Shown here in pieces: positions 1 to 64,000 of a DNA stretch of 64,000 nucleotides. The notes below the pieces were generated by a model. That model worked only from the letters and a program-made list of their open reading frames with translations. It was not told where the DNA came from and did no database searches. The translations under genes were made by a program, and so were the position numbers. Source of the DNA: Pseudoxanthomonas sp. SE1 (GTDB lineage Bacteria > Pseudomonadota > Gammaproteobacteria > Xanthomonadales > Xanthomonadaceae); assembly GCF_029542205.1 (NCBI RefSeq), contig NZ_CP113783.1, positions 2,843,001 through 2,907,000 on the forward strand, in the 5' to 3' direction. Numbering within the stretch: the first letter of the stretch is position 1; each line of letters opens with the position of its first letter.

Positions 1-796
1 CCAGTTCCGTATAGCATGCGGGCATAGGAACCGAGCATTGAGTTATGGGCTTCTTCAAAGTCAGCGTGTAAGGAGATGCAACCCTAGCAAGCCAGTCGAA
101 TCGGTACTTTATTCCCTTAGGTGAAGTGACAACAAATCCTTCACCGGCAATCCCATTGGCCGTCGAACCAACGCAAGAAACAACGTAATTCTTCGCAGTT
201 GTCCAATAGTACGGACCGCCCTCTGACGGTCGATTACTATTTCCCGGGGCAATAACAACCAAGCGCTGACTACCTATGCCTGGAATGTACAAGTCATTTC
301 CGGTCCAATATTCAGCACTCGAGAACGCACCAACCCCGCTGCTTGTACCGTATGTGACAGGCGGGGTTGCTTTCATGTGGTCGGAGGTGTCGACCGAGCA
401 GCGTCGATTGGGGTCGCCAGGCATAGACGATTTCCAACCTGTGCTAGTTGGAAAGATGCCCGAGATCCGCGGAATGTCGGGATACCAATCGCCCAGAATC
501 CCGCTTCTTATAAGAGACTCAGGCGAATATGCGCGAGCGAACCTAACCGGCAACTCATTGTTTCCTGGAAGGGAAATATCTTCCTGTACAAAGGTAGTCC
601 GTCCAGTGTAGAGATCAACACTGTCGCCGAAGACGTTTGGACCAAGAGCGGCAATCTGCGATCCGGCTTTAACTTTCTCGGAATAACTATCCCATACATT
701 GACTTGAGCAATGGCTTCGTCATACATCAGAAAACCGCAAAGCAGGATGAATACGCTAAACCATGTTTTTTGACTTGCAATGACTATAAACTTCAT
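1..796 (-). CDS. Secreted RHS/YD-repeat protein, N-terminal part (runs off left edge)
   Basis: This reading frame is open from an ATG at 796 to the window edge (about 265 codons). It begins with a Sec signal peptide: a basic start, a hydrophobic stretch at residues 12-23, and a likely cut after AIA at residue 30. The next part contains DSVDLYTGRTTF and DISLPGNNELPVRFARAYS, the N-terminal pattern I associate with xanthomonad RHS repeat proteins; the YD repeats and toxin tip would lie outside the window. An AAGGGA ribosome site sits 6 nt upstream of the ATG. It occupies the same place, beside repeat R1, as the RHS gene at 26319-30476, which suggests RHS genes are a fixed part of this element type. 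It is probably a contact-dependent effector; the tip is not visible. Confidence 0.85.
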   Translation of the reverse strand, partial: MKFIVIASQKTWFSVFILLCGFLMYDEAIAQVNVWDSYSEKVKAGSQIAALGPNVFGDSVDLYTGRTTFVQEDISLPGNNELPVRFARAYSPESLIRSGILGDWYPDIPRISGIFPTSTGWKSSMPGDPNRRCSVDTSDHMKATPPVTYGTSSGVGAFSSAEYWTGNDLYIPGIGSQRLVVIAPGNSNRPSEGGPYYWTTAKNYVVSCVGSTANGIAGEGFVVTSPKGIKYRFDWLARVASPYTLTLKKPITQCSVPMPACYTEL

Positions 797-1237
797 TTGA
801 ATCCCTTCTGTAAACAGGAATATCCGTTCGGTTACATACTTAGTTGTATTCGTGAGCAACGAATTACCTGATTATTACGACATTGATCCAACATATTTCA
901 CAGCGCATTTCCTACATCCATTCCAAGCCGATCAAGCAGTCGCGCGCAACTTTGGCATGCGCTAGCTCAGTCTGGGGCTTGGCTGATTCGGGTGCAGCGC
1001 TAGCTGTAAGGGTGGTCAAGTGCCAGCCATTGGCCGTACCCCGGACGGCAGATGGTTATTGCAACATTTCCCCGCGCTCACACAGCATGACTCCGCGCCA
1101 CCTTCATTCGTCTGAGCCTTCGCTTCCTGGCCTTCCGCGATCCGAAGCTTCATCTTCGAACAGCCAATTCAGCTCATTGCAGTCCAAACCTATTCGCTTA
1201 CCTATTGTCCCCCTTCTGGTAAAACTACACCCAAGAA

Positions 1238-1527
1238 ATCCGTCTTGGAAAGTCGGGAGTGCAGGTAAGCGTATGTAGGTCACTGCTCGCGTCACAGTGC
1301 GGGATGCCTGTATGGAGTGCATCCGCCCGATGCCCCACTTCGGCGCGCTCGGGGCTGCGTTTCCAACGCCGTTCTAGGACTTCCAATGCTCCCAGCGAAC
1401 GCCGCAACCCCTATTCGTACATTGCGTTTAACGACTAGCTGACGAACCCCTTGTCGCTACACGCATTTACCAAACCCTGAACGCACTTGACGCCCGTCAC
1501 ATTCGGGCGGAGGATCGGCTTGGGCGC
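1238..1527. repeat. Spacer repeat R1, copy 1
   Basis: About 290 bp closely match 30568-30858. Both lie upstream of an RHS gene and just before cargo slot 1. The middle begins with the head TGTATGGAGTGCATCC, followed by a GCCCC (1332-1336) / GGGGC (1351-1355) stem. That head also begins R2 and the copy at 39125, but after GTTCTAGGACTTCCA the R1 sequence differs from R2. No convincing ORF crosses both copies. The rest of 797-1566 shows nothing I can support as a gene. Confidence 0.85.
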
Positions 1528-1566
1528 CGACAGGGGTGAACGCGCCGCATTCGTTAGGGGCCAGAA

Positions 1567-1773
1567 ATGCGAATTCGGTATCGCAAGCCAAGCTTGAAGA
1601 CTCTCTTGGGCGCGACAGCCGTCAAGAAGAAGCTTAAGCGCGACCTCGGGGTCTATCAGGTCACGCGCGTGCTGAATGCACCCAAGAACGCGAAGCGCCG
1701 GACGAAGCGAGCGATGGGGCTTGAGTCTTCGGCTGCGAAGCTTTTCCGCTTTATCGCGAAGCTATTCAAGTGA
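1567..1773 (+). CDS. Small, very basic protein (68 aa), unknown function
   Basis: A 68-residue protein rich in Lys and Arg (KKKLKRDL, AKRRTKRAM), with no cysteines and no membrane segment. It opens the run of small plus-strand genes that fills cargo slot 1 of the first element, 40 bp after R1. The composition suggests a nucleic-acid-binding or DNA-compacting role, but I do not recognise a family. The downstream gene is also basic and low in complexity and begins 37 bp later, so they may be co-transcribed. The small size leaves some doubt that it is real. Confidence 0.5.
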   Translation: MRIRYRKPSLKTLLGATAVKKKLKRDLGVYQVTRVLNAPKNAKRRTKRAMGLESSAAKLFRFIAKLFK

Positions 1774-1810
1774 CGCTTCCCGACCACCTTGAATATTCCC
1801 CGGAGGATTT

Positions 1811-2059
1811 ATGGCTAAGAACGAGAAGACTTCGACCCATATCGCTTCGAAAGCGTCTGCAGTTCTTCGCAGCCCGAACTCAAGCAAGGCTGCGAAGTCT
1901 ATTGCAGGCAGTGCTTTGGCACAGGCCGGCACCGGCAAGACGACATCCCCCAAGATCGCAACCAAAGCATCAAAAGCACTGGATAGCAATCAAACCGGTA
2001 GGGCAAATAAGGCAATCGCTGGAAGTGTGCTCACGCAGAAGCCAGGGAAGCGTCGATAA
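1811..2059 (+). CDS. Histone-H1-like Ala/Lys/Ser-rich repeat protein (82 aa)
   Basis: The protein consists of two imperfect copies of a ~35-residue unit: IASKASAVLRSPNSS with AKSIAGSALAQ (about residues 11-38), then IATKASKALDSNQT with NKAIAGSVLTQ (about 48-76). The composition (Ala, Ser, Lys, Thr) resembles histone-H1-like bacterial proteins, so DNA binding is plausible but unproven. A GGAGG sequence at 1801-1805 lies 6 nt before the ATG at 1811. The internal duplication supports a real gene. It is part of the small-gene run in slot 1. Confidence 0.6.
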   Translation: MAKNEKTSTHIASKASAVLRSPNSSKAAKSIAGSALAQAGTGKTTSPKIATKASKALDSNQTGRANKAIAGSVLTQKPGKRR

Positions 2060-2085
2060 GCAACGACGAAAAGGAGGAACTACGC

Positions 2086-2286
2086 ATGGACATGATTCAT
2101 GTGAATTCATCGGCCATATCAGCAATTGGCTACGACCAGCGGACGATGCGGATGCGCATTCGCTTCATACAGGGGGATGCATATGACTTCTGCGGGGTTC
2201 CGGCACACATTTTCCAGGGCCTGCTGAACGCCAGATCCAAAGGCACCTACTACAACGACCATATCCGCGACAGGTACCAATGCTAA
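2086..2286 (+). CDS. KTSC domain protein (66 aa)
   Basis: The whole protein matches the KTSC domain: an N-terminal SSAISAIGYDQ segment, then a strand and turn with FIQGDAYDFCGVP, and the closing RSKGTYYNDHIRDRY that resembles the family's A-x-SKG-x-YFN signature. KTSC proteins are short, common in mobile DNA and sometimes fused to nucleases; their activity is not established. It has a good AAGGAGG ribosome site at 2070-2076 and lies 26 bp after the preceding gene. I am confident of the family but not of any function. Confidence 0.8.
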   Translation: MDMIHVNSSAISAIGYDQRTMRMRIRFIQGDAYDFCGVPAHIFQGLLNARSKGTYYNDHIRDRYQC

Positions 2287-2302
2287 TCCGCTCTTAGGTA
2301 CC

Positions 2303-2824
2303 ATGAACATGCGCGCGAGATCGAAGGGGACTACAGGATTCTGGATAATCGGGGGCTTCGTCCTGCTTGTCGCAATGTGCCGGGCCAGCAAGGATGACCA
2401 CCGCAAGCAGGACACTACTCCCGCTACCCCAGTAGCAACCTCGTCGCAACTCGTGCAAGCGCCAATAGCCGAGCCGGCTGAGCCAATGTACGTTGCGACG
2501 AGTTCGCTCAACCAGCGTTCTTCGCCCAATGGGTCCGTAGTGGACAAGTCGACTGGTGGCGATACGGTGCACGTATACGAACACAGGAATGGTTGGGCAA
2601 GGATCACTCCGACGGGATCACCAGAACGCTGGGTGTCCTCGAAGCTGCTTTGCTCGGGGGCTGGCTGCTATACGCCACAGCCGAGACCGCGGACCAACTA
2701 CCAGCCAGCCCGATCCAATTACTCGGATAGCAATTGCCCCTGTTCGGGCAACCTAGTGTGCATCGGACCTCGTGGCGGACGCTACTGCATCACCTCAGGC
2801 GGACGGAAGCGATATGGCGTTTAG
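2303..2824 (+). CDS. Membrane-anchored SH3-domain protein with Cys-rich tail (173 aa)
   Basis: An N-terminal hydrophobic segment (about residues 12-26) anchors or exports the protein. A linker rich in Thr, Pro and Ala leads to a bacterial SH3 domain at about residues 60-118 (SSLNQRSSPNGSVVDK, TVHVYEHRNGWARI, WVSSKLL). The C-terminus holds several cysteines and a GPRGGRYCI motif followed by KRYGV, a small domain often found at the ends of secreted bacterial proteins. The likely location is the cell envelope; ligand unknown. It lies 16 bp after the KTSC gene in the same direction. Confidence 0.75.
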   Translation: MNMRARSKGTTGFWIIGGFVLLVAMCRASKDDHRKQDTTPATPVATSSQLVQAPIAEPAEPMYVATSSLNQRSSPNGSVVDKSTGGDTVHVYEHRNGWARITPTGSPERWVSSKLLCSGAGCYTPQPRPRTNYQPARSNYSDSNCPCSGNLVCIGPRGGRYCITSGGRKRYGV

Positions 2825-2844
2825 TCTGACAATCGGTAGAACGC

Positions 2845-3261
2845 ATGAACCTTGAAACATCCAACACCCTCATTGGAATCGCCAGCTTCGCGTTAGGCGT
2901 CTTCGCTGTTTTCGGCCGTTTGAAACTTCTCACTCGGCGCGCCCTCAGCGCTGGTGCGACGCAAGCCAAGATATGGCTTAAGAGAAGGCAAGACGAGACT
3001 CAATTATATGCAGAATTTCCAAGTGCCTTTTTGGCCTATTGCGTTCGAAGACTGGTAATGGCTCTCATGCTTCTATTCCTACTCCCCTCGCTCTCCATCC
3101 TAATCAAGTCGGTTACAGCGACGCTTCAACCTCGGGCGGCCTCCGTTCTTTCATCGATCCCTCCATCGATATGCGGCATTCTTTTCGGGCTTGTCATATC
3201 TCGCCCTGACGACGTACTGCAGCATCTAAGGAAAGCGCATCCCAGCACTTCAGCATCTTGA
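2845..3261 (+). CDS. Small membrane protein, unknown function (138 aa)
   Basis: Three hydrophobic segments are visible: residues about 12-26, 71-90 (VMALMLLFLLPSLSILI) and about 105-123. A basic, charged stretch (KIWLKRRQDETQLYAEFP) lies between the first and second. It starts 20 bp after the SH3 gene and its end lies just before the next gene's likely ATG at 3273, so the run appears to be one operon. I do not recognise the family. Confidence 0.65.
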   Translation: MNLETSNTLIGIASFALGVFAVFGRLKLLTRRALSAGATQAKIWLKRRQDETQLYAEFPSAFLAYCVRRLVMALMLLFLLPSLSILIKSVTATLQPRAASVLSSIPPSICGILFGLVISRPDDVLQHLRKAHPSTSAS

Positions 3262-3272
3262 GTTTAGAAAAA

Positions 3273-4193
3273 ATGACAGAGCAAAGAATAAAGTTCGCTC
3301 TCTATCACCCGACGTGGGAGGTCGAGGGAGGTAATAGGCAACAGCTCGCCGAGTCGGGCGAGCCGATCATCCCAGCTGATGCGACCATTGACATGGAAGG
3401 AAGACTTTTCTGCCCTGAGTGCTTCACCCATGTAAGTCGGTCTCCGAAGGAACGACAAAGGTTCAGGAACGGCAGGAAGGCCTGTTTCGTTCATTGGCCA
3501 AGATACAGCGATGTGCCATGCAAGCTTCGCTCAACCAAGCCAGTGGGAATGCGCTTCGATACCGAGGAAGCTGCCGCAGAGGCACTCGACAGGGAAGATC
3601 TGGTTCTGATTAACCAATTTATGAGGGACCACCCTACATCGCCAGAATCGGTCGGCATGTATCAACAGACACCTGTTGAGGACATAGCAGGCCCTGTTTC
3701 TGAGGTGCCTATAGCACGACATCGAGGACAAACATTCAGGCTGCCCACTCGGATCTCGTCTATCCAGATGCTATGTCGAAGACTCGATACGAATCTGCAT
3801 CGCTACTTCATTCTTCCAGGCCACACGAATCCCCAACCACTGTATGACCTGTTGCATCCGGTTACCAGCATCAGTGATGTGGACGAAGTACCTAAGCTCT
3901 ACTTCGGAAAGATACAAAGGAGCTTCATTCCGAGTCCGAACCCTCAGCCGTATCACCTCCGTATGACTCGACTCTACTCCGGACCAGATATCGCCGACTT
4001 TTTCCTAAAGCAGAACCATGTAGAACAAGAGTCGAGAGGCATTGATGAGAGCAAGATCGATCACTACGTGATCTTTTGGTCGCGCATCACTCCAAACGGG
4101 ATCGGCTTGTGTGCAGAGCATCTCGGCTGGGGTGAGTATGCTTTGGTCCCAGAACGCTACACGCGCCTTCTTGACGAGCTAAGCGAGTCTTAG
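3273..4193 (+). CDS. Unknown protein with N-terminal zinc-type Cys/His cluster (306 aa)
   Basis: The reading frame opens at a TTG at 3258; I prefer the ATG at 3273. Near residue 48 the sequence CPECFTHVSRSP followed by KACFVHWPRYSDVPC supplies four cysteines and two histidines spaced as in a zinc ribbon. This resembles the N-terminal part of CoiA-type or other DNA-associated proteins, though I see no nuclease motif. The rest looks globular with aromatic-rich strands. It ends seven bases before repeat R2 (4200). It is the largest cargo gene of slot 1 in this element, where the second element has AIPR, so a defence role is possible but is only inferred from position. Confidence 0.65.
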   Translation: MTEQRIKFALYHPTWEVEGGNRQQLAESGEPIIPADATIDMEGRLFCPECFTHVSRSPKERQRFRNGRKACFVHWPRYSDVPCKLRSTKPVGMRFDTEEAAAEALDREDLVLINQFMRDHPTSPESVGMYQQTPVEDIAGPVSEVPIARHRGQTFRLPTRISSIQMLCRRLDTNLHRYFILPGHTNPQPLYDLLHPVTSISDVDEVPKLYFGKIQRSFIPSPNPQPYHLRMTRLYSGPDIADFFLKQNHVEQESRGIDESKIDHYVIFWSRITPNGIGLCAEHLGWGEYALVPERYTRLLDELSES

Positions 4194-4199
4194 TTTCTC

Positions 4200-4821
4200 C
4201 CTGTATGGAGTGCATCCGCCCCACCCTCCACTTTGGCTCACTCGGGGCGGCAGTCCCGGCACCGCTCTAAGACTTCCATGTCCCGAAACGCGGATCACCC
4301 GCATTGGGGTCAGTCAGGGGAGCGGCGCAGGCTCCCGGAGACACTTGGCTAGTCTTCGGACGTCCGAACGATGCTGTAACCATCTTTGGCGTACATGCCC
4401 TCAGTCTCGCCGTCAGGTGAGCACATCCGAACCGAGTAGTTCTTGCCAAACACGTACCGATAGACGTCTTCCACGTCGTCCAGCTGCACTTGGTTCTCCA
4501 CCTTGTTTGCCCCTGCTTGACCAATGGCTACACGGTAGGTCACCCGCCCCGTCTTGTTGTCGCGAAGCTTGTAGGGGTAAAGGCGTTCCCCGGAACTGTG
4601 CTCAAACCAGAATCGTCGGCTAATGCGCTCGTCTAGGGCTGTTGGCATCGTGGTACTGTAATGAGGATCATCCTTGTCGGAATGATACGGCAGAGCGGCG
4701 CATCTGCGATGCGTCGCCCCTTTGGCTGGGTCCGACGCTGATCCCCTTGCGGATCAAGCACTACCGGACCAACCCAGCGCCCCTGCCCGTCTCGGGCGAC
4801 GTCCCTTAAGCCGGGACCGAC
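4200..4821. repeat. Spacer repeat R2, copy 1, interrupted by a small gene cassette
   Basis: Sequence 4200-4329 and 4693-4821 together match the continuous 32938-33184. Between them lie ~363 bp carrying a gene on the minus strand (4349-4648). GAGCGGCGCA is present at both edges of the insert (4320-4329 and 4693-4702) but only once in the other copy (33057-33066). The head CTGTATGGAGTGCATCC is shared with R1 and 39125. A CGCCCC (4217-4222) / GGGGCG (4244-4249) stem follows it. Confidence 0.85.
4349..4648 (-). CDS. Small unknown protein in an inserted cassette (99 aa)
   Basis: A 99-residue soluble protein without a signal peptide or membrane segment. It has a charged, aromatic-rich sequence (RRFWFEHSSGERLYPYKL; VYRYVFGKNYSVRM). 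It is alone between two GAGCGGCGCA direct repeats within R2, which are absent as a pair from the other R2 copy, so the gene came in as a unit. I do not recognise the family. The ~20 bp between the left repeat and its stop codon leave no room for another gene. Confidence 0.65.
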   Translation of the reverse strand: MPTALDERISRRFWFEHSSGERLYPYKLRDNKTGRVTYRVAIGQAGANKVENQVQLDDVEDVYRYVFGKNYSVRMCSPDGETEGMYAKDGYSIVRTSED

Positions 4822-4937
4822 TTATCTCCATAGCTGCGAGGGACGCTACCTGGCTGGCTCCCAGGTCAACCGCTAGGCTGACAGCACAGAAGCGTCGGAG
4901 ACGCACCAGGCGTCATTGAGGGCGCCTGGTGCACAGC

Positions 4938-5912
4938 CTACTTCTTCGCCTTTGCCACCGTAGCAATGGACTTTCCTTCGTAGCTGCAATAGTGGTCCCG
5001 AGCTGCATCTCTCAATGACACGACACCCGCCTTGTCGATCTCCAGCAGCCCGCAGTCGTAGAGCGCATGCAGATCCTTCCGTAGCAGAAGACCGTCGCCG
5101 GCCTTGTTGTGGCCCTTGCGCCAGTCCCTGCCTTTGATATGAGCCGCGTCTAGAGCGCGTCCAATGCTGCAACCACTGACGGCGCACATGCCGTTGCTCG
5201 CGAGATAGACCCGCTTCCGGAAAGCCGCTTGCTCGGGGCGCACAGCCTGCCTAGCGAACTTGCTCGCACGCTGCTCCAGCGAGTTCCCAGCTGGCTCAAG
5301 GTCAGTCATCGACGTATCCGGGTTTCGACGCCAGTACTGATATAGCCGTTGTCGCTCAGCCTCGTCGTCAACTACCCCAAACTCTCTTTCAAGGCCGGCA
5401 GAACAACGTCCAGTGGCCGCATTGACCACTAGCGCCGTAAGAATCGGCTCACCCCTGTGATGCGCCTCGTGCCCGAGTGCGCCCAATGCCGTGCGAAGAT
5501 TGAACCGATCCAGGGAGAAAGCAGCCATCAGAGCACCATACGTCGCGGTGTCGGCTTTACGCGCAACTTCGATCAGCCAATGCCGCATCGCTGGAAGCTT
5601 CGCGTGATATGGGGCCATGCCATCCGGCTCAAGCAGTCTACGTAGCTTCGGGGTGACCCGAGGCCCCACGTTGGCAAGAGGGGCAAGTCCCTTCAGCCAC
5701 GCCTGCCCCATATCCGATAGCACAGCGGAGATGTTCTGCATCCGTCGCTCGAACGCACCGGCATCACGCCCGAACCTGGCCCCCAAGTCCCTGTAGATCT
5801 TGCTCTTGTTGTACGCGATTCCCGATGCATCAAGCTCCTGCATCTTTCGATAAGCAAGGACGGCTGCAGCAAGCTCACGGTCGTTCCAGCTAGTTCCCTC
5901 TTCCGCCATCAC
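4938..5912 (-). CDS. HNH endonuclease-domain protein (324 aa)
   Basis: The C-terminal quarter holds an HNH fold: CAVSGCSIGRALDAAHI, then GHNKAGDGLLLRKDLHALYD, giving the His-Asn-His set and two nearby cysteines, followed by GLLEID. This arrangement matches HNH_2-type nucleases. The N-terminal ~210 residues are helical and unrecognised and may give target choice. It starts at a double ATG. It lies in slot 2, between R2 and R3, on the minus strand, exactly where the second element has an Mrr-like nuclease, which suggests a restriction or anti-competitor role. The substrate is not known. Confidence 0.8.
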   Translation of the reverse strand: MMAEEGTSWNDRELAAAVLAYRKMQELDASGIAYNKSKIYRDLGARFGRDAGAFERRMQNISAVLSDMGQAWLKGLAPLANVGPRVTPKLRRLLEPDGMAPYHAKLPAMRHWLIEVARKADTATYGALMAAFSLDRFNLRTALGALGHEAHHRGEPILTALVVNAATGRCSAGLEREFGVVDDEAERQRLYQYWRRNPDTSMTDLEPAGNSLEQRASKFARQAVRPEQAAFRKRVYLASNGMCAVSGCSIGRALDAAHIKGRDWRKGHNKAGDGLLLRKDLHALYDCGLLEIDKAGVVSLRDAARDHYCSYEGKSIATVAKAKK

Positions 5913-6016
5913 TTACCCCTCCAAGTGGACCCGAGAACGATACCGGGGGAACTACCTGTCGTCACCCGTAGCCCCGACGTCTCAAGCCGTGGGATCGCCA
6001 TCTCTACCATCGCTTC

Positions 6017-6388
6017 ATGGACGACGCCCCCATGCAGTGGACTCATCTGGAACGCTACGACCAGCACTGGCTGAAGATCGATGGTCGGGAAGTTGCCCTG
6101 ATTTCCAAGCGTGTCCCCGGTGACTGGCTGGTGCACGTGAATCGACACCGAGAGTGGCAGCCGGGGATGCGCTGTTGTGGTGTTTCCCCGACGGTGCCTC
6201 ATGGCAAAAAGATGGCCGAACGATGGGCCCTGGTGAACGTGAACCGCTTGCGGGCCGAGATCGCAGCCTTACCCCGTAAGGCAGGGCTGCCTACGCTGCC
6301 AGTGGGTGAACCGAGGGTGTGGGTTCCGGAGCCACCCGAACCACCCAAGCCGCCCGGGAAGCCAAGGCGCCGAAAACGTCGCCGGTAG
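6017..6388 (+). CDS. Unknown protein with Pro/Arg-rich tail (123 aa)
   Basis: Residues 1-80 look globular (WTHLERYDQHWLKIDG; VPGDWLVHVNRHREWQ). The last 30 residues are a proline-rich linker (PEPPEPPKPPGKP) ending in a cluster of arginines and lysines, a common form for DNA- or RNA-contacting tails. It stands divergent from the HNH gene with 104 bp between their starts, and its end is 40 bp before R3. I do not recognise a family; it could be a small regulator of the slot, but this is a guess. Confidence 0.6.
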   Translation: MDDAPMQWTHLERYDQHWLKIDGREVALISKRVPGDWLVHVNRHREWQPGMRCCGVSPTVPHGKKMAERWALVNVNRLRAEIAALPRKAGLPTLPVGEPRVWVPEPPEPPKPPGKPRRRKRRR

Positions 6389-6428
6389 GATTCAGGACGT
6401 GACTGGCAATGCCGTTGGTGTAAGGCAG

Positions 6429-6702
6429 AACATGGGCTGACACTTCATACAAGCAGGCGTGGCCTTGGTAGGTCGAGCACGGCAGGCACGAGCACATCCG
6501 ACCGACTCGCCGAATATTGGGGAGGAACGGCTCCCGGCATGGAGTTTCGTTGCGTTACGGATGGAGTTCCGTCGTTGCCGGCAACATCAAGGCAGCTCCG
6601 GGCACTTCATACCTAAAACGCAACAGGAAGCCTTCTGGAGCCGTCGCGGTTCTGGGGCGACACAACTTCATCAAAAATACCGGAACGCCTCAGGGTGCTT
6701 CC
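6429..6702. repeat. Spacer repeat R3, copy 1
   Basis: About 274 bp match 34102-34375 (start AACATGGGCTGACACTTC, end GGAACGCCTCAGGGTGCTTCC). A frame in it (6517-6765, 82 codons) stays open through both copies where they align, with a few substitutions, but the second copy runs on into integrase DNA, so it may not be a gene. In this element R3 is followed by structured DNA and replication-like genes; in the second by a broken integrase. Confidence 0.8.
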
Positions 6703-6810
6703 GGAGCGGCTTGGGAGGCATTCCGGAAGTGTCTGGGCGACTCAGGTGGATGCTGCAGTCGCTAACCTCTCGGAGATAGCAAGCCTGCGTGCCCCGAAGG
6801 GGCGCGCAAC

Positions 6811-6866
6811 GCATATCCCGAAGGTGGCAAGGGGCCGCAGGCCCCGATGACACCGAAGGGATATGC
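6811..6866. other. Nested inverted repeats (possible origin or structured RNA)
   Basis: Three stems nest inside one another: GCATATCCC (6811-6819) with GGGATATGC (6858-6866), GGTG (6823-6826) with CACC (6851-6854), and GGGGCC (6831-6836) with GGCCCC (6840-6845) around a GCA loop. The whole folds as a single long arm of 56 bp. No gene uses it. Together with the 17-bp repeat just downstream it suggests an origin, transfer site or regulatory RNA. Confidence 0.55.
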
Positions 6867-6882
6867 TGGTGCAACAACTTCA

Positions 6883-6953
6883 GATGTCACGATCTCTATA
6901 GCTTCTAAAGAAGCTATTAATAACTACTAAAAAAGAATAGAGATCGTGACATC
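6883..6953. other. 17-bp perfect inverted repeat with AT-rich centre
   Basis: GATGTCACGATCTCTAT (6883-6899) is mirrored by ATAGAGATCGTGACATC (6937-6953). The 37 bp between are AT-rich and contain AGCTTCTAAAGAAGCT (6900-6915), a second palindrome. It lies 7 bp past the stop codon of the minus-strand gene at 6960, so it could be its terminator, but the length, the perfect symmetry and the AT-rich core also fit a replication or processing site. Confidence 0.6.
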
Positions 6954-6959
6954 CCAACC

Positions 6960-8213
6960 CTACGGCTTCGGCCTCCGGTCTTCATTTGAAGACATCTCGG
7001 ATTCAACCTCGACGGCGTGGCCAGCACCTTCCGATCCGGCCACCTTCCGATCCAGCCTTTCGCGCTCGCGCTGCCTTTGCTTCCGCAGTGTCGCTGCATT
7101 GGTGGTGGCTGCTTTCACGGGATCGATGGATCCATACTCGGCGAGGATTATAGCGTCCACCTGTGCCTGGAATACCTGGCACTCAACCCGTACCGGACAT
7201 GTCGGGCAGTCTGTCGCAGTGGGCTCGTGCATACCGAAGCAGCCCGGCTTTGGTCGCTGCGCTTCCGTTGGCGGAACGGACAGCTCCCTCATCCGATGTG
7301 GGGTGTAATCCTGCACGCGATCCACCGCCTCGTCCCCGAATTGCTGTCGTGCTGCCCCCTCCGTGATGATTCGGCTGCTCTTCAACATCATGCTCAATTT
7401 GAAGAAGTCGGGGAACATCTTGGCTTTCAAGCGCAGGTCGTCATGCGCGGCTCGCTGGATGGGATCACCCCGGTAGTTCTCTACAAGGAACATTGGATCG
7501 AGGACTGCCGGGTCGTACTCGCGTAAGGCTGAGTTCCCGCCTTGCGTCTCGAATTCCTTAGCGATGTGCTCAATGATCTTCTTGCCATGCCAAAGCTGCC
7601 CCGGCTTCGGACAACGCCTATAGCCGGTCTTAAAGCGGTAATCAAATGCCGTCCGGATGTAGAAGTTGTATGGCATGCCGAGCGAATCTGCATGCCGCCT
7701 TGCGCGCCATAGGGCGATGATGTCGCTGTCAGGCCATAGCGATAAGGCTTCACGGGATGGCGCCGGAATGGACTTGCCAAAGTAGCGATCCTCATACTCA
7801 CGGAACACTTGGTCGAACTTCTTCGCGAAGTTCTCGGTCCGCCTCCATGGGCTTTGATAGCGATACGGCACAAACGCCCGCCCAAGCAAATCGGGCTCTT
7901 CAAGAAATCGCTCCGCTGGGATGATGGAGCGCGATATCGTGAGCTCGGCTTTCGCAATTGAAGAATTGTCGCCGCTCGAACGTGCGGCATCCAGCACTGC
8001 TTGTTTATCGACATGTCGGTCATTCAAGTAGAACTTGCGCTTGGGTCCGGGCGTCTTCAATGCGACTTCGGCCGGATAGCCCTTTTCGCGATTCTTGGCA
8101 CGCCTTGCCTTCTCGGACTTGGATAGCGTCTTCTTGGGCTTGCTACGCCCGCTCCATGTTGCTTTGTGTGATTTATTGCCTTTCTGATCGTGGTCGTTTG
8201 CATCTTCGGACAT
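6960..8213 (-). CDS. Unknown element protein with C-terminal Cys cluster (417 aa)
   Basis: The start chosen is the ATG at 8213, because a GGAGGG (8221-8226) lies 7 nt upstream; an in-frame ATG at 8228 is less likely. The first ~60 residues are highly basic. A central stretch holds LWRARRHADSLGMPYNFYI, whose DSLGMPYNFYI part recurs in the next gene as DSIGMPYQEYI. Near the end is a cluster GCFG...DCPTCPVRVECQVFQ that could bind zinc or an iron-sulfur cluster. No polymerase, helicase or recombinase motif is visible. Its place beside a structured, AT-rich site suggests replication, transfer or excision control. The family is not known to me. Confidence 0.65.
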   Translation of the reverse strand: MSEDANDHDQKGNKSHKATWSGRSKPKKTLSKSEKARRAKNREKGYPAEVALKTPGPKRKFYLNDRHVDKQAVLDAARSSGDNSSIAKAELTISRSIIPAERFLEEPDLLGRAFVPYRYQSPWRRTENFAKKFDQVFREYEDRYFGKSIPAPSREALSLWPDSDIIALWRARRHADSLGMPYNFYIRTAFDYRFKTGYRRCPKPGQLWHGKKIIEHIAKEFETQGGNSALREYDPAVLDPMFLVENYRGDPIQRAAHDDLRLKAKMFPDFFKLSMMLKSSRIITEGAARQQFGDEAVDRVQDYTPHRMRELSVPPTEAQRPKPGCFGMHEPTATDCPTCPVRVECQVFQAQVDAIILAEYGSIDPVKAATTNAATLRKQRQRERERLDRKVAGSEGAGHAVEVESEMSSNEDRRPKP

Positions 8214-8334
8214 GGCTTCGCCCTCCACCCAGCGTCTGGGTGCTATGCGATCAATGGTGGGAGCAGAGCTGGTAGGCGCCTACCAGTCGCTGCGAAAGTG
8301 ATTCGCGCGGATCTCTTGGATCAAAAGGCGCCTT

Positions 8335-8790
8335 TTACGGCGCGCCCGCCGATTTGCGGGCAACATGCATGACCACGTCAGGCTTGGTCAGTTGAGTGAT
8401 TCGGGGGTTTCGCCCATTTGGCCGCCCTACGTACTGCAAAGCACTACCGATGTATTCTTGGTAGGGCATACCGATGCTATCGATGGCTTGACGCAGAACC
8501 CACAAGTCCTCGACAGTTCGTGCATTGGCATACTTGGGGTCGTACTTCCCCTTGCTCTTCTTAGCAAGGTTGAGGTCCAGCGCATCAGATACTTCTTCAG
8601 CCGCTTGGAACGGTCGGAGATGGGCATTCTGGCGGTGAGCGTTAGCGCGTGTCACTTGATCGCGTTCAAGCACCTCATAGTCGACCAATTCTTCGGCGAT
8701 TTGTTGCTCGACCTTCGCCGACTCATCGGGACCGATCTTGCGGGCGTCATGCAGACGCTTGATACGCGTGAAATTAAAAGGTTTCGGCAT
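8335..8790 (-). CDS. Unknown protein sharing the S-[IL]-GMPY domain (151 aa)
   Basis: The last ~60 residues (DLWVLRQAIDSIGMPYQEY, then a basic RPNGRNPRITQL) resemble the middle of the 417-aa protein encoded just downstream in the same direction, so the two genes share a domain. The N-terminal part is rich in Glu, Asp and Arg and probably helical. A perfect palindrome, GACTGAATGTTCAGTC, sits 31 bp upstream of its start. It is likely the first gene of a two-gene operon with 6960-8213. Function unknown. Confidence 0.65.
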   Translation of the reverse strand: MPKPFNFTRIKRLHDARKIGPDESAKVEQQIAEELVDYEVLERDQVTRANAHRQNAHLRPFQAAEEVSDALDLNLAKKSKGKYDPKYANARTVEDLWVLRQAIDSIGMPYQEYIGSALQYVGRPNGRNPRITQLTKPDVVMHVARKSAGAP

Positions 8791-8820
8791 TGCATTTGTC
8801 TCCGTGCGGGTTCAATCACG

Positions 8821-8836
8821 GACTGAATGTTCAGTC
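8821..8836. promoter_or_regulatory. Perfect 16-bp palindrome, candidate operator
   Basis: GACTGAA TG TTCAGTC lies between the start of the minus-strand 151-aa gene (8790) and the plus-strand winged-helix gene (9007). The position and symmetry fit an operator for a dimeric regulator controlling the divergent pair. Confidence 0.55.
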
Positions 8837-8973
8837 TCGCGGCCTTGCGCCTTGCGACGCACGAAGATCTTGCCTATGGGAGGAACCCCATCAGAGCCAA
8901 AGATGCAATGGGGCCCAACGACAGTAGAACGCACCAACAGTAGCCATTTGCAGTATCGCGCCGGCACCTTAAA

Positions 8974-8995
8974 ATAGGGATGCATGCACCCCTAT
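8974..8995. promoter_or_regulatory. 22-bp imperfect palindrome upstream of regulator gene
   Basis: ATAGGG-A-TGCATGCA-C-CCCTAT, with one mismatched pair, ends 11 bp before the ATG of the winged-helix gene at 9007. It is likely bound by that protein or another dimer; binding here would block translation or transcription start, suggesting autoregulation. Confidence 0.5.
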
Positions 8996-9006
8996 AGGAC
9001 CCAAAG

Positions 9007-9573
9007 ATGACGCTACGGGCAGCACTGGGCTTGCTACACGCAAAGTTCGGCGAGCGTCCGAGCCGCCAACTTGCAGGCCTCCCGAAGCCTGTCCGAGAAA
9101 GCTTGGAGCGTGAAGTAGGCAGATCCGCATTTGCAGATCGTATTGACGGCATCTTCGCGCTTGAGAGAAGACTTCGGAGGGTAGTCGACCACCAGTTGAG
9201 CCGCGCGGGCCTAACCTATGCGGAGTACGCCGTTCTTCGATTCATTCGGGAGCCTCGAGACGAGCAAGGATTCAAGACACAGCTTCCCGTGGGACCGAAG
9301 CAGATCGAGAAGTACTTTGATCTGACAAAGCGCACAGTTGCCGTGACTCTTGGGCAGCTTCGTAACAAGGGGATGCTGATTGAAGAGCGCGGCACGGATG
9401 GTCGCCGAGTGGAGCTTCAAATACATCCCGAGAAACTGAAGCTGCTAAACGAAGCCGATCTTATTGTGAGTCACGTAGGGCAGGTGCTCGGCGAAACGGG
9501 TTCGCGCCAGCAGGACTATGCCTCCTGGTTCCTGATACCACGCATGTTGAACAATCTTGATCGATTTCGCTGA
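9007..9573 (+). CDS. MarR-type winged-helix regulator (188 aa)
   Basis: Residues about 60-150 read as a winged helix-turn-helix: LTYAEYAVLRFIREP, KQIEKYFDLTKRTVAVTLGQL with NKGMLIEERGTDGRRVELQI forming the wing. This resembles the MarR family, though the N-terminal ~55 residues (LPKPVRESLEREVGRSA) are an added part. It is divergent from the two unknown element genes, with two palindromes between them, which suggests it controls them and itself. The weak ribosome site leaves some doubt about the start. Confidence 0.7.
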   Translation: MTLRAALGLLHAKFGERPSRQLAGLPKPVRESLEREVGRSAFADRIDGIFALERRLRRVVDHQLSRAGLTYAEYAVLRFIREPRDEQGFKTQLPVGPKQIEKYFDLTKRTVAVTLGQLRNKGMLIEERGTDGRRVELQIHPEKLKLLNEADLIVSHVGQVLGETGSRQQDYASWFLIPRMLNNLDRFR

Positions 9574-9601
9574 TGCGCCGAGAGCGTCGAGCGGCGGAGA
9601 G

Positions 9602-10057
9602 TTAGTTGCTTCGCTGGTCCCGAGAACGCTCAGCTTCTTCTGCAGCCTTAGCCAATGCCTTGTATGAAGACTTTCCGGGCTGTTCGCTTATAGGGCTGAG
9701 CTCGGAGCCACAGTGCTTGCAGACCACAGCAGCCGCCCGGACGGCTTCGGCGCACCTCGGGCACGTCCTCGTTGGGCCATCGCTGGAACCGGCTGCGAAG
9801 ATCAACCCCAGCCCCAGCAATGCTCCGACAGCCCCGCCCACCATCCAAGGGGTCATACGATCCCGTTGCTTTCGTAAGTCACGGGCCTGCTGGGCAGCAT
9901 TGCTGGACGTGATACTGCCGAAGCTGTCGTACGTCAGTACCGACTGGGTGTTGGCATGGATAGCTTGGCGCTCAAGGGACATACGCTGCATTCCGGCTAC
10001 GCCAGCGACAACCAGCCCAAGCAGGAACAAGACGAGTCCGAACTTTCCGAGGTTCAT
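9602..10057 (-). CDS. Membrane protein with C-terminal zinc ribbon (151 aa)
   Basis: The frame is open further upstream, but the ATG at 10057 begins a good membrane segment (LVLFLLGLVVAGVAGM). A second hydrophobic stretch, MVGGAVGALLGLGLIFAAG, follows at about residues 75-93. The tail contains CPRCAEAVRAAAVVCKHCG, a double CxxC zinc ribbon on the cytosolic side. Proteins of this design are common and unassigned; some sense or bind nucleic acid. It lies 10 bp after the lipoprotein gene in the same direction. Confidence 0.7.
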   Translation of the reverse strand: MNLGKFGLVLFLLGLVVAGVAGMQRMSLERQAIHANTQSVLTYDSFGSITSSNAAQQARDLRKQRDRMTPWMVGGAVGALLGLGLIFAAGSSDGPTRTCPRCAEAVRAAAVVCKHCGSELSPISEQPGKSSYKALAKAAEEAERSRDQRSN

Positions 10058-10067
10058 GGCAGCGTCC

Positions 10068-10502
10068 TCAGAAAGCGGTGGGTGTGATCTGGTACAAGCC
10101 TTGCTGTGTGATGGACAGGCGCATCTTGGCTTGGCTGCCGGCTTGGACCGTATGGGAGATTTCCCGGCGATGGGCCGCTTCGTTCGTCCACGAGCACATC
10201 CCAGCGCCTGACGGTCCCGCCCCAATCACATGCTGACCTGGCGCAAGGTGCAGCGTCAGGGTCTCAGATGTCCGGAAGTGGGCGGCTACGACCCCGTCCA
10301 CATAGACGGCAATCGGGCAGGCAGCCCCGAAGGCACCCTGATCCCTGACGATGACCAGCTGCCCGCTGGGACCGTCGATAGGCTGGCTGTAGGCGAACAC
10401 ACGATCAGCTGGGACCGGCTTTGCGTCGGTCAGGGCGATAGGGCTGGTGGCGCAGGCTGCGGCCAGCACAGGTATCAAGCAGAACACGGCGAAACGCTTC
10501 AT
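10068..10502 (-). CDS. Lipoprotein of unknown function (144 aa)
   Basis: A type II signal is clear: MKRFAVFCLIPVLAAACA, with the lipobox Cys at 17. The mature part looks like a beta-rich domain (GQLVIVRDQGAFGAACPIAVYVDG; LHLAPGQHVIGAGPSG), close in pattern to DUF2846-type proteins, in which an LxPGxH turn is typical. It is probably the first gene of a pair with the zinc-ribbon membrane protein. It should be anchored in the outer or inner membrane. Role unknown. Confidence 0.7.
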   Translation of the reverse strand: MKRFAVFCLIPVLAAACATSPIALTDAKPVPADRVFAYSQPIDGPSGQLVIVRDQGAFGAACPIAVYVDGVVAAHFRTSETLTLHLAPGQHVIGAGPSGAGMCSWTNEAAHRREISHTVQAGSQAKMRLSITQQGLYQITPTAF

Positions 10503-10652
10503 AGGTAGACCCCCTTTGTCGACGGATCAAGGGCTTAGCCGGTCATCTGTGCTTCCCGGACCGGTTTACCCCTCTCTTCAGAAACTGTAGAGTCTTCGCA
10601 CAGTGAGGCGCAAGGGTGAACATGCGGGAGGTTCATAGACCGTTGATTCCGC

Positions 10653-10967
10653 TTGCCCGACAAGGCGACAGCCATCTTTGCGCAAAGACTGAAGGACGCC
10701 CGCGCGATGCGGGACGTGTCGCAGCGCGCGTTGGGAGCGATGCTCGGGATGACCAAGAAGAACGGCAGCGTCCGAATCAATCGCTATGAGCAACAGACCT
10801 CGCGCGCTGATATGGACACAGCTGCAGAAATCGCCGCAGCCTTGGGTGTGCCTCTTGCTTACCTGTTTGCGGAAGACCCCGGTCTTGCGGAATGGATACT
10901 CGCGTACGAGAAACTCGATGGCACATTGCGGCAAGAGATCTTGGACTCAATCCGCACGAGCCAGTAG
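10653..10967 (+). CDS. XRE-family helix-turn-helix regulator (104 aa)
   Basis: Residues 8-66 form a classic phage-repressor type helix-turn-helix (RLKDARAMRDVSQRALGAML, INRYEQQTSRADMDTAAEIA, LGVPLAYLF). The remaining ~35 residues are a short helical tail, so it has no peptidase or sensor domain. It lies upstream of the DUF4145 gene (gap 44 bp, same strand). It may be the element's maintenance regulator. No operator is obvious upstream. Confidence 0.8.
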   Translation: MPDKATAIFAQRLKDARAMRDVSQRALGAMLGMTKKNGSVRINRYEQQTSRADMDTAAEIAAALGVPLAYLFAEDPGLAEWILAYEKLDGTLRQEILDSIRTSQ

Positions 10968-11011
10968 CTCAAGACTTAGGTAGCCAATCAACTTTGGCTG
11001 GGGAACTAACG

Positions 11012-11707
11012 ATGGCAGAGCTTGTAACAGATTGTCCGCGTTGCGATGCCGCGAAGACTACGTTCGATATCCCCCACTCCCACCTTGTGGGCACTGAGTA
11101 TCAATGGGCACGCGTTGCCGAGGCGTTTGGAATTTGCCGGAACTGCAACCAAGGAACGATCTTTGTTCTGCGTCAGTCCGATCCAAGGTATGGCGACTAC
11201 CTGCAGCAGGGACTTCACAAGCAGCCCGGCAACATAAACGCATTAGTGCAAGTCAAGACTCACATCAGCTTAAAAGATGAAGCGGCAATATCCCCCCCAG
11301 AGCACCTTCCCGCTCACATAGAGACGGCATTTCGTGAAGGCGCCACTTGTATGGCAGTCGACTGCCACAACGCCTCCGCCTCCATGTATCGCCTGTGCGT
11401 CGATCTGGCCACATGGGACCGGCTGCCAGACAATGGAGTCGAGGGTCTGAATGCCGTAATTCGCCGTTCGCTTGGACTGCGTCTGAAATGGCTATTTGAC
11501 ACAGGGAGGCTTCCGGAAGGGTTGAGAGAATTGTCCGAAGCCATCAAAGAAGATGGCAATGACGGCGCCCATGAGGGAAATCTCTCCGAGCACGATGCTG
11601 CGGATATCGAGGACTTCACGGTAGCCTTGCTTGAACGACTGTATACGGAACCAGCAAGACTGAAGTTGGCAAAGGATCGGCGTGACGGTCGACGTGCAGG
11701 GCACTAA
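11012..11707 (+). CDS. DUF4145-domain protein with zinc ribbon (231 aa)
   Basis: I chose the ATG at 11012, giving MAELVTDCPRCDAAKT at the start; the frame is open further up. A zinc ribbon is formed by CPRC and CRNC (about residues 8-11 and 39-42). From about residue 105 the sequence is a DUF4145 pattern: a helical bundle with REGATCMAVDCHNASASMYR, LGLRLKWLFD and EDGNDGAHEGNLSEHDA near the end. DUF4145 is often found alone or fused to restriction nucleases or helicases in defence loci. Here it stands alone. Its partner may be another gene in this element. Confidence 0.75.
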   Translation: MAELVTDCPRCDAAKTTFDIPHSHLVGTEYQWARVAEAFGICRNCNQGTIFVLRQSDPRYGDYLQQGLHKQPGNINALVQVKTHISLKDEAAISPPEHLPAHIETAFREGATCMAVDCHNASASMYRLCVDLATWDRLPDNGVEGLNAVIRRSLGLRLKWLFDTGRLPEGLRELSEAIKEDGNDGAHEGNLSEHDAADIEDFTVALLERLYTEPARLKLAKDRRDGRRAGH

Positions 11708-11802
11708 GGCTGGCGTCTATGCAATTTCAAACGGCGACGCGATGGCACGCACTTGCTGTAAGGCGAAGGCGCAGCTAACAGCACTTCTTCACTCAATCTC
11801 TG

Positions 11803-13017
11803 CTATGCGACAAGCATCTCCACAGCCGCAGCCAGATGCTCGGGCCCCAGATGTGCGTAGCGCAGTGTCATTGCCAAATCGGCGTGACCCAATAGCTCCC
11901 TGACAGTGTTCAAGTCCACGCCTGCCATGACCAACTTGCTGGCGAAGTGATGACGGAAATCATGGAACCGGAACCCTGTGACCTTGGCAGTTGTCAGCAA
12001 CGCAGCCCAGCCCTTCTTGACGTCCTGCGGCTCAAACACCTGCCCTACCGCTACGGACTGTTCGCGCCACTTGGTCACGACTCGCAACGCTTCGGCGTTC
12101 AAAGGGATATGACGCTGCTTACCGCTTTTGGCTTTGCGGGCCTGTACGGTGATGATCTTGGCCCCGAGGTCGATATCAGACCATTCCAGCGAAAGCAGCT
12201 CGCCCCGGCGCATGCCCGTGTTCATGGCAAGCAGGACTACCGGCGTCAAATGGTCCGTGTAGCCGTCTTCGGGTAGGTCCGGCAGCACTGCTTGACCGTA
12301 ACGCCGACGGTCAGCATTGGCGTTAGCCCGACCCTGTACGCCTCTCTTATCGCGCGCTGTCAGGGCAGTACGCAGCCGGGATTCTTCATCGGGCGACAAG
12401 AAGCGGACGACCTTGCGGCCCTGTACGGACTTCTGACGCATTCCCAGCAACGGGTTACGGTCCAACAAGCGCCACTCCACGGCATAGGACAAGGCCGCCC
12501 TAAGTGTCGAAAAGTCCCGATGAGCCGTGATGCGCTCTACAGCGCGTTTGCCATTGATAGGGGTCAGACGGTCCGACCACCAGCGATTGATGGTCGCCAC
12601 GTCGATATCTGACAAGGACCGGTCCAGCAGGTCCGCAAAGTGTGTCTTGATCCGCATGACGTACTTGCTACCCCGGCGTAGCTCGGTAGCAGCCCAAGGG
12701 GCGTAATGGTCATCAAGGAACTCCCGCAGGGTGCAGGCTCGTTGCTTGATCGTCGCCAGTGCTGGCAAACGCTGCTGGACGGCCTCAGCCACGGCCTGCG
12801 ACGCGTACGCTCGGGCTTGCTCCAGCGTTAGGTGCTCAATCGAACCGAGCGTACGGCGCTTACCATGCTGCCAGGTGACGACCCACGCTTTATGCCCACT
12901 GGGCTGCACACGTAGGATCAAGCCCCTAACGAGGATGTCCCGCATTTCGTAGGGTTTGGGCTGGGGCTGGGCTTGGGCGACAAGACGCTTGGTCAGGGTG
13001 ATACGCATGCTGGGCAC
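11803..13017 (-). CDS. int: Tyrosine recombinase (element integrase, 404 aa)
   Basis: This is a full-length P4/phage-type integrase. The N-terminal ~90 residues form an arm-binding domain of the DUF4102 kind (EMRDILVRGLILRVQPSG). A core-binding helical domain follows at about 90-200. The catalytic set is visible: Arg in NTGMRRGE (about 267), His and Arg in FHDFRHHF (about 351-354), His in LLGHAD and the Tyr in TLRYAHLG (about 385). It starts at GTG (13017) or ATG (13008). The first ~200 codons and the leader are nearly identical at 34377-34933. It probably moves the element, with the anticodon loop of tRNA-Thr as the likely site, although it lies ~5.5 kb from the nearest end. Confidence 0.9.
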   Translation of the reverse strand: MPSMRITLTKRLVAQAQPQPKPYEMRDILVRGLILRVQPSGHKAWVVTWQHGKRRTLGSIEHLTLEQARAYASQAVAEAVQQRLPALATIKQRACTLREFLDDHYAPWAATELRRGSKYVMRIKTHFADLLDRSLSDIDVATINRWWSDRLTPINGKRAVERITAHRDFSTLRAALSYAVEWRLLDRNPLLGMRQKSVQGRKVVRFLSPDEESRLRTALTARDKRGVQGRANANADRRRYGQAVLPDLPEDGYTDHLTPVVLLAMNTGMRRGELLSLEWSDIDLGAKIITVQARKAKSGKQRHIPLNAEALRVVTKWREQSVAVGQVFEPQDVKKGWAALLTTAKVTGFRFHDFRHHFASKLVMAGVDLNTVRELLGHADLAMTLRYAHLGPEHLAAAVEMLVA

Positions 13018-13103
13018 CGATGTAGGGTCGATGCCCAGAGCGTAGGATGGCCCGGCTTACGGTGTTTGGATGAGGACCGTCCTCAACAGGGGAGCACCAA
13101 ACT

Positions 13104-13403
13104 CTATCCAGCTGAAACACACCAGGTGTAGGAGAAATCCTCGAAGCTCCCATCCGTTCGATGAACGGCGAAGCACTGCGAATTGAACGAATGACTCATC
13201 ACTTCGAAGTGGTCGATACCCTCCCCAATCTTCGCTTCCGCTTCGGGATGACGCTTAATCAGCTCACGAAGAAGTAAATCATCATCAATAAAAACCGTAT
13301 CTCCGGGTGAGTACCGATTTAGCATCTCCTTAAAGAACTCACGAGCAGCAGATTCGGAGCGAAAGGTCTTTAAGCCAAGATCGACAGGTTGCGCCCTTCC
13401 CAT
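13104..13403 (-). CDS. DUF3223 protein downstream of Hachiman (99 aa)
   Basis: The sequence matches the DUF3223 (DCL-like) pattern: FRSESAAREFFKEMLNRY, PGDTVFIDDDLLLRELIKRH, KIGEGIDHFEV, then CFAVHRTDGSFEDFSYTWC. These small proteins are related to the plant DCL family, implicated in rRNA processing, and occur in bacteria near mobile DNA. The start is 3 bp after the hamB stop codon in the same direction, so it is very likely in the same transcript. A part in defence is inferred only from this. Confidence 0.7.
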   Translation of the reverse strand: MGRAQPVDLGLKTFRSESAAREFFKEMLNRYSPGDTVFIDDDLLLRELIKRHPEAEAKIGEGIDHFEVMSHSFNSQCFAVHRTDGSFEDFSYTWCVSAG

Positions 13404-13406
13404 GAT

Positions 13407-15950
13407 CTAACTCCTTCTAATCTGATAACGGATCACAGGCTCCACTTGACGCCGTGTCCAGGGGTCAAGTTTGTCTAAGCCGCCAAGCAGGCGACTGGAG
13501 GCAACTGCAGCAATGTCAAGCTCATCACTTCGAACATTCGCCAGGAGCTTCCGACGAACCAACACAGCGGTCTCGCGATAAAGCCCTGCAGACACGAGAT
13601 ACCTACTAACCGGGTGATAGACACCGCTCTCAAATGCGGCAAGCAACGCAGCACCAGACTCTTGAATATCAGATATGGGCTTGAGAATGGCGGTAAGCCC
13701 GTAGACCACCTTCTTGTAGATCAGTTCAACTTGATCCTCAACCTTGTCCGCGAAATCACCTGAGAAATGCCGATCATCGATGATTGTTCGAAGTCTCACT
13801 TCACGACCCCAACTCTGTGCAGACAGTGCCAGAGCGAGGAAGTACGGATCACTTGAACTCGATCCGAGATGCCGACGGTAGTAGTAAGGGGAAATCAATG
13901 ACTGGAATCGCAGGAGCTCGACAACTCGATCAACGATAGTCTTTGACCAAACGTCATTCGGCAACTCCATGTTCACGCCATGGAGGTGGTCCTTAATCTT
14001 TTGAAGATCAAACGGATCCCAGTACCGATTGGCCAATATTACATGTCGACCAACATCAAGCTCGCGGAGATCAGCTCTAACCTTCTCTACGTGCTCCTTA
14101 AGGACTGATACTCCAACGCCAACCAAACGTTGCAATGCAGAGTCAGGGTGACGATAAACCGTCTGCCTGATATGCGAAGCCAAGAACTTTGATCCATCTG
14201 ACTCAGCAGAGCCTGGAATAGCAATTTCAGACAGGATCTCGTCCCTCCCCTTTGCGAATATATCTGAGTAACCAGGGACGATATCCTTATAGGTGTCAAC
14301 GAAAAGCTCACCTTGAGCCTCAGACTTGAATGAACCCTCATCGAGAACAACTGTTCGCCCCACAAAGTCCTTCAAGAGTCTACCAGCGCGCCCTCTCAAG
14401 TTTGCAAATTCATAAGGCGACAACGAGGCACTGCCCGATCCACTCTTCCTTACGTAGAGATTCGGATTCCTTATGAACACGACATCTGCCGGAAGATTGA
14501 CACCCTGCATCAGCGTTGTGGTGCAAACCACATCTTTAAGAAGTCCATCGCCAAACGCCTGCTCAATAGCGAGTCGGGCATGAGAAGGCACGGAACCACT
14601 GTGAAAAGCGACACCTCGCTTCACTGCCGCGACAAGTGGATACTTAGGATGCACTGACTCAGACAAATAGGATGAGAGAGAGTCAAGACCTCCAGAGAGT
14701 GCATCACTTCCGAAGCCAGAAAGGCGCTCAGCGGTCTTTCGTGCCTGCGAGGCAGTAGGGGAAAATATGAGGTTTCGAGATCGATCCCCCAGACTGGACA
14801 CAACGTGGGAAAGGAAGCGATAGAACTCTTCCGTGTATGAGTTCTGACCCACGCCACCGATAACCTCAGAACGATTAATCTCTAGAGAAGCTATCCGACC
14901 AAGAGCATCGGAATGCTGATTCAAAAAAAATCCGCTGGCCGTGGACTCGACTGAATAAGTTAGAGACGCCACTGGAGATTCCGTAGCTTTCTCTTCAATA
15001 GAAGAAGAATCAAATATTGATTCTGCAACTTTGTCTATGTTGTCCAGACGAGGGCCACTAACAATAATCTTCTCGACACTACTTGCGAAACGCATCGCAC
15101 GCATGAAATCAAAGAGGATCTTCGACCTTAGTTCATCTTCATGCGTCACTCTCTCAAGATTCTGAACCTCATCGACCACCAGAATCCCAACACTTGAGGC
15201 AATCATCCCCTGATCCAGAGCAACTATTGCGCGCTCTTGGGTCAGCACAAAAACTGCCTTGCTCAGATGCGGATCGTAGCTGTTTAGTACCTGCCAATCA
15301 TCGATTCCGTGCCCTGTCAACAACCCTCTTATGTCTGACGAAACCTGATTGACAAGACTTATTGTGGGAACGATATAGACGCAGGGAGAATTACTGACCA
15401 AGGAATGCCGGATAATAGCGAGATAAATTACAAACGACTTACCGGCGGATGTCGGCGCAGAAAGGCCGGAGATCCGACTTCGCTCAATCCCATCAAGAGA
15501 GCGCGCTTGAAAACTTGTCAGCTGGTATGAAATCTGACCGATTCGCACTTGCGTGGGTAGCTGCAACGCTACCGTAGCTAACTGAGCAGAGAAGCTATGA
15601 AAGGCCTCGTACTGCCTCCTCTGCAAGAACGAGTTGTCTATCATGACCGTAGATGGAGCCACGCCAAGTCGAGACAGACATACGATGAGGAACTCGCGCA
15701 AATCTTCTCGCCTTTCCTTGGAAAGATATTCCCAGGAAAGCGCGATCAACTGAATGGCGAGCCTCTTCTTATCCGCATCTTCTGACCAGCTAAGCTCATC
15801 GATCGAGAAGATTAGCTCTCCAAGCTCGTCCGGGCTATCGATCACCTCACCTGGATCATCCCGCAGCCCCAATCTGCTGGCAAACTGTCGATGCTCAATC
15901 GCATAAAGGGATTTCGCGAAGTTCTCTATCCTTTTCTCGAGCTTGATCAC
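13407..15950 (-). CDS. hamB: Hachiman defence helicase HamB (847 aa)
   Basis: A superfamily 2, Ski2-like helicase. Visible motifs: Q-like region before APTSAGKS (Walker A, about 162-170), VVDEVQN (Walker B, about 257), TTLMQGVNLPADVV (motif IV/V) and ANLRGRAGRL (motif VI, about 515). The remaining ~330 residues are helical. The start overlaps the hamA stop by 4 bp, the usual Hachiman layout. In the known system HamB translocates along DNA and holds HamA inactive until damaged or phage DNA is met. Codon use is less GC-biased than the core genome, a sign of transfer. Confidence 0.88.
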   Translation of the reverse strand: MIKLEKRIENFAKSLYAIEHRQFASRLGLRDDPGEVIDSPDELGELIFSIDELSWSEDADKKRLAIQLIALSWEYLSKERREDLREFLIVCLSRLGVAPSTVMIDNSFLQRRQYEAFHSFSAQLATVALQLPTQVRIGQISYQLTSFQARSLDGIERSRISGLSAPTSAGKSFVIYLAIIRHSLVSNSPCVYIVPTISLVNQVSSDIRGLLTGHGIDDWQVLNSYDPHLSKAVFVLTQERAIVALDQGMIASSVGILVVDEVQNLERVTHEDELRSKILFDFMRAMRFASSVEKIIVSGPRLDNIDKVAESIFDSSSIEEKATESPVASLTYSVESTASGFFLNQHSDALGRIASLEINRSEVIGGVGQNSYTEEFYRFLSHVVSSLGDRSRNLIFSPTASQARKTAERLSGFGSDALSGGLDSLSSYLSESVHPKYPLVAAVKRGVAFHSGSVPSHARLAIEQAFGDGLLKDVVCTTTLMQGVNLPADVVFIRNPNLYVRKSGSGSASLSPYEFANLRGRAGRLLKDFVGRTVVLDEGSFKSEAQGELFVDTYKDIVPGYSDIFAKGRDEILSEIAIPGSAESDGSKFLASHIRQTVYRHPDSALQRLVGVGVSVLKEHVEKVRADLRELDVGRHVILANRYWDPFDLQKIKDHLHGVNMELPNDVWSKTIVDRVVELLRFQSLISPYYYRRHLGSSSSDPYFLALALSAQSWGREVRLRTIIDDRHFSGDFADKVEDQVELIYKKVVYGLTAILKPISDIQESGAALLAAFESGVYHPVSRYLVSAGLYRETAVLVRRKLLANVRSDELDIAAVASSRLLGGLDKLDPWTRRQVEPVIRYQIRRS

Positions 15951-16837
15951 GCCTCGAACTCCTTCAATATGCCCTTGAAGTCCCAGAATGGCATGACAAA
16001 GAAGTGAATCTTCCCTAGGCGATTAGGGTCAAACTTGGAGAAGCTGTCGGCGTACCCTAACATCCGATCTCGTACGATGTTTCTGATGATGCCTTCTACT
16101 TCCGCCTGGTTCTTGCCAGCTTTGCCACCTACTTCTGCGTAGCTCACTACGCAAACAATGTCATATACGACATTCTTCAAAGCATTGCGCTTCACATCAT
16201 ACGCAACCGCAAGCAAGGGCTCTTCTATAAATCCCTCATATACATAGAGCGACATCTCGTCCTGGATTCTATCCAAGGAGGTGATCGCACTATCCAAGGA
16301 GGCGCCAAGAGCTTCTGAGAACTTGTAGTCTGAGCTATAGCTCTTAGCCTCGCCAATGTAAAGAACGTTGAACTCGCCATCGGGCCGAAAATGGATAGCA
16401 TCCGCCCCGTGACGTTCAATTGCCGGGTTTGTGGTGATTTGCATCTTCCGCAAGATCGGTGCAGCTCGGAAGTAGTGCTGAATTACATTGAATAGCAGCA
16501 ACTCGCCAAACTGACCTTGGGGATAGCCCGCCCTAAACTTCTCCTTGACGAGCTCTTGAACGTGAGCGGCTGCATTCTGGATATCTTGATTCCTAAAGGC
16601 CAGCTCTTTCGAAAGTATTTCGTGGTACTTGGCTTTTGAATAGACCCATGAGCACATTGTGTTGCGTAACTCGCGAATAAAGTCAGTGCGACGCTCAACG
16701 ACGTCTTGCACCGCAATCGCGGCACCACGATGTGATTTTCCAGGCAAGCCGAGATCGCTCAGCTCAAAACTGTAGACATTTGAAAATAGACCGCCCGTGG
16801 AGGCGAGCAGATTATCAATGTCAGACGAAGTGACCAT
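15947..16837 (-). CDS. hamA: Hachiman defence nuclease HamA (DUF1837, 296 aa)
   Basis: The central region contains RHGADAIHFRPDGEFN and YIGEAKSY (about residues 140-165), the Asp...Glu-x-Lys signature of the DUF1837/HamA nuclease fold. The C-terminal part, with FFVMPFWDFKGI, also fits the family. I chose the ATG at 16837 (MVTSSDIDN) because a GGGGATAG site lies just upstream; an earlier start at 16909 is possible. It is translationally coupled to hamB. In studied Hachiman systems HamA cuts DNA without strict sequence choice when released, giving phage protection through cell damage. It occupies slot 3 of the element. Confidence 0.87.
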   Translation of the reverse strand: MVTSSDIDNLLASTGGLFSNVYSFELSDLGLPGKSHRGAAIAVQDVVERRTDFIRELRNTMCSWVYSKAKYHEILSKELAFRNQDIQNAAAHVQELVKEKFRAGYPQGQFGELLLFNVIQHYFRAAPILRKMQITTNPAIERHGADAIHFRPDGEFNVLYIGEAKSYSSDYKFSEALGASLDSAITSLDRIQDEMSLYVYEGFIEEPLLAVAYDVKRNALKNVVYDIVCVVSYAEVGGKAGKNQAEVEGIIRNIVRDRMLGYADSFSKFDPNRLGKIHFFVMPFWDFKGILKEFEA

Positions 16838-17074
16838 CTTTCTATCCCCAACCACCAATCGCCGCAAAGCGCCCGCGCCGATCATATGGGCACACGCGCC
16901 CGCCAACAAGTACGGCTCACGCTGCCCGCTGGAGGATCAACCCTTCATTTTAGAGCCGCAGACTCCGAGACCCTCTCTTGGCGAGGCCTAAATAGGCAGG
17001 CTCATCCTGGCGATTACCTCTCGAATCATTGACCCCGCGCTCGGCTCTTCGTCCAAGTCAAACCGCAGCAACGA

Positions 17075-17503
17075 CTAATCGAAGAGCGATCCATACACAT
17101 GCGCTGCGAGTTGATGCGCAGCTGCAAGGTCTGATACTGGTGCAATTTTGTCATCGCTCTCGGTCTTCGCAAGCTCAGTCAGAACGAATCTTCTACTGTA
17201 TGAAGCAAGAACACCTGTTACGTCACCCTTTGTTCGTGCAGCGCAAACAATCACCTGACATGACTCCGCCGCAAGCATCGAGATGTAGTCATTAAGCTTG
17301 TCGGCGACATCACCTCTGTTGACGATACCAATTTTGAAACCATGCAACTCAACAATCGCGCGAAAATCTAAGAGTCGGCCGTACTTCTCGAAGCTCAGTG
17401 TCTTCGCCCCTGGCCCTTCGAGAAGCAACCTATAGAGGATGTGTATCGAGGTACTTTTTCCAACTCCGCTCTTGCCCCGCAATGCAATTAGTCGCTTCTT
17501 CAC
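17075..17503 (-). CDS. Small P-loop NTPase paired with H-NS gene (142 aa)
   Basis: The Walker A motif GKSGVGKST is at residues 10-18, straight after a short first strand (KKRLIALRG). The protein is only 142 residues. A second strand, CQVIVCAART, may be the Walker B-like strand. It ends in LAAAHQLAAHVYGSLFD. It starts 18 bp after the H-NS-like gene. The same pair is present, broken, at 36957-37804, so it belongs to the element scaffold and not to the cargo. It resembles a small kinase or ParA-like fold, but I cannot name the family. A role in element maintenance or mobilisation is a guess. Confidence 0.7.
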   Translation of the reverse strand: MKKRLIALRGKSGVGKSTSIHILYRLLLEGPGAKTLSFEKYGRLLDFRAIVELHGFKIGIVNRGDVADKLNDYISMLAAESCQVIVCAARTKGDVTGVLASYSRRFVLTELAKTESDDKIAPVSDLAAAHQLAAHVYGSLFD

Positions 17504-17521
17504 GCTGGGTCGCCTTTCGCC

Positions 17522-17917
17522 TTAGCCTGGGAACTTAGGGAATTTCTCGTTCGGGTGCCTTGCCTTCCATTCCTTATAGGCAGCCGTGCCCTCCCACGCC
17601 GTGAAAGCACGGGGCGGGCGACCTCGACCAGTCCAAGTTTCCCCGGAATGCGGCAGCCAGTACTTCGGAGCGACTTCTCTGCCTACGGGGGACTTCTTGG
17701 GTCGGCTTGGGCTAGACGCACCCACGGCCGTAACGATTTCGGCCTTTTGCTTGGCTGTGAACAATGACCCGTATTGGCTCAATAGGCTGATGACCTCGGA
17801 ATAGGCGTCAGCCGACTGTTGCTGGCGTAGCTGGACTTCCTGTTCTTCCAGCTTGCGGAGTTCCTCCTCCAACTTGGCCTTAGCCGTGGCGATGGAGTCG
17901 AGGGTCGGTTTGGTCAT
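17522..17917 (-). CDS. H-NS-like nucleoid protein (131 aa)
   Basis: An N-terminal coiled coil (residues about 8-40, rich in Glu, Leu, Gln and Lys) is followed by a linker and a C-terminal H-NS DNA-binding domain: KYWLPHSGETWTGRGRPPRA, with the typical W-G-RGRxP core. This is the xanthomonad H-NS type. It probably silences AT-richer DNA, including this element's cargo. It lies upstream of the P-loop gene in what looks like a two-gene operon, and is repeated as a pseudogene at 37408-37804. Confidence 0.88.
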   Translation of the reverse strand: MTKPTLDSIATAKAKLEEELRKLEEQEVQLRQQQSADAYSEVISLLSQYGSLFTAKQKAEIVTAVGASSPSRPKKSPVGREVAPKYWLPHSGETWTGRGRPPRAFTAWEGTAAYKEWKARHPNEKFPKFPG

Positions 17918-17965
17918 TCGGTTGAAACCTCATGTTGCACGCAAACTGGGACAACCTGACTGCCG

Positions 17966-18442
17966 TCAGTTCTTCTCTCGAACGACTGGCAGGTAGGCTC
18001 GATATGTATCCTGTACCACTTGGGCAAGGTTATCTATCGTAGCGCCTTGGATGTTTTCCAGCACTGTCGGACATACGACGGCGGGGTTGAGCTGCTTAAA
18101 CTTTCCGAGCGCGCCATCGTTGAACGTCTGTACGCGCTGCTGTATCGCTTCTTGCATAGGCGCATTGAACTCAGGGTCGTCATTCAATTGCTCCAACAGG
18201 GGCTTATTCGCCTCGCTAAGTTTGACGAAAAATCCCGCCCTTTCCTTCATCAACGGTTCCCTTAGCTCGGGGAGCTTCTGGGAACAATGCTCGATGATTG
18301 GGTCCAACGTGCGCGCTGGCATCGAAAGCAGGTAGCGACCGACTGTTTCGGGCTCCCCATCAACTGTCTGCAAATCCTGTGCATGCAGGCTTCCCGTGAA
18401 GACCGCGAACGACCAACCAAGGATCGACGAGACTCGGATCAT
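17966..18442 (-). CDS. Secreted protein of unknown function (158 aa)
   Basis: A Sec signal peptide spans residues 1-21 (cut after LHA). The mature part is helical and charged (LDPIIEHCSQKLPELREPLM; LSEANKPLLEQLNDDPEF), with two cysteines that could form a disulfide. It is alone in slot 4, between the H-NS-like gene and the element end, where the second element has a nuclease-like pseudogene. I do not recognise the family. Confidence 0.65.
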   Translation of the reverse strand: MIRVSSILGWSFAVFTGSLHAQDLQTVDGEPETVGRYLLSMPARTLDPIIEHCSQKLPELREPLMKERAGFFVKLSEANKPLLEQLNDDPEFNAPMQEAIQQRVQTFNDGALGKFKQLNPAVVCPTVLENIQGATIDNLAQVVQDTYRAYLPVVREKN

Positions 18443-18526
18443 TGTTCACCCCACTTCCCGAATTATGCCAGCAGTCCAGCTCCAGCCTGAGGTGAATCTT
18501 AGGCGGCAATGGGCCGAGAATGCGAA

Positions 18527-18693
18527 GCCGGCACTAAGCCAACTCGCCAACTAAGCGTCGATTCCGACCATGGACGGTCCTCGTCCGCATCCAATGGAAA
18601 CACCTGGAAAAACAAAGGCCCGCGTTAGCGGGCCTTGTTCGGTGTTGCTTGTAACCATCGCTTCGGAACTGCGCTGGAGGCTTTACGAATGCG
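18527..18693. repeat. Element end / att site A
   Basis: First of five related copies. The order is: GCCGGCACTAAGCC, a variable stretch, TGGAAACACCTG, an A-rich run, hairpin GGCCCGC-GTTA-GCGGGCC (18617-18634), TGTTCGGTGTTGC, then GGAGGCTTTACGAATGCG. The last bases match the anticodon stem-loop of tRNA-Thr(CGT) read backwards. To its right is an integrase fragment rather than tRNA sequence. The hairpin with a following TTG-rich tract may be a terminator. Confidence 0.8.
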
Positions 18694-18738
18694 TCGGTCC
18701 TTCGTAAGAGCCGGCTGCCTTACCATCCGGTGGGGGAC

Positions 18739-18987
18739 TCAAAGTGGCAGCCGCAGGCGGGCCAGAACGGTATGGAGCATGGGCAGGTCGGACCGTCCGC
18801 CGTACCGGCCGACGGAGATGTGCCCATGCTCATGTCCAAGAAGTTCGGCAATGACGTAGTCCTCGATCCGCAGGGACTTCAGGCACTGTGAGACGGTATG
18901 CCGGAAGCTATGGGCAGCCGTCTTGCGCGGGTCGGACATGCCGGCTTTGCGGAAGGCATACGCCAGCCGCTTCTGGATCTTGCCCAC
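18739..18987 (-). pseudogene. Tyrosine recombinase, C-terminal fragment
   Basis: Only the catalytic end of an integrase remains: HSFRHT (His and Arg of the active site, residues 26-31), ELLGHEHG (His) and GRYGG (the nucleophilic Tyr about residue 61). The apparent start is a GTG within the fold, and no catalytic Arg I or DNA-binding domain is found upstream. It is unlike the integrase at 11803. Its stop lies ~45 bp from att core A, the usual place for an integrase gene, so it probably belonged to the element that made the A-B segment. Confidence 0.8.
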
Positions 18988-19032
18988 ATTGCTGCGCGGA
19001 GGACTGGCCCCAGTTGGCGAACGACATGGTAG

Positions 19033-19842
19033 TCAAGGAATTATTCCAGGATTAACTCGCTCCATCTTCTCGTAATCCTCTCGCTCGGAACTTAACGAAT
19101 CGTTTATCATTTCGCCAATGTAATCCGCTGCATCATGACCAAGCTGAAGACCAACAATTCCTACGGCAAGCGCCGCCTCTTTCGCTGCCGCCTGAAGCGT
19201 TGACCTACCTTTGCTGAAGTAGAGCGCAGCGGCAGGAATGCCCATGCCAGCCGAATCAATCACCATTTTTACTACCATCGCATCAAGCACTGACATCAAC
19301 GTATCAACCGCGAAATCAATTCCCGGTTCAAGTTTGTATGCTGTTTCCACGCCCTCCTCATAGCCGGTGCCGAATCCTCGCCTATTCGCTGAATCTTTGA
19401 AGCTCTGGAACCCCTTCATCGCCATTACATCGCCGGAGAACCGCTTTGTCATCTCTAGCGTGGTCTCAAACTCATCCTCCAAACTAAATTTCTTACCGAG
19501 AGGAGTTCCATCCAACGCATAATCTACTATCGCTTCTCCACTCTCCTGCTCATCTTCGGTAGCACCATACCGGCCAAGTAGGGACGGATCAGAAGATCCA
19601 TCATCCTCCCCCTCGTCACCCTCGCCTCCATCGTCCGGCTTATCGGGGCCATCGCCAGGAGTATTTGGCGGGTCGCTGTGGTCTGGTGGATCATCATGAT
19701 CTTGGGGCAACTCCGAAACATCATAACTGCCATAAGAGGTCGCTCCACCGCACTGAAATAGCGTGCATGCGTTGGCGTTCTGCATCGTTAGCAACGACCC
19801 GAGGAGTAGTGAACAAACATGAACCCCTCCCAAGAAGCTCAT
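19033..19842 (-). CDS. Exported protein with acidic Pro/Asp linker and hydrophobic C-terminal part (269 aa)
   Basis: A signal peptide (residues about 1-25, cut near ANA) precedes a strikingly acidic, proline-rich linker (DHDDPPDHSDPPNTPGDG; DDGGEGDEGEDDGSSDP). The C-terminal ~150 residues are predicted helical and include two hydrophobic stretches (TLMSVLDAMVVKMVIDSAGM; AALAVGIVGLQLG). The start overlaps the stop of the lipoprotein gene upstream by 4 bp, so they are co-translated. The domain is unknown to me. The layout, a flexible acidic linker followed by an amphipathic end, would fit a toxin or surface protein, but that is inference. Confidence 0.6.
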   Translation of the reverse strand: MSFLGGVHVCSLLLGSLLTMQNANACTLFQCGGATSYGSYDVSELPQDHDDPPDHSDPPNTPGDGPDKPDDGGEGDEGEDDGSSDPSLLGRYGATEDEQESGEAIVDYALDGTPLGKKFSLEDEFETTLEMTKRFSGDVMAMKGFQSFKDSANRRGFGTGYEEGVETAYKLEPGIDFAVDTLMSVLDAMVVKMVIDSAGMGIPAAALYFSKGRSTLQAAAKEAALAVGIVGLQLGHDAADYIGEMINDSLSSEREDYEKMERVNPGIIP

Positions 19843-20729
19843 TGCCCTCTCCGCTTAACGCTAAGTACATCAGTACCCTTTGTGACCCAATCACCGCTTC
19901 TAACCAACGGCGTAACCTTTTCAGTATCACCACACTCAACGACGCTAGTTTTTGTTATTAGGAAAAGTTGACGCTCGACACCGCCATAGGCAAGCTCAAC
20001 CCTCAGCACTGCATCGGACATTCGATTTATGTAGTCATAGTCAAGAATCTGCGCTCTCATTTGAGAGCGAATCTTGTCTTTTCCACTTATTATCGTTTCT
20101 TTGTTTTCTGAGTAGTCATCTATCTGAGCTTTCGGCAGAGACAACCTTTCCATGTCCTTACGACTCAGAGCCGACATTGTCAGATCAACTGCGATGTCCG
20201 GATCAGCGATCTCATCTTCAATTCCAAGTATATTTCTCTGCCGATCCAGCGCCTGGGCGGTTCTCTCACAGGTATCAATTGCGAAACTCAGCTTCTTCAG
20301 ATCCTCAATTAGTTGAGATATCAGAAGAGGAGAGTAGTAGTTGGCGCAAGATCCGGATCTGTCTATTGATATGCTCTTATGGAGATCACTCTCGCCATCA
20401 ATTTTCAACTGACCGTTTGCAATCGGAATAACCTTCTTAACCGTGGGGCATACGTGCCCCGCCCACAGTGGAAGCGCCCCTATGCCTTTTACTGCATCAG
20501 ACGCGTATGGGCTTGCTAAGACTGGAAGTGACACCTCTGACTCGCCAGTGACGTCCTTCAGATTACTCCTTAGTAAGGGAGCCCACATGGTAGGCACTGG
20601 ATCATCCGCACATTGCTCGCTCGCAGGGAAGCACACATACGCGTCCACCGGAGCAACCAGCTTGAGGGGCTTTCCAGAGCACGCCGCCATCAGAGCACAC
20701 GAGACCAACACCGTAATCCTCAGTTTCAT
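19839..20729 (-). CDS. Lipoprotein of unknown function (296 aa)
   Basis: A type II signal is present, MKLRITVLVSCALMAACS, with the lipobox Cys at residue 17. The rest is soluble and mixed helix/strand, with several cysteines (YVCFPASEQCADDP; HVCPTVKK) and a run of charged helices (DDYSENKETIISGKDKI). It lies between the VMO-I lipoprotein gene (3 bp gap) and the 269-aa exported protein (4 bp overlap), so the three form an operon for envelope proteins. No known family is apparent. Confidence 0.65.
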   Translation of the reverse strand: MKLRITVLVSCALMAACSGKPLKLVAPVDAYVCFPASEQCADDPVPTMWAPLLRSNLKDVTGESEVSLPVLASPYASDAVKGIGALPLWAGHVCPTVKKVIPIANGQLKIDGESDLHKSISIDRSGSCANYYSPLLISQLIEDLKKLSFAIDTCERTAQALDRQRNILGIEDEIADPDIAVDLTMSALSRKDMERLSLPKAQIDDYSENKETIISGKDKIRSQMRAQILDYDYINRMSDAVLRVELAYGGVERQLFLITKTSVVECGDTEKVTPLVRSGDWVTKGTDVLSVKRRGQ

Positions 20730-20732
20730 GAT

Positions 20733-21356
20733 TCAGCTCCTGCGAGAACAGATGAACATTACGTCGTTTGTCGCAGTGTCGTCGCCGGACCCTTGCGATT
20801 TCTCATCTCGCGTTAGCAGTCCAACAATCACGCTGTTTACAGGACATCGAGCCCACGCCGTCCACGTGTCTGCGAATGGACCATGAATTGCTAGATCAGT
20901 GGTCGGCACGTCGTAGGAACCAATCTTTCTACAGCGCACCTTTAGCGAGTTCGCACTGGTGTCGTCTTCTCCACCCCCCAAGTAGTGTTCTACTCCAAGT
21001 GAGTACGCGTAAGCGGCTTCACCCGCTGCGCACGCTTGCGGCGCCCTCCAGCCTCCCCATACTCTATGCCCGGACTCAACTGTAGTTCCGTTTGAGCACA
21101 GGACTCGGACGCCATTGAGTGCCGTGTCGTCACATCCGCCCCCACAACTGTCTTCAATCTGCAAACTGAATCCAACTGCGTAGCTCTCGTTGGAGCAGTA
21201 GACCTTATCGGACCAGTCTCCGAACCCACTACCACCTGGTGCGTGTACTACAAACTCCCCTTTTGCCAATTGGGGAGTGAAGGTGGATGTCTTCGGGCCC
21301 TCTGGGCTACAGGCCACCAGCAACAAAGCACCCAGCATTAGCGTGGCGCACCTCAT
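20733..21356 (-). CDS. VMO-I-fold lipoprotein (207 aa)
   Basis: I start at the ATG at 21356, giving MRCATLMLGALLLVACS, a type II signal with lipobox Cys 16. The mature part contains three repeats of the vitelline membrane outer layer protein I (VMO-I) pattern: FGDWSDKVYCSN...GGGCDDTALNGVRVLC, GGWRAPQACAAG...GGGEDDTSANSLKVRC and WTAWARCPVN...GSGDDTATNDVMFIC. In eggs this fold is a beta-prism that binds sugars. In bacteria its role is not settled. Here it is the first gene of a lipoprotein operon, opposite a LuxR gene. Carbohydrate binding at the cell surface is a reasonable guess. Confidence 0.8.
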   Translation of the reverse strand: MRCATLMLGALLLVACSPEGPKTSTFTPQLAKGEFVVHAPGGSGFGDWSDKVYCSNESYAVGFSLQIEDSCGGGCDDTALNGVRVLCSNGTTVESGHRVWGGWRAPQACAAGEAAYAYSLGVEHYLGGGEDDTSANSLKVRCRKIGSYDVPTTDLAIHGPFADTWTAWARCPVNSVIVGLLTRDEKSQGSGDDTATNDVMFICSRRS

Positions 21357-21638
21357 ACTCCCCCTCCCTTTAGACGATATGTGACTTTCGGCTACCCATC
21401 GGCCCTCAGTACCGCACACACCCTCGATCTTCCCAACAACTATACGCTGAGGTGACTTTGGTAACTTGAGTTACACCGCAGCCGAAGACGTGTGAAACGA
21501 CGTTAGATTCAAGTAGTTAGGGAGTTAATACTCGCTCGGCGAGCTATTCGCATCATCAATTCTGATGAGCGGCTGGCCGATCCTGTCACGACATAGCGTG
21601 ACCAGAGCGAGGGCATGGGAGCCCTAGTGGGAGGCTAG

Positions 21639-22778
21639 ATGCTCGAGGACAACGGACTCGAAAAGGCGCTGGCCCTTCTGTACGGGGCGGCAGCGGAGGG
21701 GGCCCCGTTTATCGAAGCCGTCGCACCAATTGCAGGGCTTCTAAGATGCCATATGGCTGGTCTACATCTTGATGGCACACCCGCCGGGAGCGCCCTACAG
21801 GTTTCGGGGCCTGCATCAGGCAAAGAGGTGGAGCGTTTAATTTCCGATTACAACCAAAATTGGCGAGGGAAGAATGAGTGGCTTCAGCGCGGCATGAGGA
21901 TAATGGAGGCACAAGGGTACAGCGATGGAGACGATTGCATTACTGAGAATGATCTGATCAAGCTCCCATACTATCTAGATTTTCTCGCCCCCCTGGATAT
22001 TCGTCATGGCGTTGGGTTCTTGCTGCAACACGGGTTCAACTGCGAGAAGATCGTTTTGTCACTCAATAGATCCAGAGGCGAAGGACCATTCACACCGAGC
22101 GAACGGCGATCACTGCCTAGACTTCTTCCTCACTTGAAGGCCGCTTATCGAGTCTCGCAGATGGCTGACACAAACAGTTTTGTAAGAGAATCTTATGGAA
22201 AGCTCCTCGGTGGGCTCGGCGTCGGATTAGTACTGCTGAGCGATTCACAAAAAATTGTCCATATCAATGACGCAGCGGCTTCCGCACTTCTTCTGCTAGG
22301 CGTCTCAGAGATGCCGCTTGTAGGACGATATCTAAGAGTGAAAAAGAGGCTCGTGAGGGCTTGGATCAGCACATCCGTTACCCGCTGTCTTGCTACAGGT
22401 TCAGCGGTAGGACCTTGGGTTGTGAACTCTTCTGGGGGTCATCGATATGCGCTTCAGATACATCCGGCCTCTAGGGTGGAACGCCCCGCCTGCTCTAGTC
22501 TGGTGTTTGCATCAATCAGAATGATTGGCGCCCCCACTTCTTATGAATGTGATCGACTTGCTTTGGAGGCTGGATTCGGCCTATCACGCGCAGAAGCGTG
22601 TGTTGTATGCAGCCTTCTAAGCACGGCCAGTCCAGAACGGACTTCAGACGAGCTTGGTATTTCCATTTCAACAGTGAGAACCCATATACAACACGCGTTC
22701 TGTAAAGTTGGTGTAACGAAACAAACAGAGCTTCTGCTGGCCTCCGAACGCCTGTTGCGTGCGGCGGCTCGCATGTGA
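21639..22778 (+). CDS. LuxR-type transcription regulator (379 aa)
   Basis: The last ~65 residues form a LuxR helix-turn-helix: FGLSRAEACVVCSLLSTASP, then TSDELGISISTVRTHIQHAF and KVGVTKQTELL. The N-terminal ~300 residues contain a possible sensory part (VGLVLLSDSQKIVHINDAAA, PAS-like). It stands divergent from the VMO-I lipoprotein operon with ~280 bp between starts, so it may control that operon. It has no receiver domain and no obvious acyl-homoserine lactone domain. Confidence 0.8.
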   Translation: MLEDNGLEKALALLYGAAAEGAPFIEAVAPIAGLLRCHMAGLHLDGTPAGSALQVSGPASGKEVERLISDYNQNWRGKNEWLQRGMRIMEAQGYSDGDDCITENDLIKLPYYLDFLAPLDIRHGVGFLLQHGFNCEKIVLSLNRSRGEGPFTPSERRSLPRLLPHLKAAYRVSQMADTNSFVRESYGKLLGGLGVGLVLLSDSQKIVHINDAAASALLLLGVSEMPLVGRYLRVKKRLVRAWISTSVTRCLATGSAVGPWVVNSSGGHRYALQIHPASRVERPACSSLVFASIRMIGAPTSYECDRLALEAGFGLSRAEACVVCSLLSTASPERTSDELGISISTVRTHIQHAFCKVGVTKQTELLLASERLLRAAARM

Positions 22779-22875
22779 GGCTTTAGCGCCGCGCAGACCC
22801 TGTCAAGCCCTCAACCTAGACCGGACGCGTTCGCGCCGATGCTTACCTTGGGTCGGAAGCTGTCAACCGGCCGAA

Positions 22876-23042
22876 GCCGGGACTAAGCCGACTTACACCG
22901 AAAGCAAAGAACCTGCGCGTGGAGGATCCTTGTCCGCATTCATTGGAAGCACCTGTAAAAACAAAGGCCCGCGTTAGCGGGCCTTGTGCAATTTGGCGAT
23001 TCCCGCGGACACGGGTGTATTCCCTGATGCATTACGAATGCG
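22876..23042. repeat. Element end / att site B
   Basis: It matches copy A in the GCCGGGACTAAGCC start, the hairpin GGCCCGC-GTTA-GCGGGCC and the TTACGAATGCG core, but the stretch between hairpin and core has diverged. DNA to the right (GTCCTTCG..GAGCCGG) also resembles that to the right of A. The TAA stop codon of the minus-strand TetR gene is in the core itself. Confidence 0.75.
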
Positions 23043-23664
23043 ACAGTCCTTCGCCGGAGCCGGGAGTCAGTCGAAGGCGGTCCGTTGAAAGCTTCGCGAT
23101 CTGCCAGAAGACCAGAGCATTTCCCATGGCACGGGCCGAGAGCATCGCCCCATGGACAGATGCCATGAACATCGCTGCCTCTGCGGAGGGAGTTTCGACC
23201 AAGCGCATCACACCCTTGACCGCCCCCTCCTCCATCGTCTGAGCAAGCCATGCTTGCAGGTCATTGAAGTGCCCCGTGACCTCGTCGGCCACCTCAACAG
23301 GGATCGCCGGCAGTTCAGCAGCAAGGAGCGCACAGATGCATATGGGTGGGTTCGACTCTTGGATGCAGTCGGCCCAGTAGCGACTGTAGGCCACCAATCG
23401 TGCGTAGGGATCTGGAATCGACTGGTGGAGCGACTGTAGTCCTTGCCTCATTGCCTGCCGATGCTGGGCGACAGTCGCTTTGACCAAATCCACCTTGGCC
23501 GGGAAATGATGGTGGATGCTGGCCTTTCTGACGTCTACCAGCTCGGCAATGTCGGCATAGCTGAAGCCGTTGTATCCACCCAAAGCCAACAGCTCGTTGG
23601 TCCGCTGGATGATCTCTTGGGCCTTCGGCGAATACTGAGGCTGGGCTTCTGCAGACGACATCAA
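23032..23664 (-). CDS. TetR-family repressor (210 aa)
   Basis: The N-terminal TetR helix-turn-helix is clear: AQEIIQRTNELLALGGYNGF, SYADIAELVDVRKASIHHHF and AKVDLVKATV. The C-terminal ~140 residues are a helical ligand-binding domain with paired cysteines (ICICALLAAELPAI). Its last codons and stop lie in att core B. It starts with a 4 bp overlap with the upstream membrane-protein gene, so it is the second gene of an operon. The operator is probably the palindrome at 24189-24206. Confidence 0.88.
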   Translation of the reverse strand: MMSSAEAQPQYSPKAQEIIQRTNELLALGGYNGFSYADIAELVDVRKASIHHHFPAKVDLVKATVAQHRQAMRQGLQSLHQSIPDPYARLVAYSRYWADCIQESNPPICICALLAAELPAIPVEVADEVTGHFNDLQAWLAQTMEEGAVKGVMRLVETPSAEAAMFMASVHGAMLSARAMGNALVFWQIAKLSTDRLRLTPGSGEGLSHS

Positions 23665-24155
23665 TGGGCTACCTGGTCTCGATGGAAACGCTGCTTGTAC
23701 AGCGCTCGTACTTGCAATGGGATGCCCACAATCAGCGCAAGGAACAGCGCGCCTTGGACACCCAAGAGCAGCGGATCCTTCAAGTCTGTCACCAGCGGGT
23801 CACCAACAGGAAGCCTACGCAGGCTTTCACTCACGGTGGGCACCATCAGAAGGAAGACGGTGACACTGAGTGAAATCGTCTGGATGTACGTCCACAGCCG
23901 CCTTGCCGGTCGCACTAGCGCGATGCCATATCCGATCAGCAGGAACACCAACGTGACAGTGGCGACGATGGAGCTCACCGGCTGGTGGGCGATCGGATAG
24001 ACCGTGAGCACACCCAGCAGCATGAACCAGAAGTACGCGCGACCGGGTTTGGTCTCAGGCGCGATCCGACCGTGCTTGGCCAGCATGTAGATCGCGAGCG
24101 GGATCGCGGGAAGGCTTCCCAGCGTGTGCAGCCAACCGATTGGTGAAATGCCCAT
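23661..24155 (-). CDS. Small integral membrane protein (164 aa), four helices
   Basis: Four membrane helices are visible: WLHTLGSLPAIPLAIYML, PGRAYFWFMLLGVLTVYPIA, IVATVTLVFLLIGYGIALV and ISLSVTVFLLMVPTV, with a fifth near the C-terminus (LLLGVQGALFLALIVGIPL). The two His residues near the second helix could bind haem or metal, as in DUF2306-type proteins, but I cannot confirm this. It heads an operon with the TetR repressor, and its promoter contains a perfect palindrome, so it is the likely target of control by TetR. Confidence 0.7.
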   Translation of the reverse strand: MGISPIGWLHTLGSLPAIPLAIYMLAKHGRIAPETKPGRAYFWFMLLGVLTVYPIAHQPVSSIVATVTLVFLLIGYGIALVRPARRLWTYIQTISLSVTVFLLMVPTVSESLRRLPVGDPLVTDLKDPLLLGVQGALFLALIVGIPLQVRALYKQRFHRDQVAH

Positions 24156-24188
24156 AAGGGGAGCGAACCTAGTGAAGGAGGATGTAAT

Positions 24189-24206
24189 CTACCTACTGGT
24201 AGGTAG
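24189..24206. promoter_or_regulatory. Perfect 18-bp palindrome (TetR operator)
   Basis: CTACCTAC-TG-GTAGGTAG lies 33 bp upstream of the membrane protein's ATG (24155). TetR-family repressors usually bind such sites over their own promoter. The nearest regulator gene is the TetR gene of the same operon. Confidence 0.75.
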
Positions 24207-24270
24207 CTTCGTCAATCAGAGAACAATAGGTGGTTAAGGCCACAGGCGGGATTGACGCTCACCTGTATAC

Positions 24271-24287
24271 GTAACATCCTTTGTTAC
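24271..24287. promoter_or_regulatory. GTAAC-N7-GTTAC inverted repeat at Rrf2 start
   Basis: GTAAC (24271-24275) and GTTAC (24283-24287) lie right against the ATG of the Rrf2-like gene at 24288. Binding here would stop transcription or translation start; the likely protein is the Rrf2-type regulator itself. Confidence 0.55.
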
Positions 24288-24734
24288 ATGAAAAGAGACA
24301 GTCGACTTTCTGCCGTGCTTCACGCCCTGCTGCACATGGCAGAGCGCACCGAACCGATGACCTCGGATGAGCTGGCGCTATGCCTGAGCACGAACCCGGT
24401 CGTCGTCCGTCGAACGATGGGTTTGCTTCGCGAGGCAGGGCTGGTCGCCTCGGCACGAGGGCACGCGGGTGGTTGGCACATCAAAGCCGATTTATCCCAG
24501 GTCAGCCTGCGCCAACTGCATGAGGCGCTGGGCGAGCCGGCATTGTTCGCGATGGGGAACCGGCACGAGAACCCTGCCTGTCTGGTTGAGCAGGCCGTCA
24601 ACGCCGCCCTGAATGACGCATTCAACGAAGCCGAGTCATTACTCCTTGAGCGCTTCGCTTCGGTGTCTCTGGCCGATCTAGCGGCTGACTTTGCACGCCG
24701 ACATAAGGCGCACATCGAGAAGGAGACCCCATGA
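24288..24734 (+). CDS. Rrf2-family regulator (148 aa)
   Basis: I start at ATG 24288 (MKRDSRLSAVLHALLHMAE); an earlier in-frame ATG at 24252 would add 12 residues lying across the inverted repeat. The rest is Rrf2-like: TSDELALCLSTNPVVVRRTMG, LREAGLVASARGHAGGWHI. The three cysteines that bind an iron-sulfur cluster in IscR or NsrR are not present in the usual place, so it may use other thiol chemistry. It overlaps the flavoprotein gene by 4 bp, so it probably controls that gene. Confidence 0.85.
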   Translation: MKRDSRLSAVLHALLHMAERTEPMTSDELALCLSTNPVVVRRTMGLLREAGLVASARGHAGGWHIKADLSQVSLRQLHEALGEPALFAMGNRHENPACLVEQAVNAALNDAFNEAESLLLERFASVSLADLAADFARRHKAHIEKETP

Positions 24735-25624
24735 AGAACTACGACGTCATCGTGGTAGGTGGCAGCTATGCCGGCATGGCTGCTGCGTTACAGCTTGTAC
24801 GCGCACGACGCAGCGTGCTGGTCATTGATGCGGGCAAGCGGCGTAACAGGGCCGCCTCGCACTCGCACGGATTCCTATCCCAAGACGGCGCAGATCCTGC
24901 CGTCATTGCCAGCACGGCACGGACGCAGTTGGAGGCCTATCCGACGTTGTCGTGGGTAGACGATCTTGCAGTGAAGGCGTCTGGATCGCGTGATGCTTTC
25001 ACCGTCGAGACGTCTACAGGCGAGGCTTACGGTGCTCGCCGCCTGCTTCTGGCGACGGGCGTCTCTGACACGCTGCCGGACATCAAGGGTTTGGCCGAGC
25101 GATGGGGAACCAGTGTCTTTCATTGCCCCTACTGTCATGGGTATGAGCTGGATCAGGGGCAGATTGGCGTGATCGCGGCAAACCCCATGTCCATTCACCA
25201 AGCGCAGCTACTGCCTGAGTGGGGATCAGTGACCTTCCTCACCAATGGCGTGGTGGAGCTGGAAGAGCCCATACTGCAGGATCTCTCGAAGCGCGGCGTG
25301 ACCGTGGAAGCAGCACGCATCGATCGGATTGAGGGACATGCCGATGTGGTGCTGACGGACGGCAGGCGTCTCGGATTCGCGGGTCTGTTTACTGCCTCAA
25401 AAAACGCACCGTCGACACCTATAGCGGATGAACTCGGTTGCGCTCTCGCTGAAACCCCGATGGGTACGCAGATCCAGACCAGCGAGACAAAGGAAACCAA
25501 CATCGCTGGCGTCTTCGCGTGTGGTGATGCTGCTCGTGTCCCCCACTCGGTTTCTCTGGCTGTTGGGGATGGTGCGTGGGCAGGCGCTCAGATTCATCGG
25601 TCTCTGGTTTGGCCTGATAGCTAA
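24731..25624 (+). CDS. Thioredoxin-reductase-like FAD oxidoreductase (297 aa)
   Basis: The N-terminal Rossmann fold is YDVIVVGGSYAGMAAALQLV with the FAD dinucleotide motif. A second FAD motif is near the end (NIAGVFACGDAARVPHSVSLA). Between them is a CPYC pair followed by HGYE (about residue 134-140), the redox-active disulfide of thioredoxin-reductase-type proteins. The expected second Rossmann motif for NADPH, GxGxxA, is not clear (GVIAANPMSIHQ). It is translated with the Rrf2 gene. Rrf2-linked flavoproteins of this type often deal with nitrosative or thiol stress. Confidence 0.85.
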   Translation: MKNYDVIVVGGSYAGMAAALQLVRARRSVLVIDAGKRRNRAASHSHGFLSQDGADPAVIASTARTQLEAYPTLSWVDDLAVKASGSRDAFTVETSTGEAYGARRLLLATGVSDTLPDIKGLAERWGTSVFHCPYCHGYELDQGQIGVIAANPMSIHQAQLLPEWGSVTFLTNGVVELEEPILQDLSKRGVTVEAARIDRIEGHADVVLTDGRRLGFAGLFTASKNAPSTPIADELGCALAETPMGTQIQTSETKETNIAGVFACGDAARVPHSVSLAVGDGAWAGAQIHRSLVWPDS

Positions 25625-25662
25625 CGATCACAAGACATGTCAAAAGTGGACGAATTCCCGAA

Positions 25663-25829
25663 GCCGGAACTAAGCCGACTTCGGTCGAAACCGTCGATTT
25701 AGAGCCTGGATGCGTTACATCCGCATTGTCTGGAAACACCTGAAAAAACAAAGGCCCGCGTTAGCGGGCCTTGTTCGGTGTTGCATGTAAACATCGCTTC
25801 GGAACTGCGCTGGAGGCTTTACGAATGCG
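25663..25829. repeat. Element end / att site C
   Basis: GCCGGAACTAAGCC, CGTCGATTT, TGGAAACACCTG, the hairpin GGCCCGC-GTTA-GCGGGCC, then GGAGGCTTTACGAATGCG. Its core continues straight into the 5' half of a tRNA-Thr gene (minus strand, 25819-25856). Confidence 0.85.
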
Positions 25830-25856
25830 CCGCTCTACCAACTGAGCTATTCCGGC
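25819..25856 (-). pseudogene. tRNA-Thr(CGT) 5' half, element-carried
   Basis: On the minus strand, 38 nt read as the acceptor 5' strand GCCGGAA, TA, D-arm GCTCAGTTGGTAGAGC, G, anticodon stem GCGCA and loop TTCGTAA (anticodon CGT, Thr). The next base departs from any tRNA (AGCCTCC). The 3' half is missing here. With its own promoter it could restore a tRNA whose 3' half lies on the chromosome to the left of the element. Confidence 0.8.
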
Positions 25857-25866
25857 GGAGCCGCGA

Positions 25867-25896
25867 ATTTTAGGGGTTGGGGCGGGGGCGGGTCAA
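25867..25896 (-). promoter_or_regulatory. Promoter of the tRNA half (copy at att C)
   Basis: On the minus strand, TTGACC (25891-25896) and TAAAAT (25867-25872) are separated by 18 bp. The tRNA begins 11 bp after the -10 box. The same arrangement is at 38672-38701. About 90 bp around it is duplicated between the two sites. Confidence 0.65.
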
Positions 25897-26109
25897 TGTG
25901 GGGGTGTTGGGGATTGGCGGTAAGCCGCTGGGAAGCCAGGGGACTTATGCGACGGCTTGACGAGATCCACCTATAGCCTGCATTCCCCAAAGTCGACTCA
26001 GTGGCATTAGTCGCCTGTCGACTCCCCCCAGATCCCTGGCATTGTTCTCAGAAGCCATCGCAACTGCTCTTCGAAACGGAAGTGAAAATCCTCACATAGG
26101 TGAACCCAG

Positions 26110-26319
26110 CTAGCGCCTAAGGGCGTACCACAACGCTATGAGGATCAATCCCAACCCAGCACCCATCCAATATGGCCAACTCTGCACCAAGGTCTCAATC
26201 GAAAAGAAGTCAAGACCGTTACGGCTCGAAGTTCGATACATACGATTCGCTACAAATATGAGCACGGCCAACGCAACACAAACGATGCCCATGACGCTTG
26301 TTGGCTGCTTAGTGGCCAT
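26110..26319 (-). CDS. Small two-helix membrane protein, likely RHS immunity (69 aa)
   Basis: The ATG at 26319 shares one base with the RHS stop codon (TAATG), so it is coupled to the RHS gene. Two hydrophobic helices are seen (VMGIVCVALAVLIFVANRM and YWMGAGLGLILIALWYAL). RHS toxins are followed by a cognate immunity gene, and a membrane location would suit a toxin acting on membranes or in the periplasm. No similarity to a named immunity family is known to me. A longer frame from 26346 would overlap RHS more. Confidence 0.65.
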   Translation of the reverse strand: MATKQPTSVMGIVCVALAVLIFVANRMYRTSSRNGLDFFSIETLVQSWPYWMGAGLGLILIALWYALRR

Positions 26320-29300
26320 TAGTTCACGCAGTCCCCTGCCTTCCAACCAGCCTTTGCTGCATCAGAGAATGTCTGGAGCGCACCAATCACTCCAACCACC
26401 TTGGCCGCGCACTTCTTCCCCCCCTCCTTTAAACCTTGTTCAAGGCCAGCCATCACCGCGTCTTCGTGTACGTTGATAATCGCTTCTGTCGCAGTCTCGC
26501 CAATGAACTCGCTGCCCGCCGCTCTACCCACACACTTCCAGAACACTCCCACCTCTTGCAGCCAACTCGCTGCTGCATCCCGCAGATCCATGTTGCGGAG
26601 GTTTGCTTGCGCAGTTTGTAGTCGACTGTGCGTAACAAAGCCTTGCTGGTCAACTCGGGGAACTTGTTGCAATCCAAGAGGATCAGTATTGCTTATCGGA
26701 TTACCACCCACATACCCATAAGTATTCAACCCACCCCCCAACCCAATCGGATCAGACTGCGTATATCGCCCCAGCCGTGCATCGTAGTACCGGTTGACGT
26801 TGTACCAGAGCCCCGTCTCCTGATCGTAGTACTGACCGGGGAAGCCGATGTTCAAGCCCCCAATGCTGTCCAGCGTCACCGTACGGTCGAACGCGTAGTT
26901 GCTGGCACGCCACACCACAGCCTTGGCGCTATTGGTCGCGACCTCAGGGCGGCCAAGGTGGTCATTGTGCACCCAATACACCTGGCTGCCACGTGTGATG
27001 CCGACAAGCTCACCACCAAACCACAAGTAATTGGTCCACACATCACCATTGTCCTTGTGCTCGCTCATCAAGCGACTGCCAGGGCCATACACGTAACGGT
27101 AATACCCGTGACTTGGTGCCGACTTCCACACACGCTCGCTGAAGGCGTTGTAGCCGTAACCGATGCTTTCAGTGGTGCTCCCGTTAAAATGCGAAGCAGC
27201 TGTCATGTTCAGATACGTGCCATAGCCGTAGCTGGCGATGTATCTCCCATGATCGTGCGTCCAGGTGAGATTGCCCAGCGTATCGTACTGATACTCGACA
27301 GGCCTGCTGGGAGATGTGCCTGTCAGCAACGACACGCGATTGCTGCTGCTTTCAATGGAGTAGGTCCCCGCCCCGAATGTTGCCCCCGACGCCGACGTGC
27401 GGTTGCCATTGGCGTCATAGCTGAAGGACTGGTTCCCAGACCCGGACGTGACGCCAGTGAGGCGGAAATTTGCATCGTACCCGTACGTCTGCGACAGGCC
27501 CAAGCTGACCGCATTGGTCAGCTGACTGATCTGATTGTCCGCATCGTAAGCGTACGACAGGCTCTGGATCGGCGTTGCCCCGTTCAGCACTGCGCTGGCC
27601 GTCAACCGTCCATCGAGATCGCGTGGACGATTCCTCTTCAGTCCATTGCCGTAGGTCGTCTCGACCGACGCACCAAAGGGCATGTACTTGGTGTCGGACA
27701 CTACTAACGACACGTTGCCCCCGATGTTGACCGTCATGGTCAGCATCTTGCCGTCCGCGTAGCCGTAGCCGACCGCGACACCATTGGGATATGTCAACGA
27801 GTTCAATCGACCATAGACGTCATAGTAGTAGTGCGTCCAGTAGTCGCTTTGCACACCGAATGCGGTAGTTAGCTCTCGCCGTACGCTGATCCGCCCATCT
27901 GGCTGATAGGCAAAATGAACTGTGCTGCCGTTTGCCTCAACGTTGCAAAGCCGGCCCTTACCATTCGTGCACCAGTCGTAACCGAAGCCGCGACCTTCTC
28001 CAGCATTGCCAAACCACGTGACCCGCCCGAGACCGTCGTAATTGTAGGAGATGGCGCTACCGTTGTTGCGAGTAACGGTAGCCAACTGACCGTAGGCGTT
28101 GTGCTGAAAAGTCGTCGTGCCCGTATCAGGACTGTACTGCGCCCAAAGCTGCCCGAGTCCGTCGTAGATATAGCTCGTGACCTTCCCACGCGGATCAGTG
28201 ACCTGTATCAGCTCATCACTACCATCGTAGTTGTAGTAAGAGGATTTATTTTCTCTGTCTACTACCCTAACTCTCCGATTAAGTGCGTCGTAGAAGTAAG
28301 TCTCCGGCCGACCCAAAGAATCAACGACGCTCTTCAGATTCCCCAACAGGTCATATGTGAACCGAATGTTATGACCATAGTTTCCTCTCTCACCGATCAA
28401 ACGCGACAACTCGTCATAGTCATACTCACGCAGTTGAGTAGTGCCAGATGTGGTCGCTGGGGTTGGAATGCTGACACTCCTACCTAGCCGGATCCGCTTT
28501 ATATTCGAGGCAATGTCAAAGGTCTTCACGGCGTACTCATACGAGCCACCCACGGACCGATACTGGAGCACGTTCCTCAGAGCCGCGTCATACAAGTAGT
28601 ATGTGGTTACAGCATCTGGCGAAGTAATACTCGCAACAAGTCCGTTTGTGCCGTATGTGTAGGACGTGACGGCAGGAGCAGTCCCATTTGGGTAACTTGT
28701 GCTGCTGAGCAGACGGCCGCGAACATCATACTGGTATGACGTCAGATCGCCATTCGGACCGGTACGGGAAGTCGGCTGCCCAAGCCCATTGAAACCCGAG
28801 AACGACGTAGCGTGTCCTTGGCTATTGGTTACTGACGACAATTCGCCTTTCGTCGTGTAAGCATGCGTGACTGGATCGACGCCAGGCGCTTGAACCACAT
28901 GAGTTGCGACCATCCCATTGGAATGGTAGGTGTAGGAATGGGTTGTGGTAAGCACTTGGTTGGGTACACCATAGCCTGAAAGATTCTCAACAGATTCGGT
29001 AGCCAACCTTCCGTTTGCATGGTACGAGAAGCTACGTTTCCATACCCCAAGCCTAGTCTGACTTAGAATTCTATTCTTAGGAGCGACATCCCAAACATAT
29101 GTAGTGGTCCGCTCTTGTGCGGTGCCTACTGCCTCAACCAAGCGAGTAAGTTGACCGCTTGAGTTGTAATCGTAGTCAGACATAACACCATTGTCATCCA
29201 CGACGATATCAACCCTTCCAAAAGAGCTATAAGTGAACGACCTTGCACTCGATTGGCAGTTGGCACTTGCTAAGCCGGCGGTTGAAACGATCTGTCGGTT

Positions 29301-30476
29301 TGAAACGATATGATTCGCAACCTTGCCCAGCGCGTTTGTCTCAGCCACCCCTGTGATGTTTCCAGAGGAGTCTGCAGAATAAATTAGAGATACGCGGTCG
29401 ACCGAAGCTGCGTGCTCGGAAAGATTGGCCCTCCCTGCCGCATCGTAACCAAACGTCGAGTAGCGTACGCCGTTTATGGATTTTCCAACGTACGCTTTCC
29501 CTCCCATCCCAACTGCGGGAATATTCTGAAAATGGTACGTATTTGTCATTGCTGGCAATCCAGGATAGGTTACCGTCGCCTGTGTGCTCGTATTTGTGTA
29601 CGTGTAAGTCGCTCCATTCGGAGCTACTACAGAGCTAACTTGATTTCCTGACCAACCGAACGCGACTTCGCGGCCGTTCGTGTGGGCGACCTTCTGAAGA
29701 TACGTTCCGTTCGATCCACCGTAGGTGTATGCCCAGCCAATGCCCTGCCCGCTTGCTTCACTCGTGATGAAGCCACCGCCGGTGTATGTTTCGGTGATCT
29801 CACCATCTATTTTCAACGTCCACCCGGCTGTCATGTTGCCGGTGATTGGATAAAGGTTTTGAGGGTTAGGCGCCCCCCATTGATACACCAGAACCCGGCT
29901 CCCATCTGGCCGCTGAGCTTGAACTTGAACGAGTCGTGCTGGACTTGCTGTACACGCCACCCCAGGCATGGGATTGCACACCTGTCCGTTTTCCCACCTA
30001 AAGATCAATTTTTTGTCGAAGTTGGAAATCCAGTTGAACCCAAATAGTCCGCGATCGTTCAGCCGCTGATTCCATGACCTAGTCAGATGGAGGCCGTACT
30101 CCTCTACAGTACTGAAGTCGGTGTCCGTCTCAACTTTGTTGCCATTCGTTATGGTTATTGGATTACCCACAACATTTGACTGAGTACTGGTGCATTTTCC
30201 TTGTTGCGATGAGGCATCGGTAACAGGGGCAACGTATGAAATCGTCGCCGACGTTGGGCTGTATGTGTTGCGAATATCGTGAATTACCGAGATCCCGGTG
30301 TACGTATGAAATCGCTCACGCTGTTGAATTGTGAACCCAGTTACATTCAATCTATCAAGGGTTTTATCCACTGGCGCGCTCGTTTGAGCCATTAGGCTTT
30401 GGGCCCAAACCAGGATGCCCAAGACCAACAGTCGAAGTGCTTGATTGGCACAACGCTTGCCTGCTCCTACTGACAT
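26319..30476 (-). CDS. Secreted RHS-repeat protein with variable C-terminal tip (1385 aa)
   Basis: I start at ATG 30476, with GGAG 6 nt upstream. A signal peptide follows ([16 protein letters not shown], cut after LMA). Residues about 90-170 hold the [17 protein letters not shown] and [11 protein letters not shown] pattern of the RHS N-terminal module. YD repeats then run for ~1000 residues, many of the form YDxxGRL. The RHS core end is visible: [45 protein letters not shown]. The last ~110 residues are the tip ([39 protein letters not shown]), a helical domain with no known toxin motif. The small membrane gene that follows is the likely immunity. Confidence 0.88.
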
Positions 30477-30567
30477 GTTTCGCTCCATTCCAGCCCCTTG
30501 CAGGCCAGAGTCCATGCGTCCACCACCCCGGTGGGACACCCAATTTCGGCGAAGCTACTCCTAGCCG

Positions 30568-30858
30568 ATCCGTCTTGGGAAGTCGGGAACTGATGTAAAC
30601 GCATGTACAACGGTGACGACGCCCATAGAGCGAGACGCCTGTATGGAGTGCATCCGCCCGATGCCCCACTTCGGCGCGCTCGGGGCTGGGTTTCCAACGC
30701 CGTTCTAGGACTTCCAATGCTCCCAGCGAACGCCGCAACCCCTATTCGTACATTGCGTTTAACGAGTAGCTGACGAACCCCTTGTCGCTACACGAATTTA
30801 CCACGCCCTGAACGTACTTGACGCCCATCACATTCGGGCGGAGGATCGGCTTGGGCGC
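30568..30858. repeat. Spacer repeat R1, copy 2
   Basis: It is closely similar to 1238-1527 over ~290 bp, again between an RHS gene and cargo slot 1. The head TGTATGGAGTGCATCC and the GCCCC (30663-30667) / GGGGC (30682-30686) stem are kept. After about 30858 the two elements differ. I see no gene in 30477-30979. Confidence 0.85.
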
Positions 30859-30979
30859 ATGCAACGTAGTCAGCGCGTCCTGCTCGCTGGGGAGCGACCG
30901 CGAAACACAGATTCAGGATTTTCGACCGGGCTGCTGCTCTAGAAAGGAGCCAGGGCGAAAGCCACACACGGGGAAGGGA

Positions 30980-32914
30980 ATGGACAACATAATTTTATCG
31001 GGAATGCTGCAGGAATTCGCGAATCGCTATGAGCTCCAAAGCGAAAAGCAGGACCTCCAGTTCGAGAAGTTCTCCAACTATTGCTTATGGAAAGCAGACC
31101 ACTACGACTCGTTCGAGTTCAGCAAAGTCGAAACTGGCACATGCATAGGCGTTGATGGAGTGGCCATAACAATTGGTGGAGTCATCGTAAATGACCTAGA
31201 CGATGCCAAGGCGCTGACTCAAGGCAACTTCGACGCCCGTTTTCTGTTCTCCCAGGCTAAGACATCTTCCCACTTTGACTCGGGGGAGTTCTTGAAGTTC
31301 ATAGGTACGGTAAAACTGTTCTTTGAGAAGAATAGAAATGCGGTGCCAGAACAGCTTCGTAATGCCTTTGACATCAAAGAACACATCTACAGCCGCGCCT
31401 CCAAGCTGCGAAGCCTCCCGCAGGTTGCACTTTCTTACGTATACGCTGGAAAATATGCGTTAGATAAAAACACTGCAGCCCCGGTAATTGAGGCGCAAGC
31501 TACCTCCATAAGAGATCTTCCATACCTTTTCAGTGACGTCAGCTGGCGCGTCTACGATGGAGATGCGATCGCCAGACTCTATCGCGAGGCTCAGAATGAA
31601 ACCCAAAGGGAGATTTCATTTCAACGCCATGTCGCGCTCCCACCCATCAAAGGCTCCAGAGCTGCTTACATTGGAGTGGTTAAGTGCATTGACTACGTTA
31701 ACCTAGTCGAGAAGGAGAGCGGAGAACTCAATAAAGGCTTGTTCTTCGAGAACGTGCGCGACTATCTTGGTGATAGCAACTCGGTTAACGAGGAGATTGC
31801 AAAGACCATCCGCACAGAGGATGAAAGGAATAGGTTTGCGATACTTAACAACGGGGTGACCATCGTAGCCAAGAGTGTCACGCCATCGGGAGATTTCTTC
31901 AAACTCTCGGGCTTCCAAGTTGTTAACGGCTGTCAGACCAGTCATGTCTTGTACAACAACAAGAGCCTGCTTAGTGATGACATGTACATCACGGTAAAGC
32001 TTATCGAGACTTCTGACATAGACCTCAGTGGCAAGGTCATTGCAACCACCAATAGTCAGTCTCAAGTTACGAAAGAGGCACTAGCTACCATTCGTCCCTA
32101 TCACCGAAACATTGAGGACTTCTTCAACGCAATGCGCTCTTCCGGTTACAAGTATCGATATGAGCGCAGACCACACCAGTTCGATGGAATGGCTGGGATC
32201 TTTCAGAGCAACATCGTCTCTGCTCCACTCCTAATCAAATCGTTCATATCTGTCGCGCTTGAAGAGCCTCATAAGGTTCACTACTACTACGGCACCCTGC
32301 TTCAGGAATACAACAAGGATCAGGCTAGCGAACTCTTCGCAACCCACGACTACCCAGGAATGTACTTTGCAGCGCATCACATCTGCGCCAGAGTGAAGGC
32401 CGCTAGCGGAAAGTACGCATGGATGTCTAACTGGATTTATCACACTGCGCTTTTGATTAAAAAGCAGATAGCGCCTGACCTTCGAAAGGGATCTGAAGTT
32501 AATGACAGGAAGTTCCTGGAACTTCTCGGCCGCATTGATGAAGAGTTCGATTCAGCATACGAGATAGCCCGAAGACTGATTCAGGCAGAGAACTTGGCGC
32601 GTAATGACAATCGAGTTCCTGACGTCACAAAGAAGCTGCTTTCTAAAGTGCGAGCCGCCTCACAACAGAAGAGAAATGAGGCGGCTGGTGAAAGCACAAG
32701 AACGCCTCCGACGCTCTCCGACGGAAACTATGTTGGTATAGTTGATGAAAGTGCGTTCAGCCCATCTAGCTTCAATGTGCGATATGGCCCATTCATTCTG
32801 CAGGTAAAAAACAGCTCCAAGAATCAGCCTGTAGTAGGTAAGCGCATTCTCTTCAACATGAAGAATGGACTAGCCGAATGGGATTCTAAGCAGGAAGAGT
32901 TGTCCGCTCCTTAG
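30980..32914 (+). CDS. AIPR-family abortive-infection protein (644 aa)
   Basis: I choose the ATG at 30980, with a GGGGAAGGG ribosome site; a longer frame from 30818 crosses R1. The family signature is strong at about residues 250-330: FFENVRDYLGDSNSVNEEIA, RFAILNNGVTIVA and FKLSGFQVVNGCQTSHVLY. The AIPR domain (abortive infection phage resistance) is found in several single-gene or paired defence systems; its biochemistry is not settled. The protein has a charged tail. It is the only gene in slot 1 of this element and ends 23 bp before R2. Confidence 0.9.
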   Translation: MDNIILSGMLQEFANRYELQSEKQDLQFEKFSNYCLWKADHYDSFEFSKVETGTCIGVDGVAITIGGVIVNDLDDAKALTQGNFDARFLFSQAKTSSHFDSGEFLKFIGTVKLFFEKNRNAVPEQLRNAFDIKEHIYSRASKLRSLPQVALSYVYAGKYALDKNTAAPVIEAQATSIRDLPYLFSDVSWRVYDGDAIARLYREAQNETQREISFQRHVALPPIKGSRAAYIGVVKCIDYVNLVEKESGELNKGLFFENVRDYLGDSNSVNEEIAKTIRTEDERNRFAILNNGVTIVAKSVTPSGDFFKLSGFQVVNGCQTSHVLYNNKSLLSDDMYITVKLIETSDIDLSGKVIATTNSQSQVTKEALATIRPYHRNIEDFFNAMRSSGYKYRYERRPHQFDGMAGIFQSNIVSAPLLIKSFISVALEEPHKVHYYYGTLLQEYNKDQASELFATHDYPGMYFAAHHICARVKAASGKYAWMSNWIYHTALLIKKQIAPDLRKGSEVNDRKFLELLGRIDEEFDSAYEIARRLIQAENLARNDNRVPDVTKKLLSKVRAASQQKRNEAAGESTRTPPTLSDGNYVGIVDESAFSPSSFNVRYGPFILQVKNSSKNQPVVGKRILFNMKNGLAEWDSKQEELSAP

Positions 32915-32937
32915 GACGCGGACACTAGCCCCCCCCC

Positions 32938-33184
32938 CTGTATGGAGTTCATCCTCCCTATCCCCCACTTCGGCGCGCTCGGGGCAGCATTTCCAGCACC
33001 GTTCTAGGACTTCCATACCCCGTAACGCGGATCACCCGCATTGGGGTAAATCAGGGGAGCGGCGCATAACGTATGCGTGGCCCCTTTGGCTGGGCCCGAC
33101 CCTTATCCCCTTACGGATCAAGCACTACCGGACCGACCCAGCGCCCCTGCCCGTGGCGGGTGACATCCCTTAAGCCGGGACCGA
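32938..33184. repeat. Spacer repeat R2, copy 2 (uninterrupted)
   Basis: A continuous version of 4200-4821. GAGCGGCGCA (33057-33066) is single. A CCCC (32963-32966) / GGGG (32981-32984) stem follows the head CTGTATGGAGTTCATCC. It begins 23 bp after the AIPR stop and ends near TTAAGCCGGGACCGAC. Confidence 0.85.
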
Positions 33185-33189
33185 CGAGC

Positions 33190-33248
33190 ATTGGGCTCGA
33201 ATGCGCGTTGCATCCCTGATGTCCCCACTTACAGGGATGCGCCCCAAT
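33190..33248. other. Nested inverted repeat downstream of Mrr-like gene
   Basis: ATTGGG (33190-33195) pairs with CCCAAT (33243-33248) outside GCATCCCTG (33210-33218) paired with CAGGGATGC (33232-33240). It lies ~120 bp past the stop of the minus-strand nuclease gene. It might be a terminator or a structured site; there is no T run. Nothing else is seen in 33249-33367. Confidence 0.45.
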
Positions 33249-33367
33249 GCGCACCAATCGCTCCCTACCGCTCTCCAGTGCATGGAGCACTATTGGCGCG
33301 TCAGGCAAGACGAAACAGCTCAGGTGCGTATTGGCGACGATTCCGAGCGCAGAGCCAACCCGCACAG

Positions 33368-33973
33368 CTAACGCTTGCCTGAGGTGAGCGCAAGGAGCCG
33401 CTTCCTGACTTCCTCACCGTCGTGCAGTTCCAGTCGAAAGGGCATATGCCGCGCGATACTGGGATCATCAAGAATTCTCGGAGCAAAGGTGGATGTCGTC
33501 GTAACAATCCCCTTTGTGGCGAGTGGATCGGACAACAAGACACCCACCAGGGCCCTGACGTCGTTCGCCGGAACCGGATTCCCCGGTGCGTACGCTTTGA
33601 CTTGATCGATGATGCGAATCGAGTGCAAACCGCGCTTAACGGCAATGATGTCACGACCACCATCTCCACTTCTCGGCGTCAGTACGACCTCATCGTATCC
33701 AGCCCTGTCGTAAGCTCCGGCAATCAGCTCTTCCCATTGATCCGGGGACAGCTGCGGAAGCTCAGACGGATTATCCCGGAGCAGCTTCCCAATGGCATCC
33801 CAGGCGGGCTGCAGAACGACAATGAGCGAACCTTCAGGGCGCCGTTCAACCCTATCGACAATGGCACCGACCAGAATCTCCGGCGCTGGTGGGGGCGTGT
33901 AAGTAGCTTTAGCGCTGTCCACCAAACGGGCCGAAGACCATCCCATCCCAACGCTGCTTCTGATCTCTACCAT
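33368..33973 (-). CDS. Mrr-like restriction endonuclease domain protein (201 aa)
   Basis: The C-terminal ~110 residues are an Mrr_cat fold: QWEELIAGAYDRAGYDEVVL, PRSGDGGRDIIAVKRG and RIIDQVKAYAPG. These give the Asp and Gln-x-Lys of the PD-(D/E)xK active site. The N-terminal ~80 residues carry no known domain. Mrr-type enzymes cut modified or foreign DNA. It is on the minus strand in slot 2 between R2 and R3, the same place and direction as the HNH gene of the first element. Confidence 0.85.
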   Translation of the reverse strand: MVEIRSSVGMGWSSARLVDSAKATYTPPPAPEILVGAIVDRVERRPEGSLIVVLQPAWDAIGKLLRDNPSELPQLSPDQWEELIAGAYDRAGYDEVVLTPRSGDGGRDIIAVKRGLHSIRIIDQVKAYAPGNPVPANDVRALVGVLLSDPLATKGIVTTTSTFAPRILDDPSIARHMPFRLELHDGEEVRKRLLALTSGKR

Positions 33974-34101
33974 GAAATAGCCCTCGGTTGAACTTTAGGT
34001 GAGTGAAATAAATATTCTCTACCCAGCATCTTCGCTGGCCGTCGCTCCGGCTGAGACTCGGATTCCAGCGCATCACAGAATGTCCCATTCGTGCAAAGCG
34101 A

Positions 34102-34375
34102 AACATGGGCTGACACTTCATACAAGAAGGCGACACCTTGGTAGGCCGAGCATGCAGGGCAAGGGCAAACTAGAAGCAGTTGCCAAACGTTGGGCCGGGA
34201 CGGCTTCCGCCATGGAGTTTCGTTGCGTTACTGATGGAGTTCCGTCGTTGCCGGCAACATCAAGGCAGCTCCGGGCACTTCATACCTAAAACGCAACAGG
34301 AAGCCTTCTGGAGCCGTCGCGGTTCTGTGGCGACACAACTTCATCAAAAGCACCGGAACGCCTCAAGGTGCTTCC
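34102..34375. repeat. Spacer repeat R3, copy 2
   Basis: It matches 6429-6702. Immediately after it, the sequence joins the middle of an integrase gene (at ~34376, corresponding to 12460), so about 5.76 kb that follows R3 in the first element is missing here. The 130 bp before it (33974-34101) hold no gene that I can support. Confidence 0.8.
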
Positions 34376-34376
34376 A

Positions 34377-34933
34377 TCCAACAAGCGCCACTCGACGGCG
34401 TACGACATAGCAGCGCGCAACGTCGAAAAGTCCCGATGGGCCGTGATGCGTTCAACGGCGCGCTTGCCGTCTACGGGCGTCAGGCGATCGGACCACCAGC
34501 GATTGATCGTCGCCACGTCGATATCGGACATGGAGCGGTCCAGCAGGTCCGCAAAGTGTGTCTTGATCCGCATGACGTACTTGCTACCCCGGCGTAGCTC
34601 GGTAGCAGCCCAAGGGGCGTAATGGTCGTCAAGGAACTCCCGCAGGGTGCAGGCCCGTTGCTTGATCGTTGCCAAGGCTGGTAAACGCTGCTGGACGGCC
34701 TCAGCCACGGCCTGAGCCGCGTGCGCCCGGGCCTGCTCCAGCGTGAGGTGCTCAATCGAACCGAGCGTACGGCGCTTCCCATGCTGCCAGGTGACGACCC
34801 ACGCTTTATGCCCACTGGGCTGCACACGTAGGATCAAGCCTCGAACGAGGATGTCCCGCATCTCGTAGGGTTTGGGCTGGGGCTGGGCTTGGGCGACAAG
34901 ACGCTTGGTCAGGGTGATACGCATGCTGGGCAC
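34377..34933 (-). pseudogene. Integrase, N-terminal part only
   Basis: Residues 1-185 are nearly identical to the integrase at 11803-13017, up to DFSTLRAAMSYAVEWRLLD. The sequence then leaves the integrase at the R3 junction and reads unrelated residues. All catalytic residues are lost, so this element cannot move itself. The DNA upstream (to about 34990, TTTGGATGA) also matches the leader of the intact copy, up to the IS3 insertion. Confidence 0.9.
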
Positions 34934-34992
34934 CGATGTAGGGTCGATGCCCAGAGCGTAGGATGGCCCGGCTTACGGTGTTTGGATGAGAA

Positions 34993-36206
34993 TGGTCGGT
35001 AATCCCCCGCGGATTAGCTGACACCAGAAGTGGAATTTTCTCGTACGCTTTCCCGAGGAGGTTCCATGAAGAAGTCCCGATTCACCGACAGCCAGATCAT
35101 TGCCGTGCTCAAGCAGGCCGAAGGCGGTACGCCCGTGCCTGAGCTGTGCCGCGAGCACGGCATCAGCTCGGCGACGTTCTACAAGTGGCGCAGCAAGTTC
35201 GGCGGCATGGAGGAGGTCCATGGTCGCGCGGATGAAGGAGCTGGAGGAAGAGAACCGGCGCCTGAAGAAGATGTACGCCGACGCCCAGCTCAGCGCCGAC
35301 CTGCTGAAGGAGGCGCTGTCAAAAAAAATGGTGAGGCCATCTCAACGCCGGGAGATGGCCCGAACAACGGTCGAAGGCGGACGCACGAACATCCAGCACG
35401 CCTGCCGGACATTCGAGGTGAGTCAGACCTGCTACCGGTACCAGGCCAAGGCTTCGGACGAGAACGCCCGGATCGCGGACTGGCTGGTGCGATTGACGAC
35501 GACGTATCGCGACTGGGGCTTCGGTCTTTGCTTCCTGTCCTGCACCTGCGCAACGTGAAGGGCCTGGGCTGGAACCACAAGCGGGTGTACCGCATCTACC
35601 GGGAGTTGGAATTGAATCTGCGGATCAAGCCAAGGAAGCGACTTGTGCGCGAGAGGCCCGAGGCGCTGGCCGTGCCGGAGTCGATCAACCAGATCTGGTC
35701 GATGGACTTCATGCACGACCAGCTGGCCGATGGCCGCAGCTTCCGGTTGTTCAACGTCCTGGACGACTTCAATCGCGAGGGGCTGGCCATCGAGGTGGAC
35801 TTGTCGCTGCCCTCTGCCCGGGTGATCCGATCGTTGGAACAGATCATCGAATGGCGTGGCAAGCCGCGTGTCATTCGCTGCGATAACGGACCTGAATACA
35901 TCAGCGGGGCACTGCTGGCGTGGGCGGAACGCAACGGCATCCGGATCGAGCACATCCAGCCGGGCAAGCCACAGCAGAACGCCTACGTTGAACGTTACAA
36001 CCGCACGGTCCGCTACGCCTGGCTGGCCCCCGTACCCTGTTCGACACCATCGAGCAGGTGCAGGACAAGGCCACGCGCTGGCTATGGACTTACAACCATG
36101 AGCGCCCGAACATGGCGCTCGGCGGCATCACACACCAGCCATGAGGCTGGCGATGGCCGCATAGCTCCACTTTGGCGACTGCTAAAAAATGGGGATTACC
36201 GGTCCA
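34993..36206 (+). mobile_element. IS3-family insertion sequence (IS407-like), degenerate
   Basis: Ends TGGTCGGTAATCCCC (34993-35007) and GGGGATTACCGGTCCA (36191-36206) are imperfect inverted repeats. The 1.2 kb between encode a two-frame IS3 transposase. It lies just upstream of the broken integrase. Frameshifts make it inactive. Confidence 0.85.
35066..36144 (+). pseudogene. IS3 OrfA-OrfB transposase, frameshifted
   Basis: OrfA starts at ATG 35066 after a GAGGAGG site ([37 protein letters not shown]). The frame shifts at about 35210, where the leucine-zipper part follows in another frame ([19 protein letters not shown]). OrfB breaks at about 35535 (before [20 protein letters not shown]) and again near 36030 (after [12 protein letters not shown]). 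The rve core is otherwise clear: [32 protein letters not shown], with the DDE acids. The stop at 36142-36144 is earlier than usual for this group. Confidence 0.85.
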
Positions 36207-36245
36207 CATCCTTTCAGGTCAAAGTTCAATGTTGAGTAGCCGACT

Positions 36246-36944
36246 ATGCACAAACGCCTGTACTACCTAACATCGGCCGGATATGCCTTGCAGAACATCA
36301 GCAAGCAGCGCCTGAAAATATCGAGAATTGATGACCTCAACGATCCTTTCGAACTCCGCCCCGGGAATTTGCAAGACAGGTCGTTAAGAAAGAAATTCTT
36401 GGACTTCAGGAAGTCATTCCATGAAGAGCATGGAGTCATCTGCTTCAGTCAACGATGGAGCAATCCGGTTCTTTGGAGCCACTACGGTGACAAGCATCGT
36501 GGCATCTGCCTTGGGTTCGACGTTGGCGAACGCTATGTATTCCCTGTCAAGTATGTAGACTCCGTACAGCAGTTCGACCTCACCGCACTGGAATATGAAA
36601 ATGTGCGTGGGCTTGACTTTGCCCGTGACGAAGTTGCAAAGGTGCTAACCACAAAGTTCCGGCACTGGGAGTATGAAGATGAAATGCGCGCTTTCTGTCT
36701 ACTTGACCACTCAACCGCATTAGATGGCCTGTACTTCTACGAATTCGGTGCCGAACTGCGACTTCGTGAAGTCATCATTGGCGCTCGATGCGAAGAAAAG
36801 GTGGAGCGTGTTTGTGAAATCGCGCGATCGGTTTCTAACGACATCAAGGTCAGGAAATCCCGGCTCGCCTTCACAAAATTTGAGGTGATCGAGCACGCAG
36901 GCTTCACCAAGCGAATCTCCCGCTACATGCAAATGAAGCCTTGA
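36246..36944 (+). CDS. DUF2971 protein (232 aa)
   Basis: The pattern fits DUF2971: LYYLTSAGYALQNISKQRLK, RIDDLNDPFELRPGN, ICFSQRWSNPVLWSHYGDKH and GICLGFDV, followed by YEDEMRAFCLL. Proteins of this family are common near mobile elements and defence genes; no activity is established. It starts 40 bp after the IS3 end and ends 13 bp before the converging P-loop pseudogene, so it is the only complete gene in slot 3 of this element. Confidence 0.82.
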   Translation: MHKRLYYLTSAGYALQNISKQRLKISRIDDLNDPFELRPGNLQDRSLRKKFLDFRKSFHEEHGVICFSQRWSNPVLWSHYGDKHRGICLGFDVGERYVFPVKYVDSVQQFDLTALEYENVRGLDFARDEVAKVLTTKFRHWEYEDEMRAFCLLDHSTALDGLYFYEFGAELRLREVIIGARCEEKVERVCEIARSVSNDIKVRKSRLAFTKFEVIEHAGFTKRISRYMQMKP

Positions 36945-36956
36945 CCAAGGCCCGAA

Positions 36957-37388
36957 CTACGGAACCATTGCACCATACACGTACGCGGCGAGCTGATGTG
37001 CTGCCGCAAGGTTAGAAGCATCAAAGTAGTCTCTGTGGCACCCGACCTTGGGGACTTCAATCAATTGACCCCGATTCGCGTAAGAGGCAAGCACTTCCTC
37101 GATCTCCCCCCTTTGTTCGCGCAGCGCATACGATAACGTGGCACCTGTCGGACTCAAGTTCTGCGATGAAGCCCGCCAGGTCGGCAGCAACATCACCCCG
37201 ACTGACAATGCCGACACGTTTGCCGGCGTAATCAATAACAATTGGGAGAAATCGAGCTTGTAGCCGTACTTCGTGAACTTCACCGTCTTCGCATTGGGTT
37301 CCGACAAAAGAAGCCGGTTCAAATTATGCAAAGAGGTGGTCTTGCCAACTTGACCTTTACCCCGCAACGCAACTAAACGCTTTGTCAC
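36957..37388 (-). pseudogene. P-loop NTPase paired with H-NS, frameshifted copy
   Basis: It starts at GTG 37388 (TKRLVALRGKGQVGKTTSL, Walker A kept) and ends LAAAHQLAAYVYGAMVP, as in the intact copy at 17075-17503. In the middle, from about 37235 to 37120, the frame is wrong; read one base over, the sequence gives DYAGKRVGIVSRGDVAADL and CHVIVCAAR, which match the intact gene. Two compensating indels therefore spoil about 40 residues. Confidence 0.8.
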
Positions 37389-37407
37389 TTTCGTCGCCCT
37401 CAAATTG

Positions 37408-37804
37408 TCAGCCCGGGAACTTAGGGAACTTCTCGTTCGCGTGCCTTGCTTTCCATTCCTTGTAAGCAGCCGTCCCTTCCCACGCCGTAAAGGCACGGGG
37501 CGGACGACCCCGCCCCCGTCCAAGTCTCCCCCCGGAATGCGGTAACCAGTACTTCAGGGGCTACTTCCTTGCTTACGGGGGGGCCTTCTTGGGGCGGCCG
37601 GGACTGCTCGCACCAACGGCCGTAACGATCTCGGCCTTTTTTAGCTGTGAACAATGCCCCGTATTGGGACAACAAGCCCATGATCTCGGTATAGGCATCA
37701 GCTGACTGTTGTTGCGCGCAGCTGGACTTCCTGTTCTTCCAGCTTGCGGAGTTCCTCCACCTGGCCTTAGCCGTGGCGATGGAGTCGAGGGTTGGTTTGG
37801 TCAT
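37408..37804 (-). pseudogene. H-NS-like gene, multiple frameshifts
   Basis: It begins like the intact copy at 17522-17917 (TKPTLDSIATAKA). It then changes frame several times: before the coiled coil, again near TAKKGRDRYG, and again around ETWTGAGSSAPC. The true end, in another frame, is FPKFPG with stop at 37408-37410. The DNA-binding core (TWTGRGRPPRAF in the intact gene) is not readable in one frame. Confidence 0.85.
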
Positions 37805-37853
37805 TTTAATTGCCTGTTGTTCTCATACCGCATGCGGAAGCATGCAAGTCAGA

Positions 37854-38290
37854 TTAGTTCGGGCTGCCGAATAGGCTCCACTTGTCCTTGTACTTCTCGA
37901 TTAGCTTTCTCTGGATGGAATAGCGGGCGCCGTTGGGGCGATCGTACTTCTGCGTGTACTGCGAGACGATACGGCTTGGCACAACGTAGTAGTCGAACAC
38001 CTCTTCCACCTGCCCACCCTTCCTCATCTCGCTGATCATCACAAACACGTAGACATGCGACTTCGCAACAATATCTTGACAGTTCTTCCCCACCAGCCAG
38101 AAGGACGCCTTTTTTTGCTACTGGTCTTTACTTGGACCGAGAAGGCGGTGGAGCAGCTATGATTCGTCACCAGCAGGTCGGCTCCCGCAGCGCTGCGTGA
38201 AGTCGGTGACACTATGTAATTCTGCTTTGCCAACTCGGCTGCAGCGAGGAAAACACCTCGCATTCCCGACATTTGCCCCTTTGTAGCCAT
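37854..38290 (-). pseudogene. QxK nuclease-like protein, one frameshift
   Basis: Two frames join: MATKGQMSGMRGVFLAAAEL through GADLLVTNHSCSTAFSVQVK (38290 down to about 38110), and VGKNCQDIVAKSHVYVFVMI to the end (38093-37854). The break is at a run of seven A on this strand (T at 38109-38117). The combined protein, about 145 aa, has GADLL...VQVKTSSKK, an Asp...Gln-x-Lys pattern of the PD-(D/E)xK nuclease fold. It occupies slot 4. The homopolymer makes a sequencing error or a recent mutation possible. Confidence 0.7.
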
Positions 38291-38469
38291 CCTTCTGTCC
38301 TCCCCGAACGGCTCTGGCCGTGAAGTGCATAAATGGTGTTCTGCCCCTTATGGCTTGATCTTAGTGCCGCTCAGTCCGACCAACAAGCAGGCAAACAAGC
38401 GGTTCCACGACGCTTGGGCTATGCCACCCAAGCATGGACGATTGAGTCCTTAATAGTCCGCGTGCTGAA

Positions 38470-38633
38470 GCCGGCACTAAGCCAACCTACGCCCCGAACG
38501 TCGATTTCGCGCTTGGATGCGCTGCGTCCGCATCCGTTGGAAACACCTGAAAACAAAGGCCCCGTTAGTTAGGGCCTTGTTCGGTGTTGCTTGTAAGTGT
38601 CGCTTCGAACTGCGCTGGAGGCTTTACGAATGC
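38470..38633. repeat. Element end / att site D
   Basis: GCCGGCACTAAGCC, CGTCGATTT, TGGAAACACCTG, then a changed hairpin GGCCC...GGGCC, TGTTCGGTGTTGC and GGAGGCTTTACGAATGC. It runs into a second 5' half of tRNA-Thr. The hairpin has diverged (CCGTTAGTTAG) compared with A and C. Confidence 0.85.
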
Positions 38634-38661
38634 ACCGCTCTACCAACTGAGCTATTCCGGC
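38624..38661 (-). pseudogene. tRNA-Thr(CGT) 5' half, second copy
   Basis: Identical to 25819-25856 except for one base in the anticodon stem (GTGCA instead of GCGCA). It also lacks its 3' half. This copy may be the original chromosomal tRNA start, left over after the element joined at its anticodon loop. Confidence 0.8.
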
Positions 38662-38671
38662 GGAGCCGCGA

Positions 38672-38701
38672 ATTTTAGGGGTTGGGGCGGGGGCGGGTCA
38701 A
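38672..38701 (-). promoter_or_regulatory. Promoter of the tRNA half (copy at att D)
   Basis: TTGACC (38696-38701), 18 bp spacer, TAAAAT (38672-38677) on the minus strand, as at 25867-25896. The similarity goes on to about 38750. Confidence 0.65.
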
Positions 38702-38773
38702 TGTGGGGGTGTTCGGGATGGGGTGGTAAGCCGCTGGGAAGCCGGGGGGGTGGGGCTAGGCAATAGCTGACAA

Positions 38774-39061
38774 TCAATGCGTCACACGTGGGAAGAGAGG
38801 CTTCCAAGGGTGAGCAGCCCCCGAACGCGATGGACTATGCAGAATGGGCAAGCTGTTATTAGGGACCGTTGTCGGTAGCACTACCACCAAGCCGAGCCCG
38901 CCATGACCAAGTGGCGACTGTTTGTAAATGTTTGAGCCAAGGTCAGTACATAGAGCCTTGGCCCGCTCGAAGGCCTCTTTGTCTTTCCAGTTCGCCATGC
39001 TTTCTGGGAATGCCTCGGATGAATCACCGATAGGCTCGCCTACTCGAAGGTCAACATCCAC
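38774..39061 (-). CDS. Possible gene fragment (95 aa), unknown
   Basis: The frame begins at a GTG and is open for 95 codons: VDLRVGEPIGDSSEAFPESM, KDKEAFERAKALCTDLGSN and LGHGGLGLVVVLPT. There is no good ribosome site and no family is recognised, so it may be the C-terminal remnant of an older gene. It lies between att D and an R2-like head, in a segment of mostly decayed DNA. Confidence 0.3.
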   Translation of the reverse strand: MDVDLRVGEPIGDSSEAFPESMANWKDKEAFERAKALCTDLGSNIYKQSPLGHGGLGLVVVLPTTVPNNSLPILHSPSRSGAAHPWKPLFPRVTH

Positions 39062-39123
39062 TCCGTCAATCTCAGCAAACGAACGCGTGACTCGCCGAGC
39101 GCCGGGTTATCCGGGGATCTGGC

Positions 39124-39250
39124 CCTGTATGGAGTTCGTCCAACCCGCCCCACTTCAGCGCAGTCGGGGCGGCGTCCCGAGCCCCAGAGTTTCGTAGACA
39201 CTCCGTCGCCGCTTTGCGCGTAGCGCTTTTCAAACTCTACCGGTGACGTC
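39124..39250. repeat. R2-like spacer remnant
   Basis: It shares the head CTGTATGGAGTTCGTCC and a CGCCCC (39146-39151) / GGGGCG (39166-39171) stem with R1 and R2, and the end GTGACGTCCCTTACGCCGG resembles the end of R2. The middle has diverged. It is followed within ~10 bp by att site E. Confidence 0.65.
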
Positions 39251-39256
39251 CCTTAC

Positions 39257-39395
39257 GCCGGCGCCACGCGACCGTGTCCGCCCTCCTCATCCGCATTGAC
39301 CGGAAACCCCGAAAAAAACAAAGGCCCGCGTCAGCGGGCCTTGTCCGGGCTGCTTGTCGTATCGATCCGGAACTGTGCTGGAGGCTTTGCGAAGG
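39257..39395. repeat. Element end / att site E (decayed)
   Basis: Partial copy: TCCGCATTGACCGGAAACC, hairpin GGCCCGC-GTCA-GCGGGCC, and GGAGGCTTTGCGAAGG in place of GGAGGCTTTACGAATG. The core has changed at two bases, so it is probably no longer a substrate. It is the last such end before chromosomal-type DNA. Confidence 0.7.
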
Positions 39396-39481
39396 GGCCG
39401 GTCCCGCGTTGGGGCCGGAACTTCAGAGCCCACCGTCCCCTATGGCAATTCGCCCGCCCCACGGGAAGTTCCTTCAGCCGA

Positions 39482-39886
39482 TCACTGTGCAGACTTTGGC
39501 CATGGCAACTTCACCACCTGACCATCGCGCCACTCGGCCAACGTTGTGTTGTACGAGGAACTGAACATGTCGTCTCCGGCCAACATCTTGGCCCACCACT
39601 TTTCAGTCACTTCCCTGGGACGCATAGCGCAGGCCCGCTCTCCCGAGAACCGGTTGCCAGGCGCCAAGTCGTCAAACAAGCGCTTCGCGAAGTCCGAACT
39701 ATTGAGCTCGCTATCTTGGCGAGGGTCGCCGTTACCGTCGAATGGCTTGATTGCAATGTAGTAGTACTGGCCGTCCGGCGTGTATCCCTTGTATCGACAC
39801 ATCCATGGCTCGCCAGGCGCCGCAAACGACTGCAGGGAAACAGACGCCAAACCGGCTGCCACGACCAACGTAAATACCTTCTTCAT
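39482..39886 (-). CDS. Secreted protein of unknown function (134 aa)
   Basis: The start at 39886 gives a clear signal peptide, MKKVFTLVVAAGLASVSLQS, with a cut after SFA. The mature protein is rich in aromatic residues and charged groups (YYYIAIKPFDGNGDPRQDSE; EKWWAKMLAGDDMFSSSYN) and has two cysteines. It is the first complete gene right of the element stack and may be chromosomal or cargo. No family is recognised. Confidence 0.65.
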   Translation of the reverse strand: MKKVFTLVVAAGLASVSLQSFAAPGEPWMCRYKGYTPDGQYYYIAIKPFDGNGDPRQDSELNSSDFAKRLFDDLAPGNRFSGERACAMRPREVTEKWWAKMLAGDDMFSSSYNTTLAEWRDGQVVKLPWPKSAQ

Positions 39887-40061
39887 GCCCACGCCCCCCA
39901 ACGAAAGTCGCCGGATTGTGTAGAAGCAGGTTGACAGGTGTCAATCCGCTTTTCCCATCGCCACAAGACCGAGCCTTGTGGCGACCAAGCCGTCTCGTAC
40001 CACCGAGTTCTTCCTCGCAATCAGCGCAACACCCGAAACCGTAAGCACGCCAAGGGTTACG

Positions 40062-40415
40062 TCAGGCATCTATTTCCTCCCCCAACCCCTCCCGCAACCG
40101 CACGTTCTCCTCCACCACCCGCCCATACGCACGGAACAGCGACCACGTTCCCCACACGCCCAGCACCAGGGCGTGGGCGAAGGGGATGGCGGCCAGTGCC
40201 ATCAGCGAGGCCAATGCGGTGGCGTCGAGGGTGTGCACGTAGGGAATGGCCATCAGCAGCTGGTCGATGAGCACGGCGATGCTGGAAATGGTCAGCAGTC
40301 CGAAGCTGACGTGGCGGAAGCGGCGCCATGCGCGCCACTGGAGCACCAGCACGAACACCGTGCACACCAGGCCCGCGATGATGAAGATCCAGCTGAGGAT
40401 CATGTAGACGGGCAT
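40062..40415 (-). CDS. Small membrane protein (117 aa), unknown function
   Basis: Three or four hydrophobic helices: LSWIFIIAGLVCTVFVLVL, FGLLTISSIAVLIDQLLMAI and LMALAAIPFAHALVLGVWG. The last 25 residues are charged (RVVEENVRLREGLGEEIDA) and face the cytosol. High GC and biased codons suggest a core-genome gene. It lies downstream of a terminator that separates it from the glycine-zipper gene. Function unknown. Confidence 0.7.
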   Translation of the reverse strand: MPVYMILSWIFIIAGLVCTVFVLVLQWRAWRRFRHVSFGLLTISSIAVLIDQLLMAIPYVHTLDATALASLMALAAIPFAHALVLGVWGTWSLFRAYGRVVEENVRLREGLGEEIDA

Positions 40416-40486
40416 GCAGGCTCCTGTGACGGGTGCGGTAGCCGGGTTTTATCACGCCGATGCGCGCTTGCTCGACCGCACATGAA

Positions 40487-40509
40487 AAGGCCCCGCGGTG
40501 CGGGGCCTT
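40487..40509. terminator. Rho-independent terminator
   Basis: AAGGCCCCGC-GGT-GCGGGGCCTT, a strong stem, lies 38 bp after the stop of the minus-strand gene at 40547. It ends that transcript. Confidence 0.75.
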
Positions 40510-40546
40510 CTGTGTCCGGGGTGGATCGCGATGCACACGTCCGCGA

Positions 40547-41299
40547 TCAGTGCGGTTTCTGGCGGTCGAGCGTGAACGCCTCGGCGACGGCGTGCTTGGC
40601 GCGCTCCCACGTGAGGCGCGAACCGCCCCTGGCGCGATCCCAGCCGTGCTCGAGGTCCGAGGCCAGGCGGTCGTCCCATTCGCGGTCGCTGTACAGACCA
40701 CGTGCGTAGGTGCCATAGCGATAGGCCGGGCGGTAGTCGTCATAGGCCTCCCCTTCCTGGCGATACGGCGCCCGGTCGAATCGCTTCGAGAACGTATCGT
40801 CGGTCCGCGCATAGGCGCCGTACGTGCGGTCGGCGCGCTCCCATGCATCCTGCGCGGCGGGACGTGCGTGCGCCCAGTCCAGGCGCGACTCGCCCTTCTG
40901 CGTTTCCCAGTCGGCCCGCAGGCGACGTTCGGTTTCTTCCCACGACTGTTCCGGATACTCGCCGCGCGCCACGGCGCCGGCGCGGTAGACGCCCGCGTAG
41001 TCGCGCTGGAAGTCGTACTCGTCGGTGTAGTACGGACGGCTGCGGTACGTTTCGCGCCAGTAGGCTTCCTCACCGGTCGGATCGATGCGCTCGGCCACGC
41101 CCTTGCCGGCCGCCGCGCCGATGACGGTGCCGGCGGCGGCGCCTATCAGCGTACCGATGGGACCGAACACGGTGCCCGTCACGGCACCGGCTGCCATGCC
41201 GCCGGCGACGCCTCCCACGCCCACGCCCACCGGGTGCGAACCGGGTGCGCCTGTGAGGGGGTCACGGTTTTGGTCACGTTGTGAAGTATCGCGTGTCAT
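40547..41299 (-). CDS. Glycine-zipper protein (250 aa)
   Basis: From ATG 41299 the first ~65 residues hold a glycine-zipper: GVGGVAGGMAAGAVTGTVFG, PIGTLIGAAAGTVIGAAAGK. The rest is repetitive and rich in Tyr, Arg, Trp and Asp (YWRETYRSRPYYTDEYDF; WERADRTYGAYARTDDTF; YRYGTYARGLYSDREWDD). Such proteins are common in stress-linked operons; the exact role is unknown. It lacks a clear signal. The neighbours (RsbR-like kinase, small hydrophilic proteins) suggest a general-stress set. Confidence 0.7.
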   Translation of the reverse strand: MTRDTSQRDQNRDPLTGAPGSHPVGVGVGGVAGGMAAGAVTGTVFGPIGTLIGAAAGTVIGAAAGKGVAERIDPTGEEAYWRETYRSRPYYTDEYDFQRDYAGVYRAGAVARGEYPEQSWEETERRLRADWETQKGESRLDWAHARPAAQDAWERADRTYGAYARTDDTFSKRFDRAPYRQEGEAYDDYRPAYRYGTYARGLYSDREWDDRLASDLEHGWDRARGGSRLTWERAKHAVAEAFTLDRQKPH

Positions 41300-41542
41300 C
41301 TGCTGTGTCCTTCCTTCTTTTTTGAAGTGATGAAGCGGTGCGACATGCACCGCTCCATTCCGGTCGCGGACATCGACGTGGAGGCCGCGCGCGGCGTAAC
41401 CCCGATACTCCGGATCGCAGGTGACTAGCGCGTGCACTCGGGTCATGTTGGTGATCGCGTCGTGAGCGAAACGGACGCAATGCCACAACCCGAAATGAAT
41501 CACCGCCACGTCACGCGCGCATCGCGCGTCGTGCACCGTCGC

Positions 41543-42700
41543 CTACGCGTACGCCGTGCGCTCGTGCTGAAGGGTGCGTGGCACGTCCGTACCGCGTGGC
41601 AGCGTGATGGCGAAGACCGTCCTGCCTTGGTCGACCTTGGCCACCACATCACCGCCGTGCGCGGTGGCGATCTCGCGCACGATGAACAAACCGAGCCCCA
41701 GGCTGGTGTGCTCGCCCTGGTTGGCCGCCCTCGAACCGCGGCGCAGCGGGTCGAACAGGGCGTTCAGTGCCTCGGTGGACAGCGGGTCGCCCGCGTTGCT
41801 GACTTCGATGCACGCATGATCGCCATCGCCGGTGATGGTCACGCCGATCTCCGCGCCCGCCTCGCCGTATTTCGCGGCATTGGTCACCAGGTTGTGCACG
41901 GCTTCGCGCACGCGCGCGTCGTCGAAGTGGCCGCAGGTGTCGCCGTCCACGCACAGCCTGATGGGCGCATCGTGCAGCGTGGCGCGCAGCAGCTCCACTT
42001 CCTCGGCGACCGCCTGGCCCAGGTCGCACGCCAACCGGTGCAGCGTCATGCCCGCGCCCAGCGTGCTCTTGCTGTAGTCCAGCAATCCGTCCACCAGCCG
42101 GCTCAGCTGCAGGCCGCCGCTGAGGATGCGCTCGGCCAGCCGCGCTTGCGGCGTGTCCTTGGTGCGGTCCACCAGGAATTCCGCCGTGCCCACCACCGCC
42201 GTGAGCGGACCGCGCAGGTCGTGCCCCAGGGCGCCGAGGAAGACATTGCGCCACGACTCCACCGTGCGCGAGAACTCCATGAGCGATTCGGCCACGGCCT
42301 GGTCGATCGCTTCGTTGAAGCGGATCATGTCCTCGATGCAGCCGGCGGCCAGCGCTTCCTGCGCCGCCCACAGCCGCAGCACCGACGCGCGCAGTGCGCG
42401 GTATTCGGCAATCATCTGGTTGACGCCGAAGCCATCATCGGCGCGGCTGCGCCCATGGCTGCTGGCCGCCGACTCCGGCCCGCTGGAGGCAGGCGCGCGA
42501 CCCTGTGCCTTTGCGCGCTGCTGCGCCGGGCTCTGCGGCGTGCGCAGGTCGGCGACGATCTCGCGCAGGATGAGGGGAATGTCGTTGCGCAGGCGCTTCA
42601 GGTTCAACTGCGCGCCATCCGGTGCCTGCGTGACGGCGAACTCGACGGCGTCGTCGAGGATCCGTTGCGGATGGGCTTCGATGAAGTCGGCAAGTCGCAT
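41543..42700 (-). CDS. Histidine kinase with RsbR-like N-terminal part (385 aa)
   Basis: The start at 42700 (MRLADFIEAHPQRILDDAVEF) fits the RsbRD-type helical domain at residues 1-140, found in stress sensors. The His-containing motif is LGHDLRGPLTAVVG, and the ATP-binding domain has NLVTNAAKYGEAGAEIGVTI (N box) and SLGLGLFIVREIA (G2 box). It has no membrane segment, so it senses from within the cell. A frame upstream is open but lacks a good start. No response regulator is adjacent; the closest is at 43705. Confidence 0.85.
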   Translation of the reverse strand: MRLADFIEAHPQRILDDAVEFAVTQAPDGAQLNLKRLRNDIPLILREIVADLRTPQSPAQQRAKAQGRAPASSGPESAASSHGRSRADDGFGVNQMIAEYRALRASVLRLWAAQEALAAGCIEDMIRFNEAIDQAVAESLMEFSRTVESWRNVFLGALGHDLRGPLTAVVGTAEFLVDRTKDTPQARLAERILSGGLQLSRLVDGLLDYSKSTLGAGMTLHRLACDLGQAVAEEVELLRATLHDAPIRLCVDGDTCGHFDDARVREAVHNLVTNAAKYGEAGAEIGVTITGDGDHACIEVSNAGDPLSTEALNALFDPLRRGSRAANQGEHTSLGLGLFIVREIATAHGGDVVAKVDQGRTVFAITLPRGTDVPRTLQHERTAYA

Positions 42701-42775
42701 GGGCGCTCCTTGGCATGGGTGCGGTGTCGTGGTCGCTATGTGATCGCTCCCCCTGTCGGGCGTGGTGCGCATGGA

Positions 42776-43057
42776 TCAGTCGGCGATGCTGCGCGGATCA
42801 CGCGGATCATCGATGTGGGCCGGTGCGTCCGGTGGCGGGTCCGGCTCCACGGGCGCGTCCTCGGGGTCGCCCGGATCGCGCGGCATCGGCGGCCTGGCGG
42901 GATCCTCGGGACGATACGGATCGCTCGGCGCACCGGGCGCGCTGGGCTTGCCGGGTTCGGACGGCGTGCCTGGCAGCGTGGGCTGGCCGGGCGGTGTGGG
43001 CGTGCCCGGTTCGCTCGGCTTGGGTGTGCCGTGTGCGGCAATGTCGCGTGGCGTCAT
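42776..43057 (-). CDS. Pro/Asp-rich small protein (93 aa), unknown
   Basis: From ATG 43057 the protein is a low-complexity run of Pro, Gly, Asp and Glu (TPTPPGQPTLPGTPSEPG; PRDPGDPEDAPVEPDPPP). No fold is expected. Its high-GC, compact setting between the kinase and another small polar protein suggests a real gene. Such disordered proteins are often stress-induced in xanthomonads. Evidence from codons alone is weak. Confidence 0.45.
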   Translation of the reverse strand: MTPRDIAAHGTPKPSEPGTPTPPGQPTLPGTPSEPGKPSAPGAPSDPYRPEDPARPPMPRDPGDPEDAPVEPDPPPDAPAHIDDPRDPRSIAD

Positions 43058-43067
43058 GGGATGTCCT

Positions 43068-43253
43068 TCATATCTGCGGCGGATGGCGGCGTGGCTGCCC
43101 GTCGGTCGCGCCGGGTTCGGCTTCGGGATCGTTGCGTTCCTCGTTGGTGCGCTTGCCGGGCGATTCGCCGGGCACCACGGCACCGTCGGGGCGACGCTGT
43201 TTCTCCATCGGATTGGGTGCCACGCGGGTGGCGTCGCGGGTCTTGCGATCCAT
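43068..43253 (-). CDS. Small hydrophilic protein (61 aa), unknown
   Basis: A 61-residue highly charged protein (MDRKTRDATRVAPNPMEKQ; ESPGKRTNEERNDPEAE) with no hydrophobic segment, likely disordered. It ends 10 bp before the start of the Pro/Asp-rich gene, so they may be one operon. Family unknown. Confidence 0.45.
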   Translation of the reverse strand: MDRKTRDATRVAPNPMEKQRRPDGAVVPGESPGKRTNEERNDPEAEPGATDGQPRRHPPQI

Positions 43254-43428
43254 GGCGGGTTCCTCGCTTGCGTGGGGCCAGCGTGCGCATGGCAACGTTG
43301 AGGAATCGTGAGCGTGGCGTTCGGCTTTTCAGCGTGTGGTCACGCTATGGCCGCAAGGCGGCTGTTCGCTGAACGCGTCGATGGCATGCACACGACGCCT
43401 TCACGAACGCCACCGCAGCATTCGCACC

Positions 43429-43656
43429 ATGCTGTGTGAAGAACGCATCGACGCGCGCCTGACGGACGCTGAAAGCCTGGTCCGCGCCGGCGCCGACATC
43501 GGCGACCCGCACGCGTTCCTGCGCGGCCTGTGGACCGAGGTCTACGATCGCGCGCCAATGCATCTGCGCTCGCCCGTGCTGCGCCGCCTGCATACGCTGT
43601 CGCGGCACCTGGGGGCGTCCTATGTGCACGGCGAAGGCGATCGCACCTCCGCGTGA
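43429..43656 (+). CDS. Small protein (75 aa), unknown
   Basis: From ATG 43429: MLCEERIDARLTDAESLVRA, HAFLRGLWTEVYDRAPMHL, LRRLHTLSRHLGASYVHGEG. It looks helical and well folded. The frame also starts further up at 43336. It is divergent from the small polar genes and convergent with the response-regulator gene. No family is recognised. Confidence 0.5.
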   Translation: MLCEERIDARLTDAESLVRAGADIGDPHAFLRGLWTEVYDRAPMHLRSPVLRRLHTLSRHLGASYVHGEGDRTSA

Positions 43657-43704
43657 CGGCGCAGGCGCGCGCGTGCCGGTCGAAGGCGACGGCGCGCGTG
43701 CGGC

Positions 43705-44073
43705 CTACACCGATGAGCGCAGGCGCGTCAGCGCCACTTCGATGTCGTGCCGGCGGAACGGCTTGGCCAGCACGTGCGCATCGGCGAAGCGGTCGGGCAA
43801 GCCCTGCTGGCCGTAGCCGGTGGTGAACAGGAACGGCACGCCACGCGCGCGCAGCGCATCGGCGACGGGGAACGACGGCGTGCCCGCCAGATTCACGTCC
43901 ACCACGGCCAGGTCGATCTGCGCGTCGGCAAGACCGGCCAGCGCCTGGTCGACCGAGCCGGCGCTGCCGGCCACGTCGTAGCCCAGCGTGGGCAGCAGGT
44001 CTTCCAGCAGCATCACCAGCATGGATTCGTCTTCCACGATGAAAACACGCGGTGCGGGGTTGGTCGTCGTCAT
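43705..44073 (-). CDS. Single-domain response regulator (122 aa)
   Basis: A CheY-like receiver: FIVEDESMLVMLLEDLLPTL (acidic pair), DLAVVDVNLAGTPSF (phospho-acceptor Asp), FLFTTGYGQQG (Thr) and VLAKPFRRHDIEVAL (Lys). It has no output domain. Its start overlaps the stop of the PAS/HWE kinase by 4 bp, so the pair is co-translated, and it is the likely partner of that kinase. Probably acts by protein contact. Confidence 0.9.
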   Translation of the reverse strand: MTTTNPAPRVFIVEDESMLVMLLEDLLPTLGYDVAGSAGSVDQALAGLADAQIDLAVVDVNLAGTPSFPVADALRARGVPFLFTTGYGQQGLPDRFADAHVLAKPFRRHDIEVALTRLRSSV

Positions 44074-45461
44074 GCGGCCACTCCTGGGTCGGGCATGGGG
44101 GCGGTGATCCGGCAGGTCACGCCGGCGGTGTTGAAGTCGAGCGCCACGTCGCCGCCCAGGTCATGGCGCAGGCCGCGTTCGATCAGGCGCGAGCCGAAGC
44201 CGCGATGCTCGGGCGCATGCACCTGCGGGCCGTCCATTTCTTCCCACGAGAGCACCAGGCTGCGGCGGCCCTGCACGGCCTCGGCGCGCCAGTGGATGCG
44301 CACGCGTCCTGGCCGGGTCGACAGCGCGCCGTACTTCATGGCGTTGGTGAACAGTTCGTGCAGCGCCATCGACAGCGCCAGTGCGCGTTGCGGGTCCAGT
44401 TGCATCTCCGGCCCCTCGATGTCGAAGCGCTCGGGATCGGCCACCAGGCTCGGGGCGATGGCGGTCCGCACGATATCGCCCAGCGGCGCGTGTTCCCACT
44501 GCTGGCGGGTGAGTACGTCGTGCGCCAGGGCCAGGGCGTGCAGGCGCGCCTCGAAGCGGTCGCAGGCCGCGCCCGTGTCCTCGGCGCCGCGCAGCGTCTG
44601 CAGTGCGAGCGATTGCACGATGGCCAGGGTGTTCTTGACGCGGTGGTTGAGTTCGTTGAGCAGCAGGCGCTGGTGTTCTTCGTGCAGCCGGCGCGCGGTG
44701 ATGTCGGTGGCGGCGCCGAACCATTCGGTCACGTCGCCGCCGATGGGGCGGATGGGCACGGCGCGCGAGGACACCCATGCCCAGCTGCCGTCTTCGCTGC
44801 GGATGCGGTGTTCGGCGCTGAAGGGGGTCTGGGTGGCGCGTGCGCGGGTGATGGCCTCGGCGACCAGGTCGCGGTCGTCGGGGTGGATCAGCACGTCCAG
44901 CCAGTCCGGGGTCAGCGAGCCGTGGCGCCCGAACAGCAGGCTGCCGCCGACGATGTCCACTTCGCTCCAGTCGTGGTTGGTGCGGTAGACCAGGTCGGAG
45001 GTGGCGTCGACCATGGCGGCGAGGCGTTCTTCGCTCTTGCGGCGGGCCTCTTCGTGCCGCTTGCGTTCGGTGACGTCGCGGGTGGTGCCGGCGACGGCTT
45101 CCACTTCGCCGCTGGGGCCGATCACCGGGACCAGCAGGTAGTCGTAGATGCGGTGGCCGTTGGTGCCGTTGAACGGTACGTCGCCGCGCACGGGCTGGCG
45201 GGTGGCGACGACCTGGTCGATCTCGCGGTCGTGCATGGCGGCATGCCAGGGTTCGTAGCCGATCTCCAGGCAGGTCTTGCCGATGGCTTCATCCCAGGTC
45301 ATGCCCCACATGGCCAGCAGGGCGGCGTTGGCGTAGGTGAAGCGGTGTTGCAGGTCCCACATGTAGACCAGGTCGGGCGTGGTCTGCAGGAGGGTTTCGT
45401 ACAGGCGGACGCGCTGCTCTGCGGGGGCGTGCGCGCCGCCTGCCATCAAGGCGCTGTCCAT
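44070..45461 (-). CDS. PAS-domain HWE/HisKA_2 histidine kinase (463 aa)
   Basis: Two PAS domains are visible: residues about 20-130 (LLQTTPDLVYMWDLQHRFTY; YEPWHAAMHD; VAGTTRDVTERKRHEEARRK) and about 145-260 (MVDATSDLVYRTNHDWSEVD; IGGDVTEWFGAATDITARRL). The kinase part is of the HWE type: LNELNHRVKNTLAIVQSLAL (His), LALAHDVLTRQQW, ALHELFTNAMKYGAL and LVLSWEEMDGP with the W-x-E. It has no membrane segment. Such kinases work in light, redox or stress control. It overlaps the response-regulator gene. Confidence 0.88.
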   Translation of the reverse strand: MDSALMAGGAHAPAEQRVRLYETLLQTTPDLVYMWDLQHRFTYANAALLAMWGMTWDEAIGKTCLEIGYEPWHAAMHDREIDQVVATRQPVRGDVPFNGTNGHRIYDYLLVPVIGPSGEVEAVAGTTRDVTERKRHEEARRKSEERLAAMVDATSDLVYRTNHDWSEVDIVGGSLLFGRHGSLTPDWLDVLIHPDDRDLVAEAITRARATQTPFSAEHRIRSEDGSWAWVSSRAVPIRPIGGDVTEWFGAATDITARRLHEEHQRLLLNELNHRVKNTLAIVQSLALQTLRGAEDTGAACDRFEARLHALALAHDVLTRQQWEHAPLGDIVRTAIAPSLVADPERFDIEGPEMQLDPQRALALSMALHELFTNAMKYGALSTRPGRVRIHWRAEAVQGRRSLVLSWEEMDGPQVHAPEHRGFGSRLIERGLRHDLGGDVALDFNTAGVTCRITAPMPDPGVAA

Positions 45462-45583
45462 GGGGAGGCGTGGGGTTCCGATGGCGACACTGAACCTTAT
45501 CGCCCGCGCCCGTGCGCTAACCGTGAAACTTGGCAGGGTGGGTGGCGTTTGCGGGGGTTGCGGTTCAGGGAACGGAAACAGGA

Positions 45584-45604
45584 AGGCCCCGCGATGCGGG
45601 GCCT
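45584..45604. terminator. Rho-independent terminator
   Basis: AGGCCCCGC-GAT-GCGGGGCCT, 26 bp after the stop of the gene at 45630. It marks the end of that minus-strand transcript. Confidence 0.7.
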
Positions 45605-45629
45605 CTGTGGTGCAGCCGGTGTGTGGGGG

Positions 45630-46112
45630 TCAGTTGTTGCCGCCGGGTTCGCCGGTGGGGTCGGGCGCGGCGCGGCGACGGGCGAAGCGGGCCGAGAGTT
45701 CGCGGCGGGCTTCGTCCACGCCCTTGTCCTTGCCGGCCACCTTGATGACGCCGTAGACCTCCAGCGAGGCGGCCATCAGGTCGCTGCCGAGGGCGAGTTC
45801 GGTGTCGGATACGCGCTGCATGAGATGGGCGAGCCGCGCGGCGCGCGGGCGCAGCGCTTCGAGGGCGGCATGGTCCTGGCGGAAGGCGTCGTAGTCGAAG
45901 TCACGCGGCATCAGACCGGCATGTTGTTCGGCGACGGCCAAGGCGCTGGTGCAAAAGGCGCGCGATTTGTTGCCCATCTTCACCAGGTCGGAGCGTTCTT
46001 CGATGGTGAGGGCGATCAGGAGGTCGAGATCGGCTTCGAGGGCGGTGAGGGAGCCGTCGATACGTTCCAGGCGGTCGGGCTGGAACGTCATGGCGATGCG
46101 GTTCTGTGTCAT
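45630..46112 (-). CDS. Unknown helical protein (160 aa)
   Basis: From ATG 46112: MTQNRIAMTFQPDRLERIDG, LTALEADLDLLIALTIEERS, GNKSRAFCTSALAVAEQHAG, ALEALRPRAARLAHLMQRV. It looks all-helical and soluble, with a short basic and disordered C-terminus. High GC and good codon bias support a core gene. I do not recognise the family. It lies between a terminator and the palindrome array. Confidence 0.65.
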   Translation of the reverse strand: MTQNRIAMTFQPDRLERIDGSLTALEADLDLLIALTIEERSDLVKMGNKSRAFCTSALAVAEQHAGLMPRDFDYDAFRQDHAALEALRPRAARLAHLMQRVSDTELALGSDLMAASLEVYGVIKVAGKDKGVDEARRELSARFARRRAAPDPTGEPGGNN

Positions 46113-46257
46113 GTGATTGCGTCCTTTCAGGTTAAGCCGGCCGGGTCCGGCCGGCACACGCAGCCTACTGCGCCCTACCCGCGTTGCGACGCCTGCACGC
46201 ACTAATGAAGCACTTCTCACATTCGCCTATGCGATTGGGCGAAAAACCACCGCGCGA

Positions 46258-46560
46258 TACCGAAAGACATCCAGCGTTGGACCTAAGACATCCAACGCTG
46301 ACCGCTACTGTGAGAAGAAACGCCGAAAAACATCCAACGCTGGACCAAGAAGGGGGAGCGTTGGGCGTTAGTGAGAGATGAGAGGCCTGGAAACCTGGGA
46401 CGTTTCACCAAAAAGGGGAAACGTTGGGGGTTTGTGTGAGAAGAAACACTGAAAAAGGCCCAGCGCTGGATGTTCGTGTGAGAAGAAAGACCGAACACCT
46501 ACCAACGCTGGACCTCAATGAGAGGAAAAAACCGAGACGAATTAGCGCTCAGTATTCCCG
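46258..46560. repeat. Array of palindromic repeats spaced at ~21 and ~42 bp
   Basis: At least nine copies of a CCAACGCTGG-like core occur at about 46272, 46292, 46334, 46357, 46399, 46418, 46460, 46502 and 46543. The spacing is ~20-21 or ~41-42 bp, near two or four helical turns. TGTGAGAAGAAA recurs before three copies (46309, 46435, 46477), and TCTCACA is inverted at 46215. Neighbouring cores form stems: AGCGTTGGA/TCCAACGCT, CCAACGCT/AGCGTTGG and ACGTTTCACC/GGGGAAACGT around AAAAA. It is not CRISPR-like, as the repeats and spaces are too short. No gene is supported in 46113-46639. Confidence 0.8.
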
Positions 46561-46639
46561 CCATAAGGCACATAAGGCCTGAGGCCAATCGTCTGCTCGT
46601 GGGTGTAGGCCATCCACATCAAGCAGATCGTGCCAATCG

Positions 46640-48691
46640 TCAGCTTCCCGACAGTGCGGAAGCAACCGCTGCTGGATCAGGCGTACCGTCGGTTGGACGC
46701 GGCCATACGAGAAGAGCGGCCTTGAGCAGCGCAGACGACCGGGCGGCGATCGCTGCTTCATTCCACACCCGCAGATCTCCCTGCTGGAAGTACGTGTTCA
46801 TCAGCAATGCGCTCTGACCCAGCCGCGAGCGCTTCCCAAGCACACGTTGACCGCTACCGTCTTCAGAATCACCGAATGGACCATTGCTGACCGAAGCGTT
46901 GAGCGGCACCGTAAGAAGCGTCAGATTTCCAAAGCCATGGATCGCCATATCCCTGTGCAGCTTCTGCTCATCGGTCATACCCACGACCTGGTAGCTGGGA
47001 ACCTTCTGCCAACTTTGTGGCATCACGTGCTCCACGCTCATATCCGCCTGCACGGGAACATGATTGCTGCCCTGCAGCGTGCCGCGCGCGGCGTACTCCA
47101 TCGCACGCAGGATTCCGCACGTCTTAGCTGGGCGCAGCTCTTTATACGCCTTCACCGAACGCCAGCTCTCGGAGAACGCAGCATCATCGGGCCACGCCTC
47201 GCTGGTTGCAGTCGCGTCGAGCAGCACCTTACGCAACGCCGCGTGCGGCTCGGCGTCGGCTTCACACACGGCTTGCAGCACGCGAATGAAGAACCGGTTG
47301 TAACCCTTGGTCGTCAAGCCGCAGACGGCGCGACGCGTCAAATAGGAGGCCAGATCGCCCAAAGCCTGCCGAAGCTCCTCACTGTCGGGCTGCAAGCGCT
47401 CGCGCAACGCAAGATACACGGGGGTAATCGTGCCCACATCGAGAGACTTGATGAGGCGTGCGAACTCTGCCATGTATCCGGTGCCTTCCGGCGATACAAG
47501 CTCACGGAAGTGCTGGCTGGCCGAGACAACGCGCGCCAGTTCTCCTTCGATGTCGCGCGACTCTTTCTGCCACCACGCTTTGAACGCCTGGAATACGTGG
47601 CTAGCCAGCGTGGTCTCCCGGCTCCGCAGCACGGTGTAGTTGTAGAAGAACAGGTCGATACGAGGATAGGTAAGACGTCCCTGGCGCTCCTTCTCGCGCC
47701 AATAGGAGTTCGCCGAAACACCCTTCGCGCCGGTGGCGACAAGATCAAATGGACTCCAGTGCTTCTGATAAAGAGGCTGGACCGGGAGTTCCTTGCGGGC
47801 AGCTTCCAGAAAAACGAAATTGCGCACGAGGTCCGACGCCAGGAGAGGTTCACCGCGCGCGTTCAACGTTTCAAAGATGACCTGCGGATCGTCCTCCGTT
47901 TCAAGCGTGAGCGTCATGATCTGAACGTGATCGCTGAGCGCCATGTACAGCGCCTGCGCACGACCGGGGTCCAACGGGAGATCCGCCTTAAGCGGGACGA
48001 CATCATTGCTGCGACGTATCTCCGCTACGAGCAGATCGCTCCACGTACTGTCACCCGTTGGGTCATGGGGTTCACTCAGGTCCAGGCCGCGCAGGTACGC
48101 CAGGCACGCATGATGGAGATACAAGAATGCCTGCACCATCAACGGCCGCTCGATCTTCCGTCGTCCGTCACGCGCGGGATATGCCATGCACAATCCCTGC
48201 ACCGTGCCCGTGGTGTCATTCAAGATCCGCATCTCGTCCTGACCCGCTTGGGTAGGCCACACCTTGTAATGATCTTCAGCGGATTGATACGGGCCAGGAT
48301 TTCGTATTAGTCCTTCCAGCATTTGGGAAATCGGGCTGGATGACAGTTGCAGCGCTGCCTGGCGAAAGGCCAGGAGCAGCAAATGCAAGGTGGTGGAGCG
48401 TTGCTGGCCATCGATCACTTCGAACGCGGGCACCCTGCCGAAGGTATTGGGCACCGGCGTCATGACGACGGAGCCCAGGAAGTGTTTCTGTAGGGGCTTC
48501 ATCGAGCCGGACGCCCCCTGCGCGGCAGCCGCCTGCCGCTCAAGGAGGGCGTCGGCGCGATCCTGGATATCCGCCCAAAGGGGTCCGACTTGTTTCTCGA
48601 GGTTCCAGACATACCCGCGCTGGAATATCGGAATCTGGTACTGGTGCGGGGTGCTGAAAAGGCCGGTGACGGTGGTCTTGTTGGGCTGCAT
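46640..48691 (-). CDS. GmrSD-type DUF262/DUF1524 nuclease (683 aa)
   Basis: I start at ATG 48691 (MQPNKTTVTGLFSTPHQYQI); the frame is open further up, but that part overlaps the upstream gene. The DUF262 ParB/nucleotide-binding fold is IPIFQRGYVWNLE (about 17-28) and EVIDGQQRSTTLHLLLLAF (about 105). The C-terminal DUF1524 HNH nuclease is SVEHVMPQSW (about 552) and FGNLTLLTVPLNASVSN (about 590). In GmrSD and related enzymes DUF262 senses nucleotides or modified DNA and DUF1524 cuts. Its start is 32 bp after the Type ISP gene's stop, so they form one operon. Confidence 0.9.
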   Translation of the reverse strand: MQPNKTTVTGLFSTPHQYQIPIFQRGYVWNLEKQVGPLWADIQDRADALLERQAAAAQGASGSMKPLQKHFLGSVVMTPVPNTFGRVPAFEVIDGQQRSTTLHLLLLAFRQAALQLSSSPISQMLEGLIRNPGPYQSAEDHYKVWPTQAGQDEMRILNDTTGTVQGLCMAYPARDGRRKIERPLMVQAFLYLHHACLAYLRGLDLSEPHDPTGDSTWSDLLVAEIRRSNDVVPLKADLPLDPGRAQALYMALSDHVQIMTLTLETEDDPQVIFETLNARGEPLLASDLVRNFVFLEAARKELPVQPLYQKHWSPFDLVATGAKGVSANSYWREKERQGRLTYPRIDLFFYNYTVLRSRETTLASHVFQAFKAWWQKESRDIEGELARVVSASQHFRELVSPEGTGYMAEFARLIKSLDVGTITPVYLALRERLQPDSEELRQALGDLASYLTRRAVCGLTTKGYNRFFIRVLQAVCEADAEPHAALRKVLLDATATSEAWPDDAAFSESWRSVKAYKELRPAKTCGILRAMEYAARGTLQGSNHVPVQADMSVEHVMPQSWQKVPSYQVVGMTDEQKLHRDMAIHGFGNLTLLTVPLNASVSNGPFGDSEDGSGQRVLGKRSRLGQSALLMNTYFQQGDLRVWNEAAIAARSSALLKAALLVWPRPTDGTPDPAAVASALSGS

Positions 48692-48723
48692 GTGTGCTTC
48701 CTTGGCGTGATGGCGGGTCCGGG

Positions 48724-51700
48724 TTAGCCGTCTTCTCGAATATCCAACGGCGGCAATGCGTTGACGATCTTTTGGGTTTCCAGGCTGACGGTGATGACGC
48801 GCTGGAAGAGTTCCAGGGGGTACTTGGGGTTGCCCATAGTTTCGATGGCCCAATCATTGGCGTCGTTGACGATGCCGCTGGCCTTGTCCACGCGCACGGC
48901 CTGGCGTTCCATCACCCAGTCGAGGGCGGCCTTGCCGTTGACCATGTAGTCCCAGGCGGCGTCGGGGATGCCGGTCAGGGTGATCTTGGTGTTGTAGATC
49001 ACGGTGGTTCGGTCATTGACGGACTTGCCGGTTTCCGGGTCCTTCCTCTTGGCGAACTTCATCTTCTCGACGCGGTAGTCGGCGTCGGTGAGCGGACCCT
49101 TGGCCTGGAGGGTCAGCGGGTACTTATCGACGGTTTCGTAGTTGAGGTGCAGGTCCGCCAGGGCACGGCCGGCCTTGCTGAAATGCCAGAAATCCTCGGC
49201 CCTGCGGACGCGCGGGATGCGCGGCAGCTCCTTGCTCAGGTTGTCGGCGTAGCGTTCGCGGTAATCGGGCGAATGCAGGATGCCGTAGATGTAATAGAAC
49301 AGGTCCTCCTTGCTGATCGCTTCGCCGGGATAGGCACTCGTGAAATGTGCGAGACCGGCGTCTGTGATGGCGTCGCGGCGACGGGGACCGTCAGCGGACC
49401 GCGCAGCAAACAGGCTCTCATCGGATTCTAGAGAAGCCTCGTCGTAGAGGTAGAGAGGGAAGCACTGCGCTCCTCCATCTGTCTGCTGTTCTAGGATCGC
49501 ATCCGTAATGAGGGCGAAATGACCGTCGCCACCCCAACGCTCCTTAAACGTAATGATCAGGTTGCTTGCGCCAGCACATGGAAACAGCTTCGGCATCTGC
49601 AGCACCATTTCATTGAGCCGCCTGTCGAAGTACATCCAGCTCTTAGTAAACGGGCGATATGTCGCGACATTAAGCCTTTCATAGTCCATCACATGCCGCT
49701 TATTCTTAACCACGTCCGATCTGAGAGAGCGAGACCAACTGATAAACGCCGCGTCCGCATCCAAAAAGCCTGGCGCAGCAGCTTCGCGCACTGAACGATC
49801 ACCAACAGGGAAAGCTTCGTTGAATCGCGCGAGTTCACATTCGTATTTTTCAATCATACGAGCCATGTTTCTCTCAAGTGCTGCCTTTGAGAAATTGAAA
49901 ACCCAAGCATCTCTATTGGTCTGAACGCCGCCAGAGTAGTTATCAAATAACTTCTGACCTCCACCCTTCTTATCGCCGAGCATGGCGAAACGATTAAACC
50001 CACCATCCCGCTGCTTAAGCCAATCACCATGCTGATCCGGCGAAATTTTCCGCCATGCATCGGAGGAAATTCCGCCCACGCTGCCATAGCGCTCAATTCT
50101 CTCTAGTTTCGTCTCGCGGCTTAGGTGGTCTCCGATGTCGTGAAAGAAGATGCGACCCTGCTCGCTAGCGTTCGGATTCTTTACCAACAGCGAGATGGCG
50201 ATGGGCGCGCGACTTCCACTGCCAAAGATCTTCCCCCCCTCCTTGCGCGATGCTTCACCGCTTGTGCGTTGATTTCCTCGCAGATGGAACACGTAGATGT
50301 CCGAGAACTCCTCAGCGAGACACTTACGCAATCCATCCGCGGTGTTGGCTTCGACAAAGCCGGCGTTAGTGACGAATCCGATGATGCCCGCATCACCAAT
50401 ACGATCACTCGCCCAGCGTATCGCGCGGATGTAACTGTCGTACAGCGCATTCTTGTTATTTGCATCCGAGCGCGCCGCATATGTGTCGCGGATACGCGCG
50501 TCCAAACCTGGATACGCCACGTTGGCATTATTGGCGTTGGCATCTCCTTGACCTACCGAATACGGCGGATTCCCCACGATCACCCGGATATCCAGCTTCT
50601 TCTGCCGCCGACGCCGCTTGCTGTTATCCACCAGCAACGCGTCCACCAGATCGTCCTTCTCATACATCTGGAACGTATCCGTCAGCAGGATGCCCTCGAA
50701 CGGCACGTAGTCCCCACCGACCAAGCCGTGGTACGTCGCCTCGATATTGATCGCCGCAATGTAGTACGCCAGCAACACCAATTCGTTGGCATGGATCTCG
50801 TGCTTGTACTTGTGCGCCAGCTCCTCCGGCTTGATCAGCCCCGACTGCAGCAACCGCGTGATGAAGGTGCCCGTACCCGTGAACGGGTCCAGGATATGCA
50901 CCCCCTTGCTACCCAGCGTCTGCCCGAACTCCTGCTGCAACAGGTGGTTCACGCTGTGCAGGATGAAATCCACCACCTCCACCGGCGTATATACGATGCC
51001 CAACCGCTCCGTCATCTTTGGGAACGCATTGCGGAAGAACTTGTCGTACAACTCCACGATGATCTTCTGCTTGCCCGTGGCGTTGTCGATACCCTCCGCC
51101 CGCAGCTTCACGCTGGCGTAGAACTCCTGCAGCGTGGACGACTCCTTCTGCAGGTTCTCCGCCTCCAGGACATCCAGCACCTGCTGCATCGCCTGCGACA
51201 TGGGGTTGTGACTGGCGAAGCTGTAATCCGCGAACAGCGCCTCGAATACCGGCTTGGTGATCAGGTGCTGCGCCAACATCTCGATGATCTCGCCATCGGT
51301 GACCTTGTCGTTCAGATCGTCACGCAGTTCACCAGCGAACGCCTCGAAGGCTGCCCTCGCCTTCGGCTGACCCTCGTCCTCCAGCACCGCCTTGATGCGG
51401 TCGATATGCGTCTGCGCGATCTTCGCGATGTCGTCAGCCCACTGCTCCCAGTGGCGCCGGTTGCCGCACTTGTCCACCACCTTGGCGTACAACGCCCGCT
51501 CGATCTCGCCCACCTCGAACTCGAACTCGCCCTGCACCTGGGCTTTGTAGTCCGCCGGCGTCTCGCCAATGCTGTACTTACCCTTCGCCTTGTCCGCCTT
51601 GCTGACCAGCTTGGCCGTCTTGCGCTGGACGTTGTCCGCAATGGCGATGACTTCCATCTTGCTGCGGTCCGGACCTACCAGGTCCAGCTTGTTGACCATC

Positions 51701-53634
51701 GCGTCGAAGCGGTCATCGTGCGAGCGCAGCGCCTGCAGCACCTGCCAGACCACCTTGTACGTCTGGTTGTCGTTGAGCGCCTCGTGCGGCTCGACCCCGG
51801 CCGGGATGACCACCGGCAGCACCACGTAGCCGCGCTTCTTGCCGGGCGCATTGCGCATCACCCGGCCCACTGACTGCACCACGTCCACCTGCGAATTGCG
51901 CGGCGTCAGGAACAGCACGGCGTCCAGCGCCGGTACGTCCACGCCCTCGGATAGGCAACGCACATTGCTCAGCACGCGGCAGGTGTCTGGCGGCGTGGGC
52001 GCCTTCAGCCAGTCGAGCTTGGCTTCCTTCTCACTGGCGTTCATGCCGCCATCGACGTGCCGTGCCTCGCAGGTGAGTCGGGCGCCGTCTTCGATGTCTT
52101 CTGCGTCCTGGTAGGCCTCGACGACCTGCTGGAACATCCCCGAGATTTCCTTCGAGCTGACCTTATGGTTCTTGCCGCCCTTGCCAGGCTCGATCACCTG
52201 GCAGAAGGCCACCGCCCGCCTCATGGGCTCGGGCGTCTCGTTGCCGTCCTCGTGGATGCCCAGCTTGGCCAGTGCCTTCCAGCAGCCGACGATCTTGGCG
52301 GCGTCATCCACGCGCAGCGTGTTGTTCTCGTCCTTCAACAGGTTCTGCAGCTTGCGGTTGATGTGGCTCTCTTCCACCGCCAGCACGATGACCTTGTAGT
52401 CGACCAGCAGGCCACGCTTGACCGCCTCGGAGAAACTGATCAGGAACAACTGCTTGCCGTACCAGGCTTCGTTGTTCATGCCATAAGTGCGTGCCTTGTC
52501 CTGTTCGGCCTTGGCCTCGGCCTCGGCGCTGTAGATGCGTGGCGTGGCGGTCATGTACAGGCGCTTGGCGGCACGGATATAAGCCGCGTCATGCACACGC
52601 ACGAACGCACTTTCCTCCTCATCGCCTTCAAAGCTGACGCCGGTGGTGCGGTGGGCTTCGTCGCAGACGATCAGATCGAAGTCGGCCAGGCCCTGTTCCT
52701 GCGCGTTATGGATGACCCCGATGGAGTGGTAGGTGCTGAACACCACCGTCATGTGTTCGTCGTCGTGGCGCGCCGCCACGCCCAGCGCAAGACTCCTGGC
52801 ATTCGTGGTGGCCGGGTAACGCAGCTCGTGGGTAAAGGTCTGGACGGCGTCGTCCTCCTTGCGACCCTTCTTCTTGCCTACGTCGCTGTCCGAGCAGACC
52901 GCGAAGCTGTGCAGCGGCACATCGCTTTCCTGCGTCCACTCGGTCAACGTCTGCGACAGCAGCGACAGGCTGGGCACCAGGAACAACACGCGCTTGCCCT
53001 TGCCCGCCATCGCTTCGGCGATCTTGAGACTGGTAAAGGTCTTGCCGGTACCGCAGGCCATGATGAGCTTGCCGCGGTCCGCTTCCTTCAAGCCCGCCGT
53101 CACGGCGCGGAGCGCGGATTCCTGGTGCGCGCGCAGCGCCTTCTTCTCCTTCAGGACCGGCTTGGCCTTGGGCGTGTACTTCGCCCAATCAATCTGGCTT
53201 TCCTCAAGGTCGTGCAGGTCGATCTTGCTGACCGGCGGCTGCTGGTCCACCAAGGCATTCTCAGCGTGCTCGGACCAATGGTTGGTCGTGCTGACGATGA
53301 CGCGATGGGTGAACGGCTTGCGCCCGGACGCGGTAAAGAAGCTGTCGATATCCTTCTTCTGTAGCTTGTAGTCCGGGTCGTAGAACTTGCACTGGATGGC
53401 ATGGACATCGCCGGTACCATCGACTTCCGCCACCAGATCGATGCCGTCGTCCTTGGCATTGAAGCCGTGCTGGGGCGCCCATTCGGCCCAGGTGTAGACG
53501 CTGCTGTAGAGGTCACGGTAGGTGGCCTCGTTGCGCAGGTAGGCGAGGATCAGTTCCTCGAAGTAGGTGCCTTTCTCTCGTTCGGAAACGGCGGCGTTAC
53601 GGTAGGTCTGCAGCAGTTCCTGCAAGGCACTCAT
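48724..53634 (-). CDS. Type ISP restriction-modification enzyme, single chain (1636 aa)
   Basis: The domains follow the LlaGI/LlaBIII plan. N-terminal Mrr-like nuclease: DDGIDLVAEV, AIQCKFYD (Asp 66, Gln-Cys-Lys 81-83). Helicase: MACGTGKTF (Walker A, 193-199), VCDEAHRTTG (about 323) and QSVGRVMRN (about 590). A coupler follows, then an N6-adenine methyltransferase: HILDPFTGTGTF (motif I, about 911) and VGNPPYSVGQGD (NPPY, about 1020). The C-terminal ~400 residues should be the target-recognition domain. One strand of the site is methylated; unmethylated DNA is translocated and cut. The N-terminus is intact and the frame unbroken. Confidence 0.92.
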   Translation of the reverse strand: MSALQELLQTYRNAAVSEREKGTYFEELILAYLRNEATYRDLYSSVYTWAEWAPQHGFNAKDDGIDLVAEVDGTGDVHAIQCKFYDPDYKLQKKDIDSFFTASGRKPFTHRVIVSTTNHWSEHAENALVDQQPPVSKIDLHDLEESQIDWAKYTPKAKPVLKEKKALRAHQESALRAVTAGLKEADRGKLIMACGTGKTFTSLKIAEAMAGKGKRVLFLVPSLSLLSQTLTEWTQESDVPLHSFAVCSDSDVGKKKGRKEDDAVQTFTHELRYPATTNARSLALGVAARHDDEHMTVVFSTYHSIGVIHNAQEQGLADFDLIVCDEAHRTTGVSFEGDEEESAFVRVHDAAYIRAAKRLYMTATPRIYSAEAEAKAEQDKARTYGMNNEAWYGKQLFLISFSEAVKRGLLVDYKVIVLAVEESHINRKLQNLLKDENNTLRVDDAAKIVGCWKALAKLGIHEDGNETPEPMRRAVAFCQVIEPGKGGKNHKVSSKEISGMFQQVVEAYQDAEDIEDGARLTCEARHVDGGMNASEKEAKLDWLKAPTPPDTCRVLSNVRCLSEGVDVPALDAVLFLTPRNSQVDVVQSVGRVMRNAPGKKRGYVVLPVVIPAGVEPHEALNDNQTYKVVWQVLQALRSHDDRFDAMVNKLDLVGPDRSKMEVIAIADNVQRKTAKLVSKADKAKGKYSIGETPADYKAQVQGEFEFEVGEIERALYAKVVDKCGNRRHWEQWADDIAKIAQTHIDRIKAVLEDEGQPKARAAFEAFAGELRDDLNDKVTDGEIIEMLAQHLITKPVFEALFADYSFASHNPMSQAMQQVLDVLEAENLQKESSTLQEFYASVKLRAEGIDNATGKQKIIVELYDKFFRNAFPKMTERLGIVYTPVEVVDFILHSVNHLLQQEFGQTLGSKGVHILDPFTGTGTFITRLLQSGLIKPEELAHKYKHEIHANELVLLAYYIAAINIEATYHGLVGGDYVPFEGILLTDTFQMYEKDDLVDALLVDNSKRRRRQKKLDIRVIVGNPPYSVGQGDANANNANVAYPGLDARIRDTYAARSDANNKNALYDSYIRAIRWASDRIGDAGIIGFVTNAGFVEANTADGLRKCLAEEFSDIYVFHLRGNQRTSGEASRKEGGKIFGSGSRAPIAISLLVKNPNASEQGRIFFHDIGDHLSRETKLERIERYGSVGGISSDAWRKISPDQHGDWLKQRDGGFNRFAMLGDKKGGGQKLFDNYSGGVQTNRDAWVFNFSKAALERNMARMIEKYECELARFNEAFPVGDRSVREAAAPGFLDADAAFISWSRSLRSDVVKNKRHVMDYERLNVATYRPFTKSWMYFDRRLNEMVLQMPKLFPCAGASNLIITFKERWGGDGHFALITDAILEQQTDGGAQCFPLYLYDEASLESDESLFAARSADGPRRRDAITDAGLAHFTSAYPGEAISKEDLFYYIYGILHSPDYRERYADNLSKELPRIPRVRRAEDFWHFSKAGRALADLHLNYETVDKYPLTLQAKGPLTDADYRVEKMKFAKRKDPETGKSVNDRTTVIYNTKITLTGIPDAAWDYMVNGKAALDWVMERQAVRVDKASGIVNDANDWAIETMGNPKYPLELFQRVITVSLETQKIVNALPPLDIREDG

Positions 53635-53746
53635 GCGGTGGCGCTCCCTGTGTTCTCGGTTCGCCGTCTACGCGGCGTGAATTACCGAGATTCTGGCACA
53701 GGAGGCAGGTTGGGATGGCGCCGACAGTAGGCGCATGTACCGCCAC

Positions 53747-54049
53747 TCAATCCCTCAACACCAACGCCGGATTCTCATCAATCGTCCCATCCTCATTGAC
53801 CACCACGTAGCGGCCTTCACGGTTGAACAGCACGGGGATTGGCGTCTTGAACAAGGGGCGGCGGACGAACTTCAGACGCCAGTGGAAGGTTTCCATGGTG
53901 TGGATGGTGGCCTGCTGCTGCGGGGTGAGGCCGGCCAGCAGCGTGGCGTCGTCCATCTTCGGCGCGCCCTTGCGGCGCTCCGGCGTGCGGGGAGAGGTGC
54001 CCGGAGTGTCCGGGTCGGGCGTGTCGCGGGGGCGATGGGGATCCGTCAT
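53747..54049 (-). CDS. Small protein, paralogue 1 (100 aa)
   Basis: From ATG 54049: a Pro/Asp-rich start (TDPHRPRDTPDPDTPGTSPR), then LTPQQQATIHTMETFHWRLK, FVRRPLFKTPIPVLFNREGR and VVVNEDGTIDENPALVLRD. The second half resembles the gene at 54359-54679 closely, so the two are paralogues. Predicted as a short alpha/beta domain. I do not recognise a family. High GC suggests core genome. Confidence 0.7.
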   Translation of the reverse strand: MTDPHRPRDTPDPDTPGTSPRTPERRKGAPKMDDATLLAGLTPQQQATIHTMETFHWRLKFVRRPLFKTPIPVLFNREGRYVVVNEDGTIDENPALVLRD

Positions 54050-54289
54050 CCGGTCGGGGGCTCCTGATGGCGTGGAACGAAAGCAGCCCGCCGTCGGTGA
54101 CGGCAGGTGCCCTACCTTGTATCGGCCCGGTTCAAGGAAACGTGAGGGTGGTGTTGGGGCGTGGGGGAGGCGTTCAGGGTGCGGGTTGCATCGCGCTCGT
54201 CCCTCATCCGCCTTCGGCACCCACCCCGGCCGGGCGAAGCACGCCCGGCGTTCCGACGATCGCGCGGCATGCCGCGCAAGCAGATCGTC

Positions 54290-54350
54290 TTCACCCCCGC
54301 CTAGCGGGGAGAAGGAGAAGCGTTGTCCCGCCTCGCGGGGAGAAGGAACC
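54290..54350. repeat. GC-rich tandem intergenic repeat
   Basis: Units of the form CGCCT-GCGGGGAGAAGGA occur twice here (54299-54318, 54330-54349) and again at 54867-54940. Such TCTCCCCGC-type hairpins are a known kind of short repeat in xanthomonad genomes, and mark chromosomal, not recently acquired, DNA. No gene. Confidence 0.55.
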
Positions 54351-54358
54351 GCCGCGCG

Positions 54359-54679
54359 TCAGGCGCGCAGGACGAGCGTGGGGGTTTCGTTGAGGGTGCC
54401 GTCTTCTTCGATCACCACATGACGCGTTGCGTCACGGTCGAACAACACCGGGATGGGCGCACAGAACAGCGGACGACGCACGAAGGCCAGGCGCCACTGG
54501 AAGATTTCCAGCGCTTCCAGCGTCATCAACTGCGCGGGCGTGAGGCCCACGCGCAACGCGGCGGCATCCTGCGCGGCGGTGGTCTTGCGGCGCTCGGACG
54601 CGCGCGGCGCCGCCGCCTTGGGGGCGGTGGCCTGCCAGGGGCCGGTGATGACGGAAGCGTGGGCGGCGTTGCGATGCAT
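54359..54679 (-). CDS. Small protein, paralogue 2 (106 aa)
   Basis: From ATG 54679 (HRNAAHASVITGPWQATAPK) or an earlier ATG at 54706. The latter half, LTPAQLMTLEALEIFQWRLA, FVRRPLFCAPIPVLFDRDAT and VVIEEDGTLNETPTLVLRA, matches the protein at 53747. Both have W-R-L-x-FVRRPLF and PIPVLF. They lie in tandem with repeat-rich DNA between. Function unknown. Confidence 0.68.
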   Translation of the reverse strand: MHRNAAHASVITGPWQATAPKAAAPRASERRKTTAAQDAAALRVGLTPAQLMTLEALEIFQWRLAFVRRPLFCAPIPVLFDRDATRHVVIEEDGTLNETPTLVLRA

Positions 54680-54791
54680 GGGGGCTCCAACAAATTCGGG
54701 TGACATCTGCTGCTACTAACGGCCACGGGCGGCCGCTATTTAGGGTGGTGATGACCTTGCAAGGCGTGTGCCGGAATGGGGGCGCGCAAGA

Positions 54792-54818
54792 AAAAAGCCC
54801 CGCGGGAGCGGGGCTTTT
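54792..54818. terminator. Rho-independent terminator after purA
   Basis: AAAAAGCCCCGC-GGGA-GCGGGGCTTTT. It is bidirectional in form and ends the purA transcript on the minus strand, ~135 bp past its stop. Confidence 0.8.
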
Positions 54819-54839
54819 CTGGTGGGGATGGATCGCGCT

Positions 54840-54945
54840 TGCCCCTCATCCGCCCTTCGGGCACCTTCTCCCCGCTTGCGGGGAGAAGGAAAGGCAGCCT
54901 CCCGCCTCGCGGGGAGAAGGAGAGCATGCGCCCGCGTTGCGGGGG
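54840..54945. repeat. GC-rich tandem intergenic repeat
   Basis: Several TTGCGGGGAGAAGGA / CTCGCGGGGAGAAGGA units lie between the terminator and purA's stop. Similar to 54290-54350. No gene is seen here. Confidence 0.5.
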
Positions 54946-54952
54946 GAATCCC

Positions 54953-56443
<1,491 letters not shown>

Positions 56444-56466
56444 CTACCCTGCCCCGGCACTTCCGT

Positions 56467-56652
56467 TCATCGCTTCAACACCCACAGGAACGTCAGCCCG
56501 AAGATCAGGATGAAGCCGCCGACCGCGCGCACCTGGCCGTCGGACATCTGCAGCAGTTGCAGCACGGCGCGCTTCCACCCGGCGGGAATGGCGAACAGCA
56601 CCAGGCCTTCGAGGATGGCGACGAGGCACAGGGCGGACCAGAGGTCGGACAT
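56467..56652 (-). CDS. DUF2065 small membrane protein (61 aa)
   Basis: From ATG 56652: MSDLWSALCLVAILEGLVLF and VGGFILIFGLTFLWVLKR give two membrane helices, the DUF2065 pattern. It almost always sits between hflC and purA in gammaproteobacteria, as it does here. It may act with the HflKC complex in the inner membrane, but no activity is established. Confidence 0.9.
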   Translation of the reverse strand: MSDLWSALCLVAILEGLVLFAIPAGWKRAVLQLLQMSDGQVRAVGGFILIFGLTFLWVLKR

Positions 56653-56746
56653 GGACGGATTCCCGGCCCCGCGACCAAGCGCAGGGCGATGAAAGACAGA
56701 GGGCTGAAACGGCACCGGCCGCCCTGGGGCGGCCGGTGGTAGAGGC

Positions 56747-57610
56747 TCAGCGATCGCTGCGCATGTACTGGAGGAAGGGGTCGTCCTTGTCCAGCACGAT
56801 CACGCCCTGCCCGTCCTTGAACGAGACGCGGTAGGCCTCCAGGCTGCGCTGGAAGGCGTAGAACGCGGGGTCGCGGTTGGCGGCCACGCCGTACAGGCGG
56901 GCGGCTTCGGCATCGCCTTCGCCGCGCAGCTTCTGCGCATCGCGCTCGGCTTCGGCCAGCAGCACCGCGACGTCACGCTGGGCCTGCGCCTGCACGATCC
57001 GCGCCTGCTCGGCACCCTGCGCGCGCAGGGCGCTCGCCACCTGCGTGCGTTCGGCGCGCATGCGGTTGTAGACCTGGTCGATGACTTCGCTGTCGGTGGG
57101 CAGGTCGATCTGCTTGAAGCGGATGTCCACCACCTGCATGCCCAGGTTCTTGGCGCCGGCATTGATGCCGGGCAGCTGCTTCTCGATCAGTTCGTTGCGG
57201 TTGCCCGACACCAGCTGGGTCAGCGTGCGCGAGTTGATCTCGTTGCGCAGCGATTCCTTGATGATGGGCGCCAGGCGCTCGGTGGCCAGTTCGGCCTGGC
57301 CGCCGGTGGCGCGGTAGAAGTCCGCCGCGTTGACGATGAAGCCGATGGCGATGAAGTCGACGCTGACATCCTTGCGCTCGGAGGTCAGCGAGCGTTCCGG
57401 CGGGAACTCGTTGGCGGTGAAGCGGCGATCGAACACGCGCGCGGTTTCCAGCAGCGGCAGCTTGAAATGCAGGCCGGGGCCGATCTCGCTGCGCACCACG
57501 CGACCCAGGTTGAGCACCAGGCCCACCTGCCCTTCGCGCACCACGTAGACCGAGCCCATCAGGCCCAGCAGGACGGCCACGACGATACCGACGATCAGGG
57601 AATTCCTCAT
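56747..57610 (-). CDS. hflC: HflC, subunit of the HflKC complex (287 aa)
   Basis: One membrane helix at the N-terminus (SLIVGIVVAVLLGLMGSVYV) anchors a periplasmic SPFH/band-7 domain: VREGQVGLVLNLGRVVRSEI, RRFTANEFPPERSLTSERKD, FIVNAADFYRATGG. A helical coiled coil rich in Ala, Gln, Glu and Arg follows (VAVLLAEAERDAQKLRGEGD). With HflK it forms a large cage around FtsH in the inner membrane and tunes proteolysis. Its start overlaps the hflK stop by 4 bp. Confidence 0.97.
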   Translation of the reverse strand: MRNSLIVGIVVAVLLGLMGSVYVVREGQVGLVLNLGRVVRSEIGPGLHFKLPLLETARVFDRRFTANEFPPERSLTSERKDVSVDFIAIGFIVNAADFYRATGGQAELATERLAPIIKESLRNEINSRTLTQLVSGNRNELIEKQLPGINAGAKNLGMQVVDIRFKQIDLPTDSEVIDQVYNRMRAERTQVASALRAQGAEQARIVQAQAQRDVAVLLAEAERDAQKLRGEGDAEAARLYGVAANRDPAFYAFQRSLEAYRVSFKDGQGVIVLDKDDPFLQYMRSDR

Positions 57611-58743
57611 GGCTGCGCCTCCTCACGGCCGGCCGGGCGCGGTGAGCGCACCGCATTGCGGGAACTGGACGGGGTGCTTTCCACGGGCGGCATCATTTCG
57701 GTGGGAATCACGCCCGCGGGCAGCTGGCCGGAGGACGAGCCCGCGGCGTTGCCCATGGGCACGTAGATCAGCTGGCGGCTGTCGCCACCGACCACCTTGC
57801 GGTTGTCGGCCAGCACCTGTTGCACGGTATCCAGCCACAGGCGCTTGCGGGTGACTTCGGGGGCGTTGCGGTATTCGTCCAGCAGCAGGCTGAAGCGGGT
57901 CGCGTCACCGGTCGCCTTGGCGATGGCGGCGGTCTTGTAGCCTTCGGCCTGGGTACGGATCTGCTGCGCGTCGCCGCGCGCCTCGGGCACGATCTTGGCC
58001 GCGACAGCGCGTGCCTGCGACACCAGGCGCTCGTTCTCCTGCTGCGCGCTGTTGACCTCGTCGAACGCCGGCTTGACGGCTTCCGGCGGGCGGGCGTCCT
58101 GCAGGCTCAGCTCGGTGACGACCAGGCCGGTGCGGTACGCCTCCAGCGAGGCCTGCAGCGCGGTGCCGGCGGTGGCCGACAGCGGGCCGCGGTTGTTGAG
58201 CGCGGCGTCCAGGTCGGAACGGCCGATCACTTCGCGCACCGCGCTCTGCGCGGTCTGCTCCAGCACGCGGGTGGCGTCGGTGGTGCCGAACAGGAACAGC
58301 TTGGGATCGCCCACGCGGTACTGCACGTTGAACGACACGGTGATGATGTTCTCGTCACGCGTCAGCACCGGCAGGCTGTTGCTGAAGGTGCGCACGCCGG
58401 TGGCGTTGACCTTGGTGACGCTTTCGATGGGCCAGGGGAACTTGAAGTTCGGGCCGGGCTGCATGGTGCGCACGTACTGGCCGAAGCGCAGCACGACGCC
58501 GCGGTCCTGTTCGCCGATCAGCTGGAAGCTGGAGAACAGCACCAGGATGCCCACGCCCAGCAGCACCCAGCGCAGCGGATTGCCGCCACCGCCGAAGCCG
58601 CCGAACAGGCCGCGCAGGCGGTCGAGTACGTCGCCGATGCCACCGCCTCCCTGCGGGGTGCGCGGCTTCCAGTTGTTGTTCCGGTTGCCGTTGTTGCCAG
58701 ATCCGCCGCCGCCACTGCCAGGGGTGTTCCAGGCCATGCCCAC
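57607..58743 (-). CDS. hflK: HflK, subunit of the HflKC complex (378 aa)
   Basis: A Gly/Asn-rich cytosolic N-terminus (GSGGGGSGNNGNRNNNWK) precedes a membrane helix (LRWVLLGVGILVLFSSFQL) and an SPFH domain (GEQDRGVVLRFGQYVRTMQ; NIITVSFNVQYRVGDPKLF; EVIGRSDLDAALNNRG). A long coiled coil and a disordered Pro/Ser/Arg tail follow. It pairs with HflC downstream (4 bp overlap). A second in-frame ATG (MAWNTPG) two codons in is also possible. Located in the inner membrane. Confidence 0.97.
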   Translation of the reverse strand: MGMAWNTPGSGGGGSGNNGNRNNNWKPRTPQGGGGIGDVLDRLRGLFGGFGGGGNPLRWVLLGVGILVLFSSFQLIGEQDRGVVLRFGQYVRTMQPGPNFKFPWPIESVTKVNATGVRTFSNSLPVLTRDENIITVSFNVQYRVGDPKLFLFGTTDATRVLEQTAQSAVREVIGRSDLDAALNNRGPLSATAGTALQASLEAYRTGLVVTELSLQDARPPEAVKPAFDEVNSAQQENERLVSQARAVAAKIVPEARGDAQQIRTQAEGYKTAAIAKATGDATRFSLLLDEYRNAPEVTRKRLWLDTVQQVLADNRKVVGGDSRQLIYVPMGNAAGSSSGQLPAGVIPTEMMPPVESTPSSSRNAVRSPRPAGREEAQP

Positions 58744-58844
58744 TCCGTATTGAAAGATTCGCGCGGCCGGGGCCCACGCAGGTTTCGATTCTACTAGATA
58801 GGGGCGGCCCGGCCGGGAGGCAAGGCCGGGAGGTCATGCCCCCG

Positions 58845-58950
58845 CCCCGCTCTCCTGTGGGAGCGACGTAAGTCGCGAACGGGCCACGCCAATCTTGCGG
58901 GTTTGCCGGGGAAGAGCTTCGCGACTTACGTCGCTCCCACATCCACACCC
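58845..58950. repeat. REP-like palindrome between hflX and hflK
   Basis: GTGGGAGCGACGTAAGTCGC (58857-58876) is mirrored by GCGACTTACGTCGCTCCCAC (58921-58940). This is a widespread short repeat in xanthomonad and related genomes. It may stabilise or attenuate the hflX-hflK transcript. It is separate from the 62748-62833 copy. Confidence 0.7.
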
Positions 58951-58972
58951 ACAACCGCGGGACCCGCCATCC

Positions 58973-60313
58973 CTACTGCCAGTCTTCCCGCTCCACCTTC
59001 GGCAGCAGCGCCTCCAGCGGATGCCCGCCGGCTTGCGAGGCCAAGCGCTGCGCGTCGGCCAGGGCCAGGTCGAGGGTGACGCGCCAGCCGTTCTCTTCGA
59101 AATCCTCTGCCAGCACCGCGCCCAGCGCATGCAGGCGCGAGCGCAGGCGCGCGGAGTTCGCCGGCAGGTGCAGTTCGCCGCGCACGCGCTGGAAGCCCAG
59201 TCGCTGCGCCAGCGCGCCCTTCAGCAGGTCGATGCCGACGCCGTCGCGTGCGGACAGCCAGACGCGCTCGCGGCCCATGCCGGCGCTGGGGGCGTCGCCT
59301 TCGTCTACACCGGGATCGGGCTGGTCGTGGCGCGGTTCGGCGCCTTCGATGCGGTCGATCTTGTTGAACACCAGCATCTGCGGCAGGTCGCCAGCGCCGA
59401 TTTCCTGCAGCACCTCGTCGACCTGCGCGATGCGTTCCTCGCGGTGCGGGTCGGCGGCGTCGATGACGTGCAGCAGCAGGTCGGCTTCGCGCGCTTCGCT
59501 CAGGGTGGAGCGGAAGGCGGCGACCAGTTCGTGCGGCAGGTCGCGCACGAAGCCCACGGTATCGGCCAGCACCACCGCGCCGCCCGGCAGGTCGATGCGG
59601 CGCACGGTGGGGTCCAGCGTGGCGAACAGTTGGTCTGCGGCGTAGGCCTCGGCGCCGGTCAGTACGTTGAACAGGGTGGATTTGCCGGCGTTGGTGTAAC
59701 CCACCAGCGCGACGCGCGGCAGTTCGCTGCGCACGCGGGCACGGCGCATCTGGGTGCGCTGCACTTCCACTTTTTCCAGCCGCTTCTGCAGTTGTTCGAC
59801 GCGCTTCTGCAGCAGGCGGCGGTCGGTTTCCAGCTGGGTTTCGCCGGGGCCGCGCAGGCCGATGGAACCGCCGCGCTGGCGCTCCAGGTGGGTCCAGCCG
59901 CGGATCAGTCGCGTGGCCATGTGGCGCAGCTGCGCCAGTTCCACCTGCAGCTTGCCCTCGTGGCTGCGCGCACGCTGCGCGAAGATGTCCAGGATCAGCC
60001 CCGTGCGGTCCAGCACGCGGCGCTGCAGGAGTTTTTCCAGGTTGCGTTCCTGGCCCGGCGACAGCGGGAAGTTGACCAGGATGAGGTCGGCGCCGGTGGC
60101 ATCGGCGGCGGCCTTCACTTCCTCCAGCTTGCCGCTGCCGATCAGCGTGGAGGGATTGGGACGGTCGATGCGCGCCGTCAGCAGCGCGGCGACGGTCGCG
60201 CCGGCCGAACGTGCGAGATCGCTGAACTCTTCGGTGAGGCCGTCGTCGGGACGGCCGCCGGCATGCGGCTGGATCAGCAGCGCATGCTCGCCCTTGCGGG
60301 ATCTTTCAAACAA
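58973..60313 (-). CDS. hflX: GTPase HflX (446 aa)
   Basis: A ribosome-associated GTPase that rescues stalled or heat-damaged 70S ribosomes. The N-terminal HflX domain (KLEEVKAAADATGADLILVN, LSPGQERNLEKLLQRRVLDR) leads to a coiled region (QLQKRLEKVEVQRTQMRRA) and the G domain: GYTNAGKST, VLADTVGFVRDLPHEL, NKIDRIEG. The C-terminal ~100 residues are longer than in some homologues. It starts 35 bp after hfq. The start at 60313 (MFERSRKGEHALLI) is the only good one. Confidence 0.97.
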   Translation of the reverse strand: MFERSRKGEHALLIQPHAGGRPDDGLTEEFSDLARSAGATVAALLTARIDRPNPSTLIGSGKLEEVKAAADATGADLILVNFPLSPGQERNLEKLLQRRVLDRTGLILDIFAQRARSHEGKLQVELAQLRHMATRLIRGWTHLERQRGGSIGLRGPGETQLETDRRLLQKRVEQLQKRLEKVEVQRTQMRRARVRSELPRVALVGYTNAGKSTLFNVLTGAEAYAADQLFATLDPTVRRIDLPGGAVVLADTVGFVRDLPHELVAAFRSTLSEAREADLLLHVIDAADPHREERIAQVDEVLQEIGAGDLPQMLVFNKIDRIEGAEPRHDQPDPGVDEGDAPSAGMGRERVWLSARDGVGIDLLKGALAQRLGFQRVRGELHLPANSARLRSRLHALGAVLAEDFEENGWRVTLDLALADAQRLASQAGGHPLEALLPKVEREDWQ

Positions 60314-60347
60314 TGGGGTCGTGCCTCTTCAATCGAGGCACGCATTA

Positions 60348-60626
60348 TCACGCGGTTTCGTCGTCGCCGCCTTCGGCGTCTTCGTCACCCTGCTGCACGT
60401 AGCCGCCGCCCGGCCCCACGCGCACGTTGCGCGCCGGCACCACGGTGGAAATGGCGTGCTTGTAGACCATCTGGCTGACCGTGTTGCGCAGCAGGACCAC
60501 GAACTGGTCGAAGGATTCGATGGTGCCCTGCAGCTTGATGCCGTTGACCAGGTAGACCGACACCGGGACGCGCTCGCGCCGCAGTGCATTCAGGAAAGGA
60601 TCCTGCAGGGATTGCCCCTTGGACAT
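60348..60626 (-). CDS. hfq: RNA chaperone Hfq (92 aa)
   Basis: The Sm fold is intact: [40 protein letters not shown] (Sm1) and [20 protein letters not shown] (Sm2, with the YKHAI uridine pocket). A Gly-rich, acidic tail follows ([18 protein letters not shown]). As a hexamer it joins small RNAs with messenger RNAs. The gene lies between miaA and hflX, the standard place. The 170 bp upstream hold a hairpin (60711-60730) that could affect its expression. Confidence 0.98.
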
Positions 60627-60710
60627 GACGTACTCCCGCCTTGCGTTCTTATAGTTAGGTATGTGGTGCCGTGCCGGGCCGACGAACTGCTCCCCTGTCG
60701 TCCCGGAGCC

Positions 60711-60730
60711 CCGATGTTACACAACATCGG
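60711..60730. promoter_or_regulatory. Hairpin between miaA and hfq
   Basis: CCGATGTT-ACAC-AACATCGG is an 8-bp perfect stem between the miaA stop (60800) and hfq start (60626). No T-run follows, so a terminator is less likely than a structure in the hfq leader or an RNA-processing site. Confidence 0.5.
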
Positions 60731-60799
60731 CCCGGCGGGGCGTTGCCAAGTCAGGCAACGGGTCCCAATTCCGGACAATGTGGCCCAAACGGCCCACGA

Positions 60800-61750
60800 T
60801 CACGGCAGGAACAGGGCCAGTGCGTCGTCCAGGCGGGCGCGATCGGTGGCCGGATCGAACCAGCGTGCGTCCAGTTCTCCGCGCAACCAGGTCAGCTGGC
60901 GCTTGGCGAGCTGGCGGGTGGCGGCGATGGCGCGCTCGCGGAAGGTCGCCGCATCGCCCTGGCCGTCGAGGTACTCCCACGCCTGGCGATAGCCCACGGC
61001 ACGCACTGCGGGCAGATCGAGGGGCGCGGCGACGGCCTGCATGGCGGGCAGTGCGCGCAGGCGGTGGACCTCGTCGAGGAAGCCCTGTTCGAGCATCAGG
61101 TCGAAGCGACGCGCGATGCGCTCATGCAGCACGGTGCGGTCGGCCGGTGCGAGTACCAGCTTCAGCACGCGGAACGGCAGGCGCATGCCGCGTGCTTCGC
61201 GCTGCCACTGGCTGATGGGCTTGCCGGTGAGCCGGTACACCTCCAGCGCACGCTGGATGCGCTGCGGGTCGGTGGCATGGATGCGCGCGGCGGCGGCGGG
61301 ATCGACCTGGGCCAGCGCCGCATGCAGGGTCGGCCAGCCCTGCGCTTGCGCTTCTGCGGTGATGCCGGCGCGCAATGCGGTGTCTGCCGCCGGCATGGCG
61401 GCCAACCCTTCGAGCAGGGCCTGGAAGTAGAGTCCCGTGCCGCCTGCGAGGATCGGCAATCGTCCGCGCGATGCGATGCCGTCCAGCGCGCCGCGTGCGT
61501 CCTGCGCGAACTCGGCGGCGGAATACGCCTGCCACGGGTCACGCACGTCCAGCAGGTGATGCGACACGCATGCCTGCTCTTCCGCCGTGGGTTTGGCCGC
61601 GCCGATGTCGAGGCCGCGATAGACCAATGCCGAATCGACGCTGACGATCTCGCCATTGAAACGTTGCGCCACTTCCAGCGCGAACGCGGTCTTGCCCGAC
61701 GCGGTCGGGCCCATGATGGCGATGGCGAGGGGACGGGCATCGAGCGGCAT
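60800..61750 (-). CDS. miaA: tRNA dimethylallyltransferase MiaA (316 aa)
   Basis: It adds a dimethylallyl group to A37 of tRNAs that read U-starting codons. Seen here: [19 protein letters not shown] (P-loop), [75 protein letters not shown] and [11 protein letters not shown]. The usual DSxQVYRxMDIGTAKP is here [16 protein letters not shown], a minor change. From ATG 61750 the length is usual. It is next to hfq, the standard order. Confidence 0.97.
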
Positions 61751-61807
61751 GAGGGCATTGTCGCATCCGCCCGCCACGCAGCCCGGCGTGGCGGCTGGGC
61801 CGGCCAT

Positions 61808-62707
61808 CTACTCGTCGTCGGGCCAGCGGATCGTCGGCGCGGCGGTCGGCTTGCGGGGCGCCGGGATGGCCGCGACGGCATTCCATATCTTCAACGCATC
61901 CACCGTGGCGGCCACGTCGTGTACCCGCACGATGGCCGCGCCGCGCTGCGTGGCGATCAAGTGCGCGGCCACCGATCCGGACACGCGGTCGGCCGGCACC
62001 TCACGGCCGGTGAGCTGCCCGATGCTGCGCTTGCGCGACAGGCCCGCCAGCACCGGCACGCCGAGCTCGACGAACCGCTCCAGCTGCGCCAGCAACTGCA
62101 GGTTGTGTGGGGTGTCCTTGCCGAAACCGAAGCCGGGATCGATGACGATGTGCTTCTTCGCGATGCCGGCCATTTCGGCCGCGAAGATGCGCTCGGCGAG
62201 GAACCGGTGCACCTCGCCGACAACGTCGTCGTATTGCGGGGCGGCCTGCATCGAACGCGGCTCGCCCTGCATGTGCATCAGGACCACCGGGACACCGAGT
62301 GCCGCGGCGGCGTCGAGCGCACCGTCGCGGCGCAGGCCGTAGACGTCGTTGATCATGCCCGCGCCGGCCTGCACGGCCGCGCGCATCACGTCCGGCTTGG
62401 AGGTATCGATGCTGATCGGTACCGCGACCTGCGCGGCAAGACGCTCGATCACCGCCACGACGCGGCGCAGCTCTTCCTCGACCGGCACCTCGTCCGCGCC
62501 GGGACGCGTGGATTCGCCCCCGATGTCGAGCAGGTCCGCGCCCTCTTCCACCAGCCTCAGCGCATGCGCGACGGCGGCCTCGGTGGTGTCGTGCGCGCCA
62601 CCGTCGGAGAACGAATCCGGGGTGACGTTGACGATGCCCATGACCTGCGGGCGGTCAAGCCGGAGGATGCGGCCGGCGCAGTCGAGCTGGGGGACGGTGT
62701 CGAACAT
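61808..62707 (-). CDS. folP: Dihydropteroate synthase (299 aa)
   Basis: It joins pterin pyrophosphate and para-aminobenzoate in folate synthesis. VMGIVNVTPDSFSDGG and EEGADLLDIGGESTRPGADE are the two signature loops. ISIDTSKPDVMRAAVQAGA, INDVYGLR and VIDPGFGFGKD continue the TIM barrel, and the last conserved part is GSVAAHLIATQRGAAIVRVH. ATG 62707 is the natural start. It lies between ftsH and miaA. Confidence 0.97.
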   Translation of the reverse strand: MFDTVPQLDCAGRILRLDRPQVMGIVNVTPDSFSDGGAHDTTEAAVAHALRLVEEGADLLDIGGESTRPGADEVPVEEELRRVVAVIERLAAQVAVPISIDTSKPDVMRAAVQAGAGMINDVYGLRRDGALDAAAALGVPVVLMHMQGEPRSMQAAPQYDDVVGEVHRFLAERIFAAEMAGIAKKHIVIDPGFGFGKDTPHNLQLLAQLERFVELGVPVLAGLSRKRSIGQLTGREVPADRVSGSVAAHLIATQRGAAIVRVHDVAATVDALKIWNAVAAIPAPRKPTAAPTIRWPDDE

Positions 62708-62747
62708 GCGCTTCTCCGGATGTGCTGCGCGCATTGTAGAGCGCACC

Positions 62748-62833
62748 CCGTTGTGGGAGCGACGCCAGTCGCGACTCATCATCCGAGGGCCGCGACGCGC
62801 GAAGCATCGCGACCTGCGTCGCTCCCGCCAGAC
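62748..62833. repeat. REP-like palindrome between ftsH and folP
   Basis: TGTGGGAGCGACGCCAGTCG (62753-62772) has an imperfect mirrored partner CGACCTGCGTCGCTCCCGCC (62810-62829). Same family as 58845-58950, diverged in the arm. Confidence 0.65.
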
Positions 62834-62896
62834 CGAAACGACGAAGGCCTGGCATGGCCAGGCCTTCGCGTCACGCGACGGGTGGATCAACGCGCC

Positions 62897-64000
62897 TCAG
62901 GTCTGCGCGGCCGGTCCACCGATCGGCGGCAGCGGACGCGACTCGGGCTTGTCGTCGTCCTTGCCGGTCTTGTTCCAGCCCATCGGCGGCGGCGGCTCGC
63001 GCCCTTCCATGATGGCGTCGATCTGCGGCACGTCGATCGTTTCGTACTCCAGCAACAGCTGCGACATGGTGTGCAGCTTGTCCATGTTCTCCGTCAGGAT
63101 CGTCTTGGTACGCGCATAGGCGCGATCCAGGATGGCGCGGACGACTTCATCGATCCGGCGCGCGGTCTCGTTGGAGACATTCTTGTGCTGGGTGACCGAG
63201 CGGCCGAGGAAGACTTCGTCCTCTTCCTCGCCATAGGCGATCGGGCCCATCTCGTCGCTCAGGCCCCACTTGGTGACCATGTTGCGGGCCATCTTGGTGG
63301 CTCGCTCGATGTCGTTGGAGGCGCCGGTGGTGACCTTGTCGGCACCGAAGATCAACTCCTCGGCGACGCGGCCGCCATACAGCGAACACAGCTGCGATTC
63401 GATGGCGACGCGGTTGAGCGAATACTTGTCGCCCTCCGGCAGGTACATCGTCACGCCCAGCGCGCGGCCGCGCGGGATGATGGTGACCTTGTAGACCGGG
63501 TCGTGTTCCGGCACCAGGCGGCCGACGATGGCATGGCCTGCCTCGTGGTAGGCGGTGAGCGTCTTTTCGTCCTCGCTCATCGCCATCGAACGGCGTTCGG
63601 CGCCCATCAGGATCTTGTCGCGCGCACGGTCGAAGTGGTCCATGCGGACTTCCTTCGCGTTCTCGCGCGCGGCGAACAGCGCCGCTTCGTTGGCGAGGTT
63701 GGCCAGGTCGGCACCGCTGAAGCCGGGCGTACCACGGGCGATCACCATCGGCTCGACGTCATCGGCCAGCGGCAGTTTGCGCATGTGCACGCGCAGGATC
63801 TGCTCGCGGCCCTTCACGTCCGGCAGACCCACCACGACCTGGCGGTCGAAGCGACCCGGACGCAGCAGCGCCGGGTCCAGCACGTCGGGACGGTTGGTGG
63901 CGGCGATGACGATGACGCCTTCGCCACCCTCGAAGCCGTCCATCTCGACCAGCAACTGGTTCAAGGTCTGCTCGCGCTCGTCATGACCGCCGCCCAGGCC
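62897..64000 (-). CDS. ftsH: FtsH AAA+ zinc metalloprotease, C-terminal part (runs off right edge)
   Basis: The visible 367 residues begin inside the AAA domain ([57 protein letters not shown]) and include the whole peptidase part. The zinc site is [12 protein letters not shown]; the third ligand lies in [20 protein letters not shown]. The C-terminal coiled tail ends in a Pro/Lys/Asp-rich stretch ([20 protein letters not shown]). FtsH is the membrane protease that HflKC, encoded downstream, controls. The 5' end is outside the window. Confidence 0.97.

Follow-up and report, generated by a model that had tools for sequence, protein, structure and literature searches.

Introduction

P4-like satellites and P2-like phages, as described in PMC9122126, each carry one antiviral hotspot between coding genes (psu-int and gpA-gpQ, respectively), and the authors suggested that some of the exchange at these hotspots occurs by homologous recombination. 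In Escherichia coli, defence islands on mobile elements are described as favouring certain integration sites and carrying variable defence cargo at dedicated positions (PMC10121019). Conserved borders and modular defence content are also reported for genomic-island hotspots (PMC12629846) and core defence hotspots (PMC10250203) of Pseudomonas aeruginosa, and recombination through the conserved flanks has been proposed for the latter (PMC10250203). The accounts of dedicated hotspots in PMC9122126 and PMC10250203 leave open the route by which defence genes enter and leave them.

Here we describe a locus of Pseudoxanthomonas sp. SE1 within a stretch of 64,000 nucleotides, hereafter the window (contig NZ_CP113783.1, positions 2,843,001 to 2,907,000). 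Like the P4-like and P2-like systems (PMC9122126), it combines site specificity, conserved genes and a fixed place in which defence genes can be exchanged. Unlike the single hotspot described there, it has five or six such positions, some of them bounded by non-coding spacers, and Pfam recognised none of the scanned proteins as the product of a phage structural gene. Preferred integration sites and dedicated cargo positions are common to this locus and the E. coli islands (PMC10121019), but those belong to another host and other elements, and here repeated non-coding DNA bounds the slots and there are two elements in tandem. The likeness to the P. aeruginosa hotspots lies in conserved borders and modular defence content (PMC12629846, PMC10250203); the borders described for the core hotspots are core chromosomal genes (PMC10250203), whereas those of the present locus are internal to an element with an integrase. 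The 16-kb Pseudomonas phage vB_Pae_U1 (PP003913.1) likewise has an integrase at one end (46% identical) and Rhs genes towards the other. It differs in that tblastn found no homologue of p422 or of the H-NS gene in it, and R2b was the one spacer query to match, over 20 bp (E 0.005; all described below). This kind of element is already known; its spacer-bounded, multi-slot form is new.

Results

Two elements with one frame and different cargo

Self-comparison of the window showed that two segments, A (1-18693) and B (25820-38633), are homologous and carry spacers R1, R2 and R3, an integrase, P-loop and H-NS genes and an element end in one order. An earlier note on this DNA had proposed two mosaic elements with a fixed scaffold and different cargo between the spacers. 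All pairs of parts were indeed found in the same order, and the genes at corresponding positions between them differ, as seen by self-comparison and profile matches. Identity is 90% for R1 (A 1238-1527, B 30568-30858; E 3e-108), 85-88% for R2 (A 4199-4329 and 4693-4821, B 32936-33185, where it is unsplit) and 87% for R3 (A 6412-6702, B 34085-34375). It reaches 93% for the integrase stretch (12461-13074 versus 34377-34990; E 0), 81% for the H-NS region (17448-17918 versus 37333-37805) and 84% for the element ends (18524-18692 versus 38467-38633).

R1 and R2 contain one common 79-bp repeat, at 1307-1385 in R1 of A, and are therefore not independent spacers. In A, R2 is interrupted by an insert of about 365 bp with a 99-aa gene (4349-4648, minus strand), homologues of which split R2 in two related genomes, G014 and G023; the left part (4199-4329) consists of the 79-bp repeat and R2a, the right part (4693-4821) of R2b. 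The left flank of R3 in A (6017-6411) is common to G014, G018 and G024b. Relative to A, B is without 5.8 kb running from the edge of R3 into the integrase. The extra slot of A between R3 and the integrase (6960-11707) is absent from B, along with the C-terminal half of the integrase.

The tRNA-Thr(CGT) site

Both elements lie within a 44-kb island anchored at a tRNA-Thr(CGT) gene 5.0 kb left of the window. The earlier note let A begin at position 1, but its true start is at the tRNA, 5.07 kb to the left of the window. The element ends that it had assigned fall on the att core TTACGAATGC, which starts at 18683, 25819 and 38624, sits in the anticodon loop of the tRNA and is common to the tRNA and the element ends. 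The right end of A (18523-18693) comprises a P arm, a terminator-like hairpin seen by eye, the att core TTACGAATGCG at 18683 and then a "b" arm. The tRNA 5' half and the 5' flank next to it come from the left end of the element, and this half stands again at the right junctions (25819 and 38624). Accordingly composed are the left border of B (25659-25942; P arm, core at 25819, tRNA-Thr 5' half and 5' flank) and its right end (38467-38748; P arm, core at 38624, tRNA-Thr 5' half and flank). Among the 14 aligned P-arm sites, which are all those with E<=1e-17, the core is exact in 12 and the tRNA 5' half is still present at 7. The pattern of core followed by b arm (core-b) had no control match in 38 genomes. 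With a tyrosine integrase of their own (truncated in B) and a core found both in the tRNA and at the element end, A and B are probable tRNA-targeting integrative islands.

Two smaller units, A' and A'', are interposed between A and B. A' retains a C-terminal piece of another tyrosine integrase (18742-19032, minus strand; PF00589, below cut-off), and its junction with A'' (22872-23042) again has a P arm, a core (23032) and a b arm. An older remnant beyond B (39123-39403) combines the 79-bp repeat (39123-39179) with a degenerate P arm (39284-39403).

Gene content of A and B

Slot 1 of A holds the 5' end of an RHS gene (1-859, minus strand), whose ORF of 1675 codons extends 4.2 kb left of the window; its name is based on likeness to the RHS gene of B and on the earlier note. 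In slot 2 we found a gene for an SH3_3 protein (Pfam; 2303-2824, plus strand) and two genes without assigned family (138 and 311 aa; 2845-4193, plus strand), and the DNA at 1406-2824 is 92% identical to that of G014. Slot 3 contains an HNH_2 nuclease gene (4938-5912, minus strand), of which an 89% identical homologue at the amino acid level occupies the corresponding slot of G018. The backbone gene p422 (6960-8228, minus strand) has no recognised domain: it matched no Pfam or NCBIfam family and no solved relative, and its structure model (mean pLDDT 69) gave no structural match at E<=0.001. In 12 of the 12 family genomes that have it, p422 lies at most about 14 kb from a relative of A's integrase. 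Slot 4 carries a MarR-like winged helix gene (9007-9573, plus strand; match below the curated cut-off) and a DUF4145 gene (10892-11707, plus strand), followed by the intact tyrosine integrase of 404 aa (11803-13017, minus strand; PF00589, E 9.6e-30). Slot 5 is a Hachiman defence system, with adjacent genes for HamA (15947-16909; E 3.5e-105) and HamB (13407-15950; E 1.1e-292) and a DUF3223/HamC2-like gene (13104-13403), all on the minus strand. Also on the minus strand are the P-loop gene (17075-17503; Pfam matches below cut-off, Walker-type motif by eye), the H-NS-like gene (17522-17917) and, in slot 6, a 158-aa gene (17966-18442) that forms stand-alone units of about 1 kb in G020 and G032.

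The cargo of B consists of an RHS gene of 1406 aa in slot 1 (26319-30539, minus strand), an AIPR/AbiU-family gene in slot 2 (30818-32914, plus strand), an Mrr-like/type IV REase-like gene in slot 3 (33368-33973, minus strand), an IS3-type transposase gene (35030-36235, plus strand) with a DUF2971/PDC-S31 gene (36246-36944, plus strand) in slot 5, and a broken QxK nuclease-like gene in slot 6 (two overlapping short ORFs; 37854-38290, minus strand). Its R3 directly adjoins the cut integrase, of which a 215-aa ORF remains for the N-terminal half (34286-34933, minus strand). The P-loop gene, within the ORF 36957-37523, is homologous to that of A (41%) and is followed by a frameshifted H-NS gene (together 36957-37804, minus strand). 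B is decayed, with its integrase cut and its H-NS gene frameshifted, yet its RHS and AIPR frames are open. Profile matches bear out most cargo names of the earlier note (SH3, HNH, AIPR, IS3, DUF2971, HamA, Mrr-like and DUF3223); the QxK nuclease is a reading by eye.

Other candidate identities

We considered several other identities. A phage or plasmid origin was discarded as the integrase relatives found there, among them 1250 matching phage records, are all below 60% identity; a viral_contigs pattern scan returned no relative of the integrase. Among those window proteins that were compared with Pfam, we found neither ICE/IME genes (relaxase, conjugation) nor satellite replication or capsid-hijack genes. 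An integron was rejected on the NCBIfam integron integrase score (51.7 bits versus a cut-off of 265), and the 79-bp repeat was ruled out by eye as an integron attC. As for structured RNAs, the window gave no Rfam match at gathering cut-offs, and 9 of 100 column-shuffled controls folded as low as the 79-bp repeat and 1 of 100 as low as R2b.

The frame in related genomes

The order R1, R2, R3, integrase, H-NS, end is kept in G014 and G018. G023 also keeps the frame order, divided between two contigs, and the integrase was not seen there. The proposal of an element family with defined slots is supported by this order and by the differing cargo; it holds less well for the completeness of the parts. 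R1 of G014 and G018 is the right part alone, without the 79-bp repeat, and their R3 is reduced to the left flank and the first 40-48 bp; the full 291-bp R3 occurs only in the own genome, and no P-loop gene was found in G014. The elements known are few (A, B, G014 and G018, plus G023), and 29 of 38 same-genus genomes have no R1 or R2 at E<=0.001; both points count against the model.

Nine genomes have R1 or R2 pieces, and in eight of them these lie at the same tRNA-Thr, the G023 contig being too short (7.7 kb) to judge, and they are therefore not scattered. ARAGORN placed tRNA-Thr(CGT) next to R1/R2 homologues in 7 of 8 scanned stretches, our own included, the eighth being this contig; in G019 the tRNA-Thr(CGT) beside the homologue was identified by similarity. 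The earlier note had named spacers scattered without the integrase and H-NS pair as what would speak against it. On this point the common tRNA favours the proposal; on the other side, in 5 of the 9 genomes (G013, G017, G019, G020 and G024) a search of stretches of 30-52 kb turned up no counterpart of this integrase or of the H-NS or P-loop gene, and what they carry is therefore remnants at the same tRNA. H-NS homologues occur elsewhere in the genus too, which also counts against the model. In its favour, the G024b locus, at a tRNA-Met, has the left flank of R3 (87% DNA identity) and p422 (42% aa identity to A) with an integrase only 58% identical. By eye, attC-like remnants were seen in relatives.

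Across elements, the contents of the slots differ, with many defence genes among them: SH3 genes, AbiU-AIPR or an ApeA-like gene in slot 2; HNH, Mrr-like or ShosTA in slot 3; DUF4145 or DarTG in slot 4; Hachiman or DUF2971 in slot 5; and the 158-aa gene, an OLD-like gene or a CMD gene in slot 6.

Changes of nearest relative along the elements

A and B differ at 6 of 142 positions in R1c (1386-1527), after which their homology stops. Between A and G014, mismatches fall from 13/94 (1406-1499) to 25/823 (1528-2350; Fisher 4e-5), which we read as a template switch. This slot-2 stretch of A is closer to G014 than our chromosomal yardstick, a single locus, AraC (151/1262 substitutions; Fisher 3e-14). 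Divergence climbs again within the cargo (69/474 in 2351-2824), and therefore not every rate change sits at a spacer. The closest relative of A is G018 in slot 3 and G024b/G014 from about 6025, and from 6541 only B matches (5/162 mismatches). G023 switches from G018-like (86%) to G019b-like (96%) within 9 bp, about 410 bp past H-NS. Seven scaffold segments differ in their four-element site patterns (92 informative sites; 1 of 5000 permutations as extreme). Against the model, this heterogeneity is driven largely by R1c and the P arm (45 of the 92 sites), and the integrase segment conflicts internally (7, 8 and 2 sites).

Discussion

We consider it probable, at about 70%, that A and B are tandem-inserted members of one tRNA-Thr(CGT)-targeting family whose cargo was replaced slot by slot through recombination in the spacers. 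The integrase would make the insertions, also in trans for units without their own. Two elements meeting in one cell would recombine in their common spacers and so replace cargo one slot at a time, and H-NS would silence the element. Having lost half its integrase, B may persist as a cargo store and could swap cargo with later arrivals such as A. A slot-wise exchange of cargo is well supported by the sequence comparisons. That homologous recombination in the spacers is its agent, as the earlier note had suggested, we infer indirectly, because the nearest relative changes at or close to the edges of spacers and site patterns conflict; insertion next to a spacer would also account for homology that ends at its edge. 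A broader reading, in which the integrase stacks units, even single-gene ones, in trans at one tRNA and the spacers serve as joints for swapping defences between stacked elements, is tentative and in our opinion rather doubtful.

Another explanation dispenses with spacer recombination: one ancestral frame was duplicated in tandem, and ordinary insertions and deletions took place beside spacers that function as regulatory or terminator DNA. The spacers (85-90%) are nearly as conserved as the integrase (93%), as expected of functional DNA. R2b folds modestly better than its controls, B lacks the 5.8-kb segment, and G019 has the beginning of the 79-bp repeat joined, by eye, to R2b; all three agree with this explanation. 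We nevertheless find it unlikely: the nearest relative of A shifts along the element and at cargo edges, groupings conflict between scaffold segments, A and G014 diverge less in slot 2 than at the AraC locus used as yardstick, and the 79-bp repeat folds little better than its controls. The P arms raise a different possibility. In the window and in G014, G020 and G032 they bound units that measure 0.8 to 4.3 kb, and the integrase may have built a cassette array, integron- or composite-SCC-like, from such short pieces, delimited by P arm and core and captured singly, whether or not they have an integrase of their own; the likeness of A and B would be only part of it. The recurring P arm-core-b junctions fit such an array, as does the CMD gene, which in G019 C5 and G023 is, together with its P arm, 95.7% identical over 1.08 kb. 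However, R1-R3 lie inside A and B, distant from any exact core, so that cores cannot explain slots 2-4. The left edge of the CMD unit has no core either. Core-b sites as borders of chromosomal insertions were contradicted at both sites examined: chromosomal homology resumes 226 bp past the site at 3950150 in the own genome and about 50 bp past it in G019, and those borders are therefore not core. This array is, to our mind, an improbable account of the whole. Chance or compositional matches among the conserved pieces, finally, deserve practically no credence, being ruled out by the E-values for R1 and the integrase and by the lack of core-b control matches.

At this locus the slots are delimited by short stretches of non-coding DNA, related elements allow a comparison of several slots, and one genome has two elements next to each other; it is therefore feasible to map the breakpoints and to test the exchange experimentally. 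That a few related genomes have the same frame but different cargo suggests that such bacteria can change their defences slot by slot.

Shared frame and cargo of the two elements

The window lies at G000:C1:2843001-2907000 in the source genome (G000), a single contig of 4.23 Mb. The earlier note read elements A (to 18693) and B (25820-38633) as one scaffold with exchanged cargo; A starts left of the window, at the tRNA. Self-comparison agrees with this: the non-coding spacers R1, R2 and R3, the integrase, the H-NS region and the element end follow in one order in both, at 81-93% identity. Homology to the chromosomes of two same-genus genomes (G017, G020) restarts near 40069-40083. The cargo differs between A and B in slots 2, 3, 5 and 6, as assigned by padloc and Pfam and, for the broken nuclease-like QxK gene, by eye.

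For the relatives, selected ORFs were scanned by padloc or Pfam, and several large cargo genes gave no match among those scanned. Slot 1 (tRNA to R1) holds an RHS gene in A, B and G014, and none was detected in G018. SH3 genes fill slot 2 in A and also in G014. In B this slot contains AIPR/AbiU and in G023 an ApeA-like gene; its genes in G018 have no Pfam or padloc match. HNH occupies slot 3 in A and G018, an Mrr-like gene in B, and ShosTA with SRAP in G014. Slot 4 is absent from B and carries the backbone gene p422 with MarR-like and DUF4145 genes in A, a p422-like gene with DarTG in G014, and a p422-like gene in G018. Slot 5 contains Hachiman and DUF3223 in A and IS3 and DUF2971 in B; one G014 gene there lacks a padloc/Pfam match and two G018 genes lack a padloc match. 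Slot 6 holds a 158-aa gene in A, the QxK gene in B, an OLD/AriA-like ATPase in G018 and a carboxymuconolactone-decarboxylase-like (CMD) gene in G023, whose profile match was obtained on the G019 copy; no slot 6 cargo precedes the first P arm (the conserved element-end DNA) in G014.

Element B should be unable to move by its own integrase, judging from its ORFs: the integrase is cut to an N-terminal ORF of 215 aa. Its H-NS gene has several frame-breaking indels and QxK is broken, while the RHS, AIPR, IS3 and DUF2971 ORFs are open.

Insertion at tRNA-Thr

ARAGORN places an intact tRNA-Thr(CGT) on stretch L024 (14894-14969), 5.0 kb to the left of where the window begins, and its 5' half and 5' flank are repeated at 25816-25941 and 38621-38747 with 92% identity. 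We aligned all 14 P-arm matches with E<=1e-17, from 26 rows, excluding 12 weaker ones. The core TTACGAATGC is exact at 12 of these 14 sites; beyond it lies the tRNA 5' half at seven, a conserved non-tRNA sequence (b arm) at five and a loosely similar one at one, and the last site is degenerate. This alignment places the att core in the anticodon loop of tRNA-Thr and shows that the element carries its own tRNA 5' half, with an older half remaining at the right junction.

Two units entered via b arms are located between A and B, the first with a remnant of a different integrase below the Pfam cut-off. This region also encodes a VOMI-domain protein (20733-21419), and the neighbouring gene (21639-22778) gives a weak LuxR-type match. 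A lone core-b site lies far from the island (G000:C1:3950150, L099). The gene adjoining it ends in a SEC-C-like part, as read by eye, and chromosomal homology restarts 226 bp past the site.

Short units also occur. The CMD gene and P arm are 95.7% identical over 1.08 kb between G019, where the unit is off the tRNA (L061 9058-10132), and G023, where it is in the tRNA array (C50, L067; also L164). A SnoaL/DUF4440 gene unit (L061 8212-9016; L063) is 96% identical between G019 and G030, and its edge is an attC-like degenerate sequence (by eye), found also beyond H-NS in G014 and G018. Units of ~1 kb (L035 4147-4991; L064) adjoin tRNA-Thr in G020 and G032; they consist solely of the 158-aa gene with a P arm and a tRNA half, and have no integrase.

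Relatives of the frame

R1 and R2 each have matches in 8 of 38 same-genus genomes (nine in union), and tRNA-Thr is on the examined stretch in eight of these nine, detected by ARAGORN in G000, G013, G014, G017, G018, G020 and G024 and by similarity in G019; the G023 contig is too short. One weak R2 match lies away from the tRNA array (G020:C3, E 8.5e-4). In G014 and G018 the parts R1, R2, R3, integrase, H-NS and P arm follow one another as in A and B, within limits: R1 is represented by its right part alone and R3 by its left flank plus its first 40-48 bp, and G014 lacks the P-loop gene, with an unrelated 255-aa gene in its place. Five genomes (G013, G017, G019, G020, G024) hold remnants: their 30-52 kb stretches gave no integrase, H-NS or P-loop match (0/5), and four carry an RHS-like gene. 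In G023, one contig has the 79-bp repeat twice, R2b, the R3 start and p422, and another has P-loop, H-NS and the P arm with a tRNA half; the integrase was not seen.

R2 of A is split by a 99-aa mini-insert (4349-4648) with the short repeat GAGCGGCGCA at both edges (by eye). The split recurs in G014 and G023; in B, G018 and G024, R2 is in one piece. An ArsH/aquaporin-like region of G019 (named by eye) matches directly beside tRNA-Thr in G010 (C9:50273-51612) and G029 (C6:1266364-1267704).

Across the family, integrase relatives (E<=1e-30) occur in at least 31 of 297 genomes, with up to six candidates scored per genome, and p422 in 12. An integrase relative lies within ~14 kb of p422 in 12/12 and within 7 kb in 10/12 (genome-level Fisher 2e-13). 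Of 16 family loci examined, 14 carry a tRNA, or a piece of one, of Thr, Met or Ala type on their stretch and two carry none; p422 is present on nine. The protein p422 (6960-8228) is modelled as all-helical, with invariant cysteines near its C-terminus; its homologues in the protein database are few (at least 13 among candidates scored), and in our sample it always occurs in genomes with the integrase.

Evidence for exchange

Tracing the nearest relative of A in 75-bp windows showed that it changes along the element. B is nearest in R1; from 1500 to ~2400 it is G014 (93-100%, then 79-92% beyond); G018 is the sole match through most of slot 3; G024b (an element in G024) and G014 are nearest from ~6025, and B is the sole match from ~6541. 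Mismatches between A and G014 go from 13/94 to 25/823 along A (Fisher 4e-5), and the latter rate is below that of a one-locus chromosomal yardstick, AraC (151/1262; Fisher 3e-14; 91% identity over a 943-base match). Site patterns of four elements in seven segments are heterogeneous (1/5000 permutations as extreme); this is supportive of exchange, not conclusive, because R1c (part of R1) and the P arm hold 45 of the 92 sites. G024b, at tRNA-Met, shares p422 and the R3 left flank with A, but its integrase is only 58% identical, which makes it a backbone-integrase hybrid.

Four papers (PMC9122126, PMC10250203, PMC12629846, PMC10121019) already describe defence hotspots for which homologous exchange is proposed. 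Our literature search, which took in few subscription papers, found no published account of this element. The integron and SCC serve as comparisons for a less likely reading of the site, as an array of units captured one at a time.
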